A DNA stretch of 64,000 nt from positions 422,356-486,355 of the forward strand of contig SIJG01000005.1 of NCBI GenBank assembly GCA_023374025.1. Reading direction: 5' to 3'. Below, piece by piece: positions 1 to 64,000 of this stretch. This stretch comes from Heterodera schachtii. Lineage: Eukaryota > Nematoda > Chromadorea > Rhabditida > Heteroderidae. Positions within the stretch are counted from its first letter, which is position 1; every line of letters begins with the position of its first letter. Below the pieces are notes generated by a model. That model searched no databases, was not told the origin of the DNA, and was given only the letters and a program-made list of their open reading frames with translations. Made by a program: the position numbers and the translations under genes.

Positions 1-181
1 ACGGAAGCATTATACAATTGCTGAAAAAATGGAAATGAAGAAACAATATTTTGAATTGAAAAATCAATATCCAAAAATCAGTGATTTCGAAATTGGCGAA
101 ATTTTGAACATTCCAAAACGATCATTTAAAAGATACAAATCCGAATTCAAAGGAAAAACTAACATATTTAGTATACAGTAG
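1..181 (+). CDS. 3' terminal exon of a secreted HTH-repeat protein (partial)
   Basis: The window opens inside the last exon of a member of the secreted HTH-repeat family that recurs at 16.6, 20.1, 41.9, 49.2, 51.2 and 56.0 kb. Reading from base 2 gives about 59 residues beginning RKHYTIAEKMEMKKQYFELK and ending at TAG 179-181. It corresponds to the fourth, C-terminal repeat, with the pattern KISDFEIGEILNIPKRSFKRY, which looks like a short helix-turn-helix of the Psq/transposase type. The signal peptide and the other three repeats lie outside the window. The frame is open throughout. Function is not known; DNA binding is inferred only from the repeat pattern. Confidence 0.7.
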   Translation, partial: RKHYTIAEKMEMKKQYFELKNQYPKISDFEIGEILNIPKRSFKRYKSEFKGKTNIFSIQ

Positions 182-792
182 TCGGTCATTAGCCTCTCCC
201 AGGAAATTGGAGGACTGTAATTTATTTGGAAATTGAAAAAATCTAATTTTTTTGGGTGTGTTTTTTGTAAATAAATCTTTTTCTTGCTTACAAATTCAAT
301 TTTTAAAATGTTTGCAAAATTTACAGAAAAAGTCTAATGGAATTTAACAAAAAAAAATTTTTTATTGCATATGTTCAATAAAAAAAATAATTAAAACAAA
401 AAAAAAATGTTTGGGTTTGGGTTTTTCAATATTTTTTAAATATTTTAGCACTTTTTAAATTTTTCATGTTAAAATCAGAAGTTCTTTAACAAAAATGCAA
501 TAAAAATGATTTTTTTTTTTTTGCTGCAATGCCATTTTTTTGGCGACATGTTGAAAAAATTTCAAAAATTTTACACTAAATAAATCTGTCGAAAAATAAT
601 CCCCCCCCCCGTCTACATTTATCCCCCGTCTCTAATTATCCCCCCCTTTCTGAGGAGGTTGAAAAAGAATCCCCCCGGGGAAAATACGGTAATAAGGGTT
701 CTTTTCGGTTTTGTGACCACTCTCCCACCCCCCCCGAAAATGCATTTTTTGGCTAAATTCTGCTAAGAAATCGGGGCAAATTTTGTTATTAT
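182..792. other. AT-rich intergenic DNA, no gene seen
   Basis: Low-complexity AT-rich sequence with poly-T/poly-A runs and a C10 run at 601-610, followed by mixed CCCC/TTTT sequence to about 740. I see no exon-like stretch. Confidence 0.6.
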
Positions 793-1331
793 TAGGGCTG
801 CCAAAAATATGTACAAAAAGTGGTCCAAATATGTACATAAATATGTATGAAAAATCCCAAAATATGTACAAAAAACCCCAAATATGTAAAAAAAATTTTT
901 TAAATGGTTATTTTTGGAAAAAAAAATCCTCATAAAGTATGAAATAGGCACAAAATGTCATAACAATTACTTAAATAGTCTTAGAATCACTTTTAATATT
1001 TTAAAATTACTTTTTTGGTATTTTTCGTGGGTAATTTTTCACTATAAATTTTTTATGTAAAAAAAAATTTGCCGAAATTTTGAATTTTTTTTTTGAATAT
1101 TTCCAAAAATTTTCGTAAAAAATCCTCAAAATATGTAAAAAAATGAAAATATATAAGAAAAAAGTCCAAATATGTACTAAATATATAAGAAAATCCCGAA
1201 ATATGTAAAAATATGTAAATAAAAGTCCCGATTTTGGTTCGCAAAACCAAAAAAGATAGTGTTTTTCCTGCTATTTAGAGCATGGAGAAGTCAGGAAAAA
1301 AATATGTATTTACATAAAATTGGCAGCCCTA
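793..1331. mobile_element. hAT-like non-autonomous element (TAGGGCTGCC ends)
   Basis: The ends TAGGGCTGCC and GGCAGCCCTA are inverted, and the 8-base sequence GTTATTAT flanks both sides (785-792 and 1332-1339), a target-site duplication of the size typical of hAT transposons. The interior is repeated AATATGTAC-type sequence with no transposase, so this is a MITE-type element that depends on a transposase supplied elsewhere. Same family as 2863-3379, 7201-8599 and 56572-57162. Confidence 0.85.
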
Positions 1332-2047
1332 GTTATTATTTTTGTTTTTTGAATATTTTTTTTTCGAAAATAAAATTTTTCGAGACTCAAAAAGGCCACC
1401 AAACTCGCGCGGATCCCTGAAATTTTGAATGCGGGATTTTCGGGATTAATCTCGCGTCCCGGCCCAAAAAATATTTTGAATTCCAATCCCTAGCGGGGTG
1501 CGCAAATTTGAAATTTCCGTGCTCTAGTTTTTATGGATATATGGTGCCGTACAAATTGCAAATGTCATTGTGCAACAGAATGGCTGAAAAGCCGGCAATT
1601 TTTGTGTAATAAATTTATAAAAAATGCCGAAATAGGGGCGAAATGCCAAAATAGGGTGACTAGACAAATTGCTACATTTTCACTTTTCATCAAAATATTA
1701 TTAACATAATAATTATTAATGTGAATTAATATTCAAAATGATTAATATAAATTGAGGCTGTCACGATAAAGGAAGAAAAGAAATTTTGCTTAAATCTTTG
1801 GCTAAGGATGGGACGCGAAATTCTTTGAATTAATTTAAGAAATTGTTTTGCCGTTTTTTCTGCAAAATCTTTTTGTTTCAATTTCTTTGAATTAATTTAA
1901 GAAATTATTTTAAATAAAAACCTATTTTGAAAATTGCTAATAAATTAATAAATACCTATTCAAATAATTCTACTGAAGATTTCACCCTTGCAAATTCAAT
2001 TCAAATATAATGTGTAATATTTTTAATGCGTCATTCTTTATGATAAA
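1332..2047. other. Intergenic DNA with repeat fragments
   Basis: After the target duplication of the previous element, 1380-1500 holds a GC-richer fragment (CGCGCGGATCCC, GGGATTAATCTCGCG) of a repeat that reappears near 38080-38110 and 47400-47550. The rest, with TTCTTTGAATTAATTTAAGAAATT occurring twice near 1820 and 1882, shows no gene. Confidence 0.5.
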
Positions 2048-2670
2048 TAGGGCTGCGACTTTTAGTATCTCAAAATAGTTAACTAAAATAGTGAGTAAAA
2101 ATGCCAAAATAGTGACAAAATAGTGGCAAAAATTCCGAAATAGTGACAAATAGTGACATAATTTTTAGCCAAAAATTAAACAAAAATAATTTTTATTCCA
2201 CTATTGCAATTGCAAATGAGTAGGGCTGGGATTTTTAAGGCCGCAAAAAACCAAAAATAAGTACCTAAAAAATAATTTTAAAATTAAAATTCTTGCCAAT
2301 AAAATGCATTTTTGAGAAAAATTTTTTCATTTCTTATGAGTGTATTTTTGAAAATTTTTGGGCCAATTTTTAGGGGTATATTTTCTGAAATTTTTTAAGT
2401 CGATTCTTAGGGGGGTGTATTTTCCGTTTTTATTGCATTTTTGTTAAGGAATTTCCCAAAAAATGTCGAAATAGTGAAAAAAAATAGTGACAAAATGCCA
2501 AAATAGTGAATTTTCACTATTTTAGTGACGAAGCGCCAAAATAGTCATTTTTAGTGACCGATTATGACATCAGAATCGAAAATTTTTAATGCAGAAATGC
2601 GTTTTTTGAGCTCCTTTCTTCAAATCAATTGAGCAAAAAATTTAGTTAAAACCTAAAAATCGCAGCCCTA
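2048..2670. mobile_element. TAGGGCTGCGA-ended non-autonomous element with a nested fragment
   Basis: Left end TAGGGCTGCGACTTTTAG, right end AAAATCGCAGCCCTA, with near-identical 8-base flanks ATGATAAA (2040-2047) and ATGATAAG (2671-2678). A second element start, TAGGGCTGGGATTTTTAAGG, lies inside at about 2221, suggesting a nested insertion. No transposase coding is visible. Confidence 0.75.
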
Positions 2671-2862
2671 ATGATAAGATAATAAAACAACAAGGAAATT
2701 TGGATATTCTACTGATGGATTACCATTTAAAATTGAATAATTTTATTCACATTATTTTTAATTGCGTCATTCTTTAAAATAAAATAATAATAATAATAAT
2801 AATAATACATTACATTAAATCAATAAGAGACAGACAGACTATTTTCTTAATATTATTATTAC

Positions 2863-3379
2863 TAGGGCTGCTAATTTTATGTAAATACATATTTTTTTCC
2901 TGGATTCTCCATAGCCTAATTAGTAGGAAAAACACTTTCTTTTTTGTGTTTGCGAACAAAAGTTGGGACTTTTATTTACATATTTTTACACATTTTCGGA
3001 TTTTTCTACATATTACATATGTACATATTTCACAATTTTTCGTACATATTTTCATTTTTTTTTAACATATTTTGAGGATTTTTGAGAATTTTTATGAAAA
3101 ATTTAAAAAATTTGTTGAAAATGTATCCCTAAAAATCGAATTTTTTTCAATAAATGATATATCAAAATTAATTTATGAAATATTAAAATGTGATCTAAGC
3201 CTATTTTGGTCATTTTTATGGCATTTTGTGCATATTTTCACTTATTACGAAGAATTTTTTTCCAAAAATTAACCATTTAAAAAATTTTATTTACATATTT
3301 TAGTACATATTTTAGCATTTTTTATACATATTTTATTTACATAATTCGCAAATTTTCTTACATAAAATTAGCAGCCCTA
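2863..3379. mobile_element. hAT-like non-autonomous element (TAGGGCTGCT ends)
   Basis: Ends TAGGGCTGCTAATTTTATG and CATAAAATTAGCAGCCCTA are inverted. ATTATTAC flanks both sides (2855-2862, 3380-3387), an exact 8-base target duplication. The sequence is close to the element at 56572-57162, so the two are recent members of one subfamily. Open frames within it are repeats of ACATATTTT and are not coding. Confidence 0.88.
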
Positions 3380-3617
3380 ATTATTACGCTATTATTTATG
3401 ATAAAATATATATTTTTTGTTTTTGAATAAATAATAAAACGAAAGTCCGACAAAATTTTCCCGACATTAAGTGTGACCGCTAATTGCAAAATGTTCATAT
3501 TTTTGTAATAGGAGCAATGTTTTATTCTGTCTTTATAATTGGTTTTTTTATTATTATTTCTCTTCAATTTTTAATTGCATTATCAAATGTATTTCCATTA
3601 GTGAGTTAATTAATCAG

Positions 3618-3856
3618 TAGGGCTGGGAATTTAAGTCAATTGTGCTATTCTATAAATTGTTAAAAAATGGGGATTTTTTATTTTGCCTAATTTTTCAGGA
3701 ATTTTTTGCAATTTTTTCATGCTTTTTTGGTGTTTTTTTTGTGAATTTTTTTTATGACTTTTTTATATTTTTCGTGACTTTTTGCGTTTTTTATGACTTT
3801 TTGGCTATTTTTTATGACTTTTTTACTATTTTTCATGGCTTAAATTCCCCGCCCAA
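3618..3856. mobile_element. Short non-autonomous element (TAGGGCTGGG ends)
   Basis: A 239-base element starting TAGGGCTGGGAATTTAAG and ending CTTAAATTCCCCGCCCAA, flanked by TTAATCAG on both sides (3610-3617, 3857-3864). The inside is T-rich repeats of TTTTTATGACTTTTT. It lies just upstream of the gene starting at 3917. Confidence 0.75.
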
Positions 3857-3916
3857 TTAATCAGGGAAATAATTTACAAATATACATTTTAATTACCTAA
3901 TTAGGTTGAGGACAAT

Positions 3917-4669
3917 ATGCTAATTGCAGTTTTGAAAGGTCAGCCGAACATTCAAATCAGCCAATATTCAATGCAAAAATACGAAGCTCACCTTGGCATT
4001 GTGCATTTGATGCGCGAAAAATGGCATTGTGATCAACTCGCAGCAGAATTTGAAGAATATGAACGGACAGAATGCCAAAAATATCGCAAATATTTGGACA
4101 TTTTGTACGAATATTTGAGCAGAGAATACGTAGGAATTCCTACAGTGATGCCAAAATTTGTGTTTAAAGACCAAATTGAAATTGAAGGACCGCTAATTTA
4201 TGCGGTGAATTCTTTGGCCAAAATTTGGCAATTTTATTTTGTTCAAAAAGGACGACAAACATATGAATATAAATTGTATAACTTCAATTTGGATTATTAT
4301 TATTATGAACAAAAATTGTTGAATGAGGAGAGATTAAAATTTAAAATAAAAAAGAAAAAGGAAGAACCAAAACAATTACCAATTAATGAAATGATTTTGC
4401 AATTAGCAATTGACACAGCGAATGAATGGCAAACAAATGAAAGTGCCGAACAAATAATCCGACAAAATTTTGACAAAAAATTGAAGGAAATGTTCAAAAA
4501 AGCGGTAGAAAATGTAAAAGAGGACGACTCATCAGAGAGAGCAATTACCATAAATGATGATAAGTATTGGATAAATTTGGATTCCAAATTTGATGATCAA
4601 TGGATATGGGTGAGATTTAACATTCAATGGCAATTATTAGGAATGGGAATTTTAGGCAAATGCCTATAA
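3917..4669 (+). CDS. Unknown protein, 250 aa, last residues supplied by an inserted transposon
   Basis: I do not recognise this protein. It is lysine- and glutamate-rich, has no signal peptide or membrane segment, and is related to the gene at 5646-6681: both share YEAH(L/F)G, a LMR..W..D segment, EC(Q/K)KYRKYLDILYEYL, and a similar C-terminal D(S/D)KF...W-containing end. Start choice: ATG 3917 is the first in-frame ATG; a second at 3971 (MQKYEAHLG) matches the paralogue's start better. There is no intron here, although the paralogue has one after the KYLDILYEYL region. The 3' end is odd: a transposon begins at 4638, so roughly the last ten codons and the stop come from transposon sequence. 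Upstream is a short MITE. Likely an expressed or recently dead lineage-specific gene. Confidence 0.6.
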   Translation: MLIAVLKGQPNIQISQYSMQKYEAHLGIVHLMREKWHCDQLAAEFEEYERTECQKYRKYLDILYEYLSREYVGIPTVMPKFVFKDQIEIEGPLIYAVNSLAKIWQFYFVQKGRQTYEYKLYNFNLDYYYYEQKLLNEERLKFKIKKKKEEPKQLPINEMILQLAIDTANEWQTNESAEQIIRQNFDKKLKEMFKKAVENVKEDDSSERAITINDDKYWINLDSKFDDQWIWVRFNIQWQLLGMGILGKCL

Positions 4670-5469
4670 TTTCGGCGCTCTTAATACGCTCAGGTCACGA
4701 AAAACGCATTTTCCGCTTGATTTGAGGAACCTAAATTGAGTTTAATGATTCGCCAGTTTTGGCGCCTATTTTCCGAATTTCCGGAAAAATCCTTAACAAA
4801 AATGCAATAAAAACGAAAAATAGACACATAAAAAGACTCAAAAAATTTTCAGCACCCCCCTAAGAACTGAAAATTTTCTCCAAAAATTGATCCACAAAAA
4901 TAATATATATTTTTTTCTTTATAAAAATTTTGTGGTTTAAAAAATTGTTCTTAATCGAAAAATCTTTAAAATATTTTATTTTTTATAAATGAAATAAAAC
5001 CAAAAATTAAATTTTGGATTAGTTTTTTATGTGTTTAGCTACCTAAAATTTTTATTAACAAAAAAGTAAAATTTTTTTTGAAATTTTAAGCAATTTTCTT
5101 AACAAATTGCAATAAACATTCAAAAAATTTTCCCGGCGGCGCCTATCGGCACCGCCGGACCCCCATTTTACCATATTTTTGAAAAATTGAGACCAAAATG
5201 GCAAAAAATAATAATTTTTTGGCGAAAAACGTCTAAAAATTTTGTAAAATACACCCCCCAAATTCGAGATTTCAAAAAACAAAAAATACACCCCTAAAAA
5301 TCTAATTATTGACTTCAGCCCCCCCCCCCCCCCCCCCCCCCGAAGCCAAGGGTCTGGCGCTACGCCCTTGCTATTTAATGCCTATTTTGGGGGGTTTTTT
5401 TTTTTTTTTTTTTTGTTTCCGTTTTAGGCGCCTATTTTGCAATTTTTGTGCCTAAAATTCCCATCCCTA
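4638..5469. mobile_element. Non-autonomous element inserted in the 3' end of a coding region
   Basis: Left end TAGGAATGGGAATTTTAGGC, right end GCCTAAAATTCCCATCCCTA, inverted to each other. The flanks GCAATTAT (4630-4637) and ATAATTAT (5470-5477) match at six of eight bases. It carries a GC-rich hairpin at 5132-5159, a C22-type run ending near 5341, and a GGGTCTGGC..ACGCCCTTG piece (5349-5371) of another element family, so it is itself composite. Confidence 0.7.
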
Positions 5470-5645
5470 ATAATTATGTAAATTCAAAAATTTAGACTGA
5501 AGATGCGCTATTTTCTGAATTTGTCAAAGGATTAGCGACAAATTCAAAGAAATTTTTTAAGCTAATTAAAGAAGTTTCGAATTATTTTTATCGATAGAAA
5601 GAGAAAGGATTCATTATCCTTTTTGAGTTCGACAAAATTGAGAAA
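5470..5645. other. Upstream region of the second unknown gene
   Basis: Unique AT-rich sequence between the transposon and the ATG at 5646. It probably includes the former 3' end of the 3917 gene and the promoter of the next one. No clear TATA box or splice leader acceptor can be assigned. Confidence 0.35.
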
Positions 5646-6681
5646 ATGAGCAAATATTTGACGCAAACATATGAGGCCCATTTTGGCGTTTTGTATTTAA
5701 TGAGACAGAATTGGCGCTGTGACATAATTACGGGTCAATTAACTGAAGTTGGCCTGAATGAATGCAAAAAATATCGCAAATATTTAGACATTTTATATGA
5801 ATATTTGTTCCGGTTGTATGCTGAAGGTTTGTTTTTTCATTATTTTGAATTTTTTCATTATTAAAAGTATTAATGATAACTAGGTTCTACGGTTTTTAGA
5901 TTTTTCACTTTTTCCTAAGCTCCCTATGGCCTGAAACGCACGAAAAACACATTAAAAAAAAAAAAAAATTTTGGATAAAATTTTACGATTTTACACCCCT
6001 AAATTTCAAACATTTTAGCAACTATTAAAATAGTTTACAACCCTAAATTTCAAACTTTTTAGCATCTATTTTCCCACTTTTAACACCTATTTTGTGGTTT
6101 TTTTAGAACCTAATAACTACCTACATAACTATTTTGGCAGTTTTTAGTAACTATAAATCGTAGCCCTAATGATAATTAGTTCTTAAGCTAAAAATCCGAA
6201 GGTGCCGAAACAATTGTCACCATTGGTGAAGCCAATGTTTATCATCGATTCTGTTCCTGGCTATTTAATTAAAGTTGTCAAAAGTTTGAATGACCTTTCG
6301 AAATACTTTTGGCAAAAATATGAAAATGCCACCGATGAAATGAAATTGGTAAATGAGGAGGAATTAAATGGTGAAATTAAAGTGTATAAAAATTGGTCAC
6401 ATAAATTCATACAAATGGGAAAACAAATTTTAACAGGACAAATAGACAATGGAAAAATTCGGGAAGAATTTGAGAAAAACATGAAAAAAACATATGAAAA
6501 TTCGAAACAAAATGCCATTGAAGAAATAGCGAAATTGAAAAAAGCAATTGAAAATGCGGCAAACAGTGAAGAAAAACAAAATCTGATAGACGAATTTGAT
6601 GACAAATTTGGCACTTTCATTTCGTCGCCATTTCATCGAAAATTCATTCTTTCCTATCAAATTCATTGGCCTTTCTTCTGA
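5646..6681 (+). CDS. Unknown protein, paralogue of the 3917 gene, two exons
   Basis: Exons 5646-5826 and 6188-6681, joined through a phase-1 GT-AG intron (donor AAG/GTTTGT, acceptor TTAAG/CTAAAA); the join gives LYAEAKNPKVPKQL and keeps the frame to TGA 6679-6681. The intron (361 bases) is filled with a repeat containing GGCCTGAAACGCACGAAAAA, seen elsewhere as part of mobile elements. The protein is about 224 aa, charged, probably helical and coiled-coil-like in the KNAIEEIAKLKKAIENA-type region, and has no signal peptide. The N-terminal half is clearly similar to the 3917 protein; the middle is more diverged. No known domain recognised. Confidence 0.62.
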
Positions 6682-6716
6682 TTTGCTTGCTGTTTTTCTC
6701 TTTTAATTTTTCATTA

Positions 6717-7024
6717 TTAGGGTTGTTGTAAATTATATGGACTAAAAAAAAAAGTTAAATATGGACATAAATTATGGGTTAAAAAAGCCCGAAATGTGGA
6801 TTAAAAAAGTTCAAAAATCGCCCCAAATATGGATTTATTCACGAAAATACCGAAAATACTGAATTTATATGGACTAAAAATCTTAACTAAAAAAAAAAAT
6901 TTCTTAGAAATGCTATTTTGAGCCCCTTTCTTCACAGCATATGCGAACAAAAAACAAAATTGTTTAATAGCCATCATACGGTATAAATTCACAATTGTAC
7001 TGTAATTGCAATAAAAATTCAAAA
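6717..7024. mobile_element. Partial element of the TAGGGTTRT..AATTATATGGA family
   Basis: Starts TTAGGGTTGTTGTAAATTATATGG, matching the left end of the complete element at 42100-43093, and contains the same ATATGGACTAAAAA and CCCCTTTCTTCA...GCATATG motifs. The right end is not found, so it is truncated near 7024. Confidence 0.5.
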
Positions 7025-7049
7025 TTTTTAACTGATAAATTTCAAACAG

Positions 7050-7122
7050 ACATTAAATGTCATTACAAAATTACAAATCCGAATTCAAGAGAAAAAGTCA
7101 TGGTGTTCTGAAGACGGAATGA
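7050..7122 (+). pseudogene. Fragment of an HTH-repeat gene 3' end
   Basis: TTACAAAATTACAAATCCG onward reads SLQNYKSEFKRKS and runs to a TGA at 7120-7122, matching the last coding bases of the HTH-repeat family terminal exon. The following GATTGAGAATTTTTT..CAATTTTCAGG..TTAGTCAATG also matches the 3' flank at 21225-21270. Only this tail is left; the rest was lost or replaced by the element ending near 7024. Confidence 0.65.
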
Positions 7123-7200
7123 TTGAGAATTTTTTTTTTTTTTTTCAATTTTCAGGATTTAGTCAATGTGTTGTTGTGTTTGAAAAATTTTTGTAATTGA

Positions 7201-8599
7201 CAGGGCTGCAAAAAATATGCAAAAGGATATTTTTTCCTGGATTTTCCATGCTCTAAATAGTAGGAAAAACACTTTCTTTTTTGTGTTTACGCATAAAAAT
7301 CGGGACTTTTATTTGCATATTTTGGGTTTTTCTGCATATTTCATGCATATTTTGCCATTTTTTGTAACATATTTTCTGATTTTTTTGCATATTTTGCGAT
7401 TTTTCTGCATATTTCATGCATATTTTGCCATTTTTGTACATATTTTCTGATTTTTTTGCATATTTTGCGATTTTTTGTAACATATTTTCAGATTTGAAAA
7501 TCCCTTAGGAAAAATTTTGATTATGCCTAAAATTAAATCCAAATCTGAATGGGTGCGCGAGTGGGTCAACAGTGAGCTTCACTGCCGAAAACCTTGAGAA
7601 ATTTTTTGATTATCAATTGCAAAAACAACCGACAAAATTTATGAGGAATAAAAATTTTTAATTATTTTGCACCCCTAATTTTCGGTGCTGAGTCGTTATA
7701 TAAAAACCATCAAAAAGGGCGTTATATAAAAAACCATCAAATGGAAATTTTCAACAAAAAACTGCCCATAACTTTTGTAAAAGACAACCAAATTAGACAT
7801 TCTTGGTATCATTCGATAGCCCTAACATTTCTCTATTAGATCATCTAAATTTCAAAAAAATTGGTTAAGTTTGAGCAAAGTTATTGCCAAAAGTACGCAA
7901 GGTACCAAGTTTTCACACATTTTTGGTCATAACTTTTTTTAAACCCAATAAAATTTTTTGAAATTTTGCAGGCTAATAGAGGACACGTAGGGCTATCGAA
8001 TAATAGCAAGAAAATAAAAAATATAAGAAATTTATAACGGACATTTTTTCATAAGATATAAAAAATTTTGATCATCAAAAATTCTGATCAAAACTTTCTC
8101 AGAACCAACAAAATTAAAAAAGCTTGCTATTATTCGATAGCCCTACGTGTCCTCTATTAGCCGCAAAATTTCAAAAAATTTTATTGGGTTTTAAAAAAGT
8201 TATGGCCAAAAATGTGTGAAAACTTGGTACCTTGCGTACTTTTGGCAATAACTTTGCTCAAACTTGACCAATTTTTTTGAAATTTAGATGATCTAATAGA
8301 GAAATGTTAGGGCTATCGAATGATACCAAGAATGTCTAATTTGGTTGTCTTTTACAAAAGTTATGGGCAGTTTTTTGTTGAAAATTTCCATTTGATGGTT
8401 TTTTATATAACGCCCTTTTTGATGGTTTTTATATAACGACATAGCACCTAATTTTCAAGTTTTTTTGTGCATATTTGGTGCATATTTTGCGATTTTTGTG
8501 TGCGATTTTTGTGCATATTTGATGCATACTTGGCAATTTTATTTGCATATTTATGTGCATATTTTGGTCATTTTTCGTGCATATTTTTTTGCAGCCCTG
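7201..8599. mobile_element. hAT-like non-autonomous element hosting a foldback insertion
   Basis: Ends CAGGGCTGCAAAAAATATGC and GCATATTTTTTTGCAGCCCTG are inverted, and GTAATTGA flanks both sides (7193-7200 and 8600-8607). It begins with CAGGG, the usual hAT start. No transposase; the interior is TGCATATTTT repeats. A separate 765-base foldback element (7684-8448) sits inside, so the unoccupied element is about 630 bases. Confidence 0.88.
7684..8448. mobile_element. Foldback element with about 325-base arms
   Basis: Begins GGTGCTGAGTCGTTATATAA and ends TTATATAACGACATAGCACC. The arms 7684-8015 and about 8118-8448 are near-perfect inverted copies, leaving about 100 bases of loop. TAATTTTC flanks both sides (7676-7683, 8449-8456), an 8-base target duplication within the outer element. 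Related shorter foldbacks lie at 31912-32280 and 39014-39420; they share ATTCTTGGTA(C/T)CATTCGATAG-type arms. No coding. Confidence 0.88.
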
Positions 8600-8749
8600 G
8601 TAATTGAAGAAAGAATCAATAAATTTAATATTGAATTTTGTATAATTTAATAATTTTTTTTATTGCTTATATTTAATTAATTATTATTTAAATTTTTAAA
8701 TTTTATATATATTTTACCGTTTTGTGAGTTTGGTCGAATGTGTTCACAT

Positions 8750-8945
8750 TAGTGATGCTCGAGAGTCTCGGTCTCGAGTCTCGACTCGAGAAAAGTCTCG
8801 GGTTTTTTGGTCTCGGTATCGAGTCTCGGGGTCAAGTCTCGGAATCGGTCTCGAGTCTCGGGGTCAAGTCTCGGAATCGGTCTCGAGTCTCGGGGTCAAG
8901 TCTCGGTCTCGAGTCTCGGGAAATTTTTGGTCTCGAGCATCACTA
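8750..8945. mobile_element. CTCGAG-repeat MITE
   Basis: A 196-base element with inverted ends TAGTGATGCTCGAG and CTCGAGCATCACTA and exact 8-base flanks GTTCACAT (8742-8749, 8946-8953). Its body is a short tandem array of GTCTCGAGTCTCGGGGTCAA units, much GC-richer than its surroundings. The open frames through it in three phases come from the repeat and are not genes. Confidence 0.85.
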
Positions 8946-9161
8946 GTTCACATATGAGGCACCTCCAAAAAGTCTTTTTTTTTCAAAATTTTATTTTTCA
9001 AAATTTTAATCTCACATAAATTCGCCAAAATTTTGTCCAAATAGAGGACAAATTTGTCCTGGAAATATTCCAACGCTTATTTCAGAATAAATATTTTATC
9101 AACTTAGAAAATTAACAAAAAAAAAATGGGAATTTTACAAATATTTTTCAACAAAAATTCA

Positions 9162-11069
9162 TTAATTTTCACGCCGAAGTTTGGCCTTGAACATGCAGCG
9201 AACCAACAGCATCAGGCAAAGAATGGAGCACAGTGCGAGCACAATAAAGATGACAACGATGACAAGATGAACGGATTTGAAAATGGATGAAATCTGAAAA
9301 TTATATTTAAAAATGGGCAGGAATATATTTTTGAAATTATTATTTTTTCAAATTAAATTTCTTAACTTTCAATTTTTCATATAAAAAATAATATTTATTG
9401 AACAGGCAATCTTAGGCACAAAAAACGCAAAAAATGCTTCTAAAAAGGCAATAAAAATATACAAAAAGGCAGTAAAATGCTCAAAAAAACAAATGAGAGG
9501 AAGTATACACATTAAAAAACGGTTTTTAATGATTTAGAACTGAAAATTGTAAGAAATTTTTAATCCAAAAAATGATTAAATTTAGTTGGTTTTTTACGAA
9601 GGAAAAATTATTAATAAATAATAAAAATGGTATTCTAGGTTTTTTCATAAATCCGCCAACAAAAACAAAAAATTTTCATAAAAAATGTTATTTTTAAATT
9701 ATTAAATTTAATAATTTAATGCATGCATAAAAAGTTGTTTGAAGTAAATTAGAAAAAAATCTTGAACAAAAATGATGCGGAAAATTTTTTTTAAAAAGGC
9801 GTTACGAGAATAAATGCATATTTTGCCATTTTTGGGCTATTAGAGCATATTTTTGTCATTTTTGGCAAATTTTCACAAGAAAAATGCGAAAAAAAGCGAA
9901 AAATACACCCCTGAGGGTCGACTTTTTGGGAATTTAAAAAAAAATACACACTTAAAAATCGACAAATTTTTACTTTTTGTAAGAAATTTTGGAAAAAAAT
10001 TTATTTATATAAAATGTAATTTTGTTTTAAATATATAATAAAAATTCAAAAATTTGGAAATTCAATATTTTTGCAATTGTCTAAAAAATGCTCCTTAGCC
10101 CTTGTTTTGGTGTTTTAAAAGTCAATTCTTAATTTATACACAATTCTTGGCATTTTTTTTGAAAGTTAAAAGCCATTTTTTGGCAGTTTTTAAGGCATAT
10201 TTAATGCATATTTGGCATTTTTCGGGTTTTTAGGGCATATTTGGCGGATTTTTAGTGCATTTTTATGCGCATTTTTGGCATTTTTTAGTGCATACAACTT
10301 CGAACCCTAGTTATAAGTAGGGATACGATTTTTAGGCTCTAAAAACTGCCAAAATAGGTAGGTTCTAGGCTCTAAAAACCCCAAAAATAGGCACTAAAAA
10401 TTGGAAAATAGGCACTAAAAATCTCATTTTTAGGGGTGTAAAATGACAAAATTTATTCAAAAAAGTTAAAAAAATTAGGTCAAACCAGTATTGAGATAAA
10501 TAATTTTTTTAATCAAAAATTCTTATTAAGAAAATAAATAAATAAATTTTGGAGATGCATTTTTGAAAATTTTTCATTTCTTAGGGGTGTATTTTTGAAA
10601 AAAATTTTGGGTCGATTCTTAGGGGTGTATTTTTCATTTTTATTGCATTTTTGTTAATAATTTTGGGAAAAATGCCAAAATAGGCAAAAATAGGCTCTTT
10701 CAAAATTTTTTAGGCTTTTTAGGCGCTAAAAATAAAAGCCTAGAAAATAGGCACTAATAACTCGAAAAGTAGCTTAACAACAGCCCAAAAAAAACATGTT
10801 TTTCGTGCGTTTCAGGCCACGGGGAGCTCAGGAAAAAAATAGGCTTTTGCCTAAAAATCGTATCGGTTGGTTTTTAAAAATGCCAAAATACGTAAAGAAA
10901 TTAAAAACCAAAACTTTATTTTCATCTAAAAATTGTTAAATTAAATGAAAAAAAAAAAATTCTTTACCGATTCGTTGTCATCATTTTTGTCTTTGTCATC
11001 TTTGTTCGACAATTTGCCAGAAAATGTTGCAACAAATAACAAAGAAAAAATAAATAATTTAAAAAACAT
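9162..11069 (-). CDS. Small predicted single-pass membrane protein, two exons
   Basis: Found by joining exons on the minus strand: exon 1 is 11069-10968 (34 codons) and exon 2 is 9293-9162 (44 codons with TAA). Donor TCG/GTAAAG and acceptor TTTTCAG/ATT are in phase 0. The 77-aa product starts with a signal-peptide-like segment (MFFKLFIFSLLFVATFSG), then a short acidic linker rich in Asp, Asn and Lys (residues 20-34), then a strong hydrophobic segment (about residues 42-66, VHLVIVVIFIVLALCSILCL) and a basic tail (KAKLRREN). That predicts a type I protein with a small exposed part and a basic cytosolic end. The 1674-base intron is packed with element fragments, including 10319-10855. I do not recognise a family. 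Confidence 0.62.
10319..10855. mobile_element. Element with GATACGATTTTTAGGC ends, inside an intron
   Basis: Starts TAGGGATACGATTTTTAGGC and ends TTGCCTAAAAATCGTATC, inverted. Inside are CTGCCAAAATAGGTAGG and GGCC..GGGGAGCTCAGGAAAAAA, shared with fragments at 13985-14335, 28917-29070 and 52465-52760. A target duplication is not evident (left GTTATAAG, right GGTTGGTT). Confidence 0.6.
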
Positions 11070-12480
11070 TTTTCCGTTAATTTAGTTAAATTTTATTTAC
11101 CGCAATTGAAAATCGGAAATATTTTTTGAAATGAATGAAAATCAATTTTCCACCCCACTTTTATTTGTTCCACATCTGCTGCTGTTGGGCTTAGTCATTC
11201 ATTCATTGCCACCAACTCTGATGAGGGGACCGGTTGTAAAGTGACTAATACATTTGTTGATCAAGCGGAAAAATTGCAAGAAAAATATTTGATTTTAGGG
11301 GTTAGAAGATTTATTTGTTTGAAAAATTTTACGAATTTTTCTTAAAAAAATATTCATTTTTCCAAATGCCGTCAAAAATTTAAAATTTTTCATAACAATA
11401 CCTTCGAAGCCATCGAGGAGATCAACAACTCATAAAATAAATATATTTATTCAAATTAGGCGGAAGCGAGAAAATAAAAGTTAAGGTAAATCGGCGTTTT
11501 AAAAAAAATCAAAAATTTAATTTTAAAAAAAAGCTAAAGAATTTTCTATTTCATATGTAAAATTTTTTGCTAAATTTTTTTTATTAATAATTTTAAATAT
11601 GTATTTTATTTTTAACAATTTTTTTTTATAAAATACATAAAAAAAAATTATTTTCATTTAGCTTGAATCAATTCTCATTAACTTCAATTAAAATGATTGC
11701 AAGAATAATATTCTGTTTTAGGGGTTCGAAGATTTATTTGTTTGAAAAATTTTTACGATTTTCTTAAAAAATATTAAAATTTTCCCAACGCCGTAAAAAT
11801 TTAAAATTTTTCACAACAATGCATTCGAACCAATCGAGATCAACAACAAATTAACCATAAAATAAATATTTATTCCAATTAACGAAAAGCATGAAAAAAG
11901 AAAAATTAAGTTGAAAGCTCGTTTTTAATGATTTTTTCAAAAATTTAGGTCTAATTTTTCTATATAAAGGTGTTTTCATTTTATTTATAAAATTTTCTGC
12001 TATGTTTTTTTTTATTAATATTTTTCATTGACGTCAATTACTACGATTTTAGTGGAAAATTATAGAAAAATTCAATTTTAGGGATTTGTAAATAAATATT
12101 TTAAAATTAATTTGTATTTCTTTAAATAAAATAATTTTTATTTAGAGTAAAATTATCGTTTATGATGAATTTTTCAAATTTAAATAGAATTTTCTTAATT
12201 AAAAAAAATAATTTTTTTTATAATATTCATGAATATGTATATAAAAATTAGTTTTATTTTTTATAATTGCAACAGATCAAAGCTATTGCCTGACTCCTCT
12301 GGATAATCCGTTAGTGAGCAATTAGATTTGGATTATCCTACTGATGATCATTCACCATTTTAGATAATTGCGTCATTATTTAATTAAATATAAAAATTAT
12401 ATTTAGTAAAAATTAGATTTGGATAATCCCATTAATGATCATTCACCATTTTAGATAATTGCGTAAAAAATTAAAAAATG
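11070..12480. repeat. Intergenic DNA with a direct duplication
   Basis: About 190 bases at 11293-11480 and 11715-11890 are diverged direct copies (TTTAGGGGTT(A/C)GAAGATTTATTTG start, then CATCGAG..ATCAACAAC). The stretch at 12300-12350 and 12415-12465 also repeats (GGATAATCC...GATCATTCACCATTTTAG). Bases 11140-11250 are a little GC-richer and lie upstream of the membrane-protein gene, so its promoter may be there. No gene seen. Confidence 0.5.
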
Positions 12481-12912
12481 CAAATTTTTTATTGTCTGTT
12501 GTATAAAAAATACTTCCAAGTTTGCCAATTTCAAAAAAAAGTAGCATTTAAAAAAAAAGAAAAGTTCGCAAAAAATGGTGAAAATATTTATTAAAAATGC
12601 CAAAATGACGACGAAAACCCAAATTTTTCATATTTTTCGGGGTGTAATTTTTAAAATTGCGTGTATTTTTTGCTTTTTTTTTTTTTTTTTTGCATTTTTC
12701 TTGTGAGCAAAAAATGCCGAAATATGGACTAAAAAGGCAAAAATGGCGAAATATGGATTTATTCCCCAAAACCCCTAAAATATGGATTTATATGGACTAA
12801 AAACCTTCACCAAATCAAAAAATTTAACTTAGAAATGCTATTTTTGAGCCCCTTTCATCATAGCATATGCCCAGAAAAATATGTGTATAATCCATATAAT
12901 TTACAACACTAA
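12480..12912. mobile_element. Partial ATATGGA-family element
   Basis: The right part has GGATTTATATGGACTAAAAA, GCCCCTTTCATCATAGCATATGCCC and the end CCATATAATTTACAACACTA, all matching the 42100-43093 element in reverse order. The left boundary is unclear. Confidence 0.45.
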
Positions 12913-13165
12913 TTATAATTGTTAGAATATTCGTGGCAAAAGCAAAAAATAAAAATAAGAATTTAAAATTAGTGTATAATAAAATTTTTCCTTTTTTTTC
13001 AAATTTGAAAATTGGCAAATTATTACTATTTATCTGTGAGTGATGAAAAAATAATACCAAAACATTCATGAAGCGGACAGAAAGTCGGAAAGTGCAAAAT
13101 TGGTAACTACAAACAGCCCATTAATTGAGGGTTAATTAATGAAATAAAATCAATTTTTAATATAC
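12905..13165. repeat. Duplicated segment, copy 1 (partner 15660-15950)
   Basis: ATAATTGTTAGAATATTCGTGG, CATTCATGAAGCGGACAGAAAG and GTTAATTAATGAAATAAAA occur in the same order at 15660-15950. The two copies bracket the small secreted-protein gene. No open frame is conserved between them, so this is probably flanking DNA of an older gene duplication. Confidence 0.6.
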
Positions 13166-13419
13166 AAAATTTTATGGCATTTTTTACGTTACCACAGAAA
13201 GCCTGCGAGTGGATGCGATGGCACAAATTGCAAAATGATCATTAGAAACTAAAAAATTTTTGGAATATTTAAAATAACAACAGTCCCATTTTTAATATTT
13301 TTTAATTAAAATTTATAATAAAAATATTATATAAGGATATATAAATTGCAGTTATATTCAATATTGTATATGTAAAAAATATAAATTTTCTTATAATGCG
13401 TTTTATCCATGCCATTTTA

Positions 13420-13985
13420 CACTGGAGAATTGGCATAATGCCAAAATGTGGCACTCATTACCTCACTTAGCCACATTTTCCTCATAAAATTAAACAATTG
13501 GCCAAATTTAATTTTCACATTTTTCTTTCCCACTCATACATAATCTCTTCTTCTCCATATTCTATAATTTTTATTGTCTTTATTTCTTTTCCACTCTCTT
13601 TTCTATAAATACTATTTCATTGTATTATAAACAGAAGAGATACTGCATAGGCCAACAATGTATATGCCCTCATATACCCATATTTTCAATGCCAAATGTC
13701 AATTTCTCTATTTTCTCTCCATTTGTCATACTCTATAATATATATAATAATAATAATATATGTATATCTTTTTTCATATTGCATATGCCAACAATTGTAT
13801 GACATAGCAATAGCTCGTATTCCCCCATTTCTCTGTCATACTCTTCATTTGGCCAACTGTCTATTTTATATTGTCTTTTTTTCTTTTCCGCTCTCATTTA
13901 TATAACCGCTATTTCCATTGTTCTCGTGTCAAAATTTCCGTATAAAACAGATAATGAAAATTAAAAATTATTACTATTCATATTA
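13420..13985 (+). promoter_or_regulatory. Relic of the 5' region found upstream of the nucleoside-hydrolase-like genes
   Basis: Contains ATATGCCAACAATTGTATG, repeated CATACTCTTCATTT and TTTTCCRCTCTC, and the end CGTGTCAAAATTTCCGTATAAAACAGATAATGAAAAT. The same order occurs immediately upstream of the two nucleoside-hydrolase-like genes (32690-33570 and 44985-45260). Here no such gene follows; a mobile-element fragment starts at about 13985 instead. ATGCCA/TGGCAT hexamers are frequent. Confidence 0.5.
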
Positions 13986-14335
13986 AATGAATAAAACTGC
14001 CAAAATAGGTAGGCTTTAGGTTCTAAACCCCCCCCCCCCCCAAAATTGGCACTAAAAAATCTCAAGTTATTCAAAAAAATAATAAAATTTAGCCAAATGA
14101 GTATTGAAATAAATAATTTTAAAAAAATTCTTGTCAAGAAATAAATAAATAAATTTTGAACATAATTTTTGCGAAAATTTTTAGACTTTTAGGCTCTAAA
14201 AAGAAAACCAAGAAATAAGCTTAAATAATTCGAAAATTAGCTTAGCAGCACCACCAAAAAAACAAATTTTTTTCGTATATTTCAGGCCATAGGGAGTTCA
14301 GGAAAAAATAAACCTAAAAATATCATCCCTAATTA
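13985..14335. mobile_element. Fragment of the GATACGATTTTTAGG element family
   Basis: CTGCCAAAATAGGTAGGCTTTAGG, a C14 run (14028-14041), AGGCCATAGGGAGTTCAGGAAAAAA and the end AAAAATATCATCCCTA match the element at 10319-10855. The left end is missing. Confidence 0.5.
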
Positions 14336-15026
14336 TAATGCTTTAAATTTTTCTAAATAATTTTTTGAAAATATTTTTTTAATAATTTATTATATAAAAT
14401 GCATCATACTTTATTGTTTTATTATTTAATTGTATCTTTAAAATCAATTATCATTGACGTCAATTAAATAATTTGCATAAATTATTGTTTGTCATCATTA
14501 TTATGTTTAAAATTCCTTATAGTGAAAAAAAAATCTGGTGGTCCAAAACTTGTTGTTTCTAGGCCTGTTTTACCTAAATTTTTAGAAATTTATTCCTTCA
14601 AATTTTCGCATTCAATGGAAAATCTATAGGAACAAATATAATAATGTGCTGTTCTGTTTTTTGTTTTCTGATTTTTTAAAATATTTTAATAAGCCATAAG
14701 TTTTTCATTAATTTCAATGAATTTTTTTTTAAATTTTTAATTAAAACTGAAAAAAAATTTTTTTCGAAATTTTGTTGAGTTAACTTTAATTCTAAAATTC
14801 AATAAATGAACAATCCAATTGTTCATATATTTTTTGGGCTACATATTTGTTTGTGATCGATCATCTCATGGCACCATTCAGATTTGCTCAAAAAAGTTTT
14901 TGCTTATTGTTTTGCCAAATTTAAAAATTGTTCGGGAGGCAATATTTTTGCATTTTTTCGTTGATACTTTACCAATGTTTACATAAATAATAATTAAATT
15001 ACATTAATTTCAAAGGTGTTTTTTAG
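14336..15026. other. AT-rich DNA upstream of the small secreted-protein gene
   Basis: No exon or repeat recognised. The last 150 bases presumably include the promoter; the sequence TTTCAAAGGTGTTTTTTAG lies just before the ATG at 15027, and its AG could be a trans-splice acceptor. Confidence 0.35.
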
Positions 15027-15317
15027 ATGAAATTTTCATTGCTCATATTTTTGTCCGTCATTTTCATCATTTTTGCATTTCATGCCGTCAAAATTGATGC
15101 TACTGGTGGAAACAAAGTGAAAGAATCTTTGAAAAAAAGTTGGGAAAAACGTCAAGAAAAAAGTAAAAAAGCAAAGGAAGAAAAGCAAACGATGGCCAAA
15201 GAAGAAAAACGACAAAATAATTTGAGAAGACAATTATCAATTGAGGGTGACGACGATTGCCCGACATGTATGCCGAACATTTTTAAAAAAATTGCCAAAG
15301 ACGACACGAAATGTTAG
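15027..15317 (+). CDS. Small secreted lysine-rich protein, 96 aa
   Basis: A single-exon gene with a clear signal peptide (residues 1-23, MKFSLLIFLSVIFIIFAFHA then VKIDATG), a strongly basic helical middle of KK/EE repeats (residues 30-72), and an acidic tail with CPTC and a final Cys. The three cysteines of the tail (C..C near residues 79-82 and C96) could form disulfides. Ends at TAG 15315-15317. No known family recognised. It sits between two copies of a duplicated segment and upstream of the HTH-repeat cluster, among other predicted secreted proteins. A secreted effector-type role is an inference from size, signal peptide and neighbourhood only. Confidence 0.65.
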   Translation: MKFSLLIFLSVIFIIFAFHAVKIDATGGNKVKESLKKSWEKRQEKSKKAKEEKQTMAKEEKRQNNLRRQLSIEGDDDCPTCMPNIFKKIAKDDTKC

Positions 15318-15659
15318 CAGTGTCAATTGGTTGTCGTGGTGCCGTTTTGGATCAAAAGGCTAAGCACAATGATCAGTAGATATGAAAAGCAGTTATTTTT
15401 GTTGTTGTTGTTGATATAAATTATTTCGTTTTTTTTTTATGATTGTTGTGTTGTTCTATATAAAAAGTAACTGTTTGTTTGTTTTTTTAAATTACACTAT
15501 CAATTTGGGCATTTTTTATAAAACTTATTTTAAATCGCCCACCAAAAATTGAAATTAAAATTTGAAAAAAGGTCAAAGGTTTAAATTTAGTCAATTCTTA
15601 AAATTATATGACTATAAAGAAGTTGTCTTAGTTTGATGATAAAATACGAAAAATTAAGG

Positions 15660-15950
15660 AATTTGGTAGTCCCACTTTTACATATAATTGTTGTTAGAAT
15701 ATTCGTGGAAAAAGCAAAAAATAAGAATTTAAATTTTATTTTATTTAAAAAAAATTTTTTTTTTTTTAATTTGTAAATTGGCAAATTATTACTATTTAAT
15801 CTGTGATTAATGAAAAACAAAACAAAAAAAAATAATACAAAACTTTCATGAAGCGGACAGAAAGAACTCCGGAAAGTTGCAAAATCCGTCACTGCAAACA
15901 GCCTATTTAATTTAGGATTAATTAATCAAATAAAACAAATTTTAATATAC
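15660..15950. repeat. Duplicated segment, copy 2 (partner 12905-13165)
   Basis: Same order of motifs as the partner, including GAATATTCGTGG and CATGAAGCGGACAGAAAG, with small indels. No coding. Confidence 0.6.
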
Positions 15951-16034
15951 AAAATTTTTCGATTATATTTTTTAATGCTGTTAAAAAAAAAATGCAATTT
16001 TTACAAAATTTACCAATTTTAAATTTTATTTTTA

Positions 16035-16580
16035 CTAATGGAGCACCAGTTTCCAGATTTTTGTTCATTGAAATTTTGTGGTAATTATGTCAAAAAAACC
16101 GATCCAACAAATATCCATAACCAGGTGGGTTGGGGAAGGAATTCTCAATTAGGGCTGATCGAGAAATTGGTATCTAATTTGGGTCAAGAAAAAACGGGCT
16201 TTTCCGGTTAACGGTATAGTTAAAAATGAAAAACAGTTCAGCATCAAACAGCACAAGAGCACTCACATAAAATAAAATTTTTTAGACAAATTTTAAATTT
16301 AAAAAATTTTAAGAAAATGGGTTTTTTCCAGGCAAGGCTTTAAATTAATGAAGGTAAACACCATTATCATTTTTATGCTCACAAATTGAAAGATAAATTT
16401 TATTTTTCATAAACTACATAATACGAAATTATGCATAATTTACAGCTTCCTAATAAAAACATATAATGTGATCGATCTATTGACTCTGCTTGAATAAAAG
16501 CCAAAATTATGAATAATTTAAATTAATACAAAAAAAATAATGGAAAAAATCTTTTAAAAATATTTTCATATTTTATTTTA
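16035..16580 (+). promoter_or_regulatory. Duplicated 5' region of an HTH-repeat gene with shared upstream motif
   Basis: Bases 16060-16215 (GGTAATTATGTCAAAAAA..GATCCAA...ATATCCATAACC...GAGAAATTGGTATCTAATTTGGGTC) are copied at 18765-18905, and 16375-16545 is copied at 19125-19295. The latter holds AAATTATGCATAATTTACAG and the motif GATCTATTGACTCTGCTTGA near 16474-16494, about 100 bases before the ATG at 16586. The same TATTGACT-type motif precedes the family members at 19328, 49155, 51224 and 56022, so it is probably a promoter element. Confidence 0.6.
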
Positions 16581-16585
16581 AAAAA

Positions 16586-17630
16586 ATGAAAACATTCTTC
16601 GTATTAATATTAATATTATACGTTTTATTATTAAAAAATGCAAATGACCAAACTGAAGCAGGCAAAATAAATCAATAAAAAAGTTTTGGTGAAATATTTG
16701 GCCAAAGATGGGACGACAGAGCGGAAGAGAACAGTGAAGAAATGTCCACAAATTCTGATCAATTTGAACAATTGCCAAGAAAAAGTGGACAGATTTGTGA
16801 TCATTTTTCAAATGCAATTGATAAAAAGAAAAGAGAAATTGTGGAAAAATTTCATAAGATTAAAGAGAAAATTAAGCAAATGGGAAAGAAATATTCAGCC
16901 AAAGAATGGACAAAAATTGAAAGAAAAATTGCCAAAAATTTGGGTGAAAATAGGAACAAAATTTATGAATGGAAAAGGGAATTTGGAATGATGACGAAAA
17001 AAAATCATTCAATTGAAGAAAAACGGAAAATTTTAAAGCAATTTGATCAAATATATGGCAAATTAAAAATGAAATTAAATGAAAAATTGGAGGGAAAAAG
17101 AGAAAAATGTCAAAAATTAATAGCAAAACAATTGGGCATTGATATCAGAAGCATTCAAAGATGGAAAAAACATTTAAATGGAGAATATTTAGTTAAAAAT
17201 CACAAAACTGATGGCAAAAAAAGAGAAATTATTGAAAAATATTTTAAATTAAAAAATGAATTTATCCAAAATAGAAAAAATTCACTGAAGGAATGGGAAG
17301 AATTTAGAGCAAAAATAAAACAAATTTTTGGAAGAGATTGTACAACAATTGAAAAATGGGCCAAAAAAATTGGCATCAAAGAGAATAATATTCAAAAAGG
17401 TAAAAAAGAATTTATTATTTTATTATTTAAAATTTTCAGTGCGAAGACTTTACACAATTGCTGAAAAAATGGAAATGATGAAACAATATTTTGAATTGAA
17501 AAAGCAAAATCCAAAGCTCACCGATGGCCAAATTGCCGAAATTTTGAAAATTCCACTAAGATCATTACAAAAATACAAATCCGAATTCAAGAGAAAAAGT
17601 GATGATGTTTTCGGGATATGGAGTGATTGA
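16586..17630 (+). pseudogene. Secreted HTH-repeat protein copy with an in-frame stop after the signal peptide
   Basis: Exons 16586-17399 and 17440-17630, with a 40-base phase-1 intron (AAAAAG/GTAAAA .. TTTTCAG/TGCGA). The first exon codes a signal peptide (MKTFFVLILILYVLLLKNA) and the conserved AGKIN-Q segment, but codon 31 is TAA (16676-16678) where sister copies have GAA. The acidic part that follows in relatives (ENICQIDQI..) is missing by an in-frame deletion. All four HTH-like repeats are intact downstream (about codons 78-134, 140-196, 206-263, and exon 2), with cores such as IAKQLGIDIRSIQRWKK. An ATG at 16742 could give a protein without a signal peptide. Either a recent pseudogene or a one-base assembly error. 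Confidence 0.75.
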
Positions 17631-17812
17631 GATTCTATTTTCAGGTGTTCCTGTTAGTTTAGAGCAATTTTTGTATTTTGAAGAATCCAAAAAGTTTGTT
17701 TTTTAGATTATGATAAAGATGTTTTTAGCAAATTCTAATTCGTCCTTTAAAATCAAAATTATTCTTTTAATATTTGCTTAAAAAGATATTAAAATATAAT
17801 TTATGCCAGGGG

Positions 17813-18168
17813 CGTAGGCAGGGGGGGGGCTGAGGGGGCTGCTAAAGCCCTCCCCCTGAAACCCAAAAAAGTAAAAAAATTTCAGTAAAATTTCTTTAAA
17901 TTTTAAGCAATTTTCTTAACAAAATAGCATTTAAAATACTCAAAAATTTTCCCGATGGTGACTAACGGCACCGCCGGACTCCCACTTTAGAATTTTCTCG
18001 AAAAATAAGAGACCAAAATGGAAAAAATTACTAATTATCTGGCGAAAAACGGCTAAAAATTTTGTGAAATACACCCCTAAAAATTGACTGAAAAAAGAAA
18101 AATACACCCCTAAAAATCGAATTTTTGACTTCAGCCCCCCTGCTGAAGCCATGGGTCTGGCTACGCCC
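17813..18168. mobile_element. CAGGGGCGTAG-ended non-autonomous element
   Basis: Starts CCAGGGGCGTAGGCAGGGGG and ends GGTCTGGCTACGCCCTTG, inverted. Contains the GC-rich hairpin-like GATGGTGACTAACGGCACCGCC at 17953 and ACACCCCTAAAAAT motifs shared with other elements. A clear 8-base target duplication was not found. Confidence 0.6.
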
Positions 18169-18490
18169 TTGCACAAATTGCAATCATCGTGGTCACTACC
18201 GCCCAAAATGCCGACTATCACATCGGCTTCATCTAAGTACAAGTCTCAGCACCACCTTGCCACAATGTCAATTTTCAACATCGGAGACGATGATATTTTG
18301 GACTGAATCCTGGTTGACTGTCACATCAATGGCAAGAAAACAACACTGATGGCACCGATTCTGTTCAAATTTGGCGCCGTCATGCAGCAAACATTATGGG
18401 AGCAATTAGGCAGTCCAAAACTCAAAAAGGGCATTTCCAAAGCTAAAATATATTCGGGACACTGTTTCGAAATCTTTGGATAATGCATTT
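18160..18490 (+). mobile_element. Degraded retroelement fragment: CCHC zinc knuckle and protease-like remnant
   Basis: At 18170-18211 the frame reads CTNCNHRGHYRPKC, an exact C-x2-C-x4-H-x4-C zinc knuckle as in Gag proteins of LTR retroelements. Shortly after, with stops and shifts, come segments resembling the following protease region (LVDCHINGKKTTLMAPILF, where the expected active-site D-S/T-G is not kept). No LTRs, reverse transcriptase or integrase are nearby, so this is an old fragment. Relation to Gypsy/BEL-type elements is an inference. Confidence 0.6.
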
Positions 18491-18764
18491 TGTTTAGTAA
18501 TTGTAAATTATGAAGTTTATTAAAAAAATTTGGTTAGAAAGTTATAAAATACCTTCACTTTTTAAATTTTTGCCAGGAAGGAAAATTGTGAACAGTAAAT
18601 AAATGTTCAAAAGCTAAAATACCTATAAAATTAGTTAAAATTTGAGTATTTCGCTACAATTTATCTTGTAATGCAATTTTTTCAATTATATATTTTAAAA
18701 TTCAATTTTAAAATTTGCAATTTTTACTATTTTAAATTTTATTTTATTATGTGTACAACCAGTA

Positions 18765-19090
18765 AATGTTTTGGTAATTATGTCAAAAAAGCGGATCCAA
18801 AAAATATCCATAACCGCGGGTTTTTGGGAGAGGAATTTTCTATTAGGGCTGCTCGAGAAATTGGTATCTAATTTGGGTCAAGAAAAATATGGGCTTTTTC
18901 AATTAACGGCATAATTAAAAGAAATTGTGAGTTTTCGAGCAATTGAAAGATGGACCAAGAAAATTGGCATCAATCAAATTCTTTAAAGGGTGAAATTTTT
19001 AAAGGATTTTTGTTATTTTAAATTTATTTAAATATTATAGAGCGGAAATTTTTTTTTATAAAATTTCTGAAAAAATGGAAAAGATTAGTG
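18765..19090 (+). pseudogene. Remnant of an HTH-repeat gene
   Basis: After the duplicated 5' segment (18765-18905), 18940-18990 reads IERWTKKIGINQIL, matching the end of HTH repeat 3, and 19040-19085 carries a degraded version of the terminal exon start (R-K-x-F.. EKMEKI). Everything between the upstream region and repeat 3 is deleted. Confidence 0.55.
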
Positions 19091-19214
19091 AAGGAATCAT
19101 TTTGTAAACTCTATCATTTTTTAGCTCACAAATTGAAAAATAAATTATTTTTCATAAAAAACATAATATGAAATTATGCATAATTTACAGTTTCCTCATA
19201 AAAAACATATAATG

Positions 19215-19243
19215 CGATCGATCTATTGACTCTGCTTGAATAA
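19215..19243 (+). promoter_or_regulatory. Shared upstream motif of the HTH-repeat family
   Basis: GCGATCGATCTATTGACTCT GCTTG lies about 100 bases before the ATG at 19328, inside a 170-base block that is nearly identical to 16375-16545. Confidence 0.55.
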
Positions 19244-19327
19244 AAGCAAAAATTATGAATAATTTAAATGAATACAAAAAAATAATGGAAAATCATTTAA
19301 AAATATTTTCACATTTTATTTTAAAAA

Positions 19328-19801
19328 ATGAATACATTCTTCGTATTAATATTAATATTATACGTTTTATTATTAAAAAATGCAATTAACCTAATTGAGG
19401 CTGGCAAAATAAATCAAGAAAAAAGTTTTTATCAAATATTTGGCCAAAAATGGGACGAAAGAACAGAAGAAAACATCTGCCAAATTTATCAAATAATGCA
19501 TGGAGAAACAGTTGATCAGAACAGCCAATTTGGACAAAATGGTCGACAATTAGATCAAAGTTTTGATGAAAATATGGAAGTGAAAGAAGAAAGTGGAACA
19601 AATTGTGATCAATTGGAACAATTGCGAACAAATATTGGACAAATTTCTGAACATTTTTCAAATGCAATTGATAAAAAGAAAAGAGAAATTGTGGAAAAAT
19701 TTCATAAAATTAAAGAGAAAATTAAGCAAATCGGAAAGAAATATTCAAAAAAAGAATGGAATAAAATTGAAAGAAAAATTAAATTTTTGCCTGAAAAATA
19801 G
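19328..19801 (+). pseudogene. Truncated HTH-repeat family member, 157 aa
   Basis: Open from ATG 19328 to TAG 19799-19801. It keeps the signal peptide (MNTFFVLILILYVLLLKNA), the conserved AGKINQEKSF..IFGQ(K/R)WD segment, the acidic linker and the first half of HTH repeat 1, then diverges after KKEWNKIERKIK and stops. Repeats 2-4 and the terminal exon are absent; the next 280 bases show no family sequence. It could still make a short secreted protein, so pseudogene is a judgement from comparison with full-length copies. Confidence 0.7.
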
Positions 19802-20084
19802 AGGAAAAAATTGGTGTGTGTTATTATTGCTTATTGATTGTCTGTGATCATAGAAGGGAAAATATGAAATTTACAAAAAAAAAATTTCAAAAAAAATTGT
19901 TATACATTTTTAAAACAATAATTAATATTTTTATGAATAAAATAATATTAAGACTTAAATAAAAACACAAATTGGTGATGGTAAATTATTGAATTGATTA
20001 AATAAATTAGCTAAAATATTCATTAAATATAAATAGTTTAATTATTATTTTTTCATAAAATATCATTCATTTTATTTGAAAACC

Positions 20085-21230
20085 ATGCAAATTTTAATAT
20101 TATTTTTATTACTATTATTCAAAAATGCAATTAACCAAATTGAAGCAGGCAAAATAAATCATGAAAAAAGTTTCGATGAAATATTTGGCCAACGATGGGA
20201 TGAAGGAGCTGAAGAAAACATCTGTCAAATTGATCAAATAATGCATGGAGAAATTGCTGATCAGAATCAAAATAGTCATCAACAAATTGATCAAATTTTT
20301 GATAAAAGTTTTGAAGTGAAAAAAGAGGAGAGTGAAGAAATGTCCATAAATGATGGTGATCAATTGGAACAATTGAGAGAAAATGTTGGACAAATTTGTG
20401 ATCATTTGATAGTTTTGGAAAATAAAAAGAAAAGAGAAATTGTGGAAAAATTCCATAAAATAAAAGAGAAAATTAAGAAAAAGGGGAAGAAACATTCATA
20501 TAAAGAATGGAGTAAAATAGAAAGAAAAATTGCAAGAAAAATGGGTGCAAATCAAAAGAAAATTTACAAATGGAAAAAGGAATTTGGAATGATGACGAAA
20601 AAAAATCATTCAATTGAAGAAAAACGGAAAATTTTAAAGCAATTTGATCAAATATATGGCAAATTAAAAATGAAATTAAATGAAAAATTGGATGGAAAAA
20701 GAAAGAAATGCCAAAAATTAATAGCAAAACATTTGGGCATAAATATCAAAAGCATTCAAAGATGGAAAAAACATTTAAATGGAGAATATTTAGTTAAAAA
20801 TCACAAAACTGATGGCAAAAAAAGAGAAATTATTGAAAAATATTTTAAATTAAAAATGAATTTATCCAAAATAGAAAAAATTCACTGAAGGAATGGGAAG
20901 AATTTAGATTAAAAATAAAACAAATTTTTGGAAGAGATTGTACAACAATTGAAAAATGGGCCAAAAAAATTGGCATCAAAGAGAATAATATTCAAAAAGG
21001 TAAAAAAGAATTTATTATTTTATTATTTAAAATTTGCAGTGCGAAGACTTTACACAATTGCTGAGAAAATGGAAATGATGAAACAATATTTTGAATTGAA
21101 AAAACAAAATCCAAAGCTCACCAATGGGGAAATTGCCGAAATTTTGAAAATTCCACTAAGATCATTACAAACTTACAAATCGGAATTCAAGAGAAAAAGT
21201 CAAGATGTTTTCGGGATATGGAATGATTGA
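20085..21230 (+). CDS. Secreted HTH-repeat protein, frame broken by one missing A
   Basis: Exons 20085-20999 and 21040-21230 around a 40-base intron. ATG 20085 is chosen over an upstream TTG because it starts the hydrophobic signal segment (MQILILFLLLLFKNAINQ). Then come AGKINHEKSFDEIFGQRWD, an acidic Asp/Gln/Glu linker, and HTH-like repeats 1-4. In repeat 3 the run at 20852-20856 has five A where the 16586 copy has six (17251-17256); the frame then hits TGA at 20886-20888. Adding one base makes exon 1 end in phase 1, exactly fitting the terminal exon, and the downstream sequence stays conserved. The 3' half (20600-21240) is almost identical to that of the 16586 copy, suggesting recent duplication or gene conversion. 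The TATTGACT upstream motif is not seen here. Confidence 0.75.
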
Positions 21231-21654
21231 GAATTTTTTCAATTTTCAGGGTTTAGTCAATGGGTTAGGTTGATAAACAAAATGATTAAATCAATCTTTT
21301 TAACAATGAATTGACTAGCAATTATTTAATTTTAATTATTTCGTAATTACTCTCTTAACGCCAAATATGTTTGTATTTATGTGCCAAAAAAACCAAAATA
21401 AGTGCTAAAAATAAAAAACAAAGCCAAAATATATGCCATAAAAAAAAATGCTCAAAAAATGTGAATTTCACAAAAAAAAAAAAATCTCATTTTATCAAAT
21501 CCGCTTACAAAATTCTTTTTAATAATTGAATAACTTTGGGCTTCCGGTGCAATTAACGGCTCAGTTGTCGAACAAAAAAGGGCATTTTTCTTTTATAAAA
21601 GTTGAAAAATTTTGTTTCTAACCGCGTGCGCAATTAATTAATATTTTTTCAATC

Positions 21655-23770
21655 GCTTAGCAACTAATTATTATTTTTTCAATCGCTTAGCAATTAATTA
21701 CTATTTTTTCAATCGCTTAGCAATTAATTACTATTTTTACAATTGTTGTGACTGAGCTGTAGACCATTTAGCCAAATGGTCTACAGCTCAGTCACAACAA
21801 AAGGAACTTCAAGTTTTTAGCTCTGAACTGAGCACTCAGTCACAAACGAATTCATAAATCTGCCACACCATCTTTTGATGGGAACTTGGCTCGACTTTTC
21901 AGTGCCGAAATTCGATTACGCACCTACTTCCTCCCCTTTACACACTCTCTGGTGCTTATCGGCACAACATTGCTGCCGTGGCGGCCTTACTTTCAATGCT
22001 GCCGTGGCGGTGCAATTATTTTTAAATAATCCACCGCCAGGAGGAGTCGAACTTGAAGTTCCTTTTTGTTGTGACTGAGCTGTAGACCATTTGGCTAAAT
22101 GGTCTACAGCTCAGTCACAACAACAATCACGTATCAATTAATTATTATTTTTTCAATCGCTTAGCAATTAATTACTATTTTTCAATCGCTTAGCAATTAA
22201 TTATTATTTTTTCAATCGCTTAGCAATTAATTACTATTTTTTCAATCGCTTAGCAATTAATTACTATTTTTTCAATCGCTTAGCAATTAATTACTATTTT
22301 TCAATCGCTTAGCAATTAATTACTATTTTTACAATCGCTTAGCAATTATTAATAGTTTTACAATCGCTTAGCAATTAATTACTATTTTTCAATCGCTTAG
22401 CAATTAATTACTATTTTTTCAATCGCTTAGCAATTAATTACTATTTTTTCAATCGCTTAGCAATTAATTACTATTTTTTCAATCGCTTAGCAATTAATTA
22501 CTATTTTTTCAATCGCTTAGCAATTAATTACTATTTTTTCAATCGCTTAGCAATTAATTACTATTTTTTCAATCGCTTAGCAATTAATTACTATTTTTTC
22601 AATCGCTTAGCAATTAATTACTATTTTTCAATCGCTTAGCAATTAGTTACTGCATTTTTCAATCGCTTAGCAATTATTACTATTTTTACAATCGCTTAGC
22701 AATTAATTAATAGTTTTACAATCGCTTAGCAATTAATTACTATTTTTTCAATCGCTTGAGCAATTAATTATTATTTTTCAATCGTCTATCCCTCCCTCTA
22801 GCATTAATTACTATTCTTCAATCGCTAGCAATTAATTACTATTTTGTTCAATCGCTAGCATTAATTACTATTTTTACAATCGCTTAGACAATTAATTAAT
22901 AGTTTTACAATCGCTTAGCAATTTAATTACTATTTTTTCAATCCGCTTAGCAATTAATTACTATTTTTTCAATCGCTTAGCAATTAATTACTATTTTTCA
23001 ATCAGCTTAGCAATTAATACTATTTTTTTCAATCGCTTAGCAATTAATTACTATTTTTTTCAATTGGTTAGCAATTAATTAGTATTTTTTCAATCGCTTA
23101 GCAATTAATTAGTATTTTTTCAATCGCTTAGCAATTAATTACTATTTTTTCAATTGGTTAGCAATTAATTAGTATTTTTTCAATCGCTTAGCAATTAATT
23201 AGTATTTTTTCAATCGCTTAGCAATTAATTACTATTTTTTCAATCGCTTAGCAATTAATTACTATTTTTTCAATCGCTTAGCAATTAATTACTATTTTTT
23301 CAATCGCTTAGCAATTAATTACTATTTTTTCAATCGCTTAGCAATTAATTACTATTTTTCAATCGCTTAGCAATTAATTACTATTTTTTCAATCGCTTAG
23401 CAATTAGTTACTGCATTTTTCAATCGCTTAGCAATTAATTACTATTTTTTCAATCGCTTAGCAATTAATTACTATTTTTTTCAATCGCTTAGCAATTAAT
23501 TACTATTTTTTCAATCGCTTAGCAATTAATTACTATTTTTTCAATCGCTTAGCAATTAATTACTATTTTTTCAATCGCTTAGCAATTAGTTACTGCATTT
23601 TTCAATCGCTTAGCAATTAATTACTATTTTTTCAATCGCTTAGCAATTAATTACTATTTTTCAATCGCTTAGCAATTAATTACTATTTTTTCAATCGCTT
23701 AGCAATTAATTACTGCTTTTTCAATCGTTTAGCAATTAATTATGCTTTTTCAATCGCTTAGTAATTAATC
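21655..23770. repeat. 30-base minisatellite, roughly 55-60 units
   Basis: Head-to-tail copies of a 30-base unit (CAATCGCTTAGCAATTAATT plus ACTATTTTTT) fill this region, interrupted only by the insertion at 21745-22121. A variant with GTTACTGCATTTTTC recurs near 22645, 23408 and 23592, hinting at a higher-order period. Bases about 22740-23080 are much less regular, with single-base insertions in many units. The units are directly adjacent with no spacers, so it is not a CRISPR array. Confidence 0.92.
21745..22121. mobile_element. Insertion with a 54-base hairpin at each end
   Basis: Both ends carry a near-identical palindrome (21745-21798 and 22068-22121): GTTGTGACTGAGCTGTAGAC folds onto GTCTACAGCTCAGTCACAAC with a four-base loop. 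Next inside, AAGGAACTTCAAG and CTTGAAGTTCCTT are inverted, so the termini also pair with each other. The 250-base centre is GC-richer than the minisatellite and contains GCTGCCGTGGCGG twice. An open frame at 21875-22078 has no start context or homology and is probably chance. Target duplication cannot be assigned because the host is repetitive. Confidence 0.8.
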
Positions 23771-26700
23771 CTTATATTTCTTTATTAATTTTCTTTTACT
23801 TTTTGTGCGAATTATATTTAAAAATAATTGAATAGCCTTGGCTTTCCGGCAATTAACGATTCAGTTGTCGAACAAAAAAAAAGCAAAATATTCTTTTTTT
23901 TATATATAAAAAATTGCAAAATTTTGCTTCCAATCGTTTAGCAATTAATTACTAATTCTCCAATCGGGTAGCAATTAATTCTTATTTTTTTCTTTATTAG
24001 TTTTTCTTTTACATTATCTGCGAATTATATTTAAAGAAAAAATGTTTCAAATTTCATTTTATGATTTACCTACCGACAACAAAAATAGCAAATAACATAA
24101 AGTTTTAAAAGATTGTTTTTTCTTAATGGGTTAATTAAAGTTGTGAAAAGTGTGAATTGTGCACTTTATCCCATTCCCATGGCTACAGAATAAAAAGTGA
24201 AGCGTTGTTTAGTTTAAACAAAAAATTACCTTCATTTATTTGACGTAATCTTCTGACAAGTTTTTTGATTTATTTAGATAAATTTTAATTTTTTTATAGG
24301 CGTTTCCGTTAATTCTGAATTTTGAATTTCCTATATACTAGGGATAAGTTGGAATGCCGATTTCCGGTTTCAGATTGCCGATTTCCGACTTTTTGGACTC
24401 GGAATTCCAATCTCCGATTGCCGAAATTTTTTGAGGGCGCCGGCATACTTTTTACTTATTAATATTTATTTTCTATTTTCTATTTCAAATTTTAAATTAT
24501 ATTAAAAAATAAAATTTATTAAAACTAAGCAAATACAATTTAATATTAAATAATTTTTAATATTTGCATCATTCTCAGAAGCCATAATAAAAAAAAAATT
24601 AAAAATTAAAAAAAGCATCTTGTAACACATGTAAAATAATAAACTAAAATATAAAATTCAATGTAATTTATTTCCTGTTTAAATTAATTTTCCATTTTTT
24701 ATTTATTTTAAATTTCAAAATTTTTTTTCTATTTTATTAAAATTAACGGTTCAAATTCTTTAGTATAAGCCAAAACACTAAATAATTTCCAATTTACAAT
24801 TCATTATTTGCAAATTAATTAATTAATCTCAGTTCCACTTTTATTTTTATTTTTTTTAATTATGAGAAAGGTTATTTAATTAATATTTTAATTCTTTTCT
24901 TCTCTTATTCATAGAATGCCCCATTTTCCATTTAATATTCATTTTACGAATCAATTTTCGATTAAAAAATTTAATTAACGACCACCTTGCCTTCAGTCTC
25001 GAGGCAATGATTATGAAGGAAATGCACACGACTTATTGTATTATGGCCAATGCTTTGTTGTGTAATAAGTTGGGCCCATAAAATGAAATATGGCCTTACA
25101 AAATCGAAAATTTTTCAATATGCCAATAATATGAGATGGAAAAATTTAAAATTTATTATTTGATAAATTTTTATTAAAAATCTAAGTTTTTCCCTAAAAG
25201 CCCAAAATTTATCATTTATAGGACCAACCCATTTTAATAAATGTGAATTTTTCACTGATATGCGATAACAGTAAATGTGGCTTCATTAAAATTAATTATT
25301 AATGAATTAAAACATAAATTATATTTTTTAATTCTTCGGCTTTTTTGATATTTAACAATTTTATAATATTTATTTTTGTTTTCGATAGAACACTTGCATT
25401 TGTGTGGTTTTCAAAATATATGAATACTAAATATAAATATATTTTGGTGACGCAAATGTTAGCGGCACTAATGATGGCACGACTATAATTTTAAGCAAAT
25501 TGATTCGTTATTTTTTGTTATTTTGCGAGTGATGATGGATGTGTCGTGGCACCTTTTAAAAATAAATGATTTGAATTAAGATTTGAAATTGAAAATTGGC
25601 AAACTCTGATCATTGTGGCCCAAAGGATTCCGATTTTCTGTTTCCAAAATTTTTTGGGGCCTCAGAATTTTAATTTCCGTAATTTTTTGGTACCGCGGAA
25701 TTTCTGTTTCCGAATTTTGATGCCTCAGAATTTCAAGTTCCAAAAATTTTTTTGAGATCTCGTTAAATCGAACTATTCAAGGCCCATAATATTTACAGAA
25801 ATTGTTTTTCTGAACTGAAAAATTCATCATTTTTGTACCATAAATTTAAAAGAACTTTTTTATTTAGTAAACCAAAGAAAATCGCGTGCTTTTCTAACCT
25901 TAGGCTAATATGTTCAAATATCGTTTTACGTGACAACAATTTTTTTTGTATAGAAGAATACTACGCGGTTTATTTCCGAAACGATTAATTTAATACGGAA
26001 GAATTTTAATGGTTCATAAACCAAATGAAAATTCTTTTAAAAACTTTCGATAGCTTAAAATGCTCTTTATTCTATTAGAACTCAGAAAATTAAAAAAAAT
26101 TTTTATAAAGTTATAAAGAAATTTTAATATGTGAATAAGTTAGGAAAATTTTATATTTTCATGTGCTGTGAAGAATGAATTCAAAACTCGTATTTCTGCG
26201 TTAATGATGTTTTTTTTTTGTTCATTTAAATTCATATTCTGAAATTTTCGAAAAGAAATCAATACATATTTCGCATTTTGAGTTTTTATCCCATATTTTG
26301 GCCTGCTTTGGAAATTTAAAAATTACAGCCCTAAAAATTGTTTTCTTTTTTGAATATAAATTACAATATTTAATCTTTTTTTTTTCCATATCAGATTTAT
26401 TGCAGAAAAACATATTAATTTTAGTTAAAAAATATACCTTTTTTCCTTTTTAAACATTTTTTCGCAAGTATCTTTTTGATATTGTATTAAGCAATGATTA
26501 GCATTTCTCTGGAAGTCCTAGTCAAGCAATACAATTTTTTTTAAAATTAAAATTTAACATTTCATTTATACATATTTTTCTTCATTTAATGGAATATTAA
26601 ATGAAGAAATTATTTATTACAATTTTTTTAAAATTAAAATTTAACATTTAATTTATACTATTTTTCTTCATTTTATGCACAGTTTTCCCGGCAAATTATT

Positions 26701-28419
26701 TTTCACAATTTTAAATTAAATTTAATTATACATAATTTTGTTCATTATTTTAATGCATATGTACAAAATGAAGATATTTAATTAAATTTTTTTATGTATT
26801 TTTTGCTTAACATCTTTTTTTTTTATCATTATGAAATTAATTTAATATTATTGTTTCATAATTGACACTTTTAGTAAAGGCGAATTAATTAATTGAAATT
26901 TTTTTGCGTAAATTCATTATTTTTATTGAATAAAATTGAATTGATTTTAATAATTATTTTTATCGCCTTTTGTAAAAATTTTTAAGATTTAATCTGTCTT
27001 ATTCCTTTTTGTTTAAAAAATTTAATTTTAATTTTTGTTTTCATTCTATTTCATCCATCTGGTACGAAATTATTCTTAATTAAATTTTTTTTTTTTGCTT
27101 AAATATTTTGTTTTTTCATCATTAAGATAGAATTTATGCGATTTATTTAAAAACCTTTGTAAAAGGATATTAATTTTTTAAGATTTTTTGCGTAAAAATT
27201 CATTTTTTATATTATAAATAATTTGAATTCGATTGGGTTTTTTTTGCCACTTATTATTAAAATTTCTTTTGTTTAAATTTTAATTTACCTAAATTTTTTT
27301 TTTGCTTTTTTCATCACAAAGATAAAATTTTATGCGATTTATTAAAGATTTTGGTAAAAGGAGATTAATTGTTTTGGATTTTGTTTTCTTGAGTAAAAAT
27401 TAAATTTTATATTGTAAATAATTAGAAATTTCGCATTTTTTAATAATTTTTTGGAATTTTTTTTTTGGGTAAAAATCAAGTTTTATATTATAAATAATTA
27501 AAATGAATTTTTTCTTTTTGCCACTTCCTATTAAATTCTTTTTGAGAATTTTCTGCGATTTATTAAAATATTTTGGTAAAATAAGATTAATTTTCAGTTT
27601 GAGTAAAATTTAATAGTAAATCAATAAAATATTCGCATTTTTTAAATAATTTTTTGGAGTTTTTTTTTGGGTAAAAATGAAGTTTTATATTATAAATAAT
27701 TAGAATTTTTTCATTTTTTTAATCTTTTGAATTTTATCTTTTTTGCCACTTATTTTAGAAAAATTTCCTTTTGTTTGAATTTTAATTTATTGCAAAAAAT
27801 TACAATTTTAATGTAGAAGAAAACATTGCCATAGCAACTAGCATTGGATGTGGAGCAAAGAGAGGCAATTATAAGCCGGCTAATGAACTAATTAAAATCT
27901 TCCGTAATATATAGACAATAGCGTTACAAATGTTTCCTTAATGCCTTAAATAAAATAATCATTTTCCTGAATAAAGGCTCAAATTTTTTCAAATAAAAAT
28001 CATTTGGGAATTTTTTTCTATTAAAGAATTTTTATTCAAACAAAATTTTGTGCGAAATTTTTAAATTTCATTTTAAATTTATTTATTTATTAAAATAGGC
28101 ATTTTTATTGAATTCCCATAAAAATAATCTGCAAATTTTTTTCAATTATAAAATTTTTTTTAAAAGAATTAAATTAAATTTCCATTTTTTAATATTATGT
28201 TTTTATTTTTCATAAGAAAAGTTGTGCAGATTTTTGAAATTAAATTTGCTTGTTTCCTATTCAGCATTTTAATTTTTTGTTTATTAAAATATAGGCAATT
28301 TTAATGAATTTCCAAATAAAAATAATTTACAATTTGTTTCTATTAAAAAGATATTTATTTATCCGTTCAAGTGAAATTCCCATTTTTTAGCATTAACCAT
28401 TTGAAATTTATTTATTAAA
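23771..28419. other. Gene-poor AT-rich region upstream of the G-alpha gene
   Basis: About 4.6 kb with no supported exon on either strand. Bases 23820-23960 retain diverged minisatellite flank (CAATTAACG.TTCAGTTGTCGAACAAAAAA, also at 21550-21585). Two blocks of CCGATTTCCG/AATTTCCG-type degenerate repeats lie at 24343-24450 and 25640-25770 and may be the ends of one element. Bases 26500-27820 are long poly-T/poly-A with recurrent ATTATAAATAATT. Bases 27830-27905 are more complex and could belong to the G-alpha promoter. Confidence 0.5.
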
Positions 28420-31400
28420 ATGGGCGTTTGTCAGTCGCAGGAGGAAATTAAGGCACGAGAAATTTCCAAGAAAATTGATCGTGATCTACAGGTGGAAAAG
28501 CAGTTCAGACAAAAATTGCTAATTTTGGGTATTTTTTTTAAATTTTTTAAATTTAAATTTAAATAATTAAAATTAAAATAAAATGTAAAAAAATGATGAT
28601 AAATTTAGGACCAGCTGAAAGTGGAAAAAGCACATGTGTGAAGCAAATGCAGTAAGCTGAAGATAACTGTGTTAATTGATTAATTAATTGAAAAAAAATG
28701 AAAAACATTTTGGGCTCATTGCACCTTTAGGCGTCAAATCAGCCTTTTTTCGACAAGTTTTTTTGATGGATTTTTAGAAATTTTTCGTGGATTTTTTAAT
28801 GATAGCTCATTTTATTTAGCATTCATTCATTTTTTGTTTTTTTTAATCCATGAATTTTAAATTTTTATGAGTTTTTTAGTCTTCCCTAAGCCCATTGAAT
28901 TAAGCGTTATAATTAGGGATACGATTTTTAGGCTCTAAAAACTGCCAAAATAGGTAGGCTTTAGGTTCTAAAAAACTCCTAAATAAAAAATGGAAAATAG
29001 ACACTAAAAAACCTCAAATTTAGGGATCTAAAATATCAAAATTTATTTTTTAAAAAATAGGCCAAGAGTTATAATCAAACCGAAAGAAACCCATTTTTAT
29101 TGACATTAGTCTGAGAATTGCCAACTTTAAGGCGTCCAATCAATGACCGAACATCTTCAATTTCTTAGGCCATATCTATTTTCTCACTTGATCAAAGCAT
29201 AGTAAACTGAAGATGATCATTGATTGGACTCCTAAAAAATGATTGGACGCCTAAGGTGCAATAAAGCCAAAAATTTTCAGTTATGAAATTTTTTAAATTA
29301 ATTACTTTTCAGAATTTTACACAATAACGGCTTCAGCAAAATTGAGATGGAAGAACGAAAAAGCATCGTTTTTTCAAATGCAGGTGAAAAAAGAAATAAT
29401 TTATGTAAAAAAAAAAAACAACAACTAAAATTATTCATTCATTTTGCTCATTTGTCAGTTCGAAGTATGTACGAGCTTATACAAATAATGAATGAATTGA
29501 GCATACGATTTAATGACTCAGCGCTGGAGGTAATTTTTATTAGTATCCAATTAATTTATTATTCTTATTTTTAATACTTACTAAATTATTTTATGAAATT
29601 TATTTATTTGAATTTAATAATTTTTAAATATATAGAAGTTGTGAATAGTCAAATTATTCTATAAGATTAATTTAAATTTAATTAATATTATTTTTAAACA
29701 TCCTTAATTTAGCAAGCAACTATTTTATAATTTTTTTTAATTTAAATTTAATATTTTAAACCTTTATAATTTAATGATTAATTAAACAATCAAATATTTT
29801 TTTATTAATAGATTATAGATTTACAAAGTTCCAACGTTAGTTTTGTCCAAAATTTTATTAAATACATAATAAATAAAAGGCTATTTATCTTTTATTGATT
29901 GCTATATTAAAATAAGAAAAAATTGTATTAAATTCCTTCGAGTTTGTAAAATATTTGGCTGAGGATGCATCAAATTAAAATTAATTAGTTAATTAATTAA
30001 TTACTATTGTTACTTTTAAATCTATATTTTTACTTATAAATTAAGAATGAAGTCAATATCATACGGTTACATGTCGAGAATGGTTTTGAATACACTGAGA
30101 TCACGTCATCAGTGAAATTGGCAATCCAAAGGCTATGGAAAGATTCGGCAATCATTGCGGCAGCGACTCACAAAGCAAATTACCATGTCATTGATAGCGC
30201 AGCATAGTAATTAATTTGCTAATTACCGACCGATAAATAAATTTTAATTTTTAATTGGAATCATTTTAATATGTTTTTCTATTACAGCTTCTTCGAAAAC
30301 ATTGAAAGATTAGCAGGAAAGAATTATTTGCCAACAAATCAGGACATTTTGATGACCAGAATGCCAACAACCGGAGTTGTGAAACTTGTCTTTACGCTCA
30401 AAAACATCGAATTCAAGTAAAAAATAGCGTAAAAATAAATATGAAATTTAAAAATAACAAAATACGATTAAATATATAATTTTAAAATATTTTGGCCTCT
30501 TTAAACGCGTTATCCTTTGAATTAAATATAAAGTAGTTAATTTTATATATTAGTTTCATTTTTTCTAAATAATTAAAAATTTTAAATTTAATTTTAAATT
30601 ATTTTTTGTAATTTTTTCAATAATTAAAAATTACTTGTCTTTTTTAGTAAATTTCATTTTACTAAAACCAAAAAATGAAATTTATTTTAATAAATTTTCT
30701 GAATAATATCATATAAAAAAATAATAAAAAAATATAAATTTAATTTTTATTAATTTTTAGTGTTTTTGATGTTGGAGGCCAAGGTCAGAACGGCGAAAAT
30801 GGATTCACTTTTTTGACGATGTAAATGCAATTATTTTTGTTGCTGCCATCAATGAATATGATCAAAAACTGCGGGAAGACAATAAAACAGTAATTTAAAC
30901 TAATTAGAGACTAATCAACAATAATTAATTTTGCTTAATTTTAGAATCGACTCATTGAAGCGATGGGTAATTAATAAATTTAAATAATTAAAAAAAAATT
31001 AATTCTTTTTTTTCAAGAACTTTTTGACGGAATTGCAAACAGCAAATTTTTTACAAAATCATCAATGATTCTGTTCATGAACAAAAAGGATTTATTTGCG
31101 GAAAAAATTCAGCATGTTTCGCTGAACATTCTTTTTCCATCATATAAAGGTAAAAAAATAATATTTTTAATAAAAAAAATAATTAATTAAAAATCAATCT
31201 AATTAATTTAAAAAATCAATATTTTTTTCTTAGGTCGTAAGATTTTGATTCTACGTGCTCTAAAACTTTTTTTCCGAACATAAGATGGATTTTTATTTAC
31301 ATATTTTTACATATTCCCTAATTTTTTACATAATATATTTTGAATTTTATCTCATTTTTTTTTGTAAATATTTTGCATTTTTTGAGGATTTTTAAGTAAG

Positions 31401-31815
31401 ATCTTTCGTATTTTTGCTTGAGAATTTTGGAAATTTCGGAATTCCGGCAAAAAGTTTTGGAAACTCGTAATTGACTATTAAAATTTAGCAGATCTTTAAA
31501 TTCCGAGAAAGTATAAAATTTCGAAAATACATAAATTTCTAACAAAAAATGTCTTGACTCTAACTTTGAAAGTTTATAGAAACAGAGATTTTTGCTTGAT
31601 GAAAAAAATTTGAAAAACATTATTTTTAAGGAGGTCTAACCTATGAGGACGGTGTTGCATATTTACGTGTCAAATTCCGCAAACTGTACAGAAATACACG
31701 GAATTTGTACATCCACGAGACATTCGCCACTGACACCAACCAAATCAACACGGTGTTCCGATCAGTGCTTGACACGATCATACAAGAAAATATGCAAGAC
31801 ACGGGCATGTTATGA
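28420..31815 (+). CDS. Heterotrimeric G protein alpha subunit, ten exons, one-base frameshift
   Basis: Exons: 28420-28528, 28609-28651, 29313-29383, 29459-29529, 30046-30206, 30288-30416, 30761-30889, 30945-30966 (22 bases), 31018-31149, 31631-31815. All joins are GT-AG and phase-compatible, giving about 350 aa, the usual G-alpha length. Features: MGVCQS start (Gly2 myristoylation, Cys4 palmitoylation), P-loop GPAESGKST (usual GAGESGKST), switch I TRMPTTG, DVGGQ, NKKD guanine motif, FATDT (usual TCATDT), C-terminus TGML without the pertussis-toxin cysteine. In exon 7, GGAGGCCAAGGTCAGAACGG lacks one base between CAA and TCA; restoring it gives the [11 protein letters not shown] motif and the correct exon phase. 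The role would be coupling a membrane receptor to signalling, as in nematode GPA proteins. Either a pseudogene or an assembly indel. Its last exon is duplicated at 43479. Confidence 0.88.
28917..29070. mobile_element. Element fragment in G-alpha intron 2
   Basis: TTAGGGATACGATTTTTAGG followed by CTGCCAAAATAGGTAGGCTTTAGG matches the left half of the element at 10319-10855. A separate inverted pair in the same intron (GGCGTC(A/C)AATCA near 28730 and TGATTGGACGCCTAAGGTGC near 29240) flanks it, suggesting nested insertions. Confidence 0.55.
31150..31630. other. Last intron of G-alpha with a transposon scrap
   Basis: 31255-31330 carries CATAAGATGGATTTTTATTTACATATTTTTACATATT, typical of TAGGGCTGC-family interiors. 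31486-31630 is copied at 43327-43478 ahead of the duplicated last exon. Confidence 0.5.
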
Positions 31816-31911
31816 TCAGTTTTGGGCGTTGCGTTGTATTGATAAAAATAGAAAATAATTTATTTAAGCATATTAAAGAATAAAATGGCCTAATCGATAG
31901 GAGGGTGTCAT

Positions 31912-32280
31912 CGTGCTGGGTCATTTCATAAATCCGCCAATTTTAGCGCATTTTTCAACAAAACATGGCATAAATTTGCTTAAAGGCAAAAAAATTTTAC
32001 ATTCTTGGGTACCATTCGATAGGCAAGCTTTTCTCTATTAGCCTGCATAATTAAAAACAAATTGATCAACTTTAAAAAAAGTTGTATGAAAACAAGTACT
32101 ATTTCTACCATAACATATGCTAAATTTGATAATTTTATTTGAATTTAGCTAGCTAATAGAGTAAAAGCTTGGCTATCGAATGATACCAAGAATGTTAAAT
32201 CTGGTTGCCTTTAAGCAAAGTTATGCCATATTTTGTCAAAATATCTCTCAAATGGCGGATTTTACAAACGACCTAGCACC
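31912..32280. mobile_element. Foldback element, about 370 bases
   Basis: Inverted ends CGTGCTGGGTCATTT and AAACGACCTAGCACC; arms share ACATTCTTGGGTACCATTCGATAG / CTATCGAATGATACCAAGAATGT. GGGTGTCAT (31903-31911) and GGGTGCCAT (32281-32289) flank it with one mismatch. Related to 7684-8448 and 39014-39420. Confidence 0.75.
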
Positions 32281-32689
32281 GGGTGCCATGACAATCCCTT
32301 ATTTTGTATACTTGTATAAAAAATAGTATTCTAATTAATGAAGAAAAGAATTGGATTTTACAGTTGTGAGTTAAAAAGCTCGGTTTATCGCTATAATTTC
32401 ATTAGTTTTACGATCTTCTAAATTTTTTCGTTTTTTTTTTGTCGGTTTTAAATATTTACATTATATAAATTTTCAATTTACCTACCTAATATTGGTAGAA
32501 ATATATTGAATAAATAAAGGATTTATTTTTTACTTTTTAATTTATCTATTCATTAAATTGTTATTTTCTTTTGAATTTTGTTAAAATAAAGCTGATAAAA
32601 ATTTTAAATGTTAAATTAATTCAACTCGCTTTTTAATTTATTTGTGCAAATTTAAATTAATTGAGGTTTTACAACATGGGAAATTTTGC

Positions 32690-33570
32690 ACAGTTTTTTT
32701 TGAATGCAATATTAAGAGATAGTATAATGTGGTATAGGGCAACAATTGTTTGGCATATGTCAAAGCCCCCATTTATCAATAAAACTTATTAATCTACATT
32801 TTACAAATTTTATTCTTATCTTTTTTTCTTTACCCCTCTATTAACGCTACTTTCCAAAGCATTATACATTGAATAAATATTTGGTGGCAAATGCCAGCAA
32901 TTGTATGGCATCTGCCACCTATCACATTTCCCCATTTTATCTGCCAAACTCTTCATTTAACATACTATCTAATCTATATTGCCTTTGTATCTTTTCACTC
33001 TCTTTTAAATGAATGCTATTTTCCAATTTTTCCAACGCGTTATACATTGAATAAATTATATCTTATTCCCCTTTTTCTCTTCCATACTCTTCATTTAACA
33101 TACTATCTATTCTATATTGTCTTTGTATCTTTTCACTCTCTTTTAAATATCTATTTTCCAATGCATTATAAACAGACAATATAATATCAAATATGTCAAT
33201 AATCAACAAATTTTTAGCATATGCTGTGCTGACGCCCCCATTTATTAAAAAAAAAATTAATTGCATTTTACCAATTTTATTATTATCTTTTTCTTTTCCT
33301 CTCTCTTAACGCTTTTTTCCAACACATTAACAGTGAATAAATATTTGGTGGCCAAAATGCCAACAATTGCATGGCATCTGCCACAAATCACATGCCTCCT
33401 TTTCTCTGCCAAACTCTTCATTTAAAATACTATCTAATCTACATTGTCTTTGTATCTTTTCCACTATCTTTTGTATAAACGCTATTTTCATATAATATTT
33501 CATTGTTATTCGTGTGAAAATTTTCATATAAAAACAGATAAATGAAAATGAAAAAATTATTTATTAATTA
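32690..33570 (+). promoter_or_regulatory. Repeated 5' region of the three-domain gene, rich in ATGCCA
   Basis: Three diverged copies of a roughly 200-base unit: (AA)TGCCARCAATTG.ATGGCATCTGCCAC, then TCTGCCAAACTCTTCATTTAA, ATACTATCTAATCTA, TTGTCTTTGTATCTTTTCACTCTC. It ends with TTCGTGTGAAAATTTTCATATAAAAACAGAT about 190 bases before the ATG at 33726. The same arrangement precedes the gene at 45388. ATGCCA hexamers occur repeatedly in palindromic pairs with TGGCAT. Confidence 0.5.
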
Positions 33571-33725
33571 ATTATTAAAATGGATACTTTTTTAATTATT
33601 CGCCCTGGCTGAGAAAATTCGCCCATTACCAATCAAATTTCCATTTTTCCGATATTTGTAAAAAATTAGGCCTCAGGTTCCCAGTCAATTTTTTTTATAA
33701 AGATTAAACAAAAATTTTATAGAAA

Positions 33726-36700
33726 ATGGTAAATATTTCTATTAATATTGTTTTTATTTTTCTCTTTGCTTTTGCCACACGCTTATGTGGAGGCAACCCA
33801 AAAGATGACAAAAATGCTGCCTCCAGCTCAAGTGGGACTAGCAAAACGGAAAACTCCGAAAACCAAGTGGCTAAAAAGAATTTGGTGATAATTACGGACA
33901 TGGCGGTGGAAGACCAATTTACACTGGAGATGATCAGCGCAACAGAATTGGTCGGTAAAGTGTTGGCCATTGGGACGACGGAGCAAGGAAGAGAAGCAGC
34001 ATTGGCACAATCACTGGGACTGGGGAAAGCGCGAGTGTATGTGAGAAGTAGTAATGAAGAACTCGAGAAAATGCTTTTACTGAATCCCAATGAAAGTAGG
34101 TTCAATTTACAAGTTGAAACGTTGGCATTTTGCCTTGAAAATTGTTTTTAATTTTAGAGAAGCCAAAAAGAGAGGAAAATGAATTTCAAAATTTTTTGAA
34201 AAATTTGCTGGGTGAAAGATTGAAATTTATGGGAGTAAAGGTTAATTTTTTGGTGCTGGCACCTCCAACCGATTTAACTGCAGTATTATTGGAGAATAAA
34301 AAATTGGCTGAAGCTGTTGGGCAAATATTTATTTCGGACGGATGTAAAAATTGCCAAGATTTACAACCGCCGGCACCGCTTAGCCTGAACAATTTTTTGT
34401 GGCAATTAGCAAAGAAACAGACAATTACCAGAACATACAATGTTCGCATGGACGCATTAGCAACTGCGTACCTTTTCGAAATGGCCTCCAATGGTGAAGT
34501 TAATGTACTACTAGTTTCTTCAAGTTTACTTGCTGAAAAATTCGGTGATGGGGTCGAATTTGGCAGAAAATTTCCAAAACTGAAATTGATAAGCAAAAAG
34601 AATACACTGGGTTTTAAAATTATTGTTGAACGAGAAAAAAAAGTCCAACAAAAGCCATACATTGATGAGAAATTCAGTTCTGCAGGTCCAATTGCTGTGC
34701 TTGTAATTATGGATATGGCAAATGTAAGGCTGGATGGAATGCCAGAATCTGACAAATTCGTCCTGTTGACAATTCGGGCAAAGAAAATGAGCTTAATCAC
34801 CCCAGAAAGTGGAGGGAAAAAGCCAGAAGATGGTGAATACCAAGTAGAAGTTGGAATTAAACAAGCAATAAAAATAAGATTGCTTGCCAATTTTAATGTT
34901 GACACATTTGGAAACGCAATGACACTTATTCTTGACAAAATCAACAAACAACGCCAAGAGGCGAAAAAGAATTTGGTGATAATTACGGACATGGGGGTGG
35001 ATGATCAATTTACACTGGAGATGATCAGCGCAACAGAATTGGCCGGTAATGTGTTGGCCATTGGGACTACGGAGCAAGGAAGAGAAGCAGCATTGGCACA
35101 AGAACAAGGACTGGCGAAAGTACCAGTGTATGTGAGAAGCAGTAATGAAGAACTCGAGAAAATGCTTTTTATAAATCCATATGAGAGTAGGTTCATTTTC
35201 AAGTTGAAAACTTGACATTTTACAGCAAATTTTTTATTTTTAGAGAAGCCAAAAAGAGAGGAAAATGAATTTCAAAATTTTTTGAAAAATTTGCTGGGTG
35301 AAAGATTGAAATTTATGGGAGTAAAGGTTAATTTTTTGGTGCTGGCACCTCCAACCGATTTAACTGCGTATTATTGGAGAATAAAAAATTGGCTGAAGCT
35401 GTTGGGCAAATATTTATTTCGGACGCAAGTAAAAATTGCCAAGATTTACAGCCGCCGGCATCGCGTAGCCTGAACAATTTTTTGTGGCAATTAGCAAATA
35501 AACAGACAATTCCCAGAACATACAATGTTAGCATGGACGCATTAGCAACTCTTTACCTTTTCGAAATGGCCTCCAATGGTGAAGTCAATGTCCTACTAGT
35601 TTCTTCAAGCTTAATTGCTGAAAAGTTCGGTGATGGGTTCGAATTTGGCAAAAAATTTCCAAAACTGAGATTGATAAGCCAAAAGAATATACTGGGTTTT
35701 AAAATCAATGTAGAACGAGAAGAAGAATTTCAACAAAAGGCACACATTGTCGAGCAATTTAGTGCTGTAGGTCCAATTGCTGTGCTTGCAATTATGGATA
35801 TGGCAAATGTAAGGCTGGATGGGATGCCCGAATCTGACAATTTTGTCCTGTTTACAATTCGATCAAAAAAAGTGAGCTTGATCATCCCAAAAAGTGGAGA
35901 GGAAAAGCCAGAGCATGGTGAATACCAAGTGGAACTTGGGATTAAACAATCAATAAAAATTAGATTGCTTGCCAATTTTAATGTTGACACATTTGGTAAC
36001 GCCATAACACTGATTCTTGAAAAAATCAACAAACAATGCAATTACAAAAATTTGTCCGAGAAACCAAAGGTATAGTACAAATGAGAAAAAACTGTTTGTT
36101 CTCTAGATATTACTCAATAACCAATTTTAATTTTATTACCCTATTAGGAGAAGAAGATAAACAATGATCCAAAAGATGAGAAAAATGCTGCCTCCAGCTC
36201 AAGTGAAAAAAATGATCCAAAAGATGAGAAAAATGCTGCCTCCAGCTCAAGTGAAAAAAATGATCCAAAAGATGAGAAAAATGCTGACTCCAGCTCAAGT
36301 GCGCCTACCGAAAAGGAAAACTCCGAAAATGAAGAGGTGAAAAAAAATTTGGTGATAATTTCGGACATGGGGGCGGAAGATCAATTTACACTGGAGATGA
36401 TCAGCGCAACAGAATTGGTCGGTAAAGTGTTGGCCATTGGGACGACGGAGAAAGCAAGAAAAGCGGCATTGGCACCACAATCACTGGGATTGCATAAGGC
36501 GCCAGTGTATGTGAGAAGCAGTAATCAAGAACTCGAGAAAATGCTTTTTATGGGTCCCAATGAGAGTAGGTTCAGTTTGCATGTTGAAACCTTGTCATTT
36601 TGCCCTGAATTTTTTTTAATTTTAGAGAATCCAAAAAAAGATGAAAACGAATTTCAAATTTTTTTGAAAAATTTGCTGGCTGAAAGATTGAAAACTAATG

Positions 36701-37515
36701 GAATGAAGGTTAATTTTTTGGTGCTGGCACCTCCGACCGATTTAACTGCAGTATTATTGGAGAATAAAAAATTGGCAAAAGCAGTTGGGGAAATACTCAT
36801 CACGGGCGGATGTACAAATTGCCAAGATTCGCAACATCCGGAACAGCTTAGCCTGAACAATTCTATTTGGCAACGACTTTTGGAACAGACAACTTCTAGG
36901 CTCAAAAATTTCTGGCAACGATTTAGGGAACAGACAATTCCAAAGCCACCAACATGCAACCTTTGCATCGACGCATTGGCAAATCTCTATATTTTAGAAA
37001 TGGCCTCCAATTGTGAAGTTAATGTCCTACTCATTAGTTCATATTTGCTTGCTAAAAAGTTCAATAATGTGGATGATTTTAACAAAAATTTCCCAAAACT
37101 AAAACTATTAAACAAAGAGAATATACTTGGTCTTCAAATTCGTGTAAATGGGGATGAAGAATTTCAGCAAATGCCCCACATTGACGAGCAGTTCAGTCCT
37201 GCAGGACCACTTGCTGTGCTTGCAATTATGGATATGACACGTGTAAAGCCTGATGGAATGCCAGAATTTGACCAATTTATCAAGTTCACAATTCGTGCAC
37301 AAAAATTGAGCTTGATCCTCCCGAAAAGTGGAGTGGCAATGCCAAAGGAAGCACATGAAGTGGAAGTGAGAATGCCAGAAAAAGATGAAAAACTAACTGC
37401 AATTAGATTGATTAACAATTTTGATGTTGAAATATTTGGGAAAGCACTGACCTTTATACTTGACAAAATTGAGAAACACCGCAATAACAAAAAGATGTCC
37501 GTGCCCATAAAATGA
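33726..37515 (+). CDS. Secreted protein with three tandem nucleoside-hydrolase-like domains
   Basis: Exons 33726-34095, 34158-35186, 35244-36069, 36148-36565, 36626-37515; the three introns inside domains fall at the same phase-1 site (GTAGGTTC donor, TTTTAG/AGAA acceptor). A signal peptide (about residues 1-22) and a short Asp/Lys/Ser linker precede domain 1. Each domain shows the nucleoside hydrolase order: the strand VIITDM.. aspartate motif (ITDMAVEDQ, ITDMGVDDQ, ISDMGAEDQ), VLAIGTTEQGR, PVYVRSS, VNFLVLAPPTDL, TYNV(R/S)MDALAT, AGPIAVL.IMDM, and a C-terminal NFNVDTFGNAMTLIL. The family's C-terminal His-Asp (HDP) is replaced by AGP, so classical ribohydrolase activity is doubtful. Domains 1 and 2 are fused directly; domain 3 follows a DPKDEKNAASSSSEKN triplicate linker. 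Domain 2 lacks one A near 35367, which breaks the frame; adding it restores phase 0 at the next donor. Confidence 0.78.
36160..36300 (+). repeat. Triplicated 45-base coding repeat in the linker before domain 3
   Basis: Three near-identical copies of AATGATCCAAAAGATGAG plus AAAAATGCTGCCTCCAGC and TCAAGTGAAAAA, coding NDPKDEKNAASSSSEK. The single-domain gene has one copy of the related segment right after its signal peptide (NPNDDKNAASSSSG), so domain 3 begins like a mature protein whose signal exon was lost when the domains fused. Confidence 0.8.
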
Positions 37516-38060
37516 GAACATGTCGAAAAGGACTAACAAGCTGTTGACTTCTATTTTCCTTTTTTATTAACTTCTTTTAATGTCATAATGTATTTTTTGG
37601 TTTACTCTATCTAAACTGTAATACTTTTCCTTTCGATCTTTTTACTGTTATACTGTATTTTCGGGCCATCTATCTGAGCTATAAATTTTTTTTCTAAAAC
37701 GAAGAACTGACTGAAAATTCAACGCAATGACAAAAAGTTGTCCGTGCCCGTAAAATGAAAGCATGTCGTATGAGGATTAAACCAGAATTCCAACATTCCA
37801 TTTTTTCACGGTGTATCAACCAAAGTTACTGTATTTGGGTCTGATTTTATGATTTATATATTATTTTCCATTTTGATCGGGTTTGGTTTGAGCTGCTAGC
37901 TGTTTTACTGTATTTTCCTATTTATTAACTTTTTACTGTTATACTGTATTTATCTTTTTTTATATCAGATCTGTAATATTTTCCTTTTGATTAACCTTTT
38001 TTACTGTTATACTGTGTTTTTGGGTTCATCTATTGGAACTATAACAGTTTTTCATACACC
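37516..38060. repeat. 3' flank with TACTGTATTT-type repeats (copy 1)
   Basis: Units with CTTTTT.ACTGTTATACTGTATTTT, a CATCTATCTG(A/G)ACTATAA piece and TTCCTTTTGATTAAC recur four to five times. The equivalent region follows the gene at 45388 (46960-47345). Downstream, 38080-38300 carries a GATCCCGCGCGAG repeat fragment also found at 47400-47550. Confidence 0.6.
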
Positions 38061-39013
38061 GAAAAACTGACTGAAAATTCAGGACGTGATCCCGCGCGAG
38101 AATTTGTGGTGAACAGGTCAACTATGATGGATTTTGTGGGATTATTCACGGTCTCCCAAAATTTAAATTCATTCCGTCTCGTGACCAGCAAATTCGGTTT
38201 TTGTGCAAAATCCAGCGGGATTAGCATTGTATCTTTTGAAAATTCAAAAGGACAAAACGCAAATTTTATGATTGAGCGACACAAAGAATATTAAATAAAT
38301 TGCTTTATAAACTGTAATAAAGCCAAATATTCTTTTACTAGCAGATAAGAACTATTTGACCCAGATACTTATAAAACCTTAAATTAAATATAAAGCAGTT
38401 AAATGATTATATTTTTCTTTTTTAAAAATAATTAATTATTATTTAACACAAATAAATTATAAAATTCGTCAAAACTGTTTTCTTCCTTTTTTCCACCAAC
38501 ATAAATTTCATTTAAATTTTTAAGAATTAAATAAATAATAATACTTGGATTTTCATTTTTCATAAAATGAAAATGATTTCAAACCCATTTTAATTAATTG
38601 CTTTTATTTTCATTGATTTATTTGAATTCATTCCCAACTCAAATTTAATAATAATTAAATATATTTTGTGCTTATTTTAATAAAAACGTTTTTATGATGT
38701 TTATTCAGTGGCCAAAAAATATAAATAATATAAAAATAAAGCATTTTGAAATCAAAGAGCGTGAAAAGGGTTAATAAAAAAAAAAGGAAGTCCGGTGTTG
38801 CCAATAGGCGCAGTGAAATTTTGTGGGTTTTTAGGTCAATTTTGAAATTTTTAGTTGAAGGTTTGGGGGCCTGGGACTCCGACAGCGCAACTGAGAATTT
38901 TGTGGAATTTTTGCTTGTTGAATTTTGTGTGGAAATTTTAAAATTATTATGATAATTGGGATCCGGCGGTGCCCAAAGCCGCAATCCGGGGAATTTGGTT
39001 AGTCTTCCAAAAA
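38061..39013. other. Intergenic DNA with repeat fragments
   Basis: Besides the CCCGCGCGAG fragment at its start, 38745-39010 is a GC-richer transposon-like piece with the hairpin motif TCCGGTGTTGCCAATAGGCG at 38790 and TCCGGCGGTGCCCAAAGCCG at 38961. Open frames through it in both directions have no support as genes. Confidence 0.45.
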
Positions 39014-39420
39014 GTGCTAGGTCGTTTCGTAAAATCCGCCACCTTGGGCGTTTCGTAAAATCCGCCATTTTAGCGAATTTTTCGACAAAATATGGCATAA
39101 CTATGCATAAAAGCAATCAAATTTTACATTCTTGGTACCATTGGATAGCCAAGCTTTTTCTTTATTAGCCTGCATAATTTCAAACAAAATTATCAAATTT
39201 AGTCTAAGTTATGGTAGAAATGTACTTATTTTCATACAACTTTTTTTAAAGTTGACCCAATTTTTTCAAATTTTGCAGGCTAATAGAGATAAAGCTGGCT
39301 ATCGAATAATAACAAGAATGTAAAATTTAGTTGCCTTTAAGCAAAGTTATGCCATGTTTTGCCAAAAAATTCGCTAAAGTTGCGGATTTTACGAAACGCC
39401 CAAGGTGGTGGATTTTAAAA
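39014..39420. mobile_element. Foldback element, about 400 bases
   Basis: Left arm GTGCTAGGTCGTTTCGTAAAATCCGCC, right arm GGATTTTACGAAACGCCCAAGG; arms share TTACATTCTTGGTACCATTGGATAG with its inverse at 39297-39330. The right terminus is rearranged: CACCTTGGGCGTTTCGTAAAATC occurs inside the left arm. Same family as 31912-32280. Confidence 0.65.
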
Positions 39421-39799
39421 ATAGACGTATTTTCTAAATTTCTTATGGAAATAATGAGTAAAATTTAAGAAACATATTTTTAAATTTTGCATACTTAGTG
39501 CAAAATGAATAGTTTTTCATAAAAATCTTAAAATGTCTGTTCACATCCACCGAGGGAAATGAATAAAAGTTTCTAAATGTTCAATTAAAATTTGTAATCA
39601 ACTGTTTAACTGATGTAGATGAGCTGAGCATTTTTGATGTAATGTTCTAGGCCAAATTATGACAAGTTTTTCTAACTTTTCAAATTTTCATTTTTTCACA
39701 AAGATTTTACAAATTAAATAAATTTTCTTTTTCATTCCTAAATTTATTTTCAGTCTTTTTTATTTTTAAAATTACAAAAATTTATTTTCCTAACAATGT
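39421..39799. other. 3' flank of the minus-strand HTH-repeat pseudogene
   Basis: Unique AT-rich sequence; 39600-39799 (AACTG..TGATGTAGATGAGCTGAGCATTTT, ACAAAAATTTATTTTCCTAACAATG) is a diverged copy of 47790-47990, which follows the HTH-repeat gene at 48000. No gene seen. Confidence 0.5.
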
Positions 39800-40747
39800 C
39801 AGGGGTGTCATCGCCAAAACCTAAAAACCGGGCGCACGAGTTCAAAAACCGGGCAAAAACCGGGCAAAAATTTTCAAAAACCGGGCATATATTTTTAGCC
39901 AATAATTCAATGTATAACAACGTAAAAACATTTAAACAACATATTTATCACCACTTTTCACCTGTTTGAGCAAGTTTGGCAATGAAAGAAAATAATTGTG
40001 ACAGTAATGTTTAGAGACTGGAGTTTTAGGCACGAAAATTTCTCAAATAGGCACCAAAAATGTGAAAAAAACGCATAAAAAGTTACAAAAATGGCAAAAA
40101 AGCACGAAAGGCACCAAATATTCAACATTTTTCTAGCAAAAATTTACCAAGAGACCTTTTTTTTTTGCTCTTCTGGCCTATTTTTTTTCTATGTTATATC
40201 AACAATTTCATAACCGGAGAGAAAAAAGGAATTTTTAGCTCCGAAAAAATGACAATTTTTTGGGAGTCCCGGCGGTGCCGATAGGCGCCGCCGGAAAATT
40301 TTTTTTTGGAAGTTGTAAGAATACGATAAGAAAAATTGCAAAAAAGGCACCAAAATTACGTGCCCGGCATAAGGCAGCAAAATCGCAAAAAAGGCAAAAA
40401 AAGGCACCAAAAAGTTCAAGCTAGAAGCTTCAAACCAAGTTAAAAACTTGTTTTTCGTGCTTATTAGGCCATAGCAAGTAAGCAAAAAAAAGGCATATGC
40501 CTCAAAATCCGGTCTCTAGTAATGTTTAAATGAATTAATAGCTTAACAATGAAAATTAGACTATTAATTTTGGCGAATGTTTAATAAAAATAAAACAAAT
40601 GAAAGGAAAACAAGAAAATTGAAAAAATTAGGCAAAACCCCCAAAACCGGGCAAAAAACCGGGCAAATTCAAAAACCGGGCAAAAACCGGGCACAGACCC
40701 CCAAAACCGGGCAAATGCCCGGTTTTCCAGGTAAAATGGCACCCCTG
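39800..40747. mobile_element. CAGGGGTGTCAT-ended element with CCGGGCAAAAA repeats
   Basis: Ends CAGGGGTGTCATCGCC and AAAATGGCACCCCTG are inverted; AACAATGT (39792-39799) and AACAATGA (40748-40755) flank it. The paralogous site at 47980-47995 (CCTAACAATGAAAAAAGG) has no insertion, which confirms an 8-base target duplication. Both ends carry AAAACCGGGCAAA tandem repeats; the middle (40010-40520) is another element beginning near TAGAGACTGGAGTTTTAGGC with a GC-rich hairpin at 40268-40294. Confidence 0.82.
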
Positions 40748-40816
40748 AACAATGATTATGCCCTGAAAAATTGAAAAAAATCCCAATCACTCCATATTCA
40801 GAACATCTTCTCTTTT

Positions 40817-41930
40817 TCATTTGAATTCGGATTTGTAATTTTGTAACGATCTTTTTGGAATATTTAAAATGTCGGCAATTTTGCCATCGGTGAGCTTTGG
40901 GTTTTGATTTTTCAATTGATAATTTTGTTTCATAATTTCAATTTTTTCAGCATTTGTGTGATGCTTTCGCCCTGTAATATTTAAATAACAAAAATAAACA
41001 AATTCTTTAAAAATTCACCTTTTAAAATATTCTCTTTGTGACAATTTTCTTAGCACATTTTTCAACTGTTCTATAATCTCTTCCAAAAATTTCTTTTATT
41101 TTTGCTTTAAATTCTTTCCATTGCTTTCGTGAATGTTTTCCATTTTGCATAAATTCATTTTTATTTTCAAATATTTTTCAATAATTTCTCTTTTTTCATC
41201 ATCAGTTTTTTGTTTTTTAACAAATTTTCCATTTTTTAATTGTCTCTTCCATCTTTGAATGCTTATTAAACTTGTGCCCAAATGTTTTGCTATTATTTTT
41301 TGGCATTTTTCTCTTTTTCCCACCAATTTTTCTTTGAATTTCTTTTTTAATTTGCCAAATATTTGGTCAAATTGTTTTAATTTTTTAACACTTTTCTTCA
41401 ATTGAGTAAGCGTTTTTGATCAGACCAAATTCTCTTTTCCATTTGTGAATTTTCTCAAAACTAACACCCAAATTTTGTGCAATTTTTCTTTCAATTTTAT
41501 CCCTTTGTTTTTTTGGGTATTTTTTTCCCATTTGCTTAATTTTTTCTTTTATTTTATGGAATTTTTCCACAATTTCTTTCTTCTCTTTTTCATTTAAAAT
41601 TCGAATTTGCTCAAAAATATGTCCACTATTTTCTGGCAATTGTTCCAATTGATCACTGTTTGTGGACATTTCTTCACTTTCCTCTTTTTTCAGTTCCAAA
41701 TTTTCATCAAAAATTTGATCAACTCGTTGATAATTTTGATTCTGATCGGCAGTTTCTGCATGAATTATTTGATCAATTGAACAGATGTTTTCTTCTGCTC
41801 CGTCGTCCCATCTTTGGCCAAATATTTCATCAAAACTTTTTTCTTGATTTATTTTGCCAGCCTCAATTTGGTTAATTGCATTTTCAAATATTAATCCGCA
41901 CAACAATAAAAATATTAATACTATTTTCAT
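40817..41930 (-). pseudogene. HTH-repeat family member with several frameshifts
   Basis: Minus strand; exon 1 41930-41019, terminal exon 40971-40817. ATG 41930 opens a good signal peptide (MKIVLIFLLLCGLIFENAINQ) followed by AGKINQEKSFDEIFGQRWDD and the acidic linker, then repeat 1 (IERKIAQNLGVSFEKIHKWKR). A one-base insertion near 41400 (frame ends ..SIEEKC stop), a missing A in the repeat 3 run near 41160, and a rearranged end of exon 1 (IVTKRIF where relatives have IGIKE.NIQK) each break the frame. The terminal exon is intact (IADILNIPKRSLQNYKSEFK, TGA 40819-40817). Multiple independent lesions make this the clearest pseudogene of the family. Confidence 0.78.
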
Positions 41931-42099
41931 GGTAATAACAATCCGTACGGCAAGTGCAACTCGCAAAATAGGGGTCAGAACGCTTACAAAAAATTAAATA
42001 TCTAAATGAAAAAAAAGAAAAAAAAATAGTATTTTTGGAATTTTTAATTTTACTATTTTTTTCCTCTTAAAGTTCTCTTTTGTATTAGTGATTTATCAG

Positions 42100-43093
42100 T
42101 AGGGTTATAAATTATATGGATTAACATATTTTTCTGCGCATATGCTATGAAGAAAGGGGCTCAAAATAGCATTTCTACGGTAAAATTTTCTGATTTGGTG
42201 AAAGTTTTTAGTCCATATAAATTCGTGAATAAAACCATATTTAGCCATTTTTGCCTTTTTAGTCCATATTTCAGCCATTTTTGGCAAACTTTCATAAGAA
42301 AAATGCAAAAAAAAAAAAAAAAAGCAAAAAATACACCCCCTAAAGAAGACTTTCATAAAATTTTTAAAAATAACACCTCCAAAAATACGAAAAATTTGAG
42401 TTTTCGTCGGTCATTTTGGCATTTTTAATAAATATTTTCGCAATTTTTTTTGCGAACTTTTCTTTTTTTAAATGAGAATTTCTTTCGAAATTTCGGTAAA
42501 CTTGAAAGTATTTTTTATACAATGGACAACAATGAAAATTTGCATTTTTAAGTTTTAAATCCATTTTTTGGTTGTTTATTGTACTTTTTTTGGGTTTTTA
42601 GTCCATTTTGGCCATTTTTGGCAAATTTTCACAAGAAAAATGCAAAAAAAAGCGAAAAATACACCCCTAAAGATCGACTTTTTTGGACATTTTTAAAAAA
42701 TACACCCCTAAAAAGAGAATTTTTTCGAAATCTCGGAATTTTTTTTTAGGTATAATTTTCGCTGAAAACAGAATGAGATTGTTACAAACATTTTGAGATG
42801 TATTTGATTTGCAATTGTGAAGCTAGAATTTAATAAAAATTGGCACTTTTAAAATATTAAATCCATTTTTAGCAGTTTTTAGCGTATTTTTAACTCTATT
42901 TTAGCAAACATTGAATATAAATACATTTTTTGGAATTTTTTAGGATTTAAAAGATATGTTTTGGCAGTTTTTAGTCCATATTTTGGTTCATATTTGGCCA
43001 TTTTTGAACTTTTTAGTCCATATTTCGGGCTTTTTTAGTCCATATTTTATGTCCATATTTGGCGTTTTTTAGTCCATATAATTTATAACCCTA
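42100..43093. mobile_element. Complete TAGGGTTATAAATTATATGGA element
   Basis: Ends TAGGGTTATAAATTATATGG and CCATATAATTTATAACCCTA are perfectly inverted, with TTTATCAG on both sides (42092-42099, 43094-43101). No transposase. Fragments of the family lie at 6717-7024 and 12480-12912. It sits upstream of the minus-strand HTH-repeat pseudogene, where relatives have the TATTGACT motif; no such motif is seen here. Confidence 0.86.
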
Positions 43094-43326
43094 TTTATCA
43101 GAATACAGCTGTACAAGTTGCAATTTATCATAAATTAAAAAAATAATTAATTTAAAAATTAAAAGCAAATGATTTATCAAAGGTAGAGGTCTGAAGTCGC
43201 ATTTTCAAGATATTTTTCAAGTTTATTGTTTGTTTTAAATTTTAAAATTTTAATATTTTTTCCATGTTGAAATTTCTTTTGTATTAATTGAACTTTATTA
43301 CCAAATGTAAATGTTGCCATTTTATT

Positions 43327-43690
43327 TATAAATTTAGCAGAACTTCTAATCCCGAGAAAGCATAAAATTTCTAAAATGCATAAATTTCTAACAAAAAATT
43401 TCTTGGCACTAAATTTGGAAGTTTATAGAAACAGAGATTTTGCTTGATGAAAAAAATTTGAAAATTATTATTTTTAAGGAGGTCTAACCTATGAGGACGG
43501 GGTTGCTTATTTACGTGTCAAATTCCGCAAGCTGTACAGAAATAAACGGAGTTTGTACATCCACGAGACATTCGCCACTGACACCAACCAAATCAACACG
43601 GTGTTCCGATCAGTGCTTGACACGATCATACAAGAAAATATGCAAGACACGGGCATGTTATGATTGATTATGATCAGTTTTGGTGTTGCA
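43327..43690 (+). pseudogene. Duplicated last exon of the G-alpha gene
   Basis: Bases 43479-43663 are an intact copy of G-alpha exon 10 (31631-31815), same length, same TTTTTAAG acceptor, same TGA, coding [20 protein letters not shown] with a few changes (RNKRSLY for RNTRNLY). The copied intron sequence begins near 43327. None of exons 1-9 is present, so it cannot encode a G protein. It marks the edge of a segmental duplication that includes the following nucleoside-hydrolase-like and HTH-repeat genes. Confidence 0.88.
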
Positions 43691-43737
43691 TTGTATGGAT
43701 AAAAATTAGAAAAAAAATATTTAAGCATATTTAAGAA

Positions 43738-44799
43738 CTGGGCTCGGATCGGACAAACTCCCTTTCCAAGGACGGGCAAATGGCTTTCCCAAGGACGTAA
43801 GGAAAAAATTCAATAGGTTTTTTCCAAAATTGATCATTTTTAACGCTTTTTGGGTGTCTTTTTTGAATGAAATTTTAAAAAATTTGGGAATTTTTGTGCA
43901 CTTTATTACCACCACATTTTGCACTAATAATGCAATAAGTTCATAAAAATTTGGTATAAAAGGTTAAAAATTAAAATTTTTCAATTATTTCTTTCAATGC
44001 TCATTTTCAAGGACATCTTGAATTCAAGGATACTTTCAAATTTTCAAGTGAGATGGCCCAATTTCCAGGACGTCCTTGCCATTCAAGGACGAATCCGAGC
44101 TAGAGAAAGGCAAATCAACATTTTTCTCTTAGCGAACATTGTTTTAATAAATATCAACATTGAAGTTGATATTTAATTAAATCAACATAACATTATGCCA
44201 TCAACGCAAATATCAACGTAAAATTTTAAAATTGCGATAATTTTTTAAAATTTATTTGAACGGTTTATAATTTTTATGTAGAGAGATAGTGTAAAAATGA
44301 GAGAGTGCTGAATTTCAGTCCCAGTCATACAAAACATTTTTGATGAAGGAGGGTAGAGAAAATAATTTCAATAGAGAGTGCTATGGGAAGAGAATTCTCT
44401 TCCCTTCTTCGCTGAATCTTTTGGTAAGAGACGCAGATTCCTCACTATGTTCTCTGTTCTCTCTCTGTCTTAAATCTCTTCCCATAACACTCTCTTTTTA
44501 ATTTTTTTTCTTTATTCTTCTTCATCACAAATATTTTGTCTGACCAGTACTGAAAGGTACAGCACTCTCCCATTTTGCCTTATCTCTCTCCTAAATGATA
44601 TTTCCCGCTAAAAGTCATTTTTAAAAAATTGCTTTAAATTTTCAAAAAATGATACAAATTTAAAAAATAGCGTTGTTATTACGTTGATGGCATAATGTTA
44701 TGTTGATTTAATTAAATATCAACATCAATGTTGATATTTATTAAAACAATGTTCGCTAAGAGAAAAATGTTGATTTGCCTTTCTCTAATCCGAGCCCTG
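43738..44799. mobile_element. CTGGGCTCGGAT-ended element with a nested inverted-repeat element
   Basis: Ends CTGGGCTCGGATCGG and TCTAATCCGAGCCCTG are inverted; TTTAAGAA flanks both (43730-43737, 44800-44807). The left part repeats CAAGGACG(T/G). Inserted in it is the element at about 44104-44788. No coding. Confidence 0.82.
44104..44788. mobile_element. Long-terminal-inverted-repeat element (about 130-base arms)
   Basis: Starts AGAGAAAGGCAAATCAACAT and ends ATGTTGATTTGCCTTTCTCT. The arms continue inverted for roughly 130 bases, including ATAACATTATGCCATCAACG / CGTTGATGGCATAATGTTAT. The centre has further inverted pieces (AGAGAGTGCTATGGGAAGAG / CTCTTCCCATAACACTCTC), so the whole can fold into a long hairpin. 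Confidence 0.75.
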
Positions 44800-44984
44800 T
44801 TTAAGAATATTAAGGCACTAATTAAATTGTTAATTTATTAATTTTTTTTTGTCGATATTATATAAGTTATATTTTATAAATTCACAACTTACCAACATAA
44901 TATAGATAGAAATATAATAATTAGTAAAGGATTTATTTTTTCTACAATGAAATTATATATTCATTCAACAAATGTTTGGCATAT

Positions 44985-45260
44985 GCCCCACTCCCGCATA
45001 TGCCAACAATTGTTTGGCATACGTCAAAGCCCTCATTTATCAATAAAAAAAATATGCCAACAATTATATGACAACTGAGACATATCATTTTCCCCTTTTT
45101 CTCTGCCATACTCTTCATTTAACATACTGTCTATTCTACATTGTCTTTGTATCTTTTCCGCTATCCTTTATACAAATACTATTTTCATACCTACCCCAAA
45201 TTCTCATCTGAATTTCCATATTAAAACAGATTGTGAATATGAAAAAATTATCATTTGTTA
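44985..45260 (+). promoter_or_regulatory. 5' region of the single-domain nucleoside-hydrolase-like gene
   Basis: Contains GCATATGCCAACAATTGTTTGGCATACG, ATATGCCAACAATTATATGAC, TCTGCCATACTCTTCATTTAAC and the end TTCTCATCTGAATTTCCATATTAAAACAGAT, the same order as 32690-33570 but with a single unit. The ATG is at 45388. Confidence 0.5.
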
Positions 45261-45387
45261 GGGGAATAGTGACTGAGAAAATTCGCCCATTACTAATGAA
45301 ATTTTTATTTTTCCATTATTTCAAAAATTAGGCCTAGGGATGCCTAGTCAATTTTCTTATAAAGCTTAAACAAAAATTTTATAGAAA

Positions 45388-46846
45388 ATGGTAAATATTT
45401 CAATAAATATCGGTTCTATTTTTCTCTTTGCTTTTGCCACAAGCTCATGTGGCGGCAATCCAAATGATGACAAAAATGCTGCCTCCAGCTCAAGTGGGCC
45501 AAGCGAAACGGAAAACCCCAAAAACGAAGAGGCGAAAAAGAATTTGGTGATAATTACGGACATGGGGGCGGATGATCAATTTACACTGGAGATGATCAGC
45601 GCAACAGAATTGGCCGGTAAAGTGTTGGCAATTGGGACGACGGAGCAAGAAAGAAAAGCGGCATTGGCACAATCACTGGGACTGGATAAAGTGCCAGTGT
45701 ATGTGAGAAGCAGTAGCGAAGAATTCAAAAAAATGCTTTTAACGAAGCCCAATGAAAGTAGGTTCAGTTTGCAAGGAAATTTTGGCATTTTGCAGCAATT
45801 TTTTTTTTAAATTTAGAGAAGCCAAAAAGGAAGGAAAATGAATTTCAAAATTTTTTGAAAAATTTGTTGGATGAAAGATTGAAAACTAATAGTAAGGTTC
45901 ATTTTTTGGTGCTGGCTCCTCCGACCGATTTAAGCGCCGTTTTATGGGAGAATAAGGAATTGGCTGAAGCAGTTGGAGAAATACATATTACGGACGGATG
46001 TTGTAAAAAGTGCCAAGAATCTAAACCGGCGCCGGCACCGCTGAGCCTGAACAATTTTTTGTCGGAATTACTAAGGGAACACACCAAGCCAACAACATAC
46101 AATGTTAGCATGGACGCATTGGCAACTGTGTACCTCTTGGAAATGGCCTCCAATCGTGAGGTGAATGTCCAACTAATTAGTTCATATTTGCTTGCTCAAA
46201 AGTTCAATAATGTGGACGACCTTAACAAAAATTTCCCAAAACTAAAACTGAGAAACGAAGCGAATGCACCGGCAGATATTAAAATAATGCCACTCATTGA
46301 CGAGCAGTTCAGTCCGGCAGGACCAATTGCTGTGCTTGCAATTATGGACATGTCACGTGTAAAGCCTGATGGAATGCCAGAGTTTTCCCAATTCACCAAG
46401 TTAACAGTTCGAGCAAAAAAAGTGAGCTTGATCATGCCGAAAAATGGAGAGGAGAAGCCAAATGATGGGTTGAGCTTGATCATGCCGAAAAATGGAGAGA
46501 AGAAGCCAAAGGAAGGACACGAAGTAGAAGTCAAAATGCCAGAAGACGCTAAAAACCAAACTTTAATTGGATTGATTAGCAATTTTAATGTTCAAACATT
46601 TGGAAAGGCAATGACATTGATTCTTGAGAAAATCGAGAAACAACGAAATGCCAAAAAATTGTCCAAAAAAAACAAGGTATAGGACAAAAGAGAAAAAAAT
46701 GGTCTGGTCTCTAAATATATTAATTACTCATTAATCATTTTAAATTTACCTATTTAAATTTTAATTACCTTAATTAGGGAAAAAAAATTGGCGCTGCCTT
46801 CCGACAATTCCAAAATTTCTTATCACCAAACAGAAAAAACAAGTAA
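45388..46846 (+). CDS. Secreted nucleoside-hydrolase-like protein, single domain
   Basis: Exons 45388-45757, 45817-46676, 46778-46846; the frame is intact and gives 432 aa. Signal peptide about residues 1-21, then an Asp/Asn/Ser/Lys linker. Residues 52-64 are the aspartate motif NLVIITDMGADDQ (Asp58, Asp62, Asp63), matching three metal-binding aspartates of the nucleoside hydrolase DPGxDD loop; the first Asp of the usual DxD is Ile. Further along come VLAIGTTEQ, VPVYVRSS, VHFLVLAPPTDL, TYNVSMDALAT and GPIAVLAIMDMSRV, where the catalytic HDP triplet would be. A KNGEEKPNDG/KNGEKKPKEG repeat lies near the C-terminus. The last exon adds a basic 22-residue tail (GKKIGAAFRQFQNFLSPNRK). The domain-internal intron is where the three-domain gene has it. 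Substrate and activity unknown; a secreted, possibly inactive, nucleoside-binding role is inferred. Confidence 0.82.
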
Positions 46847-47999
46847 AACGATTGAACAATACCAGTACTACGATGATGCTCCGACCTACTACATGAAATA
46901 TGATATAAATGGATTCAAAATATATTTTATTATTCCCTCCTTTTTTCGGTGATTAAACCAACCTTTACTGTATTTGAACTTGTTAAATTATTTGTAATAT
47001 TTTCCATTTTGATCAGGTTTGGGTTAACTAACAAACTGTTGTACTACTGTATTTTATTTTTGATTAACTTTTTTTCCTGTTTAAAAATGTTATGTCCCAT
47101 TTTCTGATTCATCTATCTGATCAGTATTACTGTATTTGGACCTGATTAACTTTTGTATTATTTCCATTTTGATCCGGTTTTGTTAAACTAACTAGCTGTT
47201 GTACTGATTTTCCTTTTGATTAACTTTTTTTATTGTTATACATGTTTTTCTATTCTTCTATCTGAACTGCAAACTTCCTTTTGTAACTTTTTTTTTAATC
47301 GTTCTACTGTATTTTTCGTTTCATCTATCTGCACTATAAATGTTTTTTCGTAAATGAAGAATTGAATTAAAATTCTAATACAATTAAAAGTTCGATCACT
47401 AAGCAGACTGGAGCCCGCGCGAGTTTTGCGGTATCCAAGTCCACAATTAAAATGTCCCGGGATTAATCCCGCTGGATCCCGTCTGTTAACATTTTGAGTC
47501 TCAATCCCGCAGAAGGACCCGCAAATTTGCTTATTGTGCGTGATCCCGCGGGACCAGTATTGAATTTTTTTTTTTTTGTTGAAAATTTCAAAGGACATTA
47601 TGCCAATATTTTCTGTTACAATTAATTTCAAAATTTTGATAAATGTTAATATAGAATTATAGAAATAAATTTATCATAATAATTTTTATAAACGACGGTC
47701 GAAATTTTATGACTTTTTATATTCTACGCCGAAATTTTGCCGTCCGAAGAAGACCACATCAACAGCCAAGATAAAAACAAATGTTTAATTGATCAAGATG
47801 ATCTGAGCATTTTATTGAATATTCTAGGCCAAATTTTGACAATATTTTCTAAATTTTTAAAAATACAAAAATTTTTCATTTTTTTAGAATTTTTAAAAAT
47901 TACTTAAAAGTTTCTTTATCATTACTAAATAAATTTTCCAGCCTTTTTTGATTCTTCAAATTACAAAAATTTATCTTCCTAACAATGAAAAAAGGTCAA
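46847..47999. other. 3' flank between the convergent genes (copy 2)
   Basis: 46960-47345 has TACTGTATTT-type units as in 37516-38060; 47390-47560 is a GC-richer GGATCCCG/CCCGCGGGACC repeat; 47790-47990 matches 39600-39799. An open frame of 131 codons on the minus strand (47631-47236) runs across these repeats and is not supported. Confidence 0.5.
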
Positions 48000-49155
48000 T
48001 CACTCCATATTCAGAACATCTTGACTTTTTATCTTCAATTCAGATTTGTAATTTTCTAAAGATCTTTTTGGAATGTTCAAAATTTCAGCAATTTTGCGAT
48101 CGGTGAGTTTTGGATTTTGGGTTTTCAATTGATAATATTGTTTCATCATTTCCATTTTTTCAGCAATTGTATAAATCTTCTCACTCTGTAAATTGAAAAA
48201 AAAAAAAAATTTGGTAAAGAATTATTTAAAATTCACCTTTTAAAATATTTCGATTTACGCCAATTTTCTGCGCCCATCCTTTAAGTGTTGAATAACTCAC
48301 ACCAAACATTTGCTTAATTTTTGCATTAAATTCTTTCCATTCCTTCCGTGAATGTTTTCCAATTTGCTTAAATTCATTTTTTGTTTTCAAATAATTTTCA
48401 ACAATTTCTCTTTTTTCATCATCAGTTTGTTGATATGGTTTTTCATTTTTAAATTGTTTCTTCCATTTTTTAATCGTTCTGAGACTTATGCTGAAATGTT
48501 TTGCTATTATTTCTTGGCATTTTTCTCTTTTTCCTTCCAATTTTTCATTTAATTTCATTTTTAATTTGCCATATATTTGATCAAATCGCTTTAATATTTG
48601 GCGTTTTTCATCATCCGCATAATAATGCTTTTTAATCATTCCAAATTCCCTTTTCCATTTGTAAATTTTCTCTCTGTTTGCTCCCATTTTTTGTCCAAAT
48701 TTTCTTTCAATTTTCACCCATTCTTTTCTTGAATATTTCTTTCCCATTTGCTTAATTTTCTCTTTTATTTTATGGAATTTTCCCACAATTTTCCTCTTTT
48801 GTTTGTCATTTAAAATGCGATTTTGATCATAAAATTGTGCACTATTTCTTGGCAATTGTTCCAATTGATCACTATTTATGGACATTTCTTCACTTTCCTC
48901 ATCTTTCACTTCCAAATTTTCATCAAAAATTTGATCAATTTGTTGTTGACCATTTTGATTCTGATCAGCATTTTGCGCATGAATTATTTGATCAATTTGA
49001 CAGATGTTTTCTTCTCCTCCGTCGTCCCATCTTTGACCAAATATTTCATCAAAACTTTTTTCTTGCTTTATTTTGCCAGCTTCTGTTTGGCCAAGTTGAT
49101 TTTTTAATATTAAAACGCATAATATTACTATTAACATGAAGAATATTTTCATCAT
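48000..49155 (-). CDS. Secreted HTH-repeat protein
   Basis: Minus strand. ATG 49155 (or 49152) begins the signal segment MMKIFFMLIVILCVLILKN. Then AGKIKQEKSFDEIFGQRWDD, an acidic linker, and three uninterrupted HTH-like repeats: KIERKFGQKMGANREKIYKW, IIAKHFSISLRTIKKWKK and IKQMFGVSYSTLKGWAQK. The repeat 3 A-run has six A here, and the frame is open. The terminal exon is 48185-48000 (YTIAEKMEMMKQYYQL..IAEILNIPKRSLENYKSELK). With the donor used by relatives (after 48237) the junction makes a stop; a donor at 48259/48258 (GGC/GTAAAT) joins in phase 0 and gives about 360 aa. The alternative is a one-base insertion at the start of the terminal exon. The upstream motif is at about 49240-49262. Confidence 0.75.
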
Positions 49156-49231
49156 TTTAATAAAATGGGAAAATAAATATTTCTTAAACAATTTTTTATT
49201 ATTCATTTTATATTAATTTAAATTATTAATC

Positions 49232-49264
49232 AATTCGGCTTTTGAACCAAGCAGTCAATAGATG
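49232..49264 (-). promoter_or_regulatory. Shared upstream motif of the HTH-repeat family
   Basis: Read on the minus strand: ATCTATTGACTGCTTGGTTC AAAAGC, about 90-105 bases before the ATG at 49155. Confidence 0.55.
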
Positions 49265-49299
49265 ACATTAAATGATTTTGCAGAAAGATGTAAAGTAAA

Positions 49300-50021
49300 T
49301 TAAGGATAAACTTAAATTACGACAAATGGTTTTCTTTTCAATTCAAAAAATGAAAATCCCTCACTTTTTTTTGCATAATTACCACAAAATTTCAACCAAC
49401 AAAAATTCTAAAAATGGTGCTTAACAAATAAATATAAAATTTAAACTAGGAAAAAATTTTTTGTAAAAATTGCATAATCAAAAATGATTGGATTTTTAGA
49501 TTGAAAAATTTGCCAGATTGATTGATAGGTTGAAATTGTTGCATGTTTTTTAAAATAAATCACAAACAAAAATTTATCATCTATAAAGAAACAATACAAA
49601 AAATTTTGAAATTTTTTAGACCCAATAATCCTTTCCAACAGCTAGGCATAGGATCCATCTCGAGAATGCTCGAATTCGAACTGTATTTGGTTTTTTAAAT
49701 TATCTTTAATATTGTAAATACAACAAAAATTACAGAAAAATGTTTATGTTTACGAAAAAAATACAAATAAAGCTAAAAAGATTATCAATCCCAAAGAAAA
49801 AAAGGCAAAAATAGAAATTTTCCTTAATATGTTGTACTCTATTTTCTCATTTATTTAAGGTGTACTGTATTTTTCTCTTTAAATTTAAATTTTTTTAGTT
49901 TTCGGGAAATAAAAACATAGATCTCCTTAAAGAAAATTTAATTTTATTTGTATTTTTTGGATTTATTTTTCCGTTGCAATTCATTTCATCTCGACAAATT
50001 TTTGGTCGCCACCTGTCCTTT
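49300..50021. other. Intergenic DNA between two HTH-repeat genes
   Basis: AT-rich. 49490-49640 (AATTTGCCAGATTGATTGATAGG...CCAATAATCCTTTCCA) is copied at 52240-52370. No gene seen. Confidence 0.5.
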
Positions 50022-51224
50022 TCAAAACTTCGCCACATTTTCTTGAAATGCAACTTTAAATCTGGCTAATGAAGCTGTTGAGATTTTGAAAATTTGGGCA
50101 ATTTTTCGATCACTGAGATTTTTATTTTCATTTTTCAGCTGATAATATTGCTTCATCATTTCCATTTTTTCAGAGATTGTTAAACATTTTCGCTCTGTAT
50201 TATAATATTAAATGAATAAATTTCTCATAAAAATTAAAATTGAAATAGAAAATTTAATTTAATTTAATTTAATATATAAATTACTTAATGAATTAATTTG
50301 TTTGATGCCTAATTTCTTTGCCCATTCTTCAATTGTCATATGACTCACATCAAAAATTTGTTTTATTTTTGCTTTAAATTCTTTCCATTCTTTCTGTGAA
50401 TGTTTTCCCAATTGCATAAATTCATTTTTTATTTTAAAATATTTTTCAACAATTTCTCTTTTTTGCTCATCAATTTTTTGATTTTTCACTGATTTTCCAA
50501 TTTTAAATTGTTTCTTCCAATTATAAATGGTATTGATATGAATACCCAAATGTTTTGCTATTATTTTTTGACATTTTTCTCTTTTTCCTTCCAATTTTTC
50601 ATTTAATTTTATTTTTAATTTGCCATATATTTGATCAAATTGTTTTAATATTTCTCTTTTTTCCTCATCCGAGTAACTGTTTCTGTTGATATTCATTCCA
50701 CATTCTCTTTTCCATTTGTAAATTTTCTCCCGATTGATTCCCAATTTTTGTGCAATTTTTCTTTCAATTTTAGCTCTTTCTTTTTCTGAGTGTTTTTTTC
50801 CCATTTGCTTAATTTTTTCTTTAATTTTATTAAATTTTTCCACAATTTCTATTTTCTTTTTATCAATTGCATTTGAAAAATGATCAGAAATTTGTCCATT
50901 TTTTGTTGGCATTGGCAATTGGTCGCCCAATTCATCACAATTTGTGGACATTTCTTCACTCTGCTCTTCTTTCACTTCCAATATTTCATCAAAAATTGGA
51001 TCAAATTGTTGATCATTTTGTCTAAATTGGTTATTCTGATCAGCATTTTCTCCACTAATTATTTGATCAATTCGGCAGATGTTTTCTTCTGTTCCGTCGT
51101 CACATCTTTGGCCAAATATTTCAGCAAAACTTTTTTCTTGCTTTATTTTGCCAGCCTCAATTTGGTTAATTGCTTTTTCGAATATTAATGCGCATAACAA
51201 TATAAATATTAATAAAATTATCAT
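50022..51224 (-). CDS. Secreted protein with four helix-turn-helix-like repeats (intact family reference)
   Basis: The cleanest copy: exons 51224-50285 and 50194-50022 on the minus strand, phase-1 intron (A/GTAATT .. ACAG/AGCGA), 370 aa. ATG 51224 is preferred to an in-frame ATG 15 codons upstream because it starts the signal peptide (residues 1-20, MIILLIFILLCALIFEKAIN). Residues 24-44 hold the conserved AGKIKQEKSF..IFGQR segment; 45-118 are acidic and Gln/Asp-rich. Repeats lie at about 122-177, 186-242, 252-308 and 315-362. Repeats 1-3 start K(R/I)EIVEKF.KIK and end with a helix-turn-helix-like core (IAQKLGINREKIYKWKR, IIAKHLGIHINTIYNWKK, IKQIFDVSHMTIEEWAKK); repeat 4 is the shorter SEKMEMMKQYY..DRKIAQIFKISTASL. 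Lys-rich clusters resemble nuclear localisation signals. Secretion plus DNA-binding-like repeats suggests a protein acting in another cell's nucleus; this is inference. Confidence 0.82.
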
Positions 51225-51302
51225 GTTTTGTAAAATTAAATGAGAAAATACTTTTAAAAATGCTTCCAATATTCATTTTAAACCAATTAAATTATTATTT
51301 AA

Positions 51303-51337
51303 TTCGGGTTTTTGAACCAAGCAGTCAATAGATCCAT
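51303..51337 (-). promoter_or_regulatory. Shared upstream motif of the HTH-repeat family
   Basis: Minus strand: GATCTATTGACTGCTTGGTT CAAAAACCC, about 90-105 bases before the ATG at 51224. Confidence 0.55.
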
Positions 51338-51439
51338 ATTTTTATAATTGATACGAATATTTTCATGATTTTTTAAAAAAAAATGAGAAAATATTTTTTT
51401 CAACAAAAATTCTTTCTTGCTTATTTTTATAAATTTCAC

Positions 51440-51535
51440 TTATTAATCAATTGGGCTTATGAACCAAACAGTCAATAGATCGCATTATATGATTGTTATC
51501 AGGAAGGTGTAAATTGTGCAGAATTTTAAATTACG
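51440..51535 (-). promoter_or_regulatory. Orphan copy of the HTH-family upstream block
   Basis: Minus strand: CTGCACAATTTACACCTTCC TGATAAC..ATATAATGCGATCTATTGACTGTTTGGTTCATAAGC. It matches 16440-16500 in order and spacing (AATTTACAG.TTCCT..ATATAATG.GATC..TATTGACT). No gene follows before the next copy of the motif at 51337, so this is a leftover of a lost gene or an upstream duplicate promoter. Confidence 0.5.
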
Positions 51536-51539
51536 AAGA

Positions 51540-53940
51540 CTATTAAAAATGATTTCATTTTATTTTTACCGGAACCTATGCCCGGAAAAGTCTCATTTTC
51601 TTGACCCGAAAATGAATTCCGATTTTTTGAGCAGCCCAAGTGGAGTTTAAAATAGGAAAATTTTTGTAAGAGAAAATTCAAGTTCCCATTGCACTCACTA
51701 CAATAAAATTTACATCGGAATATTTAAATCTTTTTAACTATTTTAATTTATTACGGACAACTCTTTTTCCTGACAAAGTTTAATATTAAAGGCATTTTTA
51801 ATAACTTTCTAACGAATTATTTCAAAAAAAATCAAAAATTTACAATTTTATAAATTTAATGAGTTCCTGGTAATATTTTATTAAAATATTTGTCCAGCCT
51901 TTTTTGATTCTTTCATCAAATTACAAAAATTCATCAAACCTAACAAAAAAAATAAGCCGTAAAAAAGGCGGTATGAAAAGTTAAATAAAAATAGTGAACA
52001 AAATCAGTTGATTTGATTTAAATTTATAGAAAATTTTAATCAATTTTTAGTGAATACGAAAACTTAAAAAAAAGTCCGGGATTTTCGGTCTCGAACAGTC
52101 TAGTTATGTCCATAATTTTTGTTACAAATAATTTTTACCAAACCTCTAAAATTTTCTTAGGGAAAAATTATTTTTTCAAAAACTTTGAGCTTCGTGCTTC
52201 GAGCTTCGAAAACTTCGGGTTTTTGTGGTGCTTAGAAAAATTTGCCAGATTGATTCATAGGCTGAATTTATTGCTTGTTTTTTAAAGAAATCATAAACAA
52301 AAATTTGCATCTATAAAGAAATTATACAAAAATTTTTAAATTTTTTTAGACCCATTAATCCTTTTCAATAGCTAGCTATTAAAATGCTTTTATAAGCGAA
52401 CCATAAATAAATTTTATTAATTAATTCAGCACAATATGACTGATTTTCTGATAAAACTACAAATAAATGAATAGGTGATACGGTTTTAGGGTTTTTCCTA
52501 GGCTCCCAGTGGCCTGAAACGCACGAAAAACAAGTTTTTTTTTGGTGATTGTTAAGTTACTTTTCGAGTTATTAGTGCCTATTTTCTAGGCTTTTATTTT
52601 AGAACAACCTAAAAACCAAAAAAAAAAAAATTTTTTTGAAAAAGACTATTTTGGAGTTTTGCAAAATTTATTAACAGAAATGCAATAAAAACAAAAAATA
52701 TACCCCCTAAAAAACGACCCTAAAATTTCAAAAATGCACCCCTAAGAAATTAAAAAATTTCTCAAATATTCATCTCCAAAATTTTTTTGATTCTCTTGAC
52801 AAGAATTTTTGATTTTAAAAATATTTACCCTAATATTGATTTGAGCCTAAAATTTACTAATTTTTGGCATGCGACAAGGAAAATTGTTCAAAATATATCT
52901 CCGTTTAGCAGTAGGAAGAATGAAAAAAAAAGAATAATTCAACCGCAAAAAACAATTTTCAAAATAACTAAGTTAAAAAATCTTATTCCTAATATTCTAA
53001 ATGACCGAATCTTTCCACATTTCCAACCAAAAACTTTGAATGCATTTATTCTAAGCCTCAGTGGATTCCTTATAAATTCAACTTTCATATTGAACCCGAA
53101 ACGAGATTCTCGAGCAGCTATAGCCATAACGCAAATATTAATTATGAAACAATCAAAATTAAATAAATGTTAGTTAATTGTTAAAAAGGCAGATTTGATA
53201 ATTTGGACGACATTTACAAATTTTTTAAATAGCATTTTTTGATAAAAATTTATCATCCTAATAATAAAATATCTAAAATCAAAAAAAAAAAAAATTTTAA
53301 AAAAATATTTCAAGCAAATATGTAGAAAATTGATCTGTATGTTTGTGTTTATTTTACAAAAGCAGATTTTTCTTAGCGCCAATCTTTTTTTTATAGAAAT
53401 TATTAACCCTAATAAAAAAGTGCAATAATTATGGATACTTTTCCGTTATGCCGTGCACCCCCATGAAAAATGTTCATGATCTCGCAAAAGTAAAGGCACT
53501 TTTCTGTGGTCGTTTTAGGCGCTGATCACCAGAATTTGGCGTCAGAACTACAAATTGGCCAAAAATGCTAATCACCGGCTTAATTAAAAAAGTGATCCGT
53601 CCCATTCCGACACCACAAAATTTGTTGGGCTATAACTTTTGATTGAGAGATACAGTAGAAGCCTGAATCAGATACCATTCGGTTCCTATCAACGAGAGTA
53701 ATTAATTAGTTGATTGTTATATGATATGATATATTTATTTCTTTTTTAATCATATGACGAAAATCATAGACAAAAGCATATAGTTTTGTAGCTTGGTGCA
53801 TAAATTTTAAAACCGAAATTTCTTTCAAAAATAAATAATAAATTTTGGATAAGAATTTTTAGAAAATTTTTCATTCTTAGGGTTGTATTTTTCTGAAATT
53901 TTTGGGGTCGATTCTTATGGATTATTTTTTTATTGCATTT
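51540..53940. other. Repeat-rich intergenic DNA
   Basis: 52240-52370 copies 49490-49640. 52465-52790 is a fragment of the GATACG.TTTTTAGG element family (GGCTCCCAGTGGCCTGAAACGCACGAAAAACAAG, ACACCCCTAAGAAAT). 53450-53640 is more complex unique sequence (GCCGTGCACCCCC.., CAAATTGGCCAAAAATGC) without a usable frame. An open frame of 128 codons at 52787-53173 starts inside element sequence and has no family or splice support. Confidence 0.45.
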
Positions 53941-53954
53941 TTATTAATAAATTG

Positions 53955-54140
53955 GAATTTGCTCAAAATTTATTGGTAATTGTTTCAATTGATTTGAATT
54001 TGTTGAAGATTCTTCAATCTCTTCATCTTTCGTTTCCAAATTTTCATCAAAAATGTGATTAAATTATTTCTCTCCTGTAATAATTGTTCAATATTTTCAT
54101 CTTTTTTTTTTTTATAAATTTTTCATGAAATTTCTTCTTG
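53955..54140 (-). pseudogene. Remnant of an HTH-repeat gene linker
   Basis: Minus strand reads FDENLETKDEEIEESSTNS and NQLKQLPINFEQIPI, matching the acidic linker of the family (FDENLEVKDEESEEMS, DQLEQLP). No signal peptide or repeats are left. Confidence 0.6.
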
Positions 54141-54149
54141 ACATTATTT

Positions 54150-54818
54150 CGTCAACTTTTGGATTTTGTAATAAAAAGAAGGACAAAATAAATCAACTAA
54201 AGCGCCGACGCAGGGGAAAATTTTAGAAATTTGATACGATTTTATAGGACACGGGCACCGCGTGATTGGCATTTACTGCTGGGGAAGGCCAACTTTCATT
54301 GGATGGGCTCGTCATTGGAAAGTTAACACAGAAATAAATGCATTAGAATTTAATTTTAATTAATTATTTTATATAATTGGATAGATATATTAATTTAAGT
54401 TTGATTAAAAGCGCAATTCATTCATTTAATTTAGGATGGGTACATTAAATTCAATTTCAATTAAAGCAATAATTTATATTATTAGATGGGTCCATTAATG
54501 CATTAATTTAACTTTAATTAAAACTATTAATTTAATTGAGTGATTTTAATTTGATTTATAATTTTTTTACGTTTTTAATTCTTAAAAATTTTATCAATTT
54601 TTAAAAAAAATATTTTGTCATCATTTTTTCAAGATTAGAATATATAATAAGAACAATTAATTTAGTTTCAAACTAATCACCTAAAAACATTAGCCTATTC
54701 GAAGCTTTTAATAATAAAAATATTTTTGTAAACGGATGAAAACTGAGATTAAACTTTTATCATAATTCAAATTTAAACAAACTCTCAACAAAAAAAATTT
54801 GAAATTTTCGAATTTTTT
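54150..54818. other. Intergenic DNA downstream of the last HTH-repeat gene
   Basis: 54180-54340 is slightly GC-richer unique sequence (AGCGCCGACGCAGGGG, ATGGGCTCGTCATTGG). 54350-54530 repeats a GATGGGTACATTAA(A/T)..TTTAATTAAA unit three times. No gene seen. Confidence 0.4.
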
Positions 54819-56022
54819 TCATTGTAATTTTTCACTAAATCTTCTTGGGATAATAAAATAATTGTCCTCATTATAGCAATTTGTTTTTGGTTTAATGCCA
54901 AATTCAGCTTTGTATTTGTGTAATGAACTTCTTGGAATGTTCAAAATTTCAGCAATTTTCCGATCGGTAAGCTTTGGATTTTGATTTTTCATTTGGTAAT
55001 ATTGTTTCATCTTTTCCATTTTTTCAGCAATCGTGAAAACATTTCGCTCTAAAATATTCAAAAATTTCAAAATGGAAGCAGAGATATTCAAATTTGACCG
55101 TTTTTAGCATTTTGTTTAATGCCGAATTTCTTGGCCCATTTTTCAATTGTTGAATAACCAACACCAAACATTTGTTTGAATTTTACTTTAAATTCTTCCC
55201 ATTCCTTCTGTGAATGTTTTCCCATTTGCATAAATTCATTTTTATTTTTATGTAATTTTCAACAATTTCTCTTTTTTCTTCATCATTTTTTTGATTGTCC
55301 ACCGAATTTTCAACTTTTAATTGTTTCTTCCATAAATAAATACTTCTAATATTTATGCCCAAATGTTTTGCTATTATTTTTTTATATTTTTTTCTTTTTC
55401 CCTCCAATTTTTCCCTTAATTTCATTTTTAATTTGCCATATATTTGATCAAATTGCTTTAATATTTCAAGCTTTTTCTCATCCGAATATCTGTTTTTGAT
55501 CATTTGTCCAAATTCCCTTTTCCATTTGTAAATTTTTCTATCATTTTCACCCAATTTTTTGGCAATTTTTCTTTCAATTTTCACCCATTCTTTTCTCAAA
55601 TATTTCTTTCCTTTTTGCTTAATTTTCTCCTTAATTTTATGAAATTTTTCCACTATTTCCCTCTTTTGCGTGTCATTTAAAATGCGATTTTGATCATAAA
55701 TTGGTCCATTATTTTCTGGCAATTGTTCTAATTGATCACAATTTGTGGACATTTCTTCACTCTCCTCTATTTTCATTCCCGAAATCTCATTAAAAAATTG
55801 ATCAAATTGTCGATCATTTTGTCCAAATTGGCTATTCTGATCAGCATTTTGTCCATAAATTAATTGATCAATTTGACAAATATTTTCTTCTGTTCTTTCG
55901 TCCCATCCTTGGCCAAATATTTCATCAAAATTTTGTTCTTGATTTATTTTTCCAGAGTTAATTTGTTCAATTACGTTTTCAAATATTATTAGGCATAATA
56001 ATGATATTAGGAAAAATTTCAT
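54819..56022 (-). CDS. Secreted HTH-repeat protein, frame broken by one missing A
   Basis: Minus strand, exons 56022-55099 and 55048-54819. ATG 56022 starts the signal peptide MKFFLISLLCLIIFENVIEQ; SGKINQEQNFDEIFGQGWD and the acidic linker follow. Repeats 1 and 2 are intact (IERKIAKKLGENDRKIYKWK, IIAKHLGINIRSIYLWKK). In repeat 3 the A-run near 55240 has five A instead of six, and the frame shifts to a stop at 55183. Downstream the original frame stays good (FKQMFGVGYSTIEKWAKK), and adding one base gives the exact phase-1 junction. The terminal exon (ERNVFTIAEKMEKM..IAEILNIPRSSLHKYKAEF) carries an extended C-terminus of about 27 residues not seen in other copies. Pseudogene, assembly error and translational recoding are all possible. 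Confidence 0.75.
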
Positions 56023-56107
56023 TTTAAAAAAAATCGAATGATTGCAAATAAATGAAAATGTTTTTCTCGAAAGAATTAAAACATTGCTAAATATTCAAAA
56101 AAAAATA

Positions 56108-56135
56108 TGCTTATGAACCAAACAGTCAATAATAT
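56108..56135 (-). promoter_or_regulatory. Shared upstream motif of the HTH-repeat family
   Basis: Minus strand: ATTATTGACTGTTTGGTTCA TAAGC, about 90-110 bases before the ATG at 56022. Confidence 0.5.
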
Positions 56136-56139
56136 ATCT

Positions 56140-56571
56140 TTGACATATTATTATTTTTCACAATAATTATTAATTCTATAAGATTTTTCTGAATTTTTTG
56201 ATAAATATTTTCAAGAGAAAAATTATTACGAATATTTTAATGATTTATTAATACTTTTATAAATTAGTTACGCAATGAATTTTCAACTAATTTACATTTT
56301 TCAATTAATTTTGCTTATCAACTACACATTCAATAAATTATTAATATGTCATTTCCGTCTAATTAATAAATCCCAACAATTTATCAAAAAAATTTTACGC
56401 AATCTCAACGAAAATTCTACCATAAATCTTCACTCATACAAAATTAATAATTTTAAATAAGGATAACAATTATATATATATATATTTAAAAAACAAATAT
56501 TTAAAAATTGTTTTTTTAAACGCGGTTTCGAATTTTCAGAATGGTTGAAATTATACAAAATATATGATTAG
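56140..56571. other. AT-rich intergenic DNA
   Basis: Contains a short TA dinucleotide run (56470-56487). A 61-codon open frame (56275-56460) has an N-terminal hydrophobic start but no relative here; not called. Confidence 0.4.
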
Positions 56572-57162
56572 TAGGGCTGCTAATTTTATGTAAATACATA
56601 TTTTTTTCTTGGATTCTCCATAGCCTAATTAGTGGGAAAAACACTTTCTTTTTTGTGTTTGCGAACAAAAGTTGGGACTTTTATTTACATATTTTTACAT
56701 ATTTTTGGATTTTTCTACATATTACATATGTACATATTTTTATACATATTTTGGACTTTTTCGTACATATTTGGCAATTTTTCGTATATATTTTCATTTT
56801 TTTTAACATATTTTGAGGATTTTGGAAAATTTATAGAAATTTTTGTGAAAAATTAAAAAATTTTTTTGAAAATGTATCCCTAAAATCGAATTTTTTTTCA
56901 AAAAATTATATATCAAAAATTAATTTTTGAAATACTAAAATGTAATTCTAAGCCTAATTTTGTCATTTATATGGCATTTTGTGCCTATTTCACTTTTTAC
57001 AAAGAATTTTTTTGCAAAAATAACCATTAAAACAAAATTTTATTTACATATTTTAATACATATTTGGGGGTTTTTGTACATATTTCATACATATTTTAGC
57101 ATTTTTTATACATATTTTATTTACATAATTCACGATTTTCTTACATAAAATTAGCAGCCCTA
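56572..57162. mobile_element. hAT-like non-autonomous element (TAGGGCTGCT ends)
   Basis: Ends TAGGGCTGCTAATTTTATG and CATAAAATTAGCAGCCCTA, flanked by ATGATTAG on both sides (56564-56571, 57163-57170). Close relative of 2863-3379 along its whole length. Confidence 0.9.
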
Positions 57163-57170
57163 ATGATTAG

Positions 57171-59055
57171 TTATGCTCGGCCATTGTTCGGTCTAAAATA
57201 TTCAATTAGATAAATATTTGCAATAGGGGGTTATTGGTGCGGTATCGAGTATCGAAGTCAAAATCAAAAACTGTCGAATAAAGTGTAATTGGGTATCAAC
57301 AGGATTGCCAACTAAAATTTTTCTAAATCAGCATTTGGCTGACAAAAAATCAGCATTTTAGATCAAAAAACAGCATTTTAGAAAATTTTATTCCAAAAGA
57401 TTTAAAAAAGAGTTTTTTGCGGCGCGACTTTTTCCAAAAATTTTTTTGTTAAAAGGGGGCCGGCGGTGCCGGTAGGTGCCACCGGCAAAAATTTGAAAAT
57501 TTGAGTGTAAATTTGTTAGCCGATTTTCACCAAAAAATGACCAATTTTTGAGAATTTCAGTAAATTTTTTATGAAAAATTTCACAATTGATCCCTTGAAA
57601 TCAGCACAATGTGTCCAATTTCTCTGTTACCATATTTTTGGCATTTTTGGTTCAGACTGTGTTAAACGATTCGACTTTTTAGTGCATTCTACAAAATTTT
57701 CCTGTACTTATATACCTTGATTTTCGGTTTTTATGAAATGATTATTTTTTTATTGTAACAAATTATCACCCGAAAACTTTATTTAATATTCGAAAAACAT
57801 TTTAAAAAATTGGGAATGCTTCTTGTGCACAATCGGTAAGCGACGATTCGGCTGTCCGAAAGGTTGGGTTTTACGACGTTTCGACAGGAGCGCCAAGTAC
57901 TGCAAAACGGGGTTCGGCGTCTATGGGAATGCGAAATAAGTGGAATATTGTAGGGGATTGGGGATGGGCCGAAGGTGTGTTGTCCAAATGTTGTCAAAGT
58001 TGGGACAAATATTTATTTAGAAATAAATTGGGAAACGGCGGAATAAAATGGAGAGACGATATAAAATTAAAGGAGAAAAAGCAGCAGAAGATAAAAATTT
58101 AAAACTGAACAACATGAATGACAAATGAATGATGAAAAGAGGGATGAATTTAGGTACTGAATTGGGAAATTGTCAATAAATGATCGCGACAATAGAAATT
58201 ATTTAAAATTGGGTCGGTTGTCCGTTTGGTATGACAAGGTTCCATCAGGGGGCACATGTCGGGGGTCGGGTCGGGGGCAGCTAAATTGTCGGGGGTCGAG
58301 GACCCCGATCGGGTAGTGATCAACAAAATTTTTTAACGGAAAACCCAATTTTTCTTTTTAAATGCTCGTAAATCTTCCTTTTCTTCACTTAAATCACCTG
58401 GTTCACACTCGTTCGTTGGCGCCCGGTTTTCTTTTGCGGCGCTTTTTCCAAAAACTTTTGAGTACAGGAGGGGGGCTGGCGAGGCCGATAGGCGGCGACA
58501 GGAAAATTTTGAAAATTTTAGTGCAATTTGCTAACAAATTTTGTTTAAAAATAACCAATTTTTGCGATTTTGTGACAATTTTTGAAGAAAAATTAATATA
58601 TAGTCGCCGGAAAAAAATTGAAAATTTTGAAACTTTTATTTTCGAAGTGAGTTTGGTTGAGAAAAACGCTTTTTTAGCTCGATGTTTAGGTAAAATATAA
58701 ATATTTTGTTGGACTAAATTTTAAATTTTACAACGCTCGGAGTCCCCAATTCCCCGAATTAGTGTCGGGGGGTCGGGGTCGGGGAGCAACACTTGTTTAA
58801 TCCTAAAATTTAGCATCCCAAGTGGAAAAAATTTCTGCAATTGTATAGCTTGGTTTTTGGTTTTTAGTTTTTACGAAATAATTAATTTTTTTAATATTAT
58901 ATTTTTAAGCGGATAAAATTGTAACAAATTATCACCCGAAAACTTTATTTAATATCCTATGACTTGTTCAACAATTACAAAATGAACAAAAAAAATAAAG
59001 TTATAATCCTTCGCTAAATTGAATCATTTGAAGAACAAAAATGATTCGATGCCCT
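57171..59055. repeat. Repeat-rich region with GC-rich hairpins and GGGGGTCG tracts
   Basis: 57300-57640 is an element-like piece (AAATCAGCATTT repeats) with hairpin GCCGGCGGTGCCGGTAGGTG at 57458. 57757-57800 and 58915-58960 carry AACAAATTATCACCCGAAAACTTT, also at 62938-62965; this is the 3' flank of the two-repeat secreted genes. 57830-57975 is GC-richer with no convincing frame. 58240-58315 and 58740-58795 contain GTCGGGGGTCGGG in both orientations of one element, whose middle has GGCGAGGCCGATAGGCGGCG at 58476. Confidence 0.5.
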
Positions 59056-60586
59056 TCAAATTTCCTGGAAAACGTCAGCCGTATATTCAAAACGCGCACC
59101 CTCTGAAATGATGAATTATTTTAAAATTTTCTTCAAATTAAATATTTTAGTTTCTATCGAATGAAAAATTCGCTTGAAATTGACAAATATAAGCATATTG
59201 CTGGTGAAATTCAATTTCGGAATCACCTGTGGCGAAATGCGCAAAATGTATAGCGCAAATAAAAAATTTTGGAAAAAAATTATTTCGGGAAAACCCCAAA
59301 TTGGCATGCCTGTACTTGGAATGTGACTTGATACGATCGGAGCCCTTGAAAAAATTAATTGCCCCCGGAAATCGATTGGAGGATTTGTCTCCTGATTTAT
59401 TTGGTCAACTAAAATTGATTTGCCCATGGAAATCGATTAACGCCAAGAAATTGAAAAAAAAATTGTAATTTTGCTGCTTTACCGGTCAGCAGTTCAGGCT
59501 GTAATTCGATTGGCAGCCAACTGTAAACGGTTTCAGCCGCTTTTGCTGCCACCCGCTCCACGTCATAATCGGCTGGCGGTAGCGGTGCCGCCGGTTTGAT
59601 GTCCGCAAGCTTTTTGGGCTGTTTATCGGCCGGAAGAGACCCGTACACATTGCCAGCCGCTTTTGCAGCCACACGCTGCAAGTCATAATCTATTGGCAAT
59701 TTGGTCGATGCTGAAATTTTTATATTTATTTTATGGCAAATCTATCGAAATTTTTTGCTTGGCAATATGTATATGAAATTTGCCAAAAAAAAGTGGCGAA
59801 TGAAGTAAGTGAGGTATAGCTATGATATAATCTTCAAGGGTCTCTATAGCTCAGTCGGTTAAAGCCCTTCAAAGAAAATTTGAGTGCGGCTGCTTGGAAC
59901 TGCAGGGCTCACAGATGCGAAAAATTATTATAAATTTTATTATTTTTATGGAGGATAAGGTTTTCTAAAAATTTATTTTAAATTTAGTAAATTTTTACTG
60001 GTCTCAGCTTTTGTTGGTTTTTGCTTTGCCGGTTCATTTTCCTTCAATTCATCACTCGCTTTGCTTGATGATTCGTCTAAAATTTTGTGATTTGATAATT
60101 ATTACTTAATTAAAAATGGAAAGCATTATAATGGAAATTATTTTTTAAATTGAGAAAGCGCAAAAAGGAAAATGTTTTTTCATAAAGAATTTTTTTTATT
60201 GTTTTGAATATAGAAAAAATTACTAAAATTCTTATTATTTCCTCAAAACATTGATTTTTTTAATTTAATATTTATTTTTATTTTATTTTAGAAAAAAAAT
60301 TAATTTAACCAATTTCAATGCTTGGCTGTGCCTTTTTTATTTCTTCTTCTTCATTGTGAACAGGTGAAGCGATAATGCCTGTGAATAAAATTATATGTTT
60401 CATTTTTCAAATTTTCTCGGATAAAAAATTTAACTTTTCTATGAATAAAAATTCTTTTTTCATCTTTAAATTTTTCTCGGATAAAAAATTATTACTTTTT
60501 TATATTTAATAATTACCAAATTTACAAATGCCAGTCAAAGCAAATATCACCAGAAAAAAGGTGATGTTGCAGTTGAAGAAGTTCAT
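59056..60586 (-). CDS. Secreted two-repeat protein, five exons, 163 aa
   Basis: Minus-strand exons: 60586-60517, 60378-60310, 60076-59999, 59710-59483, 59102-59056. Every junction is GT-AG and phase 1, so the exons form a symmetric cassette gene. Exon 1 is a signal peptide (MNFFNCNITFFLVIFALTG). Exons 2-3 code an acidic, Ser/Lys-rich linker (NEEEEIKKAQ, SSSKASDELKENEPAK). Exon 4 holds two copies of a roughly 40-residue repeat: DYDLQRVAAKAAGNVY..LPADKQP and DYDVERVAAKAAETVYSWLP. Exon 5 codes EGARFEYTADVFQEI and TGA 59058-59056. The repeat looks amphipathic and helical; I do not recognise a family. The copy at 63064-64000 confirms the exon-intron structure, so selection on the coding frame is likely. 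A tRNA-like fragment lies in intron 3. Confidence 0.8.
59837..59900 (+). ncRNA. tRNA-derived fragment in an intron (degraded)
   Basis: GGGTCTCTATAGCTCAGTCG GTTAAAGCCC is the 5' half of a tRNA-like sequence (A-box region). The T-arm and B box are lost. It is the older-looking counterpart of 63762-63834 at the same intron position of the duplicated gene. Confidence 0.5.
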
Positions 60587-61005
60587 TTTTTTATATTTAT
60601 CAAAAATATTAATATTTAAATGAATAATTAAATAATAATTTATGTTTTTTCCATATTTTTTGGCACTTTTTATATGCCAATTGGTAGGCTTAATGTTTGC
60701 CATAATTTCCTGCTTCAATCATTTGGAATATGTTATGATGATGACATTGCAAAGGAAGTCCGGGAATATAACTTCATGTGAATATTATTATTTATGATTG
60801 ATTAATATCAATAAAAATATTGAAAATTTAATTAAGAGTTTTGTATGATGTATTAATATTTTAAAAATAAAATTTTTAAATTGAATGCATTTTGTTCAAT
60901 TAATTTTTCATTTCATCACAATCTGTGGATATTCTTCACCCTTCTATTTATATGATTAACAAAATTCAGTAAAATAATTAATTTTTATTTTTTTAACAAA
61001 TTATA
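60587..61005. other. Upstream region of the two-repeat secreted gene
   Basis: AT-rich; reading on the minus strand this precedes the ATG at 60586. 60625-60740 has CATATTTTTTGGCACTTTTT and ATGCCAATTGG. No exon seen. Confidence 0.35.
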
Positions 61006-61940
61006 AAGTCCGAAGGTATCGTCGCACTTCGGCATCCAACAACCTTCGTCGTACTGCTTCAACCTTTTCACACACTTCGGCTCCCCGCACTATTCGCACC
61101 GATGATGTGCTGTCCATTGCCTGGAAAACAAACATTTTTGAAAATGCTAAGTTTTATAAAAAAAATATATCAATTAATTGATTTTAATTTTACACCGTCT
61201 AAGATGGAAGCTGGGCGGGACGACATCTAACAACTGCAATGTTGATCAGTGGAGGCCAAATGTAGGAATTTTCGGGTGGAAGAGGCGTAGGAAAAGCAGC
61301 AATGATTTGGTCGACAGTTCTTCCCTCCTCACTGTGCAAAGTGGAAATGGGAACGTCGCCGCCGATCCTTGATGGCCCAAAAGAGCGGAAGTAAAATTGA
61401 GTGCGACGCTTCACTGCCCACGTCGATGCCCAATCGTCAAATCCATTGCCGGCGAACGACCGCTTCGATGCTTTCCGTGCCTTGAATGTTATGCCAGCAT
61501 CCACCATTTGCGGTATTCAATTTCCCTGAATTATCTTCCTGCTGGTTTTTAGTAAGTCGCAGATTTCTATCGTTCCACCGGCGGAATGTCCAATTCCTGC
61601 TGTGCCATGGGTATAGGAGTTACAGGTAGTGGATCGTTGTTGTCTTGCGCGGTGCTTCTGGGTCAACGACTCTGCTTCGTCTTGTTCTGACGTTTCTGCA
61701 TAGGGGTTAGGCAGGGAGTTGTTGAAATTCACAAAATTTTCTTTGAGATAAAAATGAAGAATGAATTCACATTTCTACGCCAGACGGGGGCTTTGGCCGA
61801 TTTCGCCACCTTTGCTTGTCTCTCCTCTCGTTTGTCCCATCGTTTTTTTTTTGCTGAGTCTTTGCCAATAAGCTTATTAAATAACTTTCTTCTTGCCATA
61901 AATACATCAAAAAAATGCGTTTTTATATTTAAACACAAAA
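61006..61940 (-). pseudogene. Unresolved gene-like stretch, minus strand, frames do not join
   Basis: This stretch is clearly GC-richer and more protein-like than its surroundings. On the minus strand: an exon-like start near 61899 (MARRKLFNKLIGKDSAKKKR, very basic); 61717-61520 open in more than one frame, with fragments such as PVTPIPMAQQELDIPPVE; 61507-61200 open, with MVDAGITFKARKASKRSFAG, DDWASTWAVKRRTQFYFRSF and GRTVDQIIAAFPTPLPPE; and 61123-61006 after a TTTTCCAG acceptor (MDSTSSVRIVRGAEV..RRRLLDAEVRRYL, stop TAA). I could not find GT-AG joins that keep one frame through all parts; indels or a missed intron are likely. No family recognised. Could be a conserved gene with assembly errors or a decayed one. 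Confidence 0.4.
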
Positions 61941-63063
61941 AACCTTTTTAATTTGACCAATTTTAAACTAAACTGACCTATCATTAAATGCAGAATTTTT
62001 CTCTATCGCTATGCAAAATTTGATGAAAGTGGTTTGAGTAAAAAACAAAGTTTTATGTGGCGAAGTAAACCTTGTTTTTTACACCAATAAATGAATCGTG
62101 AGTATGCCAAAGTGAGAGAAATACAAAGAAAAAAATAAAGTATCAATATGTTATTGCATTTTTAAATATTAATATAATGTAAGTATAAAATAATAATTTT
62201 TCTAAATTTTTAACAAAATACTAAACGAATTCTTCAATAAATCTTCATTCATTTAAAATAAAATTAATTATTTAACTTAACATTCAACATTTGTTTAAAT
62301 TTTATCAATTAAATTATTTAAATTTAACTCATTATTAGTTTATAAATTGTATGGATTTTGCCGTTTAGATTTTTTGCTTTGGTGAATGTTTTTAGTGCAT
62401 ATAAATTCATATTTTTGGGGTTATCTAGAATAAATGAATATTTATTTTGCCATATTTACGTTTTAAAATAAATTTCGACAATTTTTTTGGAGATATCACA
62501 AGAAATACCCAAAAAATACACCTCCTAAGAATTGACTTTTTGGAAATAAAAAAACACACCCTTAACAATTAACTCTAATCATAATATTTTTGGAATAATT
62601 CTCCAAATTTTAAAGGGTTAAGGATGGTCCTGAAATTTGATCCAAGTTGATTTTAAGGCAAATTTTACCACTGATTTAGTTGATTTTAAATGTTTATTTT
62701 CAAATATTAATAGTGGTAAGAATGATAGTAAAAGCAATTTTTAAAAATTATTTTTTTAAATGAGTTTTTAATTTTTCAGAATGGGGTTGAAATTTTGTCA
62801 GCGAAATATCCTATTAAGGGAGCAAATTGTTAAAAAATATATCGTTTTACTTTATATACCAATGTTCAAAAATTATATATCAGTAAAATTTTGTTACTCT
62901 TTAGTTTTTTAATGTTTTTTAAGCAGGCAAAATTGTAACAAATTATCACCCGAAAACTTTCTTTAATATCCTATCTTTAACAATTACAAAAAAGAAAAAA
63001 ATACAAAGTTACAATCTTTCGCTAAATTGAATCATTTGAAGAATAAGAATGTTTAGATGTCCT
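61941..63063. other. Intergenic DNA with element fragments
   Basis: 62380-62620 resembles ATATGGA-family interiors (GGTGAATGTTTTTAGTGCATATAAATTC, ACACCTCCTAAGAATTGACTTTTTGG). 62938-62975 is the shared ATTATCACCCGAAAACTTT block that sits 3' of the two-repeat gene copies. No exon seen. Confidence 0.45.
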
Positions 63064-64000
63064 TCAAATGCTCTGGAAAACTTCAGCTGTATATTCAACA
63101 CGTTCATCCTCTTAAATAATAAATTGTTTTAAAAATTTATTTAAATTTTAACATTTGGTTTCGATCGATGGAATTAACGAATATATTTCAGGCAAGTGGG
63201 TTAGCTCCCAAAATAATAAATTTGATACTTTTTGTCTCCTAATTAGGTATGAAATTAATTGGCTCTGGAAATAGAATGGAGCATTTCACTCCTACCTAAT
63301 TTGACGCAAAATTTGGGCGGGATTTTTCTCCTAATTTGGCATTAAAATTGTTTGGCCCCCTGCTGGAAATCGATTAATGCCAAAAAAAATTGGGGAAATA
63401 ATTCTAAATTGTCTGAATTACCAGTCATCAGTTCGGGCTGTAGCTCCTTTGGCAACCAACTGTAAACGCTTTCAGCCGCTTTTTCTGCCACCCGCTCCAC
63501 GTCATAATCGGCTGGCGGCAAAGGTGCCGCCGGTGCCGCTGGTTTGATGTCGGCAAGCTTTTTGGGCTGTTTGTCGGCCGGAAGCCACGCGTACACATTG
63601 CCAGCCGCTTTTGCAGCCACACGCTGCAAGTCATAATCCATTGGCAATTTGGTCGATGCTGAAAATTTTCAATTTATTTTATGGCATATCTATCGAAATT
63701 TTTTGCTTGGCAAAATGTATATGCAATTTGCCAAAAAATGATAGACATATTAATCTGCAAGGGTCCCCATAGCTCAGTCGGTTAGAGCCCATCAAGGAAT
63801 TAAAGAGGCCGTGGGTTCGACTCCCGCCGGGCGAGTAAAGGTAATTTGAGTGCTGCTGTTTGAAATTTAAGTAAATTTTGTTATTTTTATGAATCTAATG
63901 TTCAAAAAGAAAAAAAATTGCTTTGTATTTTCAGAAAAGTTTTGAAAATTTCAAAATGTTTTCAAATTTATTAACCAATGGAATCGTTTTTTATAGATTT
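63064..64000 (-). CDS. Second copy of the secreted two-repeat protein (5' part beyond the window)
   Basis: Minus strand; exon 4 is 63658-63422 and exon 5 is 63110-63064, in the same phase as at 59.0-60.6 kb. Exon 4 codes DYDLQRVAAKAAGNVYAWLP and DYDVERVAEKAAESVYSWLP with a three-residue longer Pro/Ala linker (KPAAPAAPLPPADYD); exon 5 codes EDERVEYTAEVFQSI and TGA. Differences from the first copy are mostly substitutions and a 9-base in-frame insertion, with no frame breaks, which favours two functional genes. Exons 1-3, including the signal peptide, should lie to the right of base 64000. Confidence 0.75.
63762..63834 (+). ncRNA. tRNA-like sequence in an intron, probably a tRNA pseudogene
   Basis: GGTCCCCATAGCTCAGTCGG TTAGAGC gives a good D arm with A box, and GTGGGTTCGACTCCCGC a good T arm with B box. 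The acceptor ends (5' GTCCCCA, 3' GGGCGA) pair poorly and the anticodon arm (CCATCAAGGAATTAAAGAGG) does not form a normal stem, so a working tRNA is unlikely. It lies in the intron upstream of exon 4 of the minus-strand gene. Confidence 0.55.

What the first reader, a model, noticed from the sequence alone, without database searches (positions are those of the whole stretch)
16586..56022. A family of secreted proteins built from four helix-turn-helix-like repeats
Seen: at least seven copies or parts (1-181, 16586, 19328, 20085, 41930-, 49155-, 51224-, 56022-) share signal peptide, AGKINQEKSFDEIFGQRWD-type segment, acidic Gln/Asp linker, three long Lys-rich repeats with I-A-K-x-L-G-I-x(5)-I-x-x-W-K-K cores and a short fourth repeat on a separate exon. 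Known: such cores resemble HTH domains of Psq/transposase-type DNA-binding proteins. Inference: a secretory leader on a DNA-binding-like, nuclear-signal-rich protein suggests delivery into host cells and action in the host nucleus, perhaps derived from a domesticated transposase. I know of no described system with this exact layout.
Basis: partly seen in the sequence, partly recalled or inferred. Interest (0 to 1): 0.88.

Follow-up and report, generated by a model that had tools for sequence, protein, structure and literature searches.

The report
Secreted DNA-binding arsenal of cyst nematodes
A genome that is likely a cyst nematode's holds hundreds of genes and gene remnants marked by one short motif, and most of those examined encode proteins with a predicted secretion leader and one to four predicted DNA-binding repeats in which residues that likely face DNA are among the most variable, so the worm likely sends a diversified set of DNA-binding proteins into the plant cells it feeds on.

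Summary
In detail: all eight places are copies or pieces of one family with a leader, a conserved FDEIFGxxW motif, an acidic linker and helix-turn-helix (HTH) repeats R1-R4, R4 on its own exon. In the window only the 51224 copy looks complete. The repeats pass Pfam cut-offs for transposase-type HTH; R4 models as an HTH resembling TnpE and CENP-B. The main new result: the outward face of R4's recognition helix varies strongly on a conserved scaffold here, and again at preset positions in Globodera (P 0.00012), as expected of DNA readers with diversified specificity. Copies swap blocks. Expression, delivery, nuclear import and DNA binding are untested; no nuclear-signal or DOG-box excess was seen. 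Best reading: secreted DNA-binding proteins, probably transcription-factor-like effectors. Identity with the 'dorsal gland-like' family of G. pallida could not be tested.

The parts
1..181 (+). R4 exon (repeat 2-157, stop at 179-181) of a copy whose first exon lies before the window
   Evidence: translation; aligned with the other R4 units
16586..17597 (+). Copy with an in-frame stop just after the leader and a shortened linker; R1-R3 then open; R4 at 17445-17597
19328..19801 (+). Truncated copy: leader, motif, linker, start of R1
20085..21197 (+). Copy with a frame break in R3; R4 at 21045-21197
40820..41930 (-). Degraded copy: leader to R1 at 41930-41388, piece of R3 near 41171, R4 at 40966-40820
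48027..49155 (-). Copy with open first exon (leader, FDEIFGQRW, linker, R1-R3); R4 at 48179-48027; the usual splice would meet a stop at the start of exon 2 (by eye)
50022..51224 (-). Apparently complete gene: exon 1 from 51224 (leader, motif, linker, R1-R3), intron (GT..AG, phase 1, 90 bases), exon 2 = R4 (50192-50025)
54891..56022 (-). Copy with a frame break in R3; R4 at 55043-54891

Best explanation
The window holds part of a very large family, found so far in this likely cyst-nematode genome and in Globodera, of predicted secreted proteins built of a leader, a conserved FDEIFGxxW motif, an acidic linker and one to four predicted helix-turn-helix repeats, which would be delivered into plant cells and bind plant DNA there. 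The recognition helix of each repeat would read DNA. Its outward residues have diversified while the scaffold stayed nearly fixed (clear in R4, weaker in R2 and R3, not clear in R1), so different copies would read different sequences; block exchange between copies makes new combinations. The acidic, aromatic N-terminal part (F-D-E-I-F is a phi-x-x-phi-phi pattern of the kind bound by coactivators; recalled, not tested) would serve as an activation or co-regulator-binding segment. Shown here: anatomy, HTH profile match, copy number, presence in two genera, pattern of variability, mosaic copies. Predicted: leader, HTH fold. Inferred: cyst-nematode identity, DNA binding, delivery to the host, nuclear action, gene regulation.
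Confidence: 0.43

Rival explanations
1. Secreted DNA-binding proteins that never enter plant nuclei: they would act in the worm's own secretions (gut, amphids, seminal fluid, egg matrix), for example by binding extracellular DNA, microbes or viruses.
For: Leader and basic HTH repeats; no nuclear-signal or DOG-box excess; a large G. pallida family that might be this one has male-specific and digestive-system members (passages of PMC4054857; identity untested).
Against: Free DNA needs no sequence-specific reader, yet the likely readout residues are among the most variable.
Confidence: 0.25
2. Secreted host-directed proteins whose HTH scaffold was reused to bind plant proteins; the variable face would follow changing protein targets or escape plant immune receptors.
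For: Variability on one helix face and block exchange also fit immune escape; in Globodera site 42 of that face is mostly hydrophobic; some sites on helices 1 and 2 vary as well.
Against: Variation is concentrated on the face that HTH proteins use for bases: dN/dS 1.38 there against 0.29 in helix 1 and 0.54 in helix 2; in this genome K, R and S are its commonest residues.
Confidence: 0.2
3. Remnants or products of transposons: the HTH would be a transposase domain spread by mobile elements, and the leader a chance feature.
For: Automatic names say Transposase for 57 of the 120 rows listed (counted by eye); dispersed copies; many broken copies.
Against: No catalytic domain recognised in the Pfam results (and precomputed lists); similarity between copies is confined to the gene, with no shared flanks; dN/dS 0.20-0.82 in windows over R1-R3; 127 of the 150 copies scored in one class have no stop in the match (counted by eye); motif in 97 of 123 Globodera proteins, 82 with a hydrophobic stretch just before it.
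Confidence: 0.06

Closest known systems
HsvG and HsvB, type III effectors of the gall-forming bacterium Pantoea agglomerans
   Same: Secreted effectors with HTH motifs as a putative DNA-binding domain, acting as transcriptional activators in plants (passage of review PMC12886408).
   Different: Bacterial, type III secreted, two proteins with two nuclear signals; here a predicted eukaryotic leader, hundreds of loci, no nuclear-signal excess. No sequence comparison was made.
TAL effectors
   Same: Secreted repeat proteins whose base-reading residues vary on a fixed scaffold; activation segment (recalled).
   Different: TAL repeats are about 34 residues and read one base each (recalled); here HTH units of about 50-60 residues, one to four per protein, with no known code.
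GLAND4 (1106) of cyst nematodes
   Same: Secreted cyst-nematode effector reported to act in the plant nucleus as a transcriptional suppressor; called a DNA-binding protein in the title of Barnes et al. 2018 (passages and reference list of PMC12886408; the original paper is not held).
   Different: A small family (15 paralogues in H. schachtii, 9-10 in Globodera; passages of PMC10946958). Sequences not compared.
[quoted passage not shown]
   Same: Huge, divergent cyst-nematode family (474 or 295 members), partly clustered, no C. elegans homologue of the consensus, no function (passages of PMC4054857 and PMC4213498).
   Different: No HTH, motif or layout is mentioned in the passages seen; identity with the present family could not be tested because no sequence was at hand. 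It may be the same family.
CENP-B / pogo-type and IS-type transposase HTH domains
   Same: Fold and profile match of the repeats.
   Different: No DDE catalytic domain recognised, several HTH units in a row, leader in front.
HYP effectors of Globodera
   Same: Cyst-nematode effector genes with rearranging internal units (passages of PMC11228951).
   Different: HYPs have no Pfam domain and vary by allele at single loci; here HTH domains at hundreds of loci.

Membership tests
Transposase (HTH_Tnp_1 / CENP-B type) | HTH DNA-binding domain | tested here: met
   Pfam over cut-off
Transposase (HTH_Tnp_1 / CENP-B type) | Catalytic DDE or related domain | tested here: not met
   none in the Pfam scans of the proteins given; none that I recognised in the precomputed Pfam lists of the 120 rows
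Transposase (HTH_Tnp_1 / CENP-B type) | Element ends shared by copies | tested here: not met
   484 alignments across exon 1 start near the ATG (median -4) and end near the R4 stop (median +1092); within the flanks held only
Psq HTH (PF05225) | Match over Pfam cut-off | tested here: not met
   12.6 bits, cut-off 20.4, in one of five R4 units given; not listed for the six proteins
Transcription-factor-like effectors (HsvG type) | Secretion signal | tested here: met
   hydrophobic leader in all 33 ORFs kept, by hydropathy only; type III secretion does not apply
Transcription-factor-like effectors (HsvG type) | Several HTH motifs | tested here: met
Transcription-factor-like effectors (HsvG type) | Nuclear localisation signal | tested here: inconclusive
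   no excess of one basic-cluster pattern over shuffles; no dedicated predictor available
Transcription-factor-like effectors (HsvG type) | Binds and regulates host DNA | not testable with these tools
   needs experiments
GLAND4 effectors | Sequence homology to GLAND4 | not tested
   no GLAND4 sequence was fetched; copy numbers differ widely
DGL family of G. pallida | Sequence homology to the H. [quoted passage not shown]
   sequence not available in the tools
HYP effectors | No recognised Pfam domain; allelic variation at single loci | tested here: not met
   Pfam HTH domains; many loci

The most novel reading that the evidence does not exclude
Cyst nematodes carry an animal counterpart of TAL effectors: hundreds of secreted transcription factors, each an acidic-aromatic activation segment plus an array of HTH readers whose base-reading residues are diversified by selection and shuffled by gene conversion, used to reprogramme plant genes at the feeding site and overlooked because databases call them transposases.
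Probability: 0.3. Interest if true: 0.95.

Novelty: new variant of a known kind. Interest (0 to 1): 0.85.

Why it matters
If right, one of the largest secreted families of a major group of crop parasites is a DNA-reading arsenal hidden under the label 'Transposase'. It would offer a concrete answer to how cyst nematodes reprogramme plant cells into feeding sites, supply hundreds of natural HTH readers with varied recognition helices for specificity studies, and make the question testable with standard binding screens. It may also change how some genome-wide statistics in these worms are read, because HTH matches scored as transposase or viral terminase may come from this family.

Tried and rejected
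Rejected or left open: (a) Chance similarity: five other window copies 63-68% identical, 876 motif matches vs 0 control. (b) Root-knot nematode: pectate lyase PL3 is present (27 exon matches) and GH28 absent, and relatives are in Globodera, so a cyst nematode fits; 178.5 Mb in 356 contigs is near the H. schachtii assembly (~179 Mb, 395 scaffolds; passages of PMC9582021), but a recalled H. schachtii ITS primer word was not found, so the species stays open. (c) Mobile element as the unit of spread. (d) Psq membership. (e) Promoter words DOG box and Mel-DOG not in excess. (f) Viral relatives: six stretches matched a pattern, none encodes a relative of one Globodera member. (g) Donor transposase: pogo-type DDE_1 matches exist in the genome (15) but I found no link to this family; the R4 and PF01527 lists were capped at 150 scored matches and I did not sort family from other members. 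(h) Solved structures by sequence: none for one Globodera member. (i) Foldseek: no match at E<=0.001 for either model; a family not listed is not excluded. (j) The first protein search, with the 51224 protein, found nothing among 3261 candidates; a second-class protein and an alignment did. (k) The first splice script chose wrong acceptors and was replaced; even so it finds a frame-keeping GT..AG pair in only 16 of the 28 copies that have a fourth repeat in the DNA held. (l) Rfam and tRNA scans of the window: nothing.
Full report
WHERE IT LIES. The window is bases 422,356-486,355 of contig 5 of a 178.5 Mb, 356-contig genome. The nematode spliced leader SL1 (recalled 22-mer) occurs 204 times, its reversed control 0 times. 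Pectate lyase PL3 gives 27 exon matches and GH28 none. A table in PMC4213498 (a passage) gives GH28 as 0 in the cyst nematode G. pallida and 2 in each of two root-knot nematodes. The named relatives of the family are from Globodera. I therefore take it for a cyst nematode; the size resembles the H. schachtii assembly, but the species is not proven.

THE OBSERVATION. The eight places are real. Each full copy has a hydrophobic leader, then (A)GKI(K/N)xEKSFDEIFGQRWD, an acidic Gln/Asp/Glu-rich linker, three repeats R1-R3 of about 55-60 residues with a core ending in ...L-G...I-x-x-W-K, and R4 of about 50 residues on a second small exon. In all 33 ORFs kept (one of 34 that began inside the protein was dropped) the first residues hold a hydrophobic core (best 11-residue mean 2.06-3.85; best 19-residue mean elsewhere at most 1.47), and the pI of the mature part is 8.9-9.8. 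Of 28 copies with an R4 in the DNA held, a script finds a frame-keeping GT..AG pair in 16, 15 of them in phase 1, intron 45-102 bases, and none in the other 12. In the window only the 51224 gene looks complete.

SIZE OF THE FAMILY. A protein search of the genome with the 51224 product gives 137 matches (119 of 2403 candidates scored), mostly on contigs 5, 6, 34, 36 and 40; 20 of the 30 loci fetched have no stop in the match. R4 alone finds modules in many other places (150 scored of 1516 candidates). Four such loci, chosen by their HTH match, encode the same layout with fewer repeats: leader, motif, R1, R3, R4 on one exon (L064, L066, L067), or leader, motif, R1 and a middle HTH with R4 on a second exon (L065). 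The DNA pattern for F-[DNYH]-[EQ]-I-F-G-x-x-W has 876 exact matches, the reversed pattern 0. Three of these were taken by the pattern alone: all three have a leader before the motif; two have clear HTH repeats after it (in one of them in another frame, so broken), and the third only a relic. For the L064 class 150 copies were scored of 3805 candidates; 127 have no stop in the match (counted by eye). So the family runs to hundreds of loci, many broken; the number of intact genes is not known.

OTHER SPECIES. The 51224 protein found nothing in the protein database, but the L064 protein found 11 G. rostochiensis proteins, and an alignment of nine members found 337 proteins at E<=0.001. The 120 listed are 118 from G. 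rostochiensis and 2 from G. pallida; 57 are named 'Transposase' and one 'Secreted protein' (counted by eye). Of the 123 Globodera proteins held, 97 carry the N-terminal motif and 82 of these have a hydrophobic leader just before it; two have no motif near the N-terminus because of odd gene starts, and others are cut or divergent. They have 1 to 4 HTH units (81 with two, 36 with three) and the last is of R4 type in 119. F, E, I, F and G of the motif are invariant in the nine-row alignment of both genera, while the linker differs (in Globodera it holds IEPNSTDQ-type repeats).

THE VARIABLE FACE. In 45 distinct R4 units of this genome the recognition helix alternates between nearly fixed positions (40, 41, 44, 45, 48) and variable ones (38, 39, 42, 43, 46), that is, an inward and an outward face. 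Site 42 is the most variable of the domain; 38, 39 and 46 are among the most variable, 43 less so; sites 2, 20, 28, 32 and 33 outside this helix vary strongly too. Mean entropy of the outward set is 2.53 against 1.30 for random sets (P 0.0003); dN/dS is 1.38 against 0.43 for the rest, 0.29 in helix 1, 0.54 in helix 2 and 0.23 on the inward face. The positions were picked after seeing these data, so I tested them unchanged elsewhere. R2: entropy P 0.012, dN/dS 0.98; R3: P 0.020, 0.72; R1: P 0.10, dN/dS 0.18, below the rest of that unit (0.29), though with dS taken from the whole unit it is 0.54 against 0.26. In 109 distinct R4 units of Globodera: outward 2.29, inward 0.15, all 0.99, P 0.00012; sites 39, 42 and 38 are the top three there, but site 42 is mostly Y, V, F, I or C. 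With close pairs only, outward pN (0.206) does not exceed outward pS (0.265), so I claim strong local diversification, not proven positive selection. A fixed scaffold with varied residues on the base-reading face is what one expects of a family of DNA readers that change specificity; it does not prove DNA binding.

MOSAICS. Of 528 pairs of copies, 37 have an identical run longer than in any of 300 column permutations (about 2 expected). Three copies share 96-100% identity in windows up to R1 and 71-93% after it in the longest comparison; another pair is 88-100% identical at both ends with a block of about 80% between. This fits gene conversion that swaps HTH blocks. Similarity between copies stops near the gene's ends, so the gene, not a mobile element, is what is duplicated.

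HOW IT LIKELY WORKS. Shown: anatomy, copy number, spread in two genera, variability, mosaics. Predicted: leader, HTH fold. Inferred: export, entry into plant cells, nuclear action, DNA binding, gene regulation. The 30 residues from the motif onward are acidic (mean net charge -6.4 here, -5.2 in Globodera) yet hydrophobic; of windows sampled 60 or more residues downstream, 0 of 403 here and 9 of 1053 in Globodera are alike. F-D-E-I-F has the phi-x-x-phi-phi form of coactivator-binding segments (recalled), hence the idea of an activation segment. Against: no excess of basic clusters or DOG boxes, no expression data.

WHAT IS KNOWN. Ten searches of the open paper library showed me no description of this layout; subscription papers are mostly not in it. 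Transcription-factor-like effectors are known: HsvG/HsvB with HTH motifs, TALEs, GLAND4 (passages of PMC12886408). A G. [quoted passage not shown] 295 in PMC4213498, passages) may or may not be this family; that is the main gap in the novelty claim. In H. schachtii, segmentally duplicated genes are enriched for 'viral DNA genome packing' and DNA integration terms, read there as viral or transposon functions (section 8 of PMC9582021, read whole). Since the present repeats pass the Terminase_5 and HTH_Tnp_1 cut-offs, part of that signal may come from this family; this is inference.

Noticed in passing
genome-wide; literature: Published GO enrichment of 'viral DNA genome packing' and DNA integration among segmentally duplicated H. 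schachtii genes (PMC9582021) may partly reflect HTH matches (Terminase_5, HTH_Tnp_1) of this secreted family rather than viruses or transposons.
   Followed up: partly
window 34139-37515 (+) and 45762-46682 (+): Long ORFs in higher-GC stretches with weak, sub-threshold similarity to nucleoside hydrolase (IU_nuc_hydro, E 0.003, 0.003 and 0.09).
   Followed up: no
window 785-1339 and elsewhere: A dispersed intergenic repeat with further copies in the window (e.g. 2855-3387, reverse) and beside other family loci.
   Followed up: no
Globodera rostochiensis proteins P0008-P0018: The linker of several paralogues holds repeated IEPNSTDQLGQ-type units whose number differs between them, a second layer of variation.
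   Followed up: no
contigs 9 and 30 of the genome: SL1 spliced-leader genes in tandem arrays with spacing of about 577 and 612 bases.
   Followed up: no
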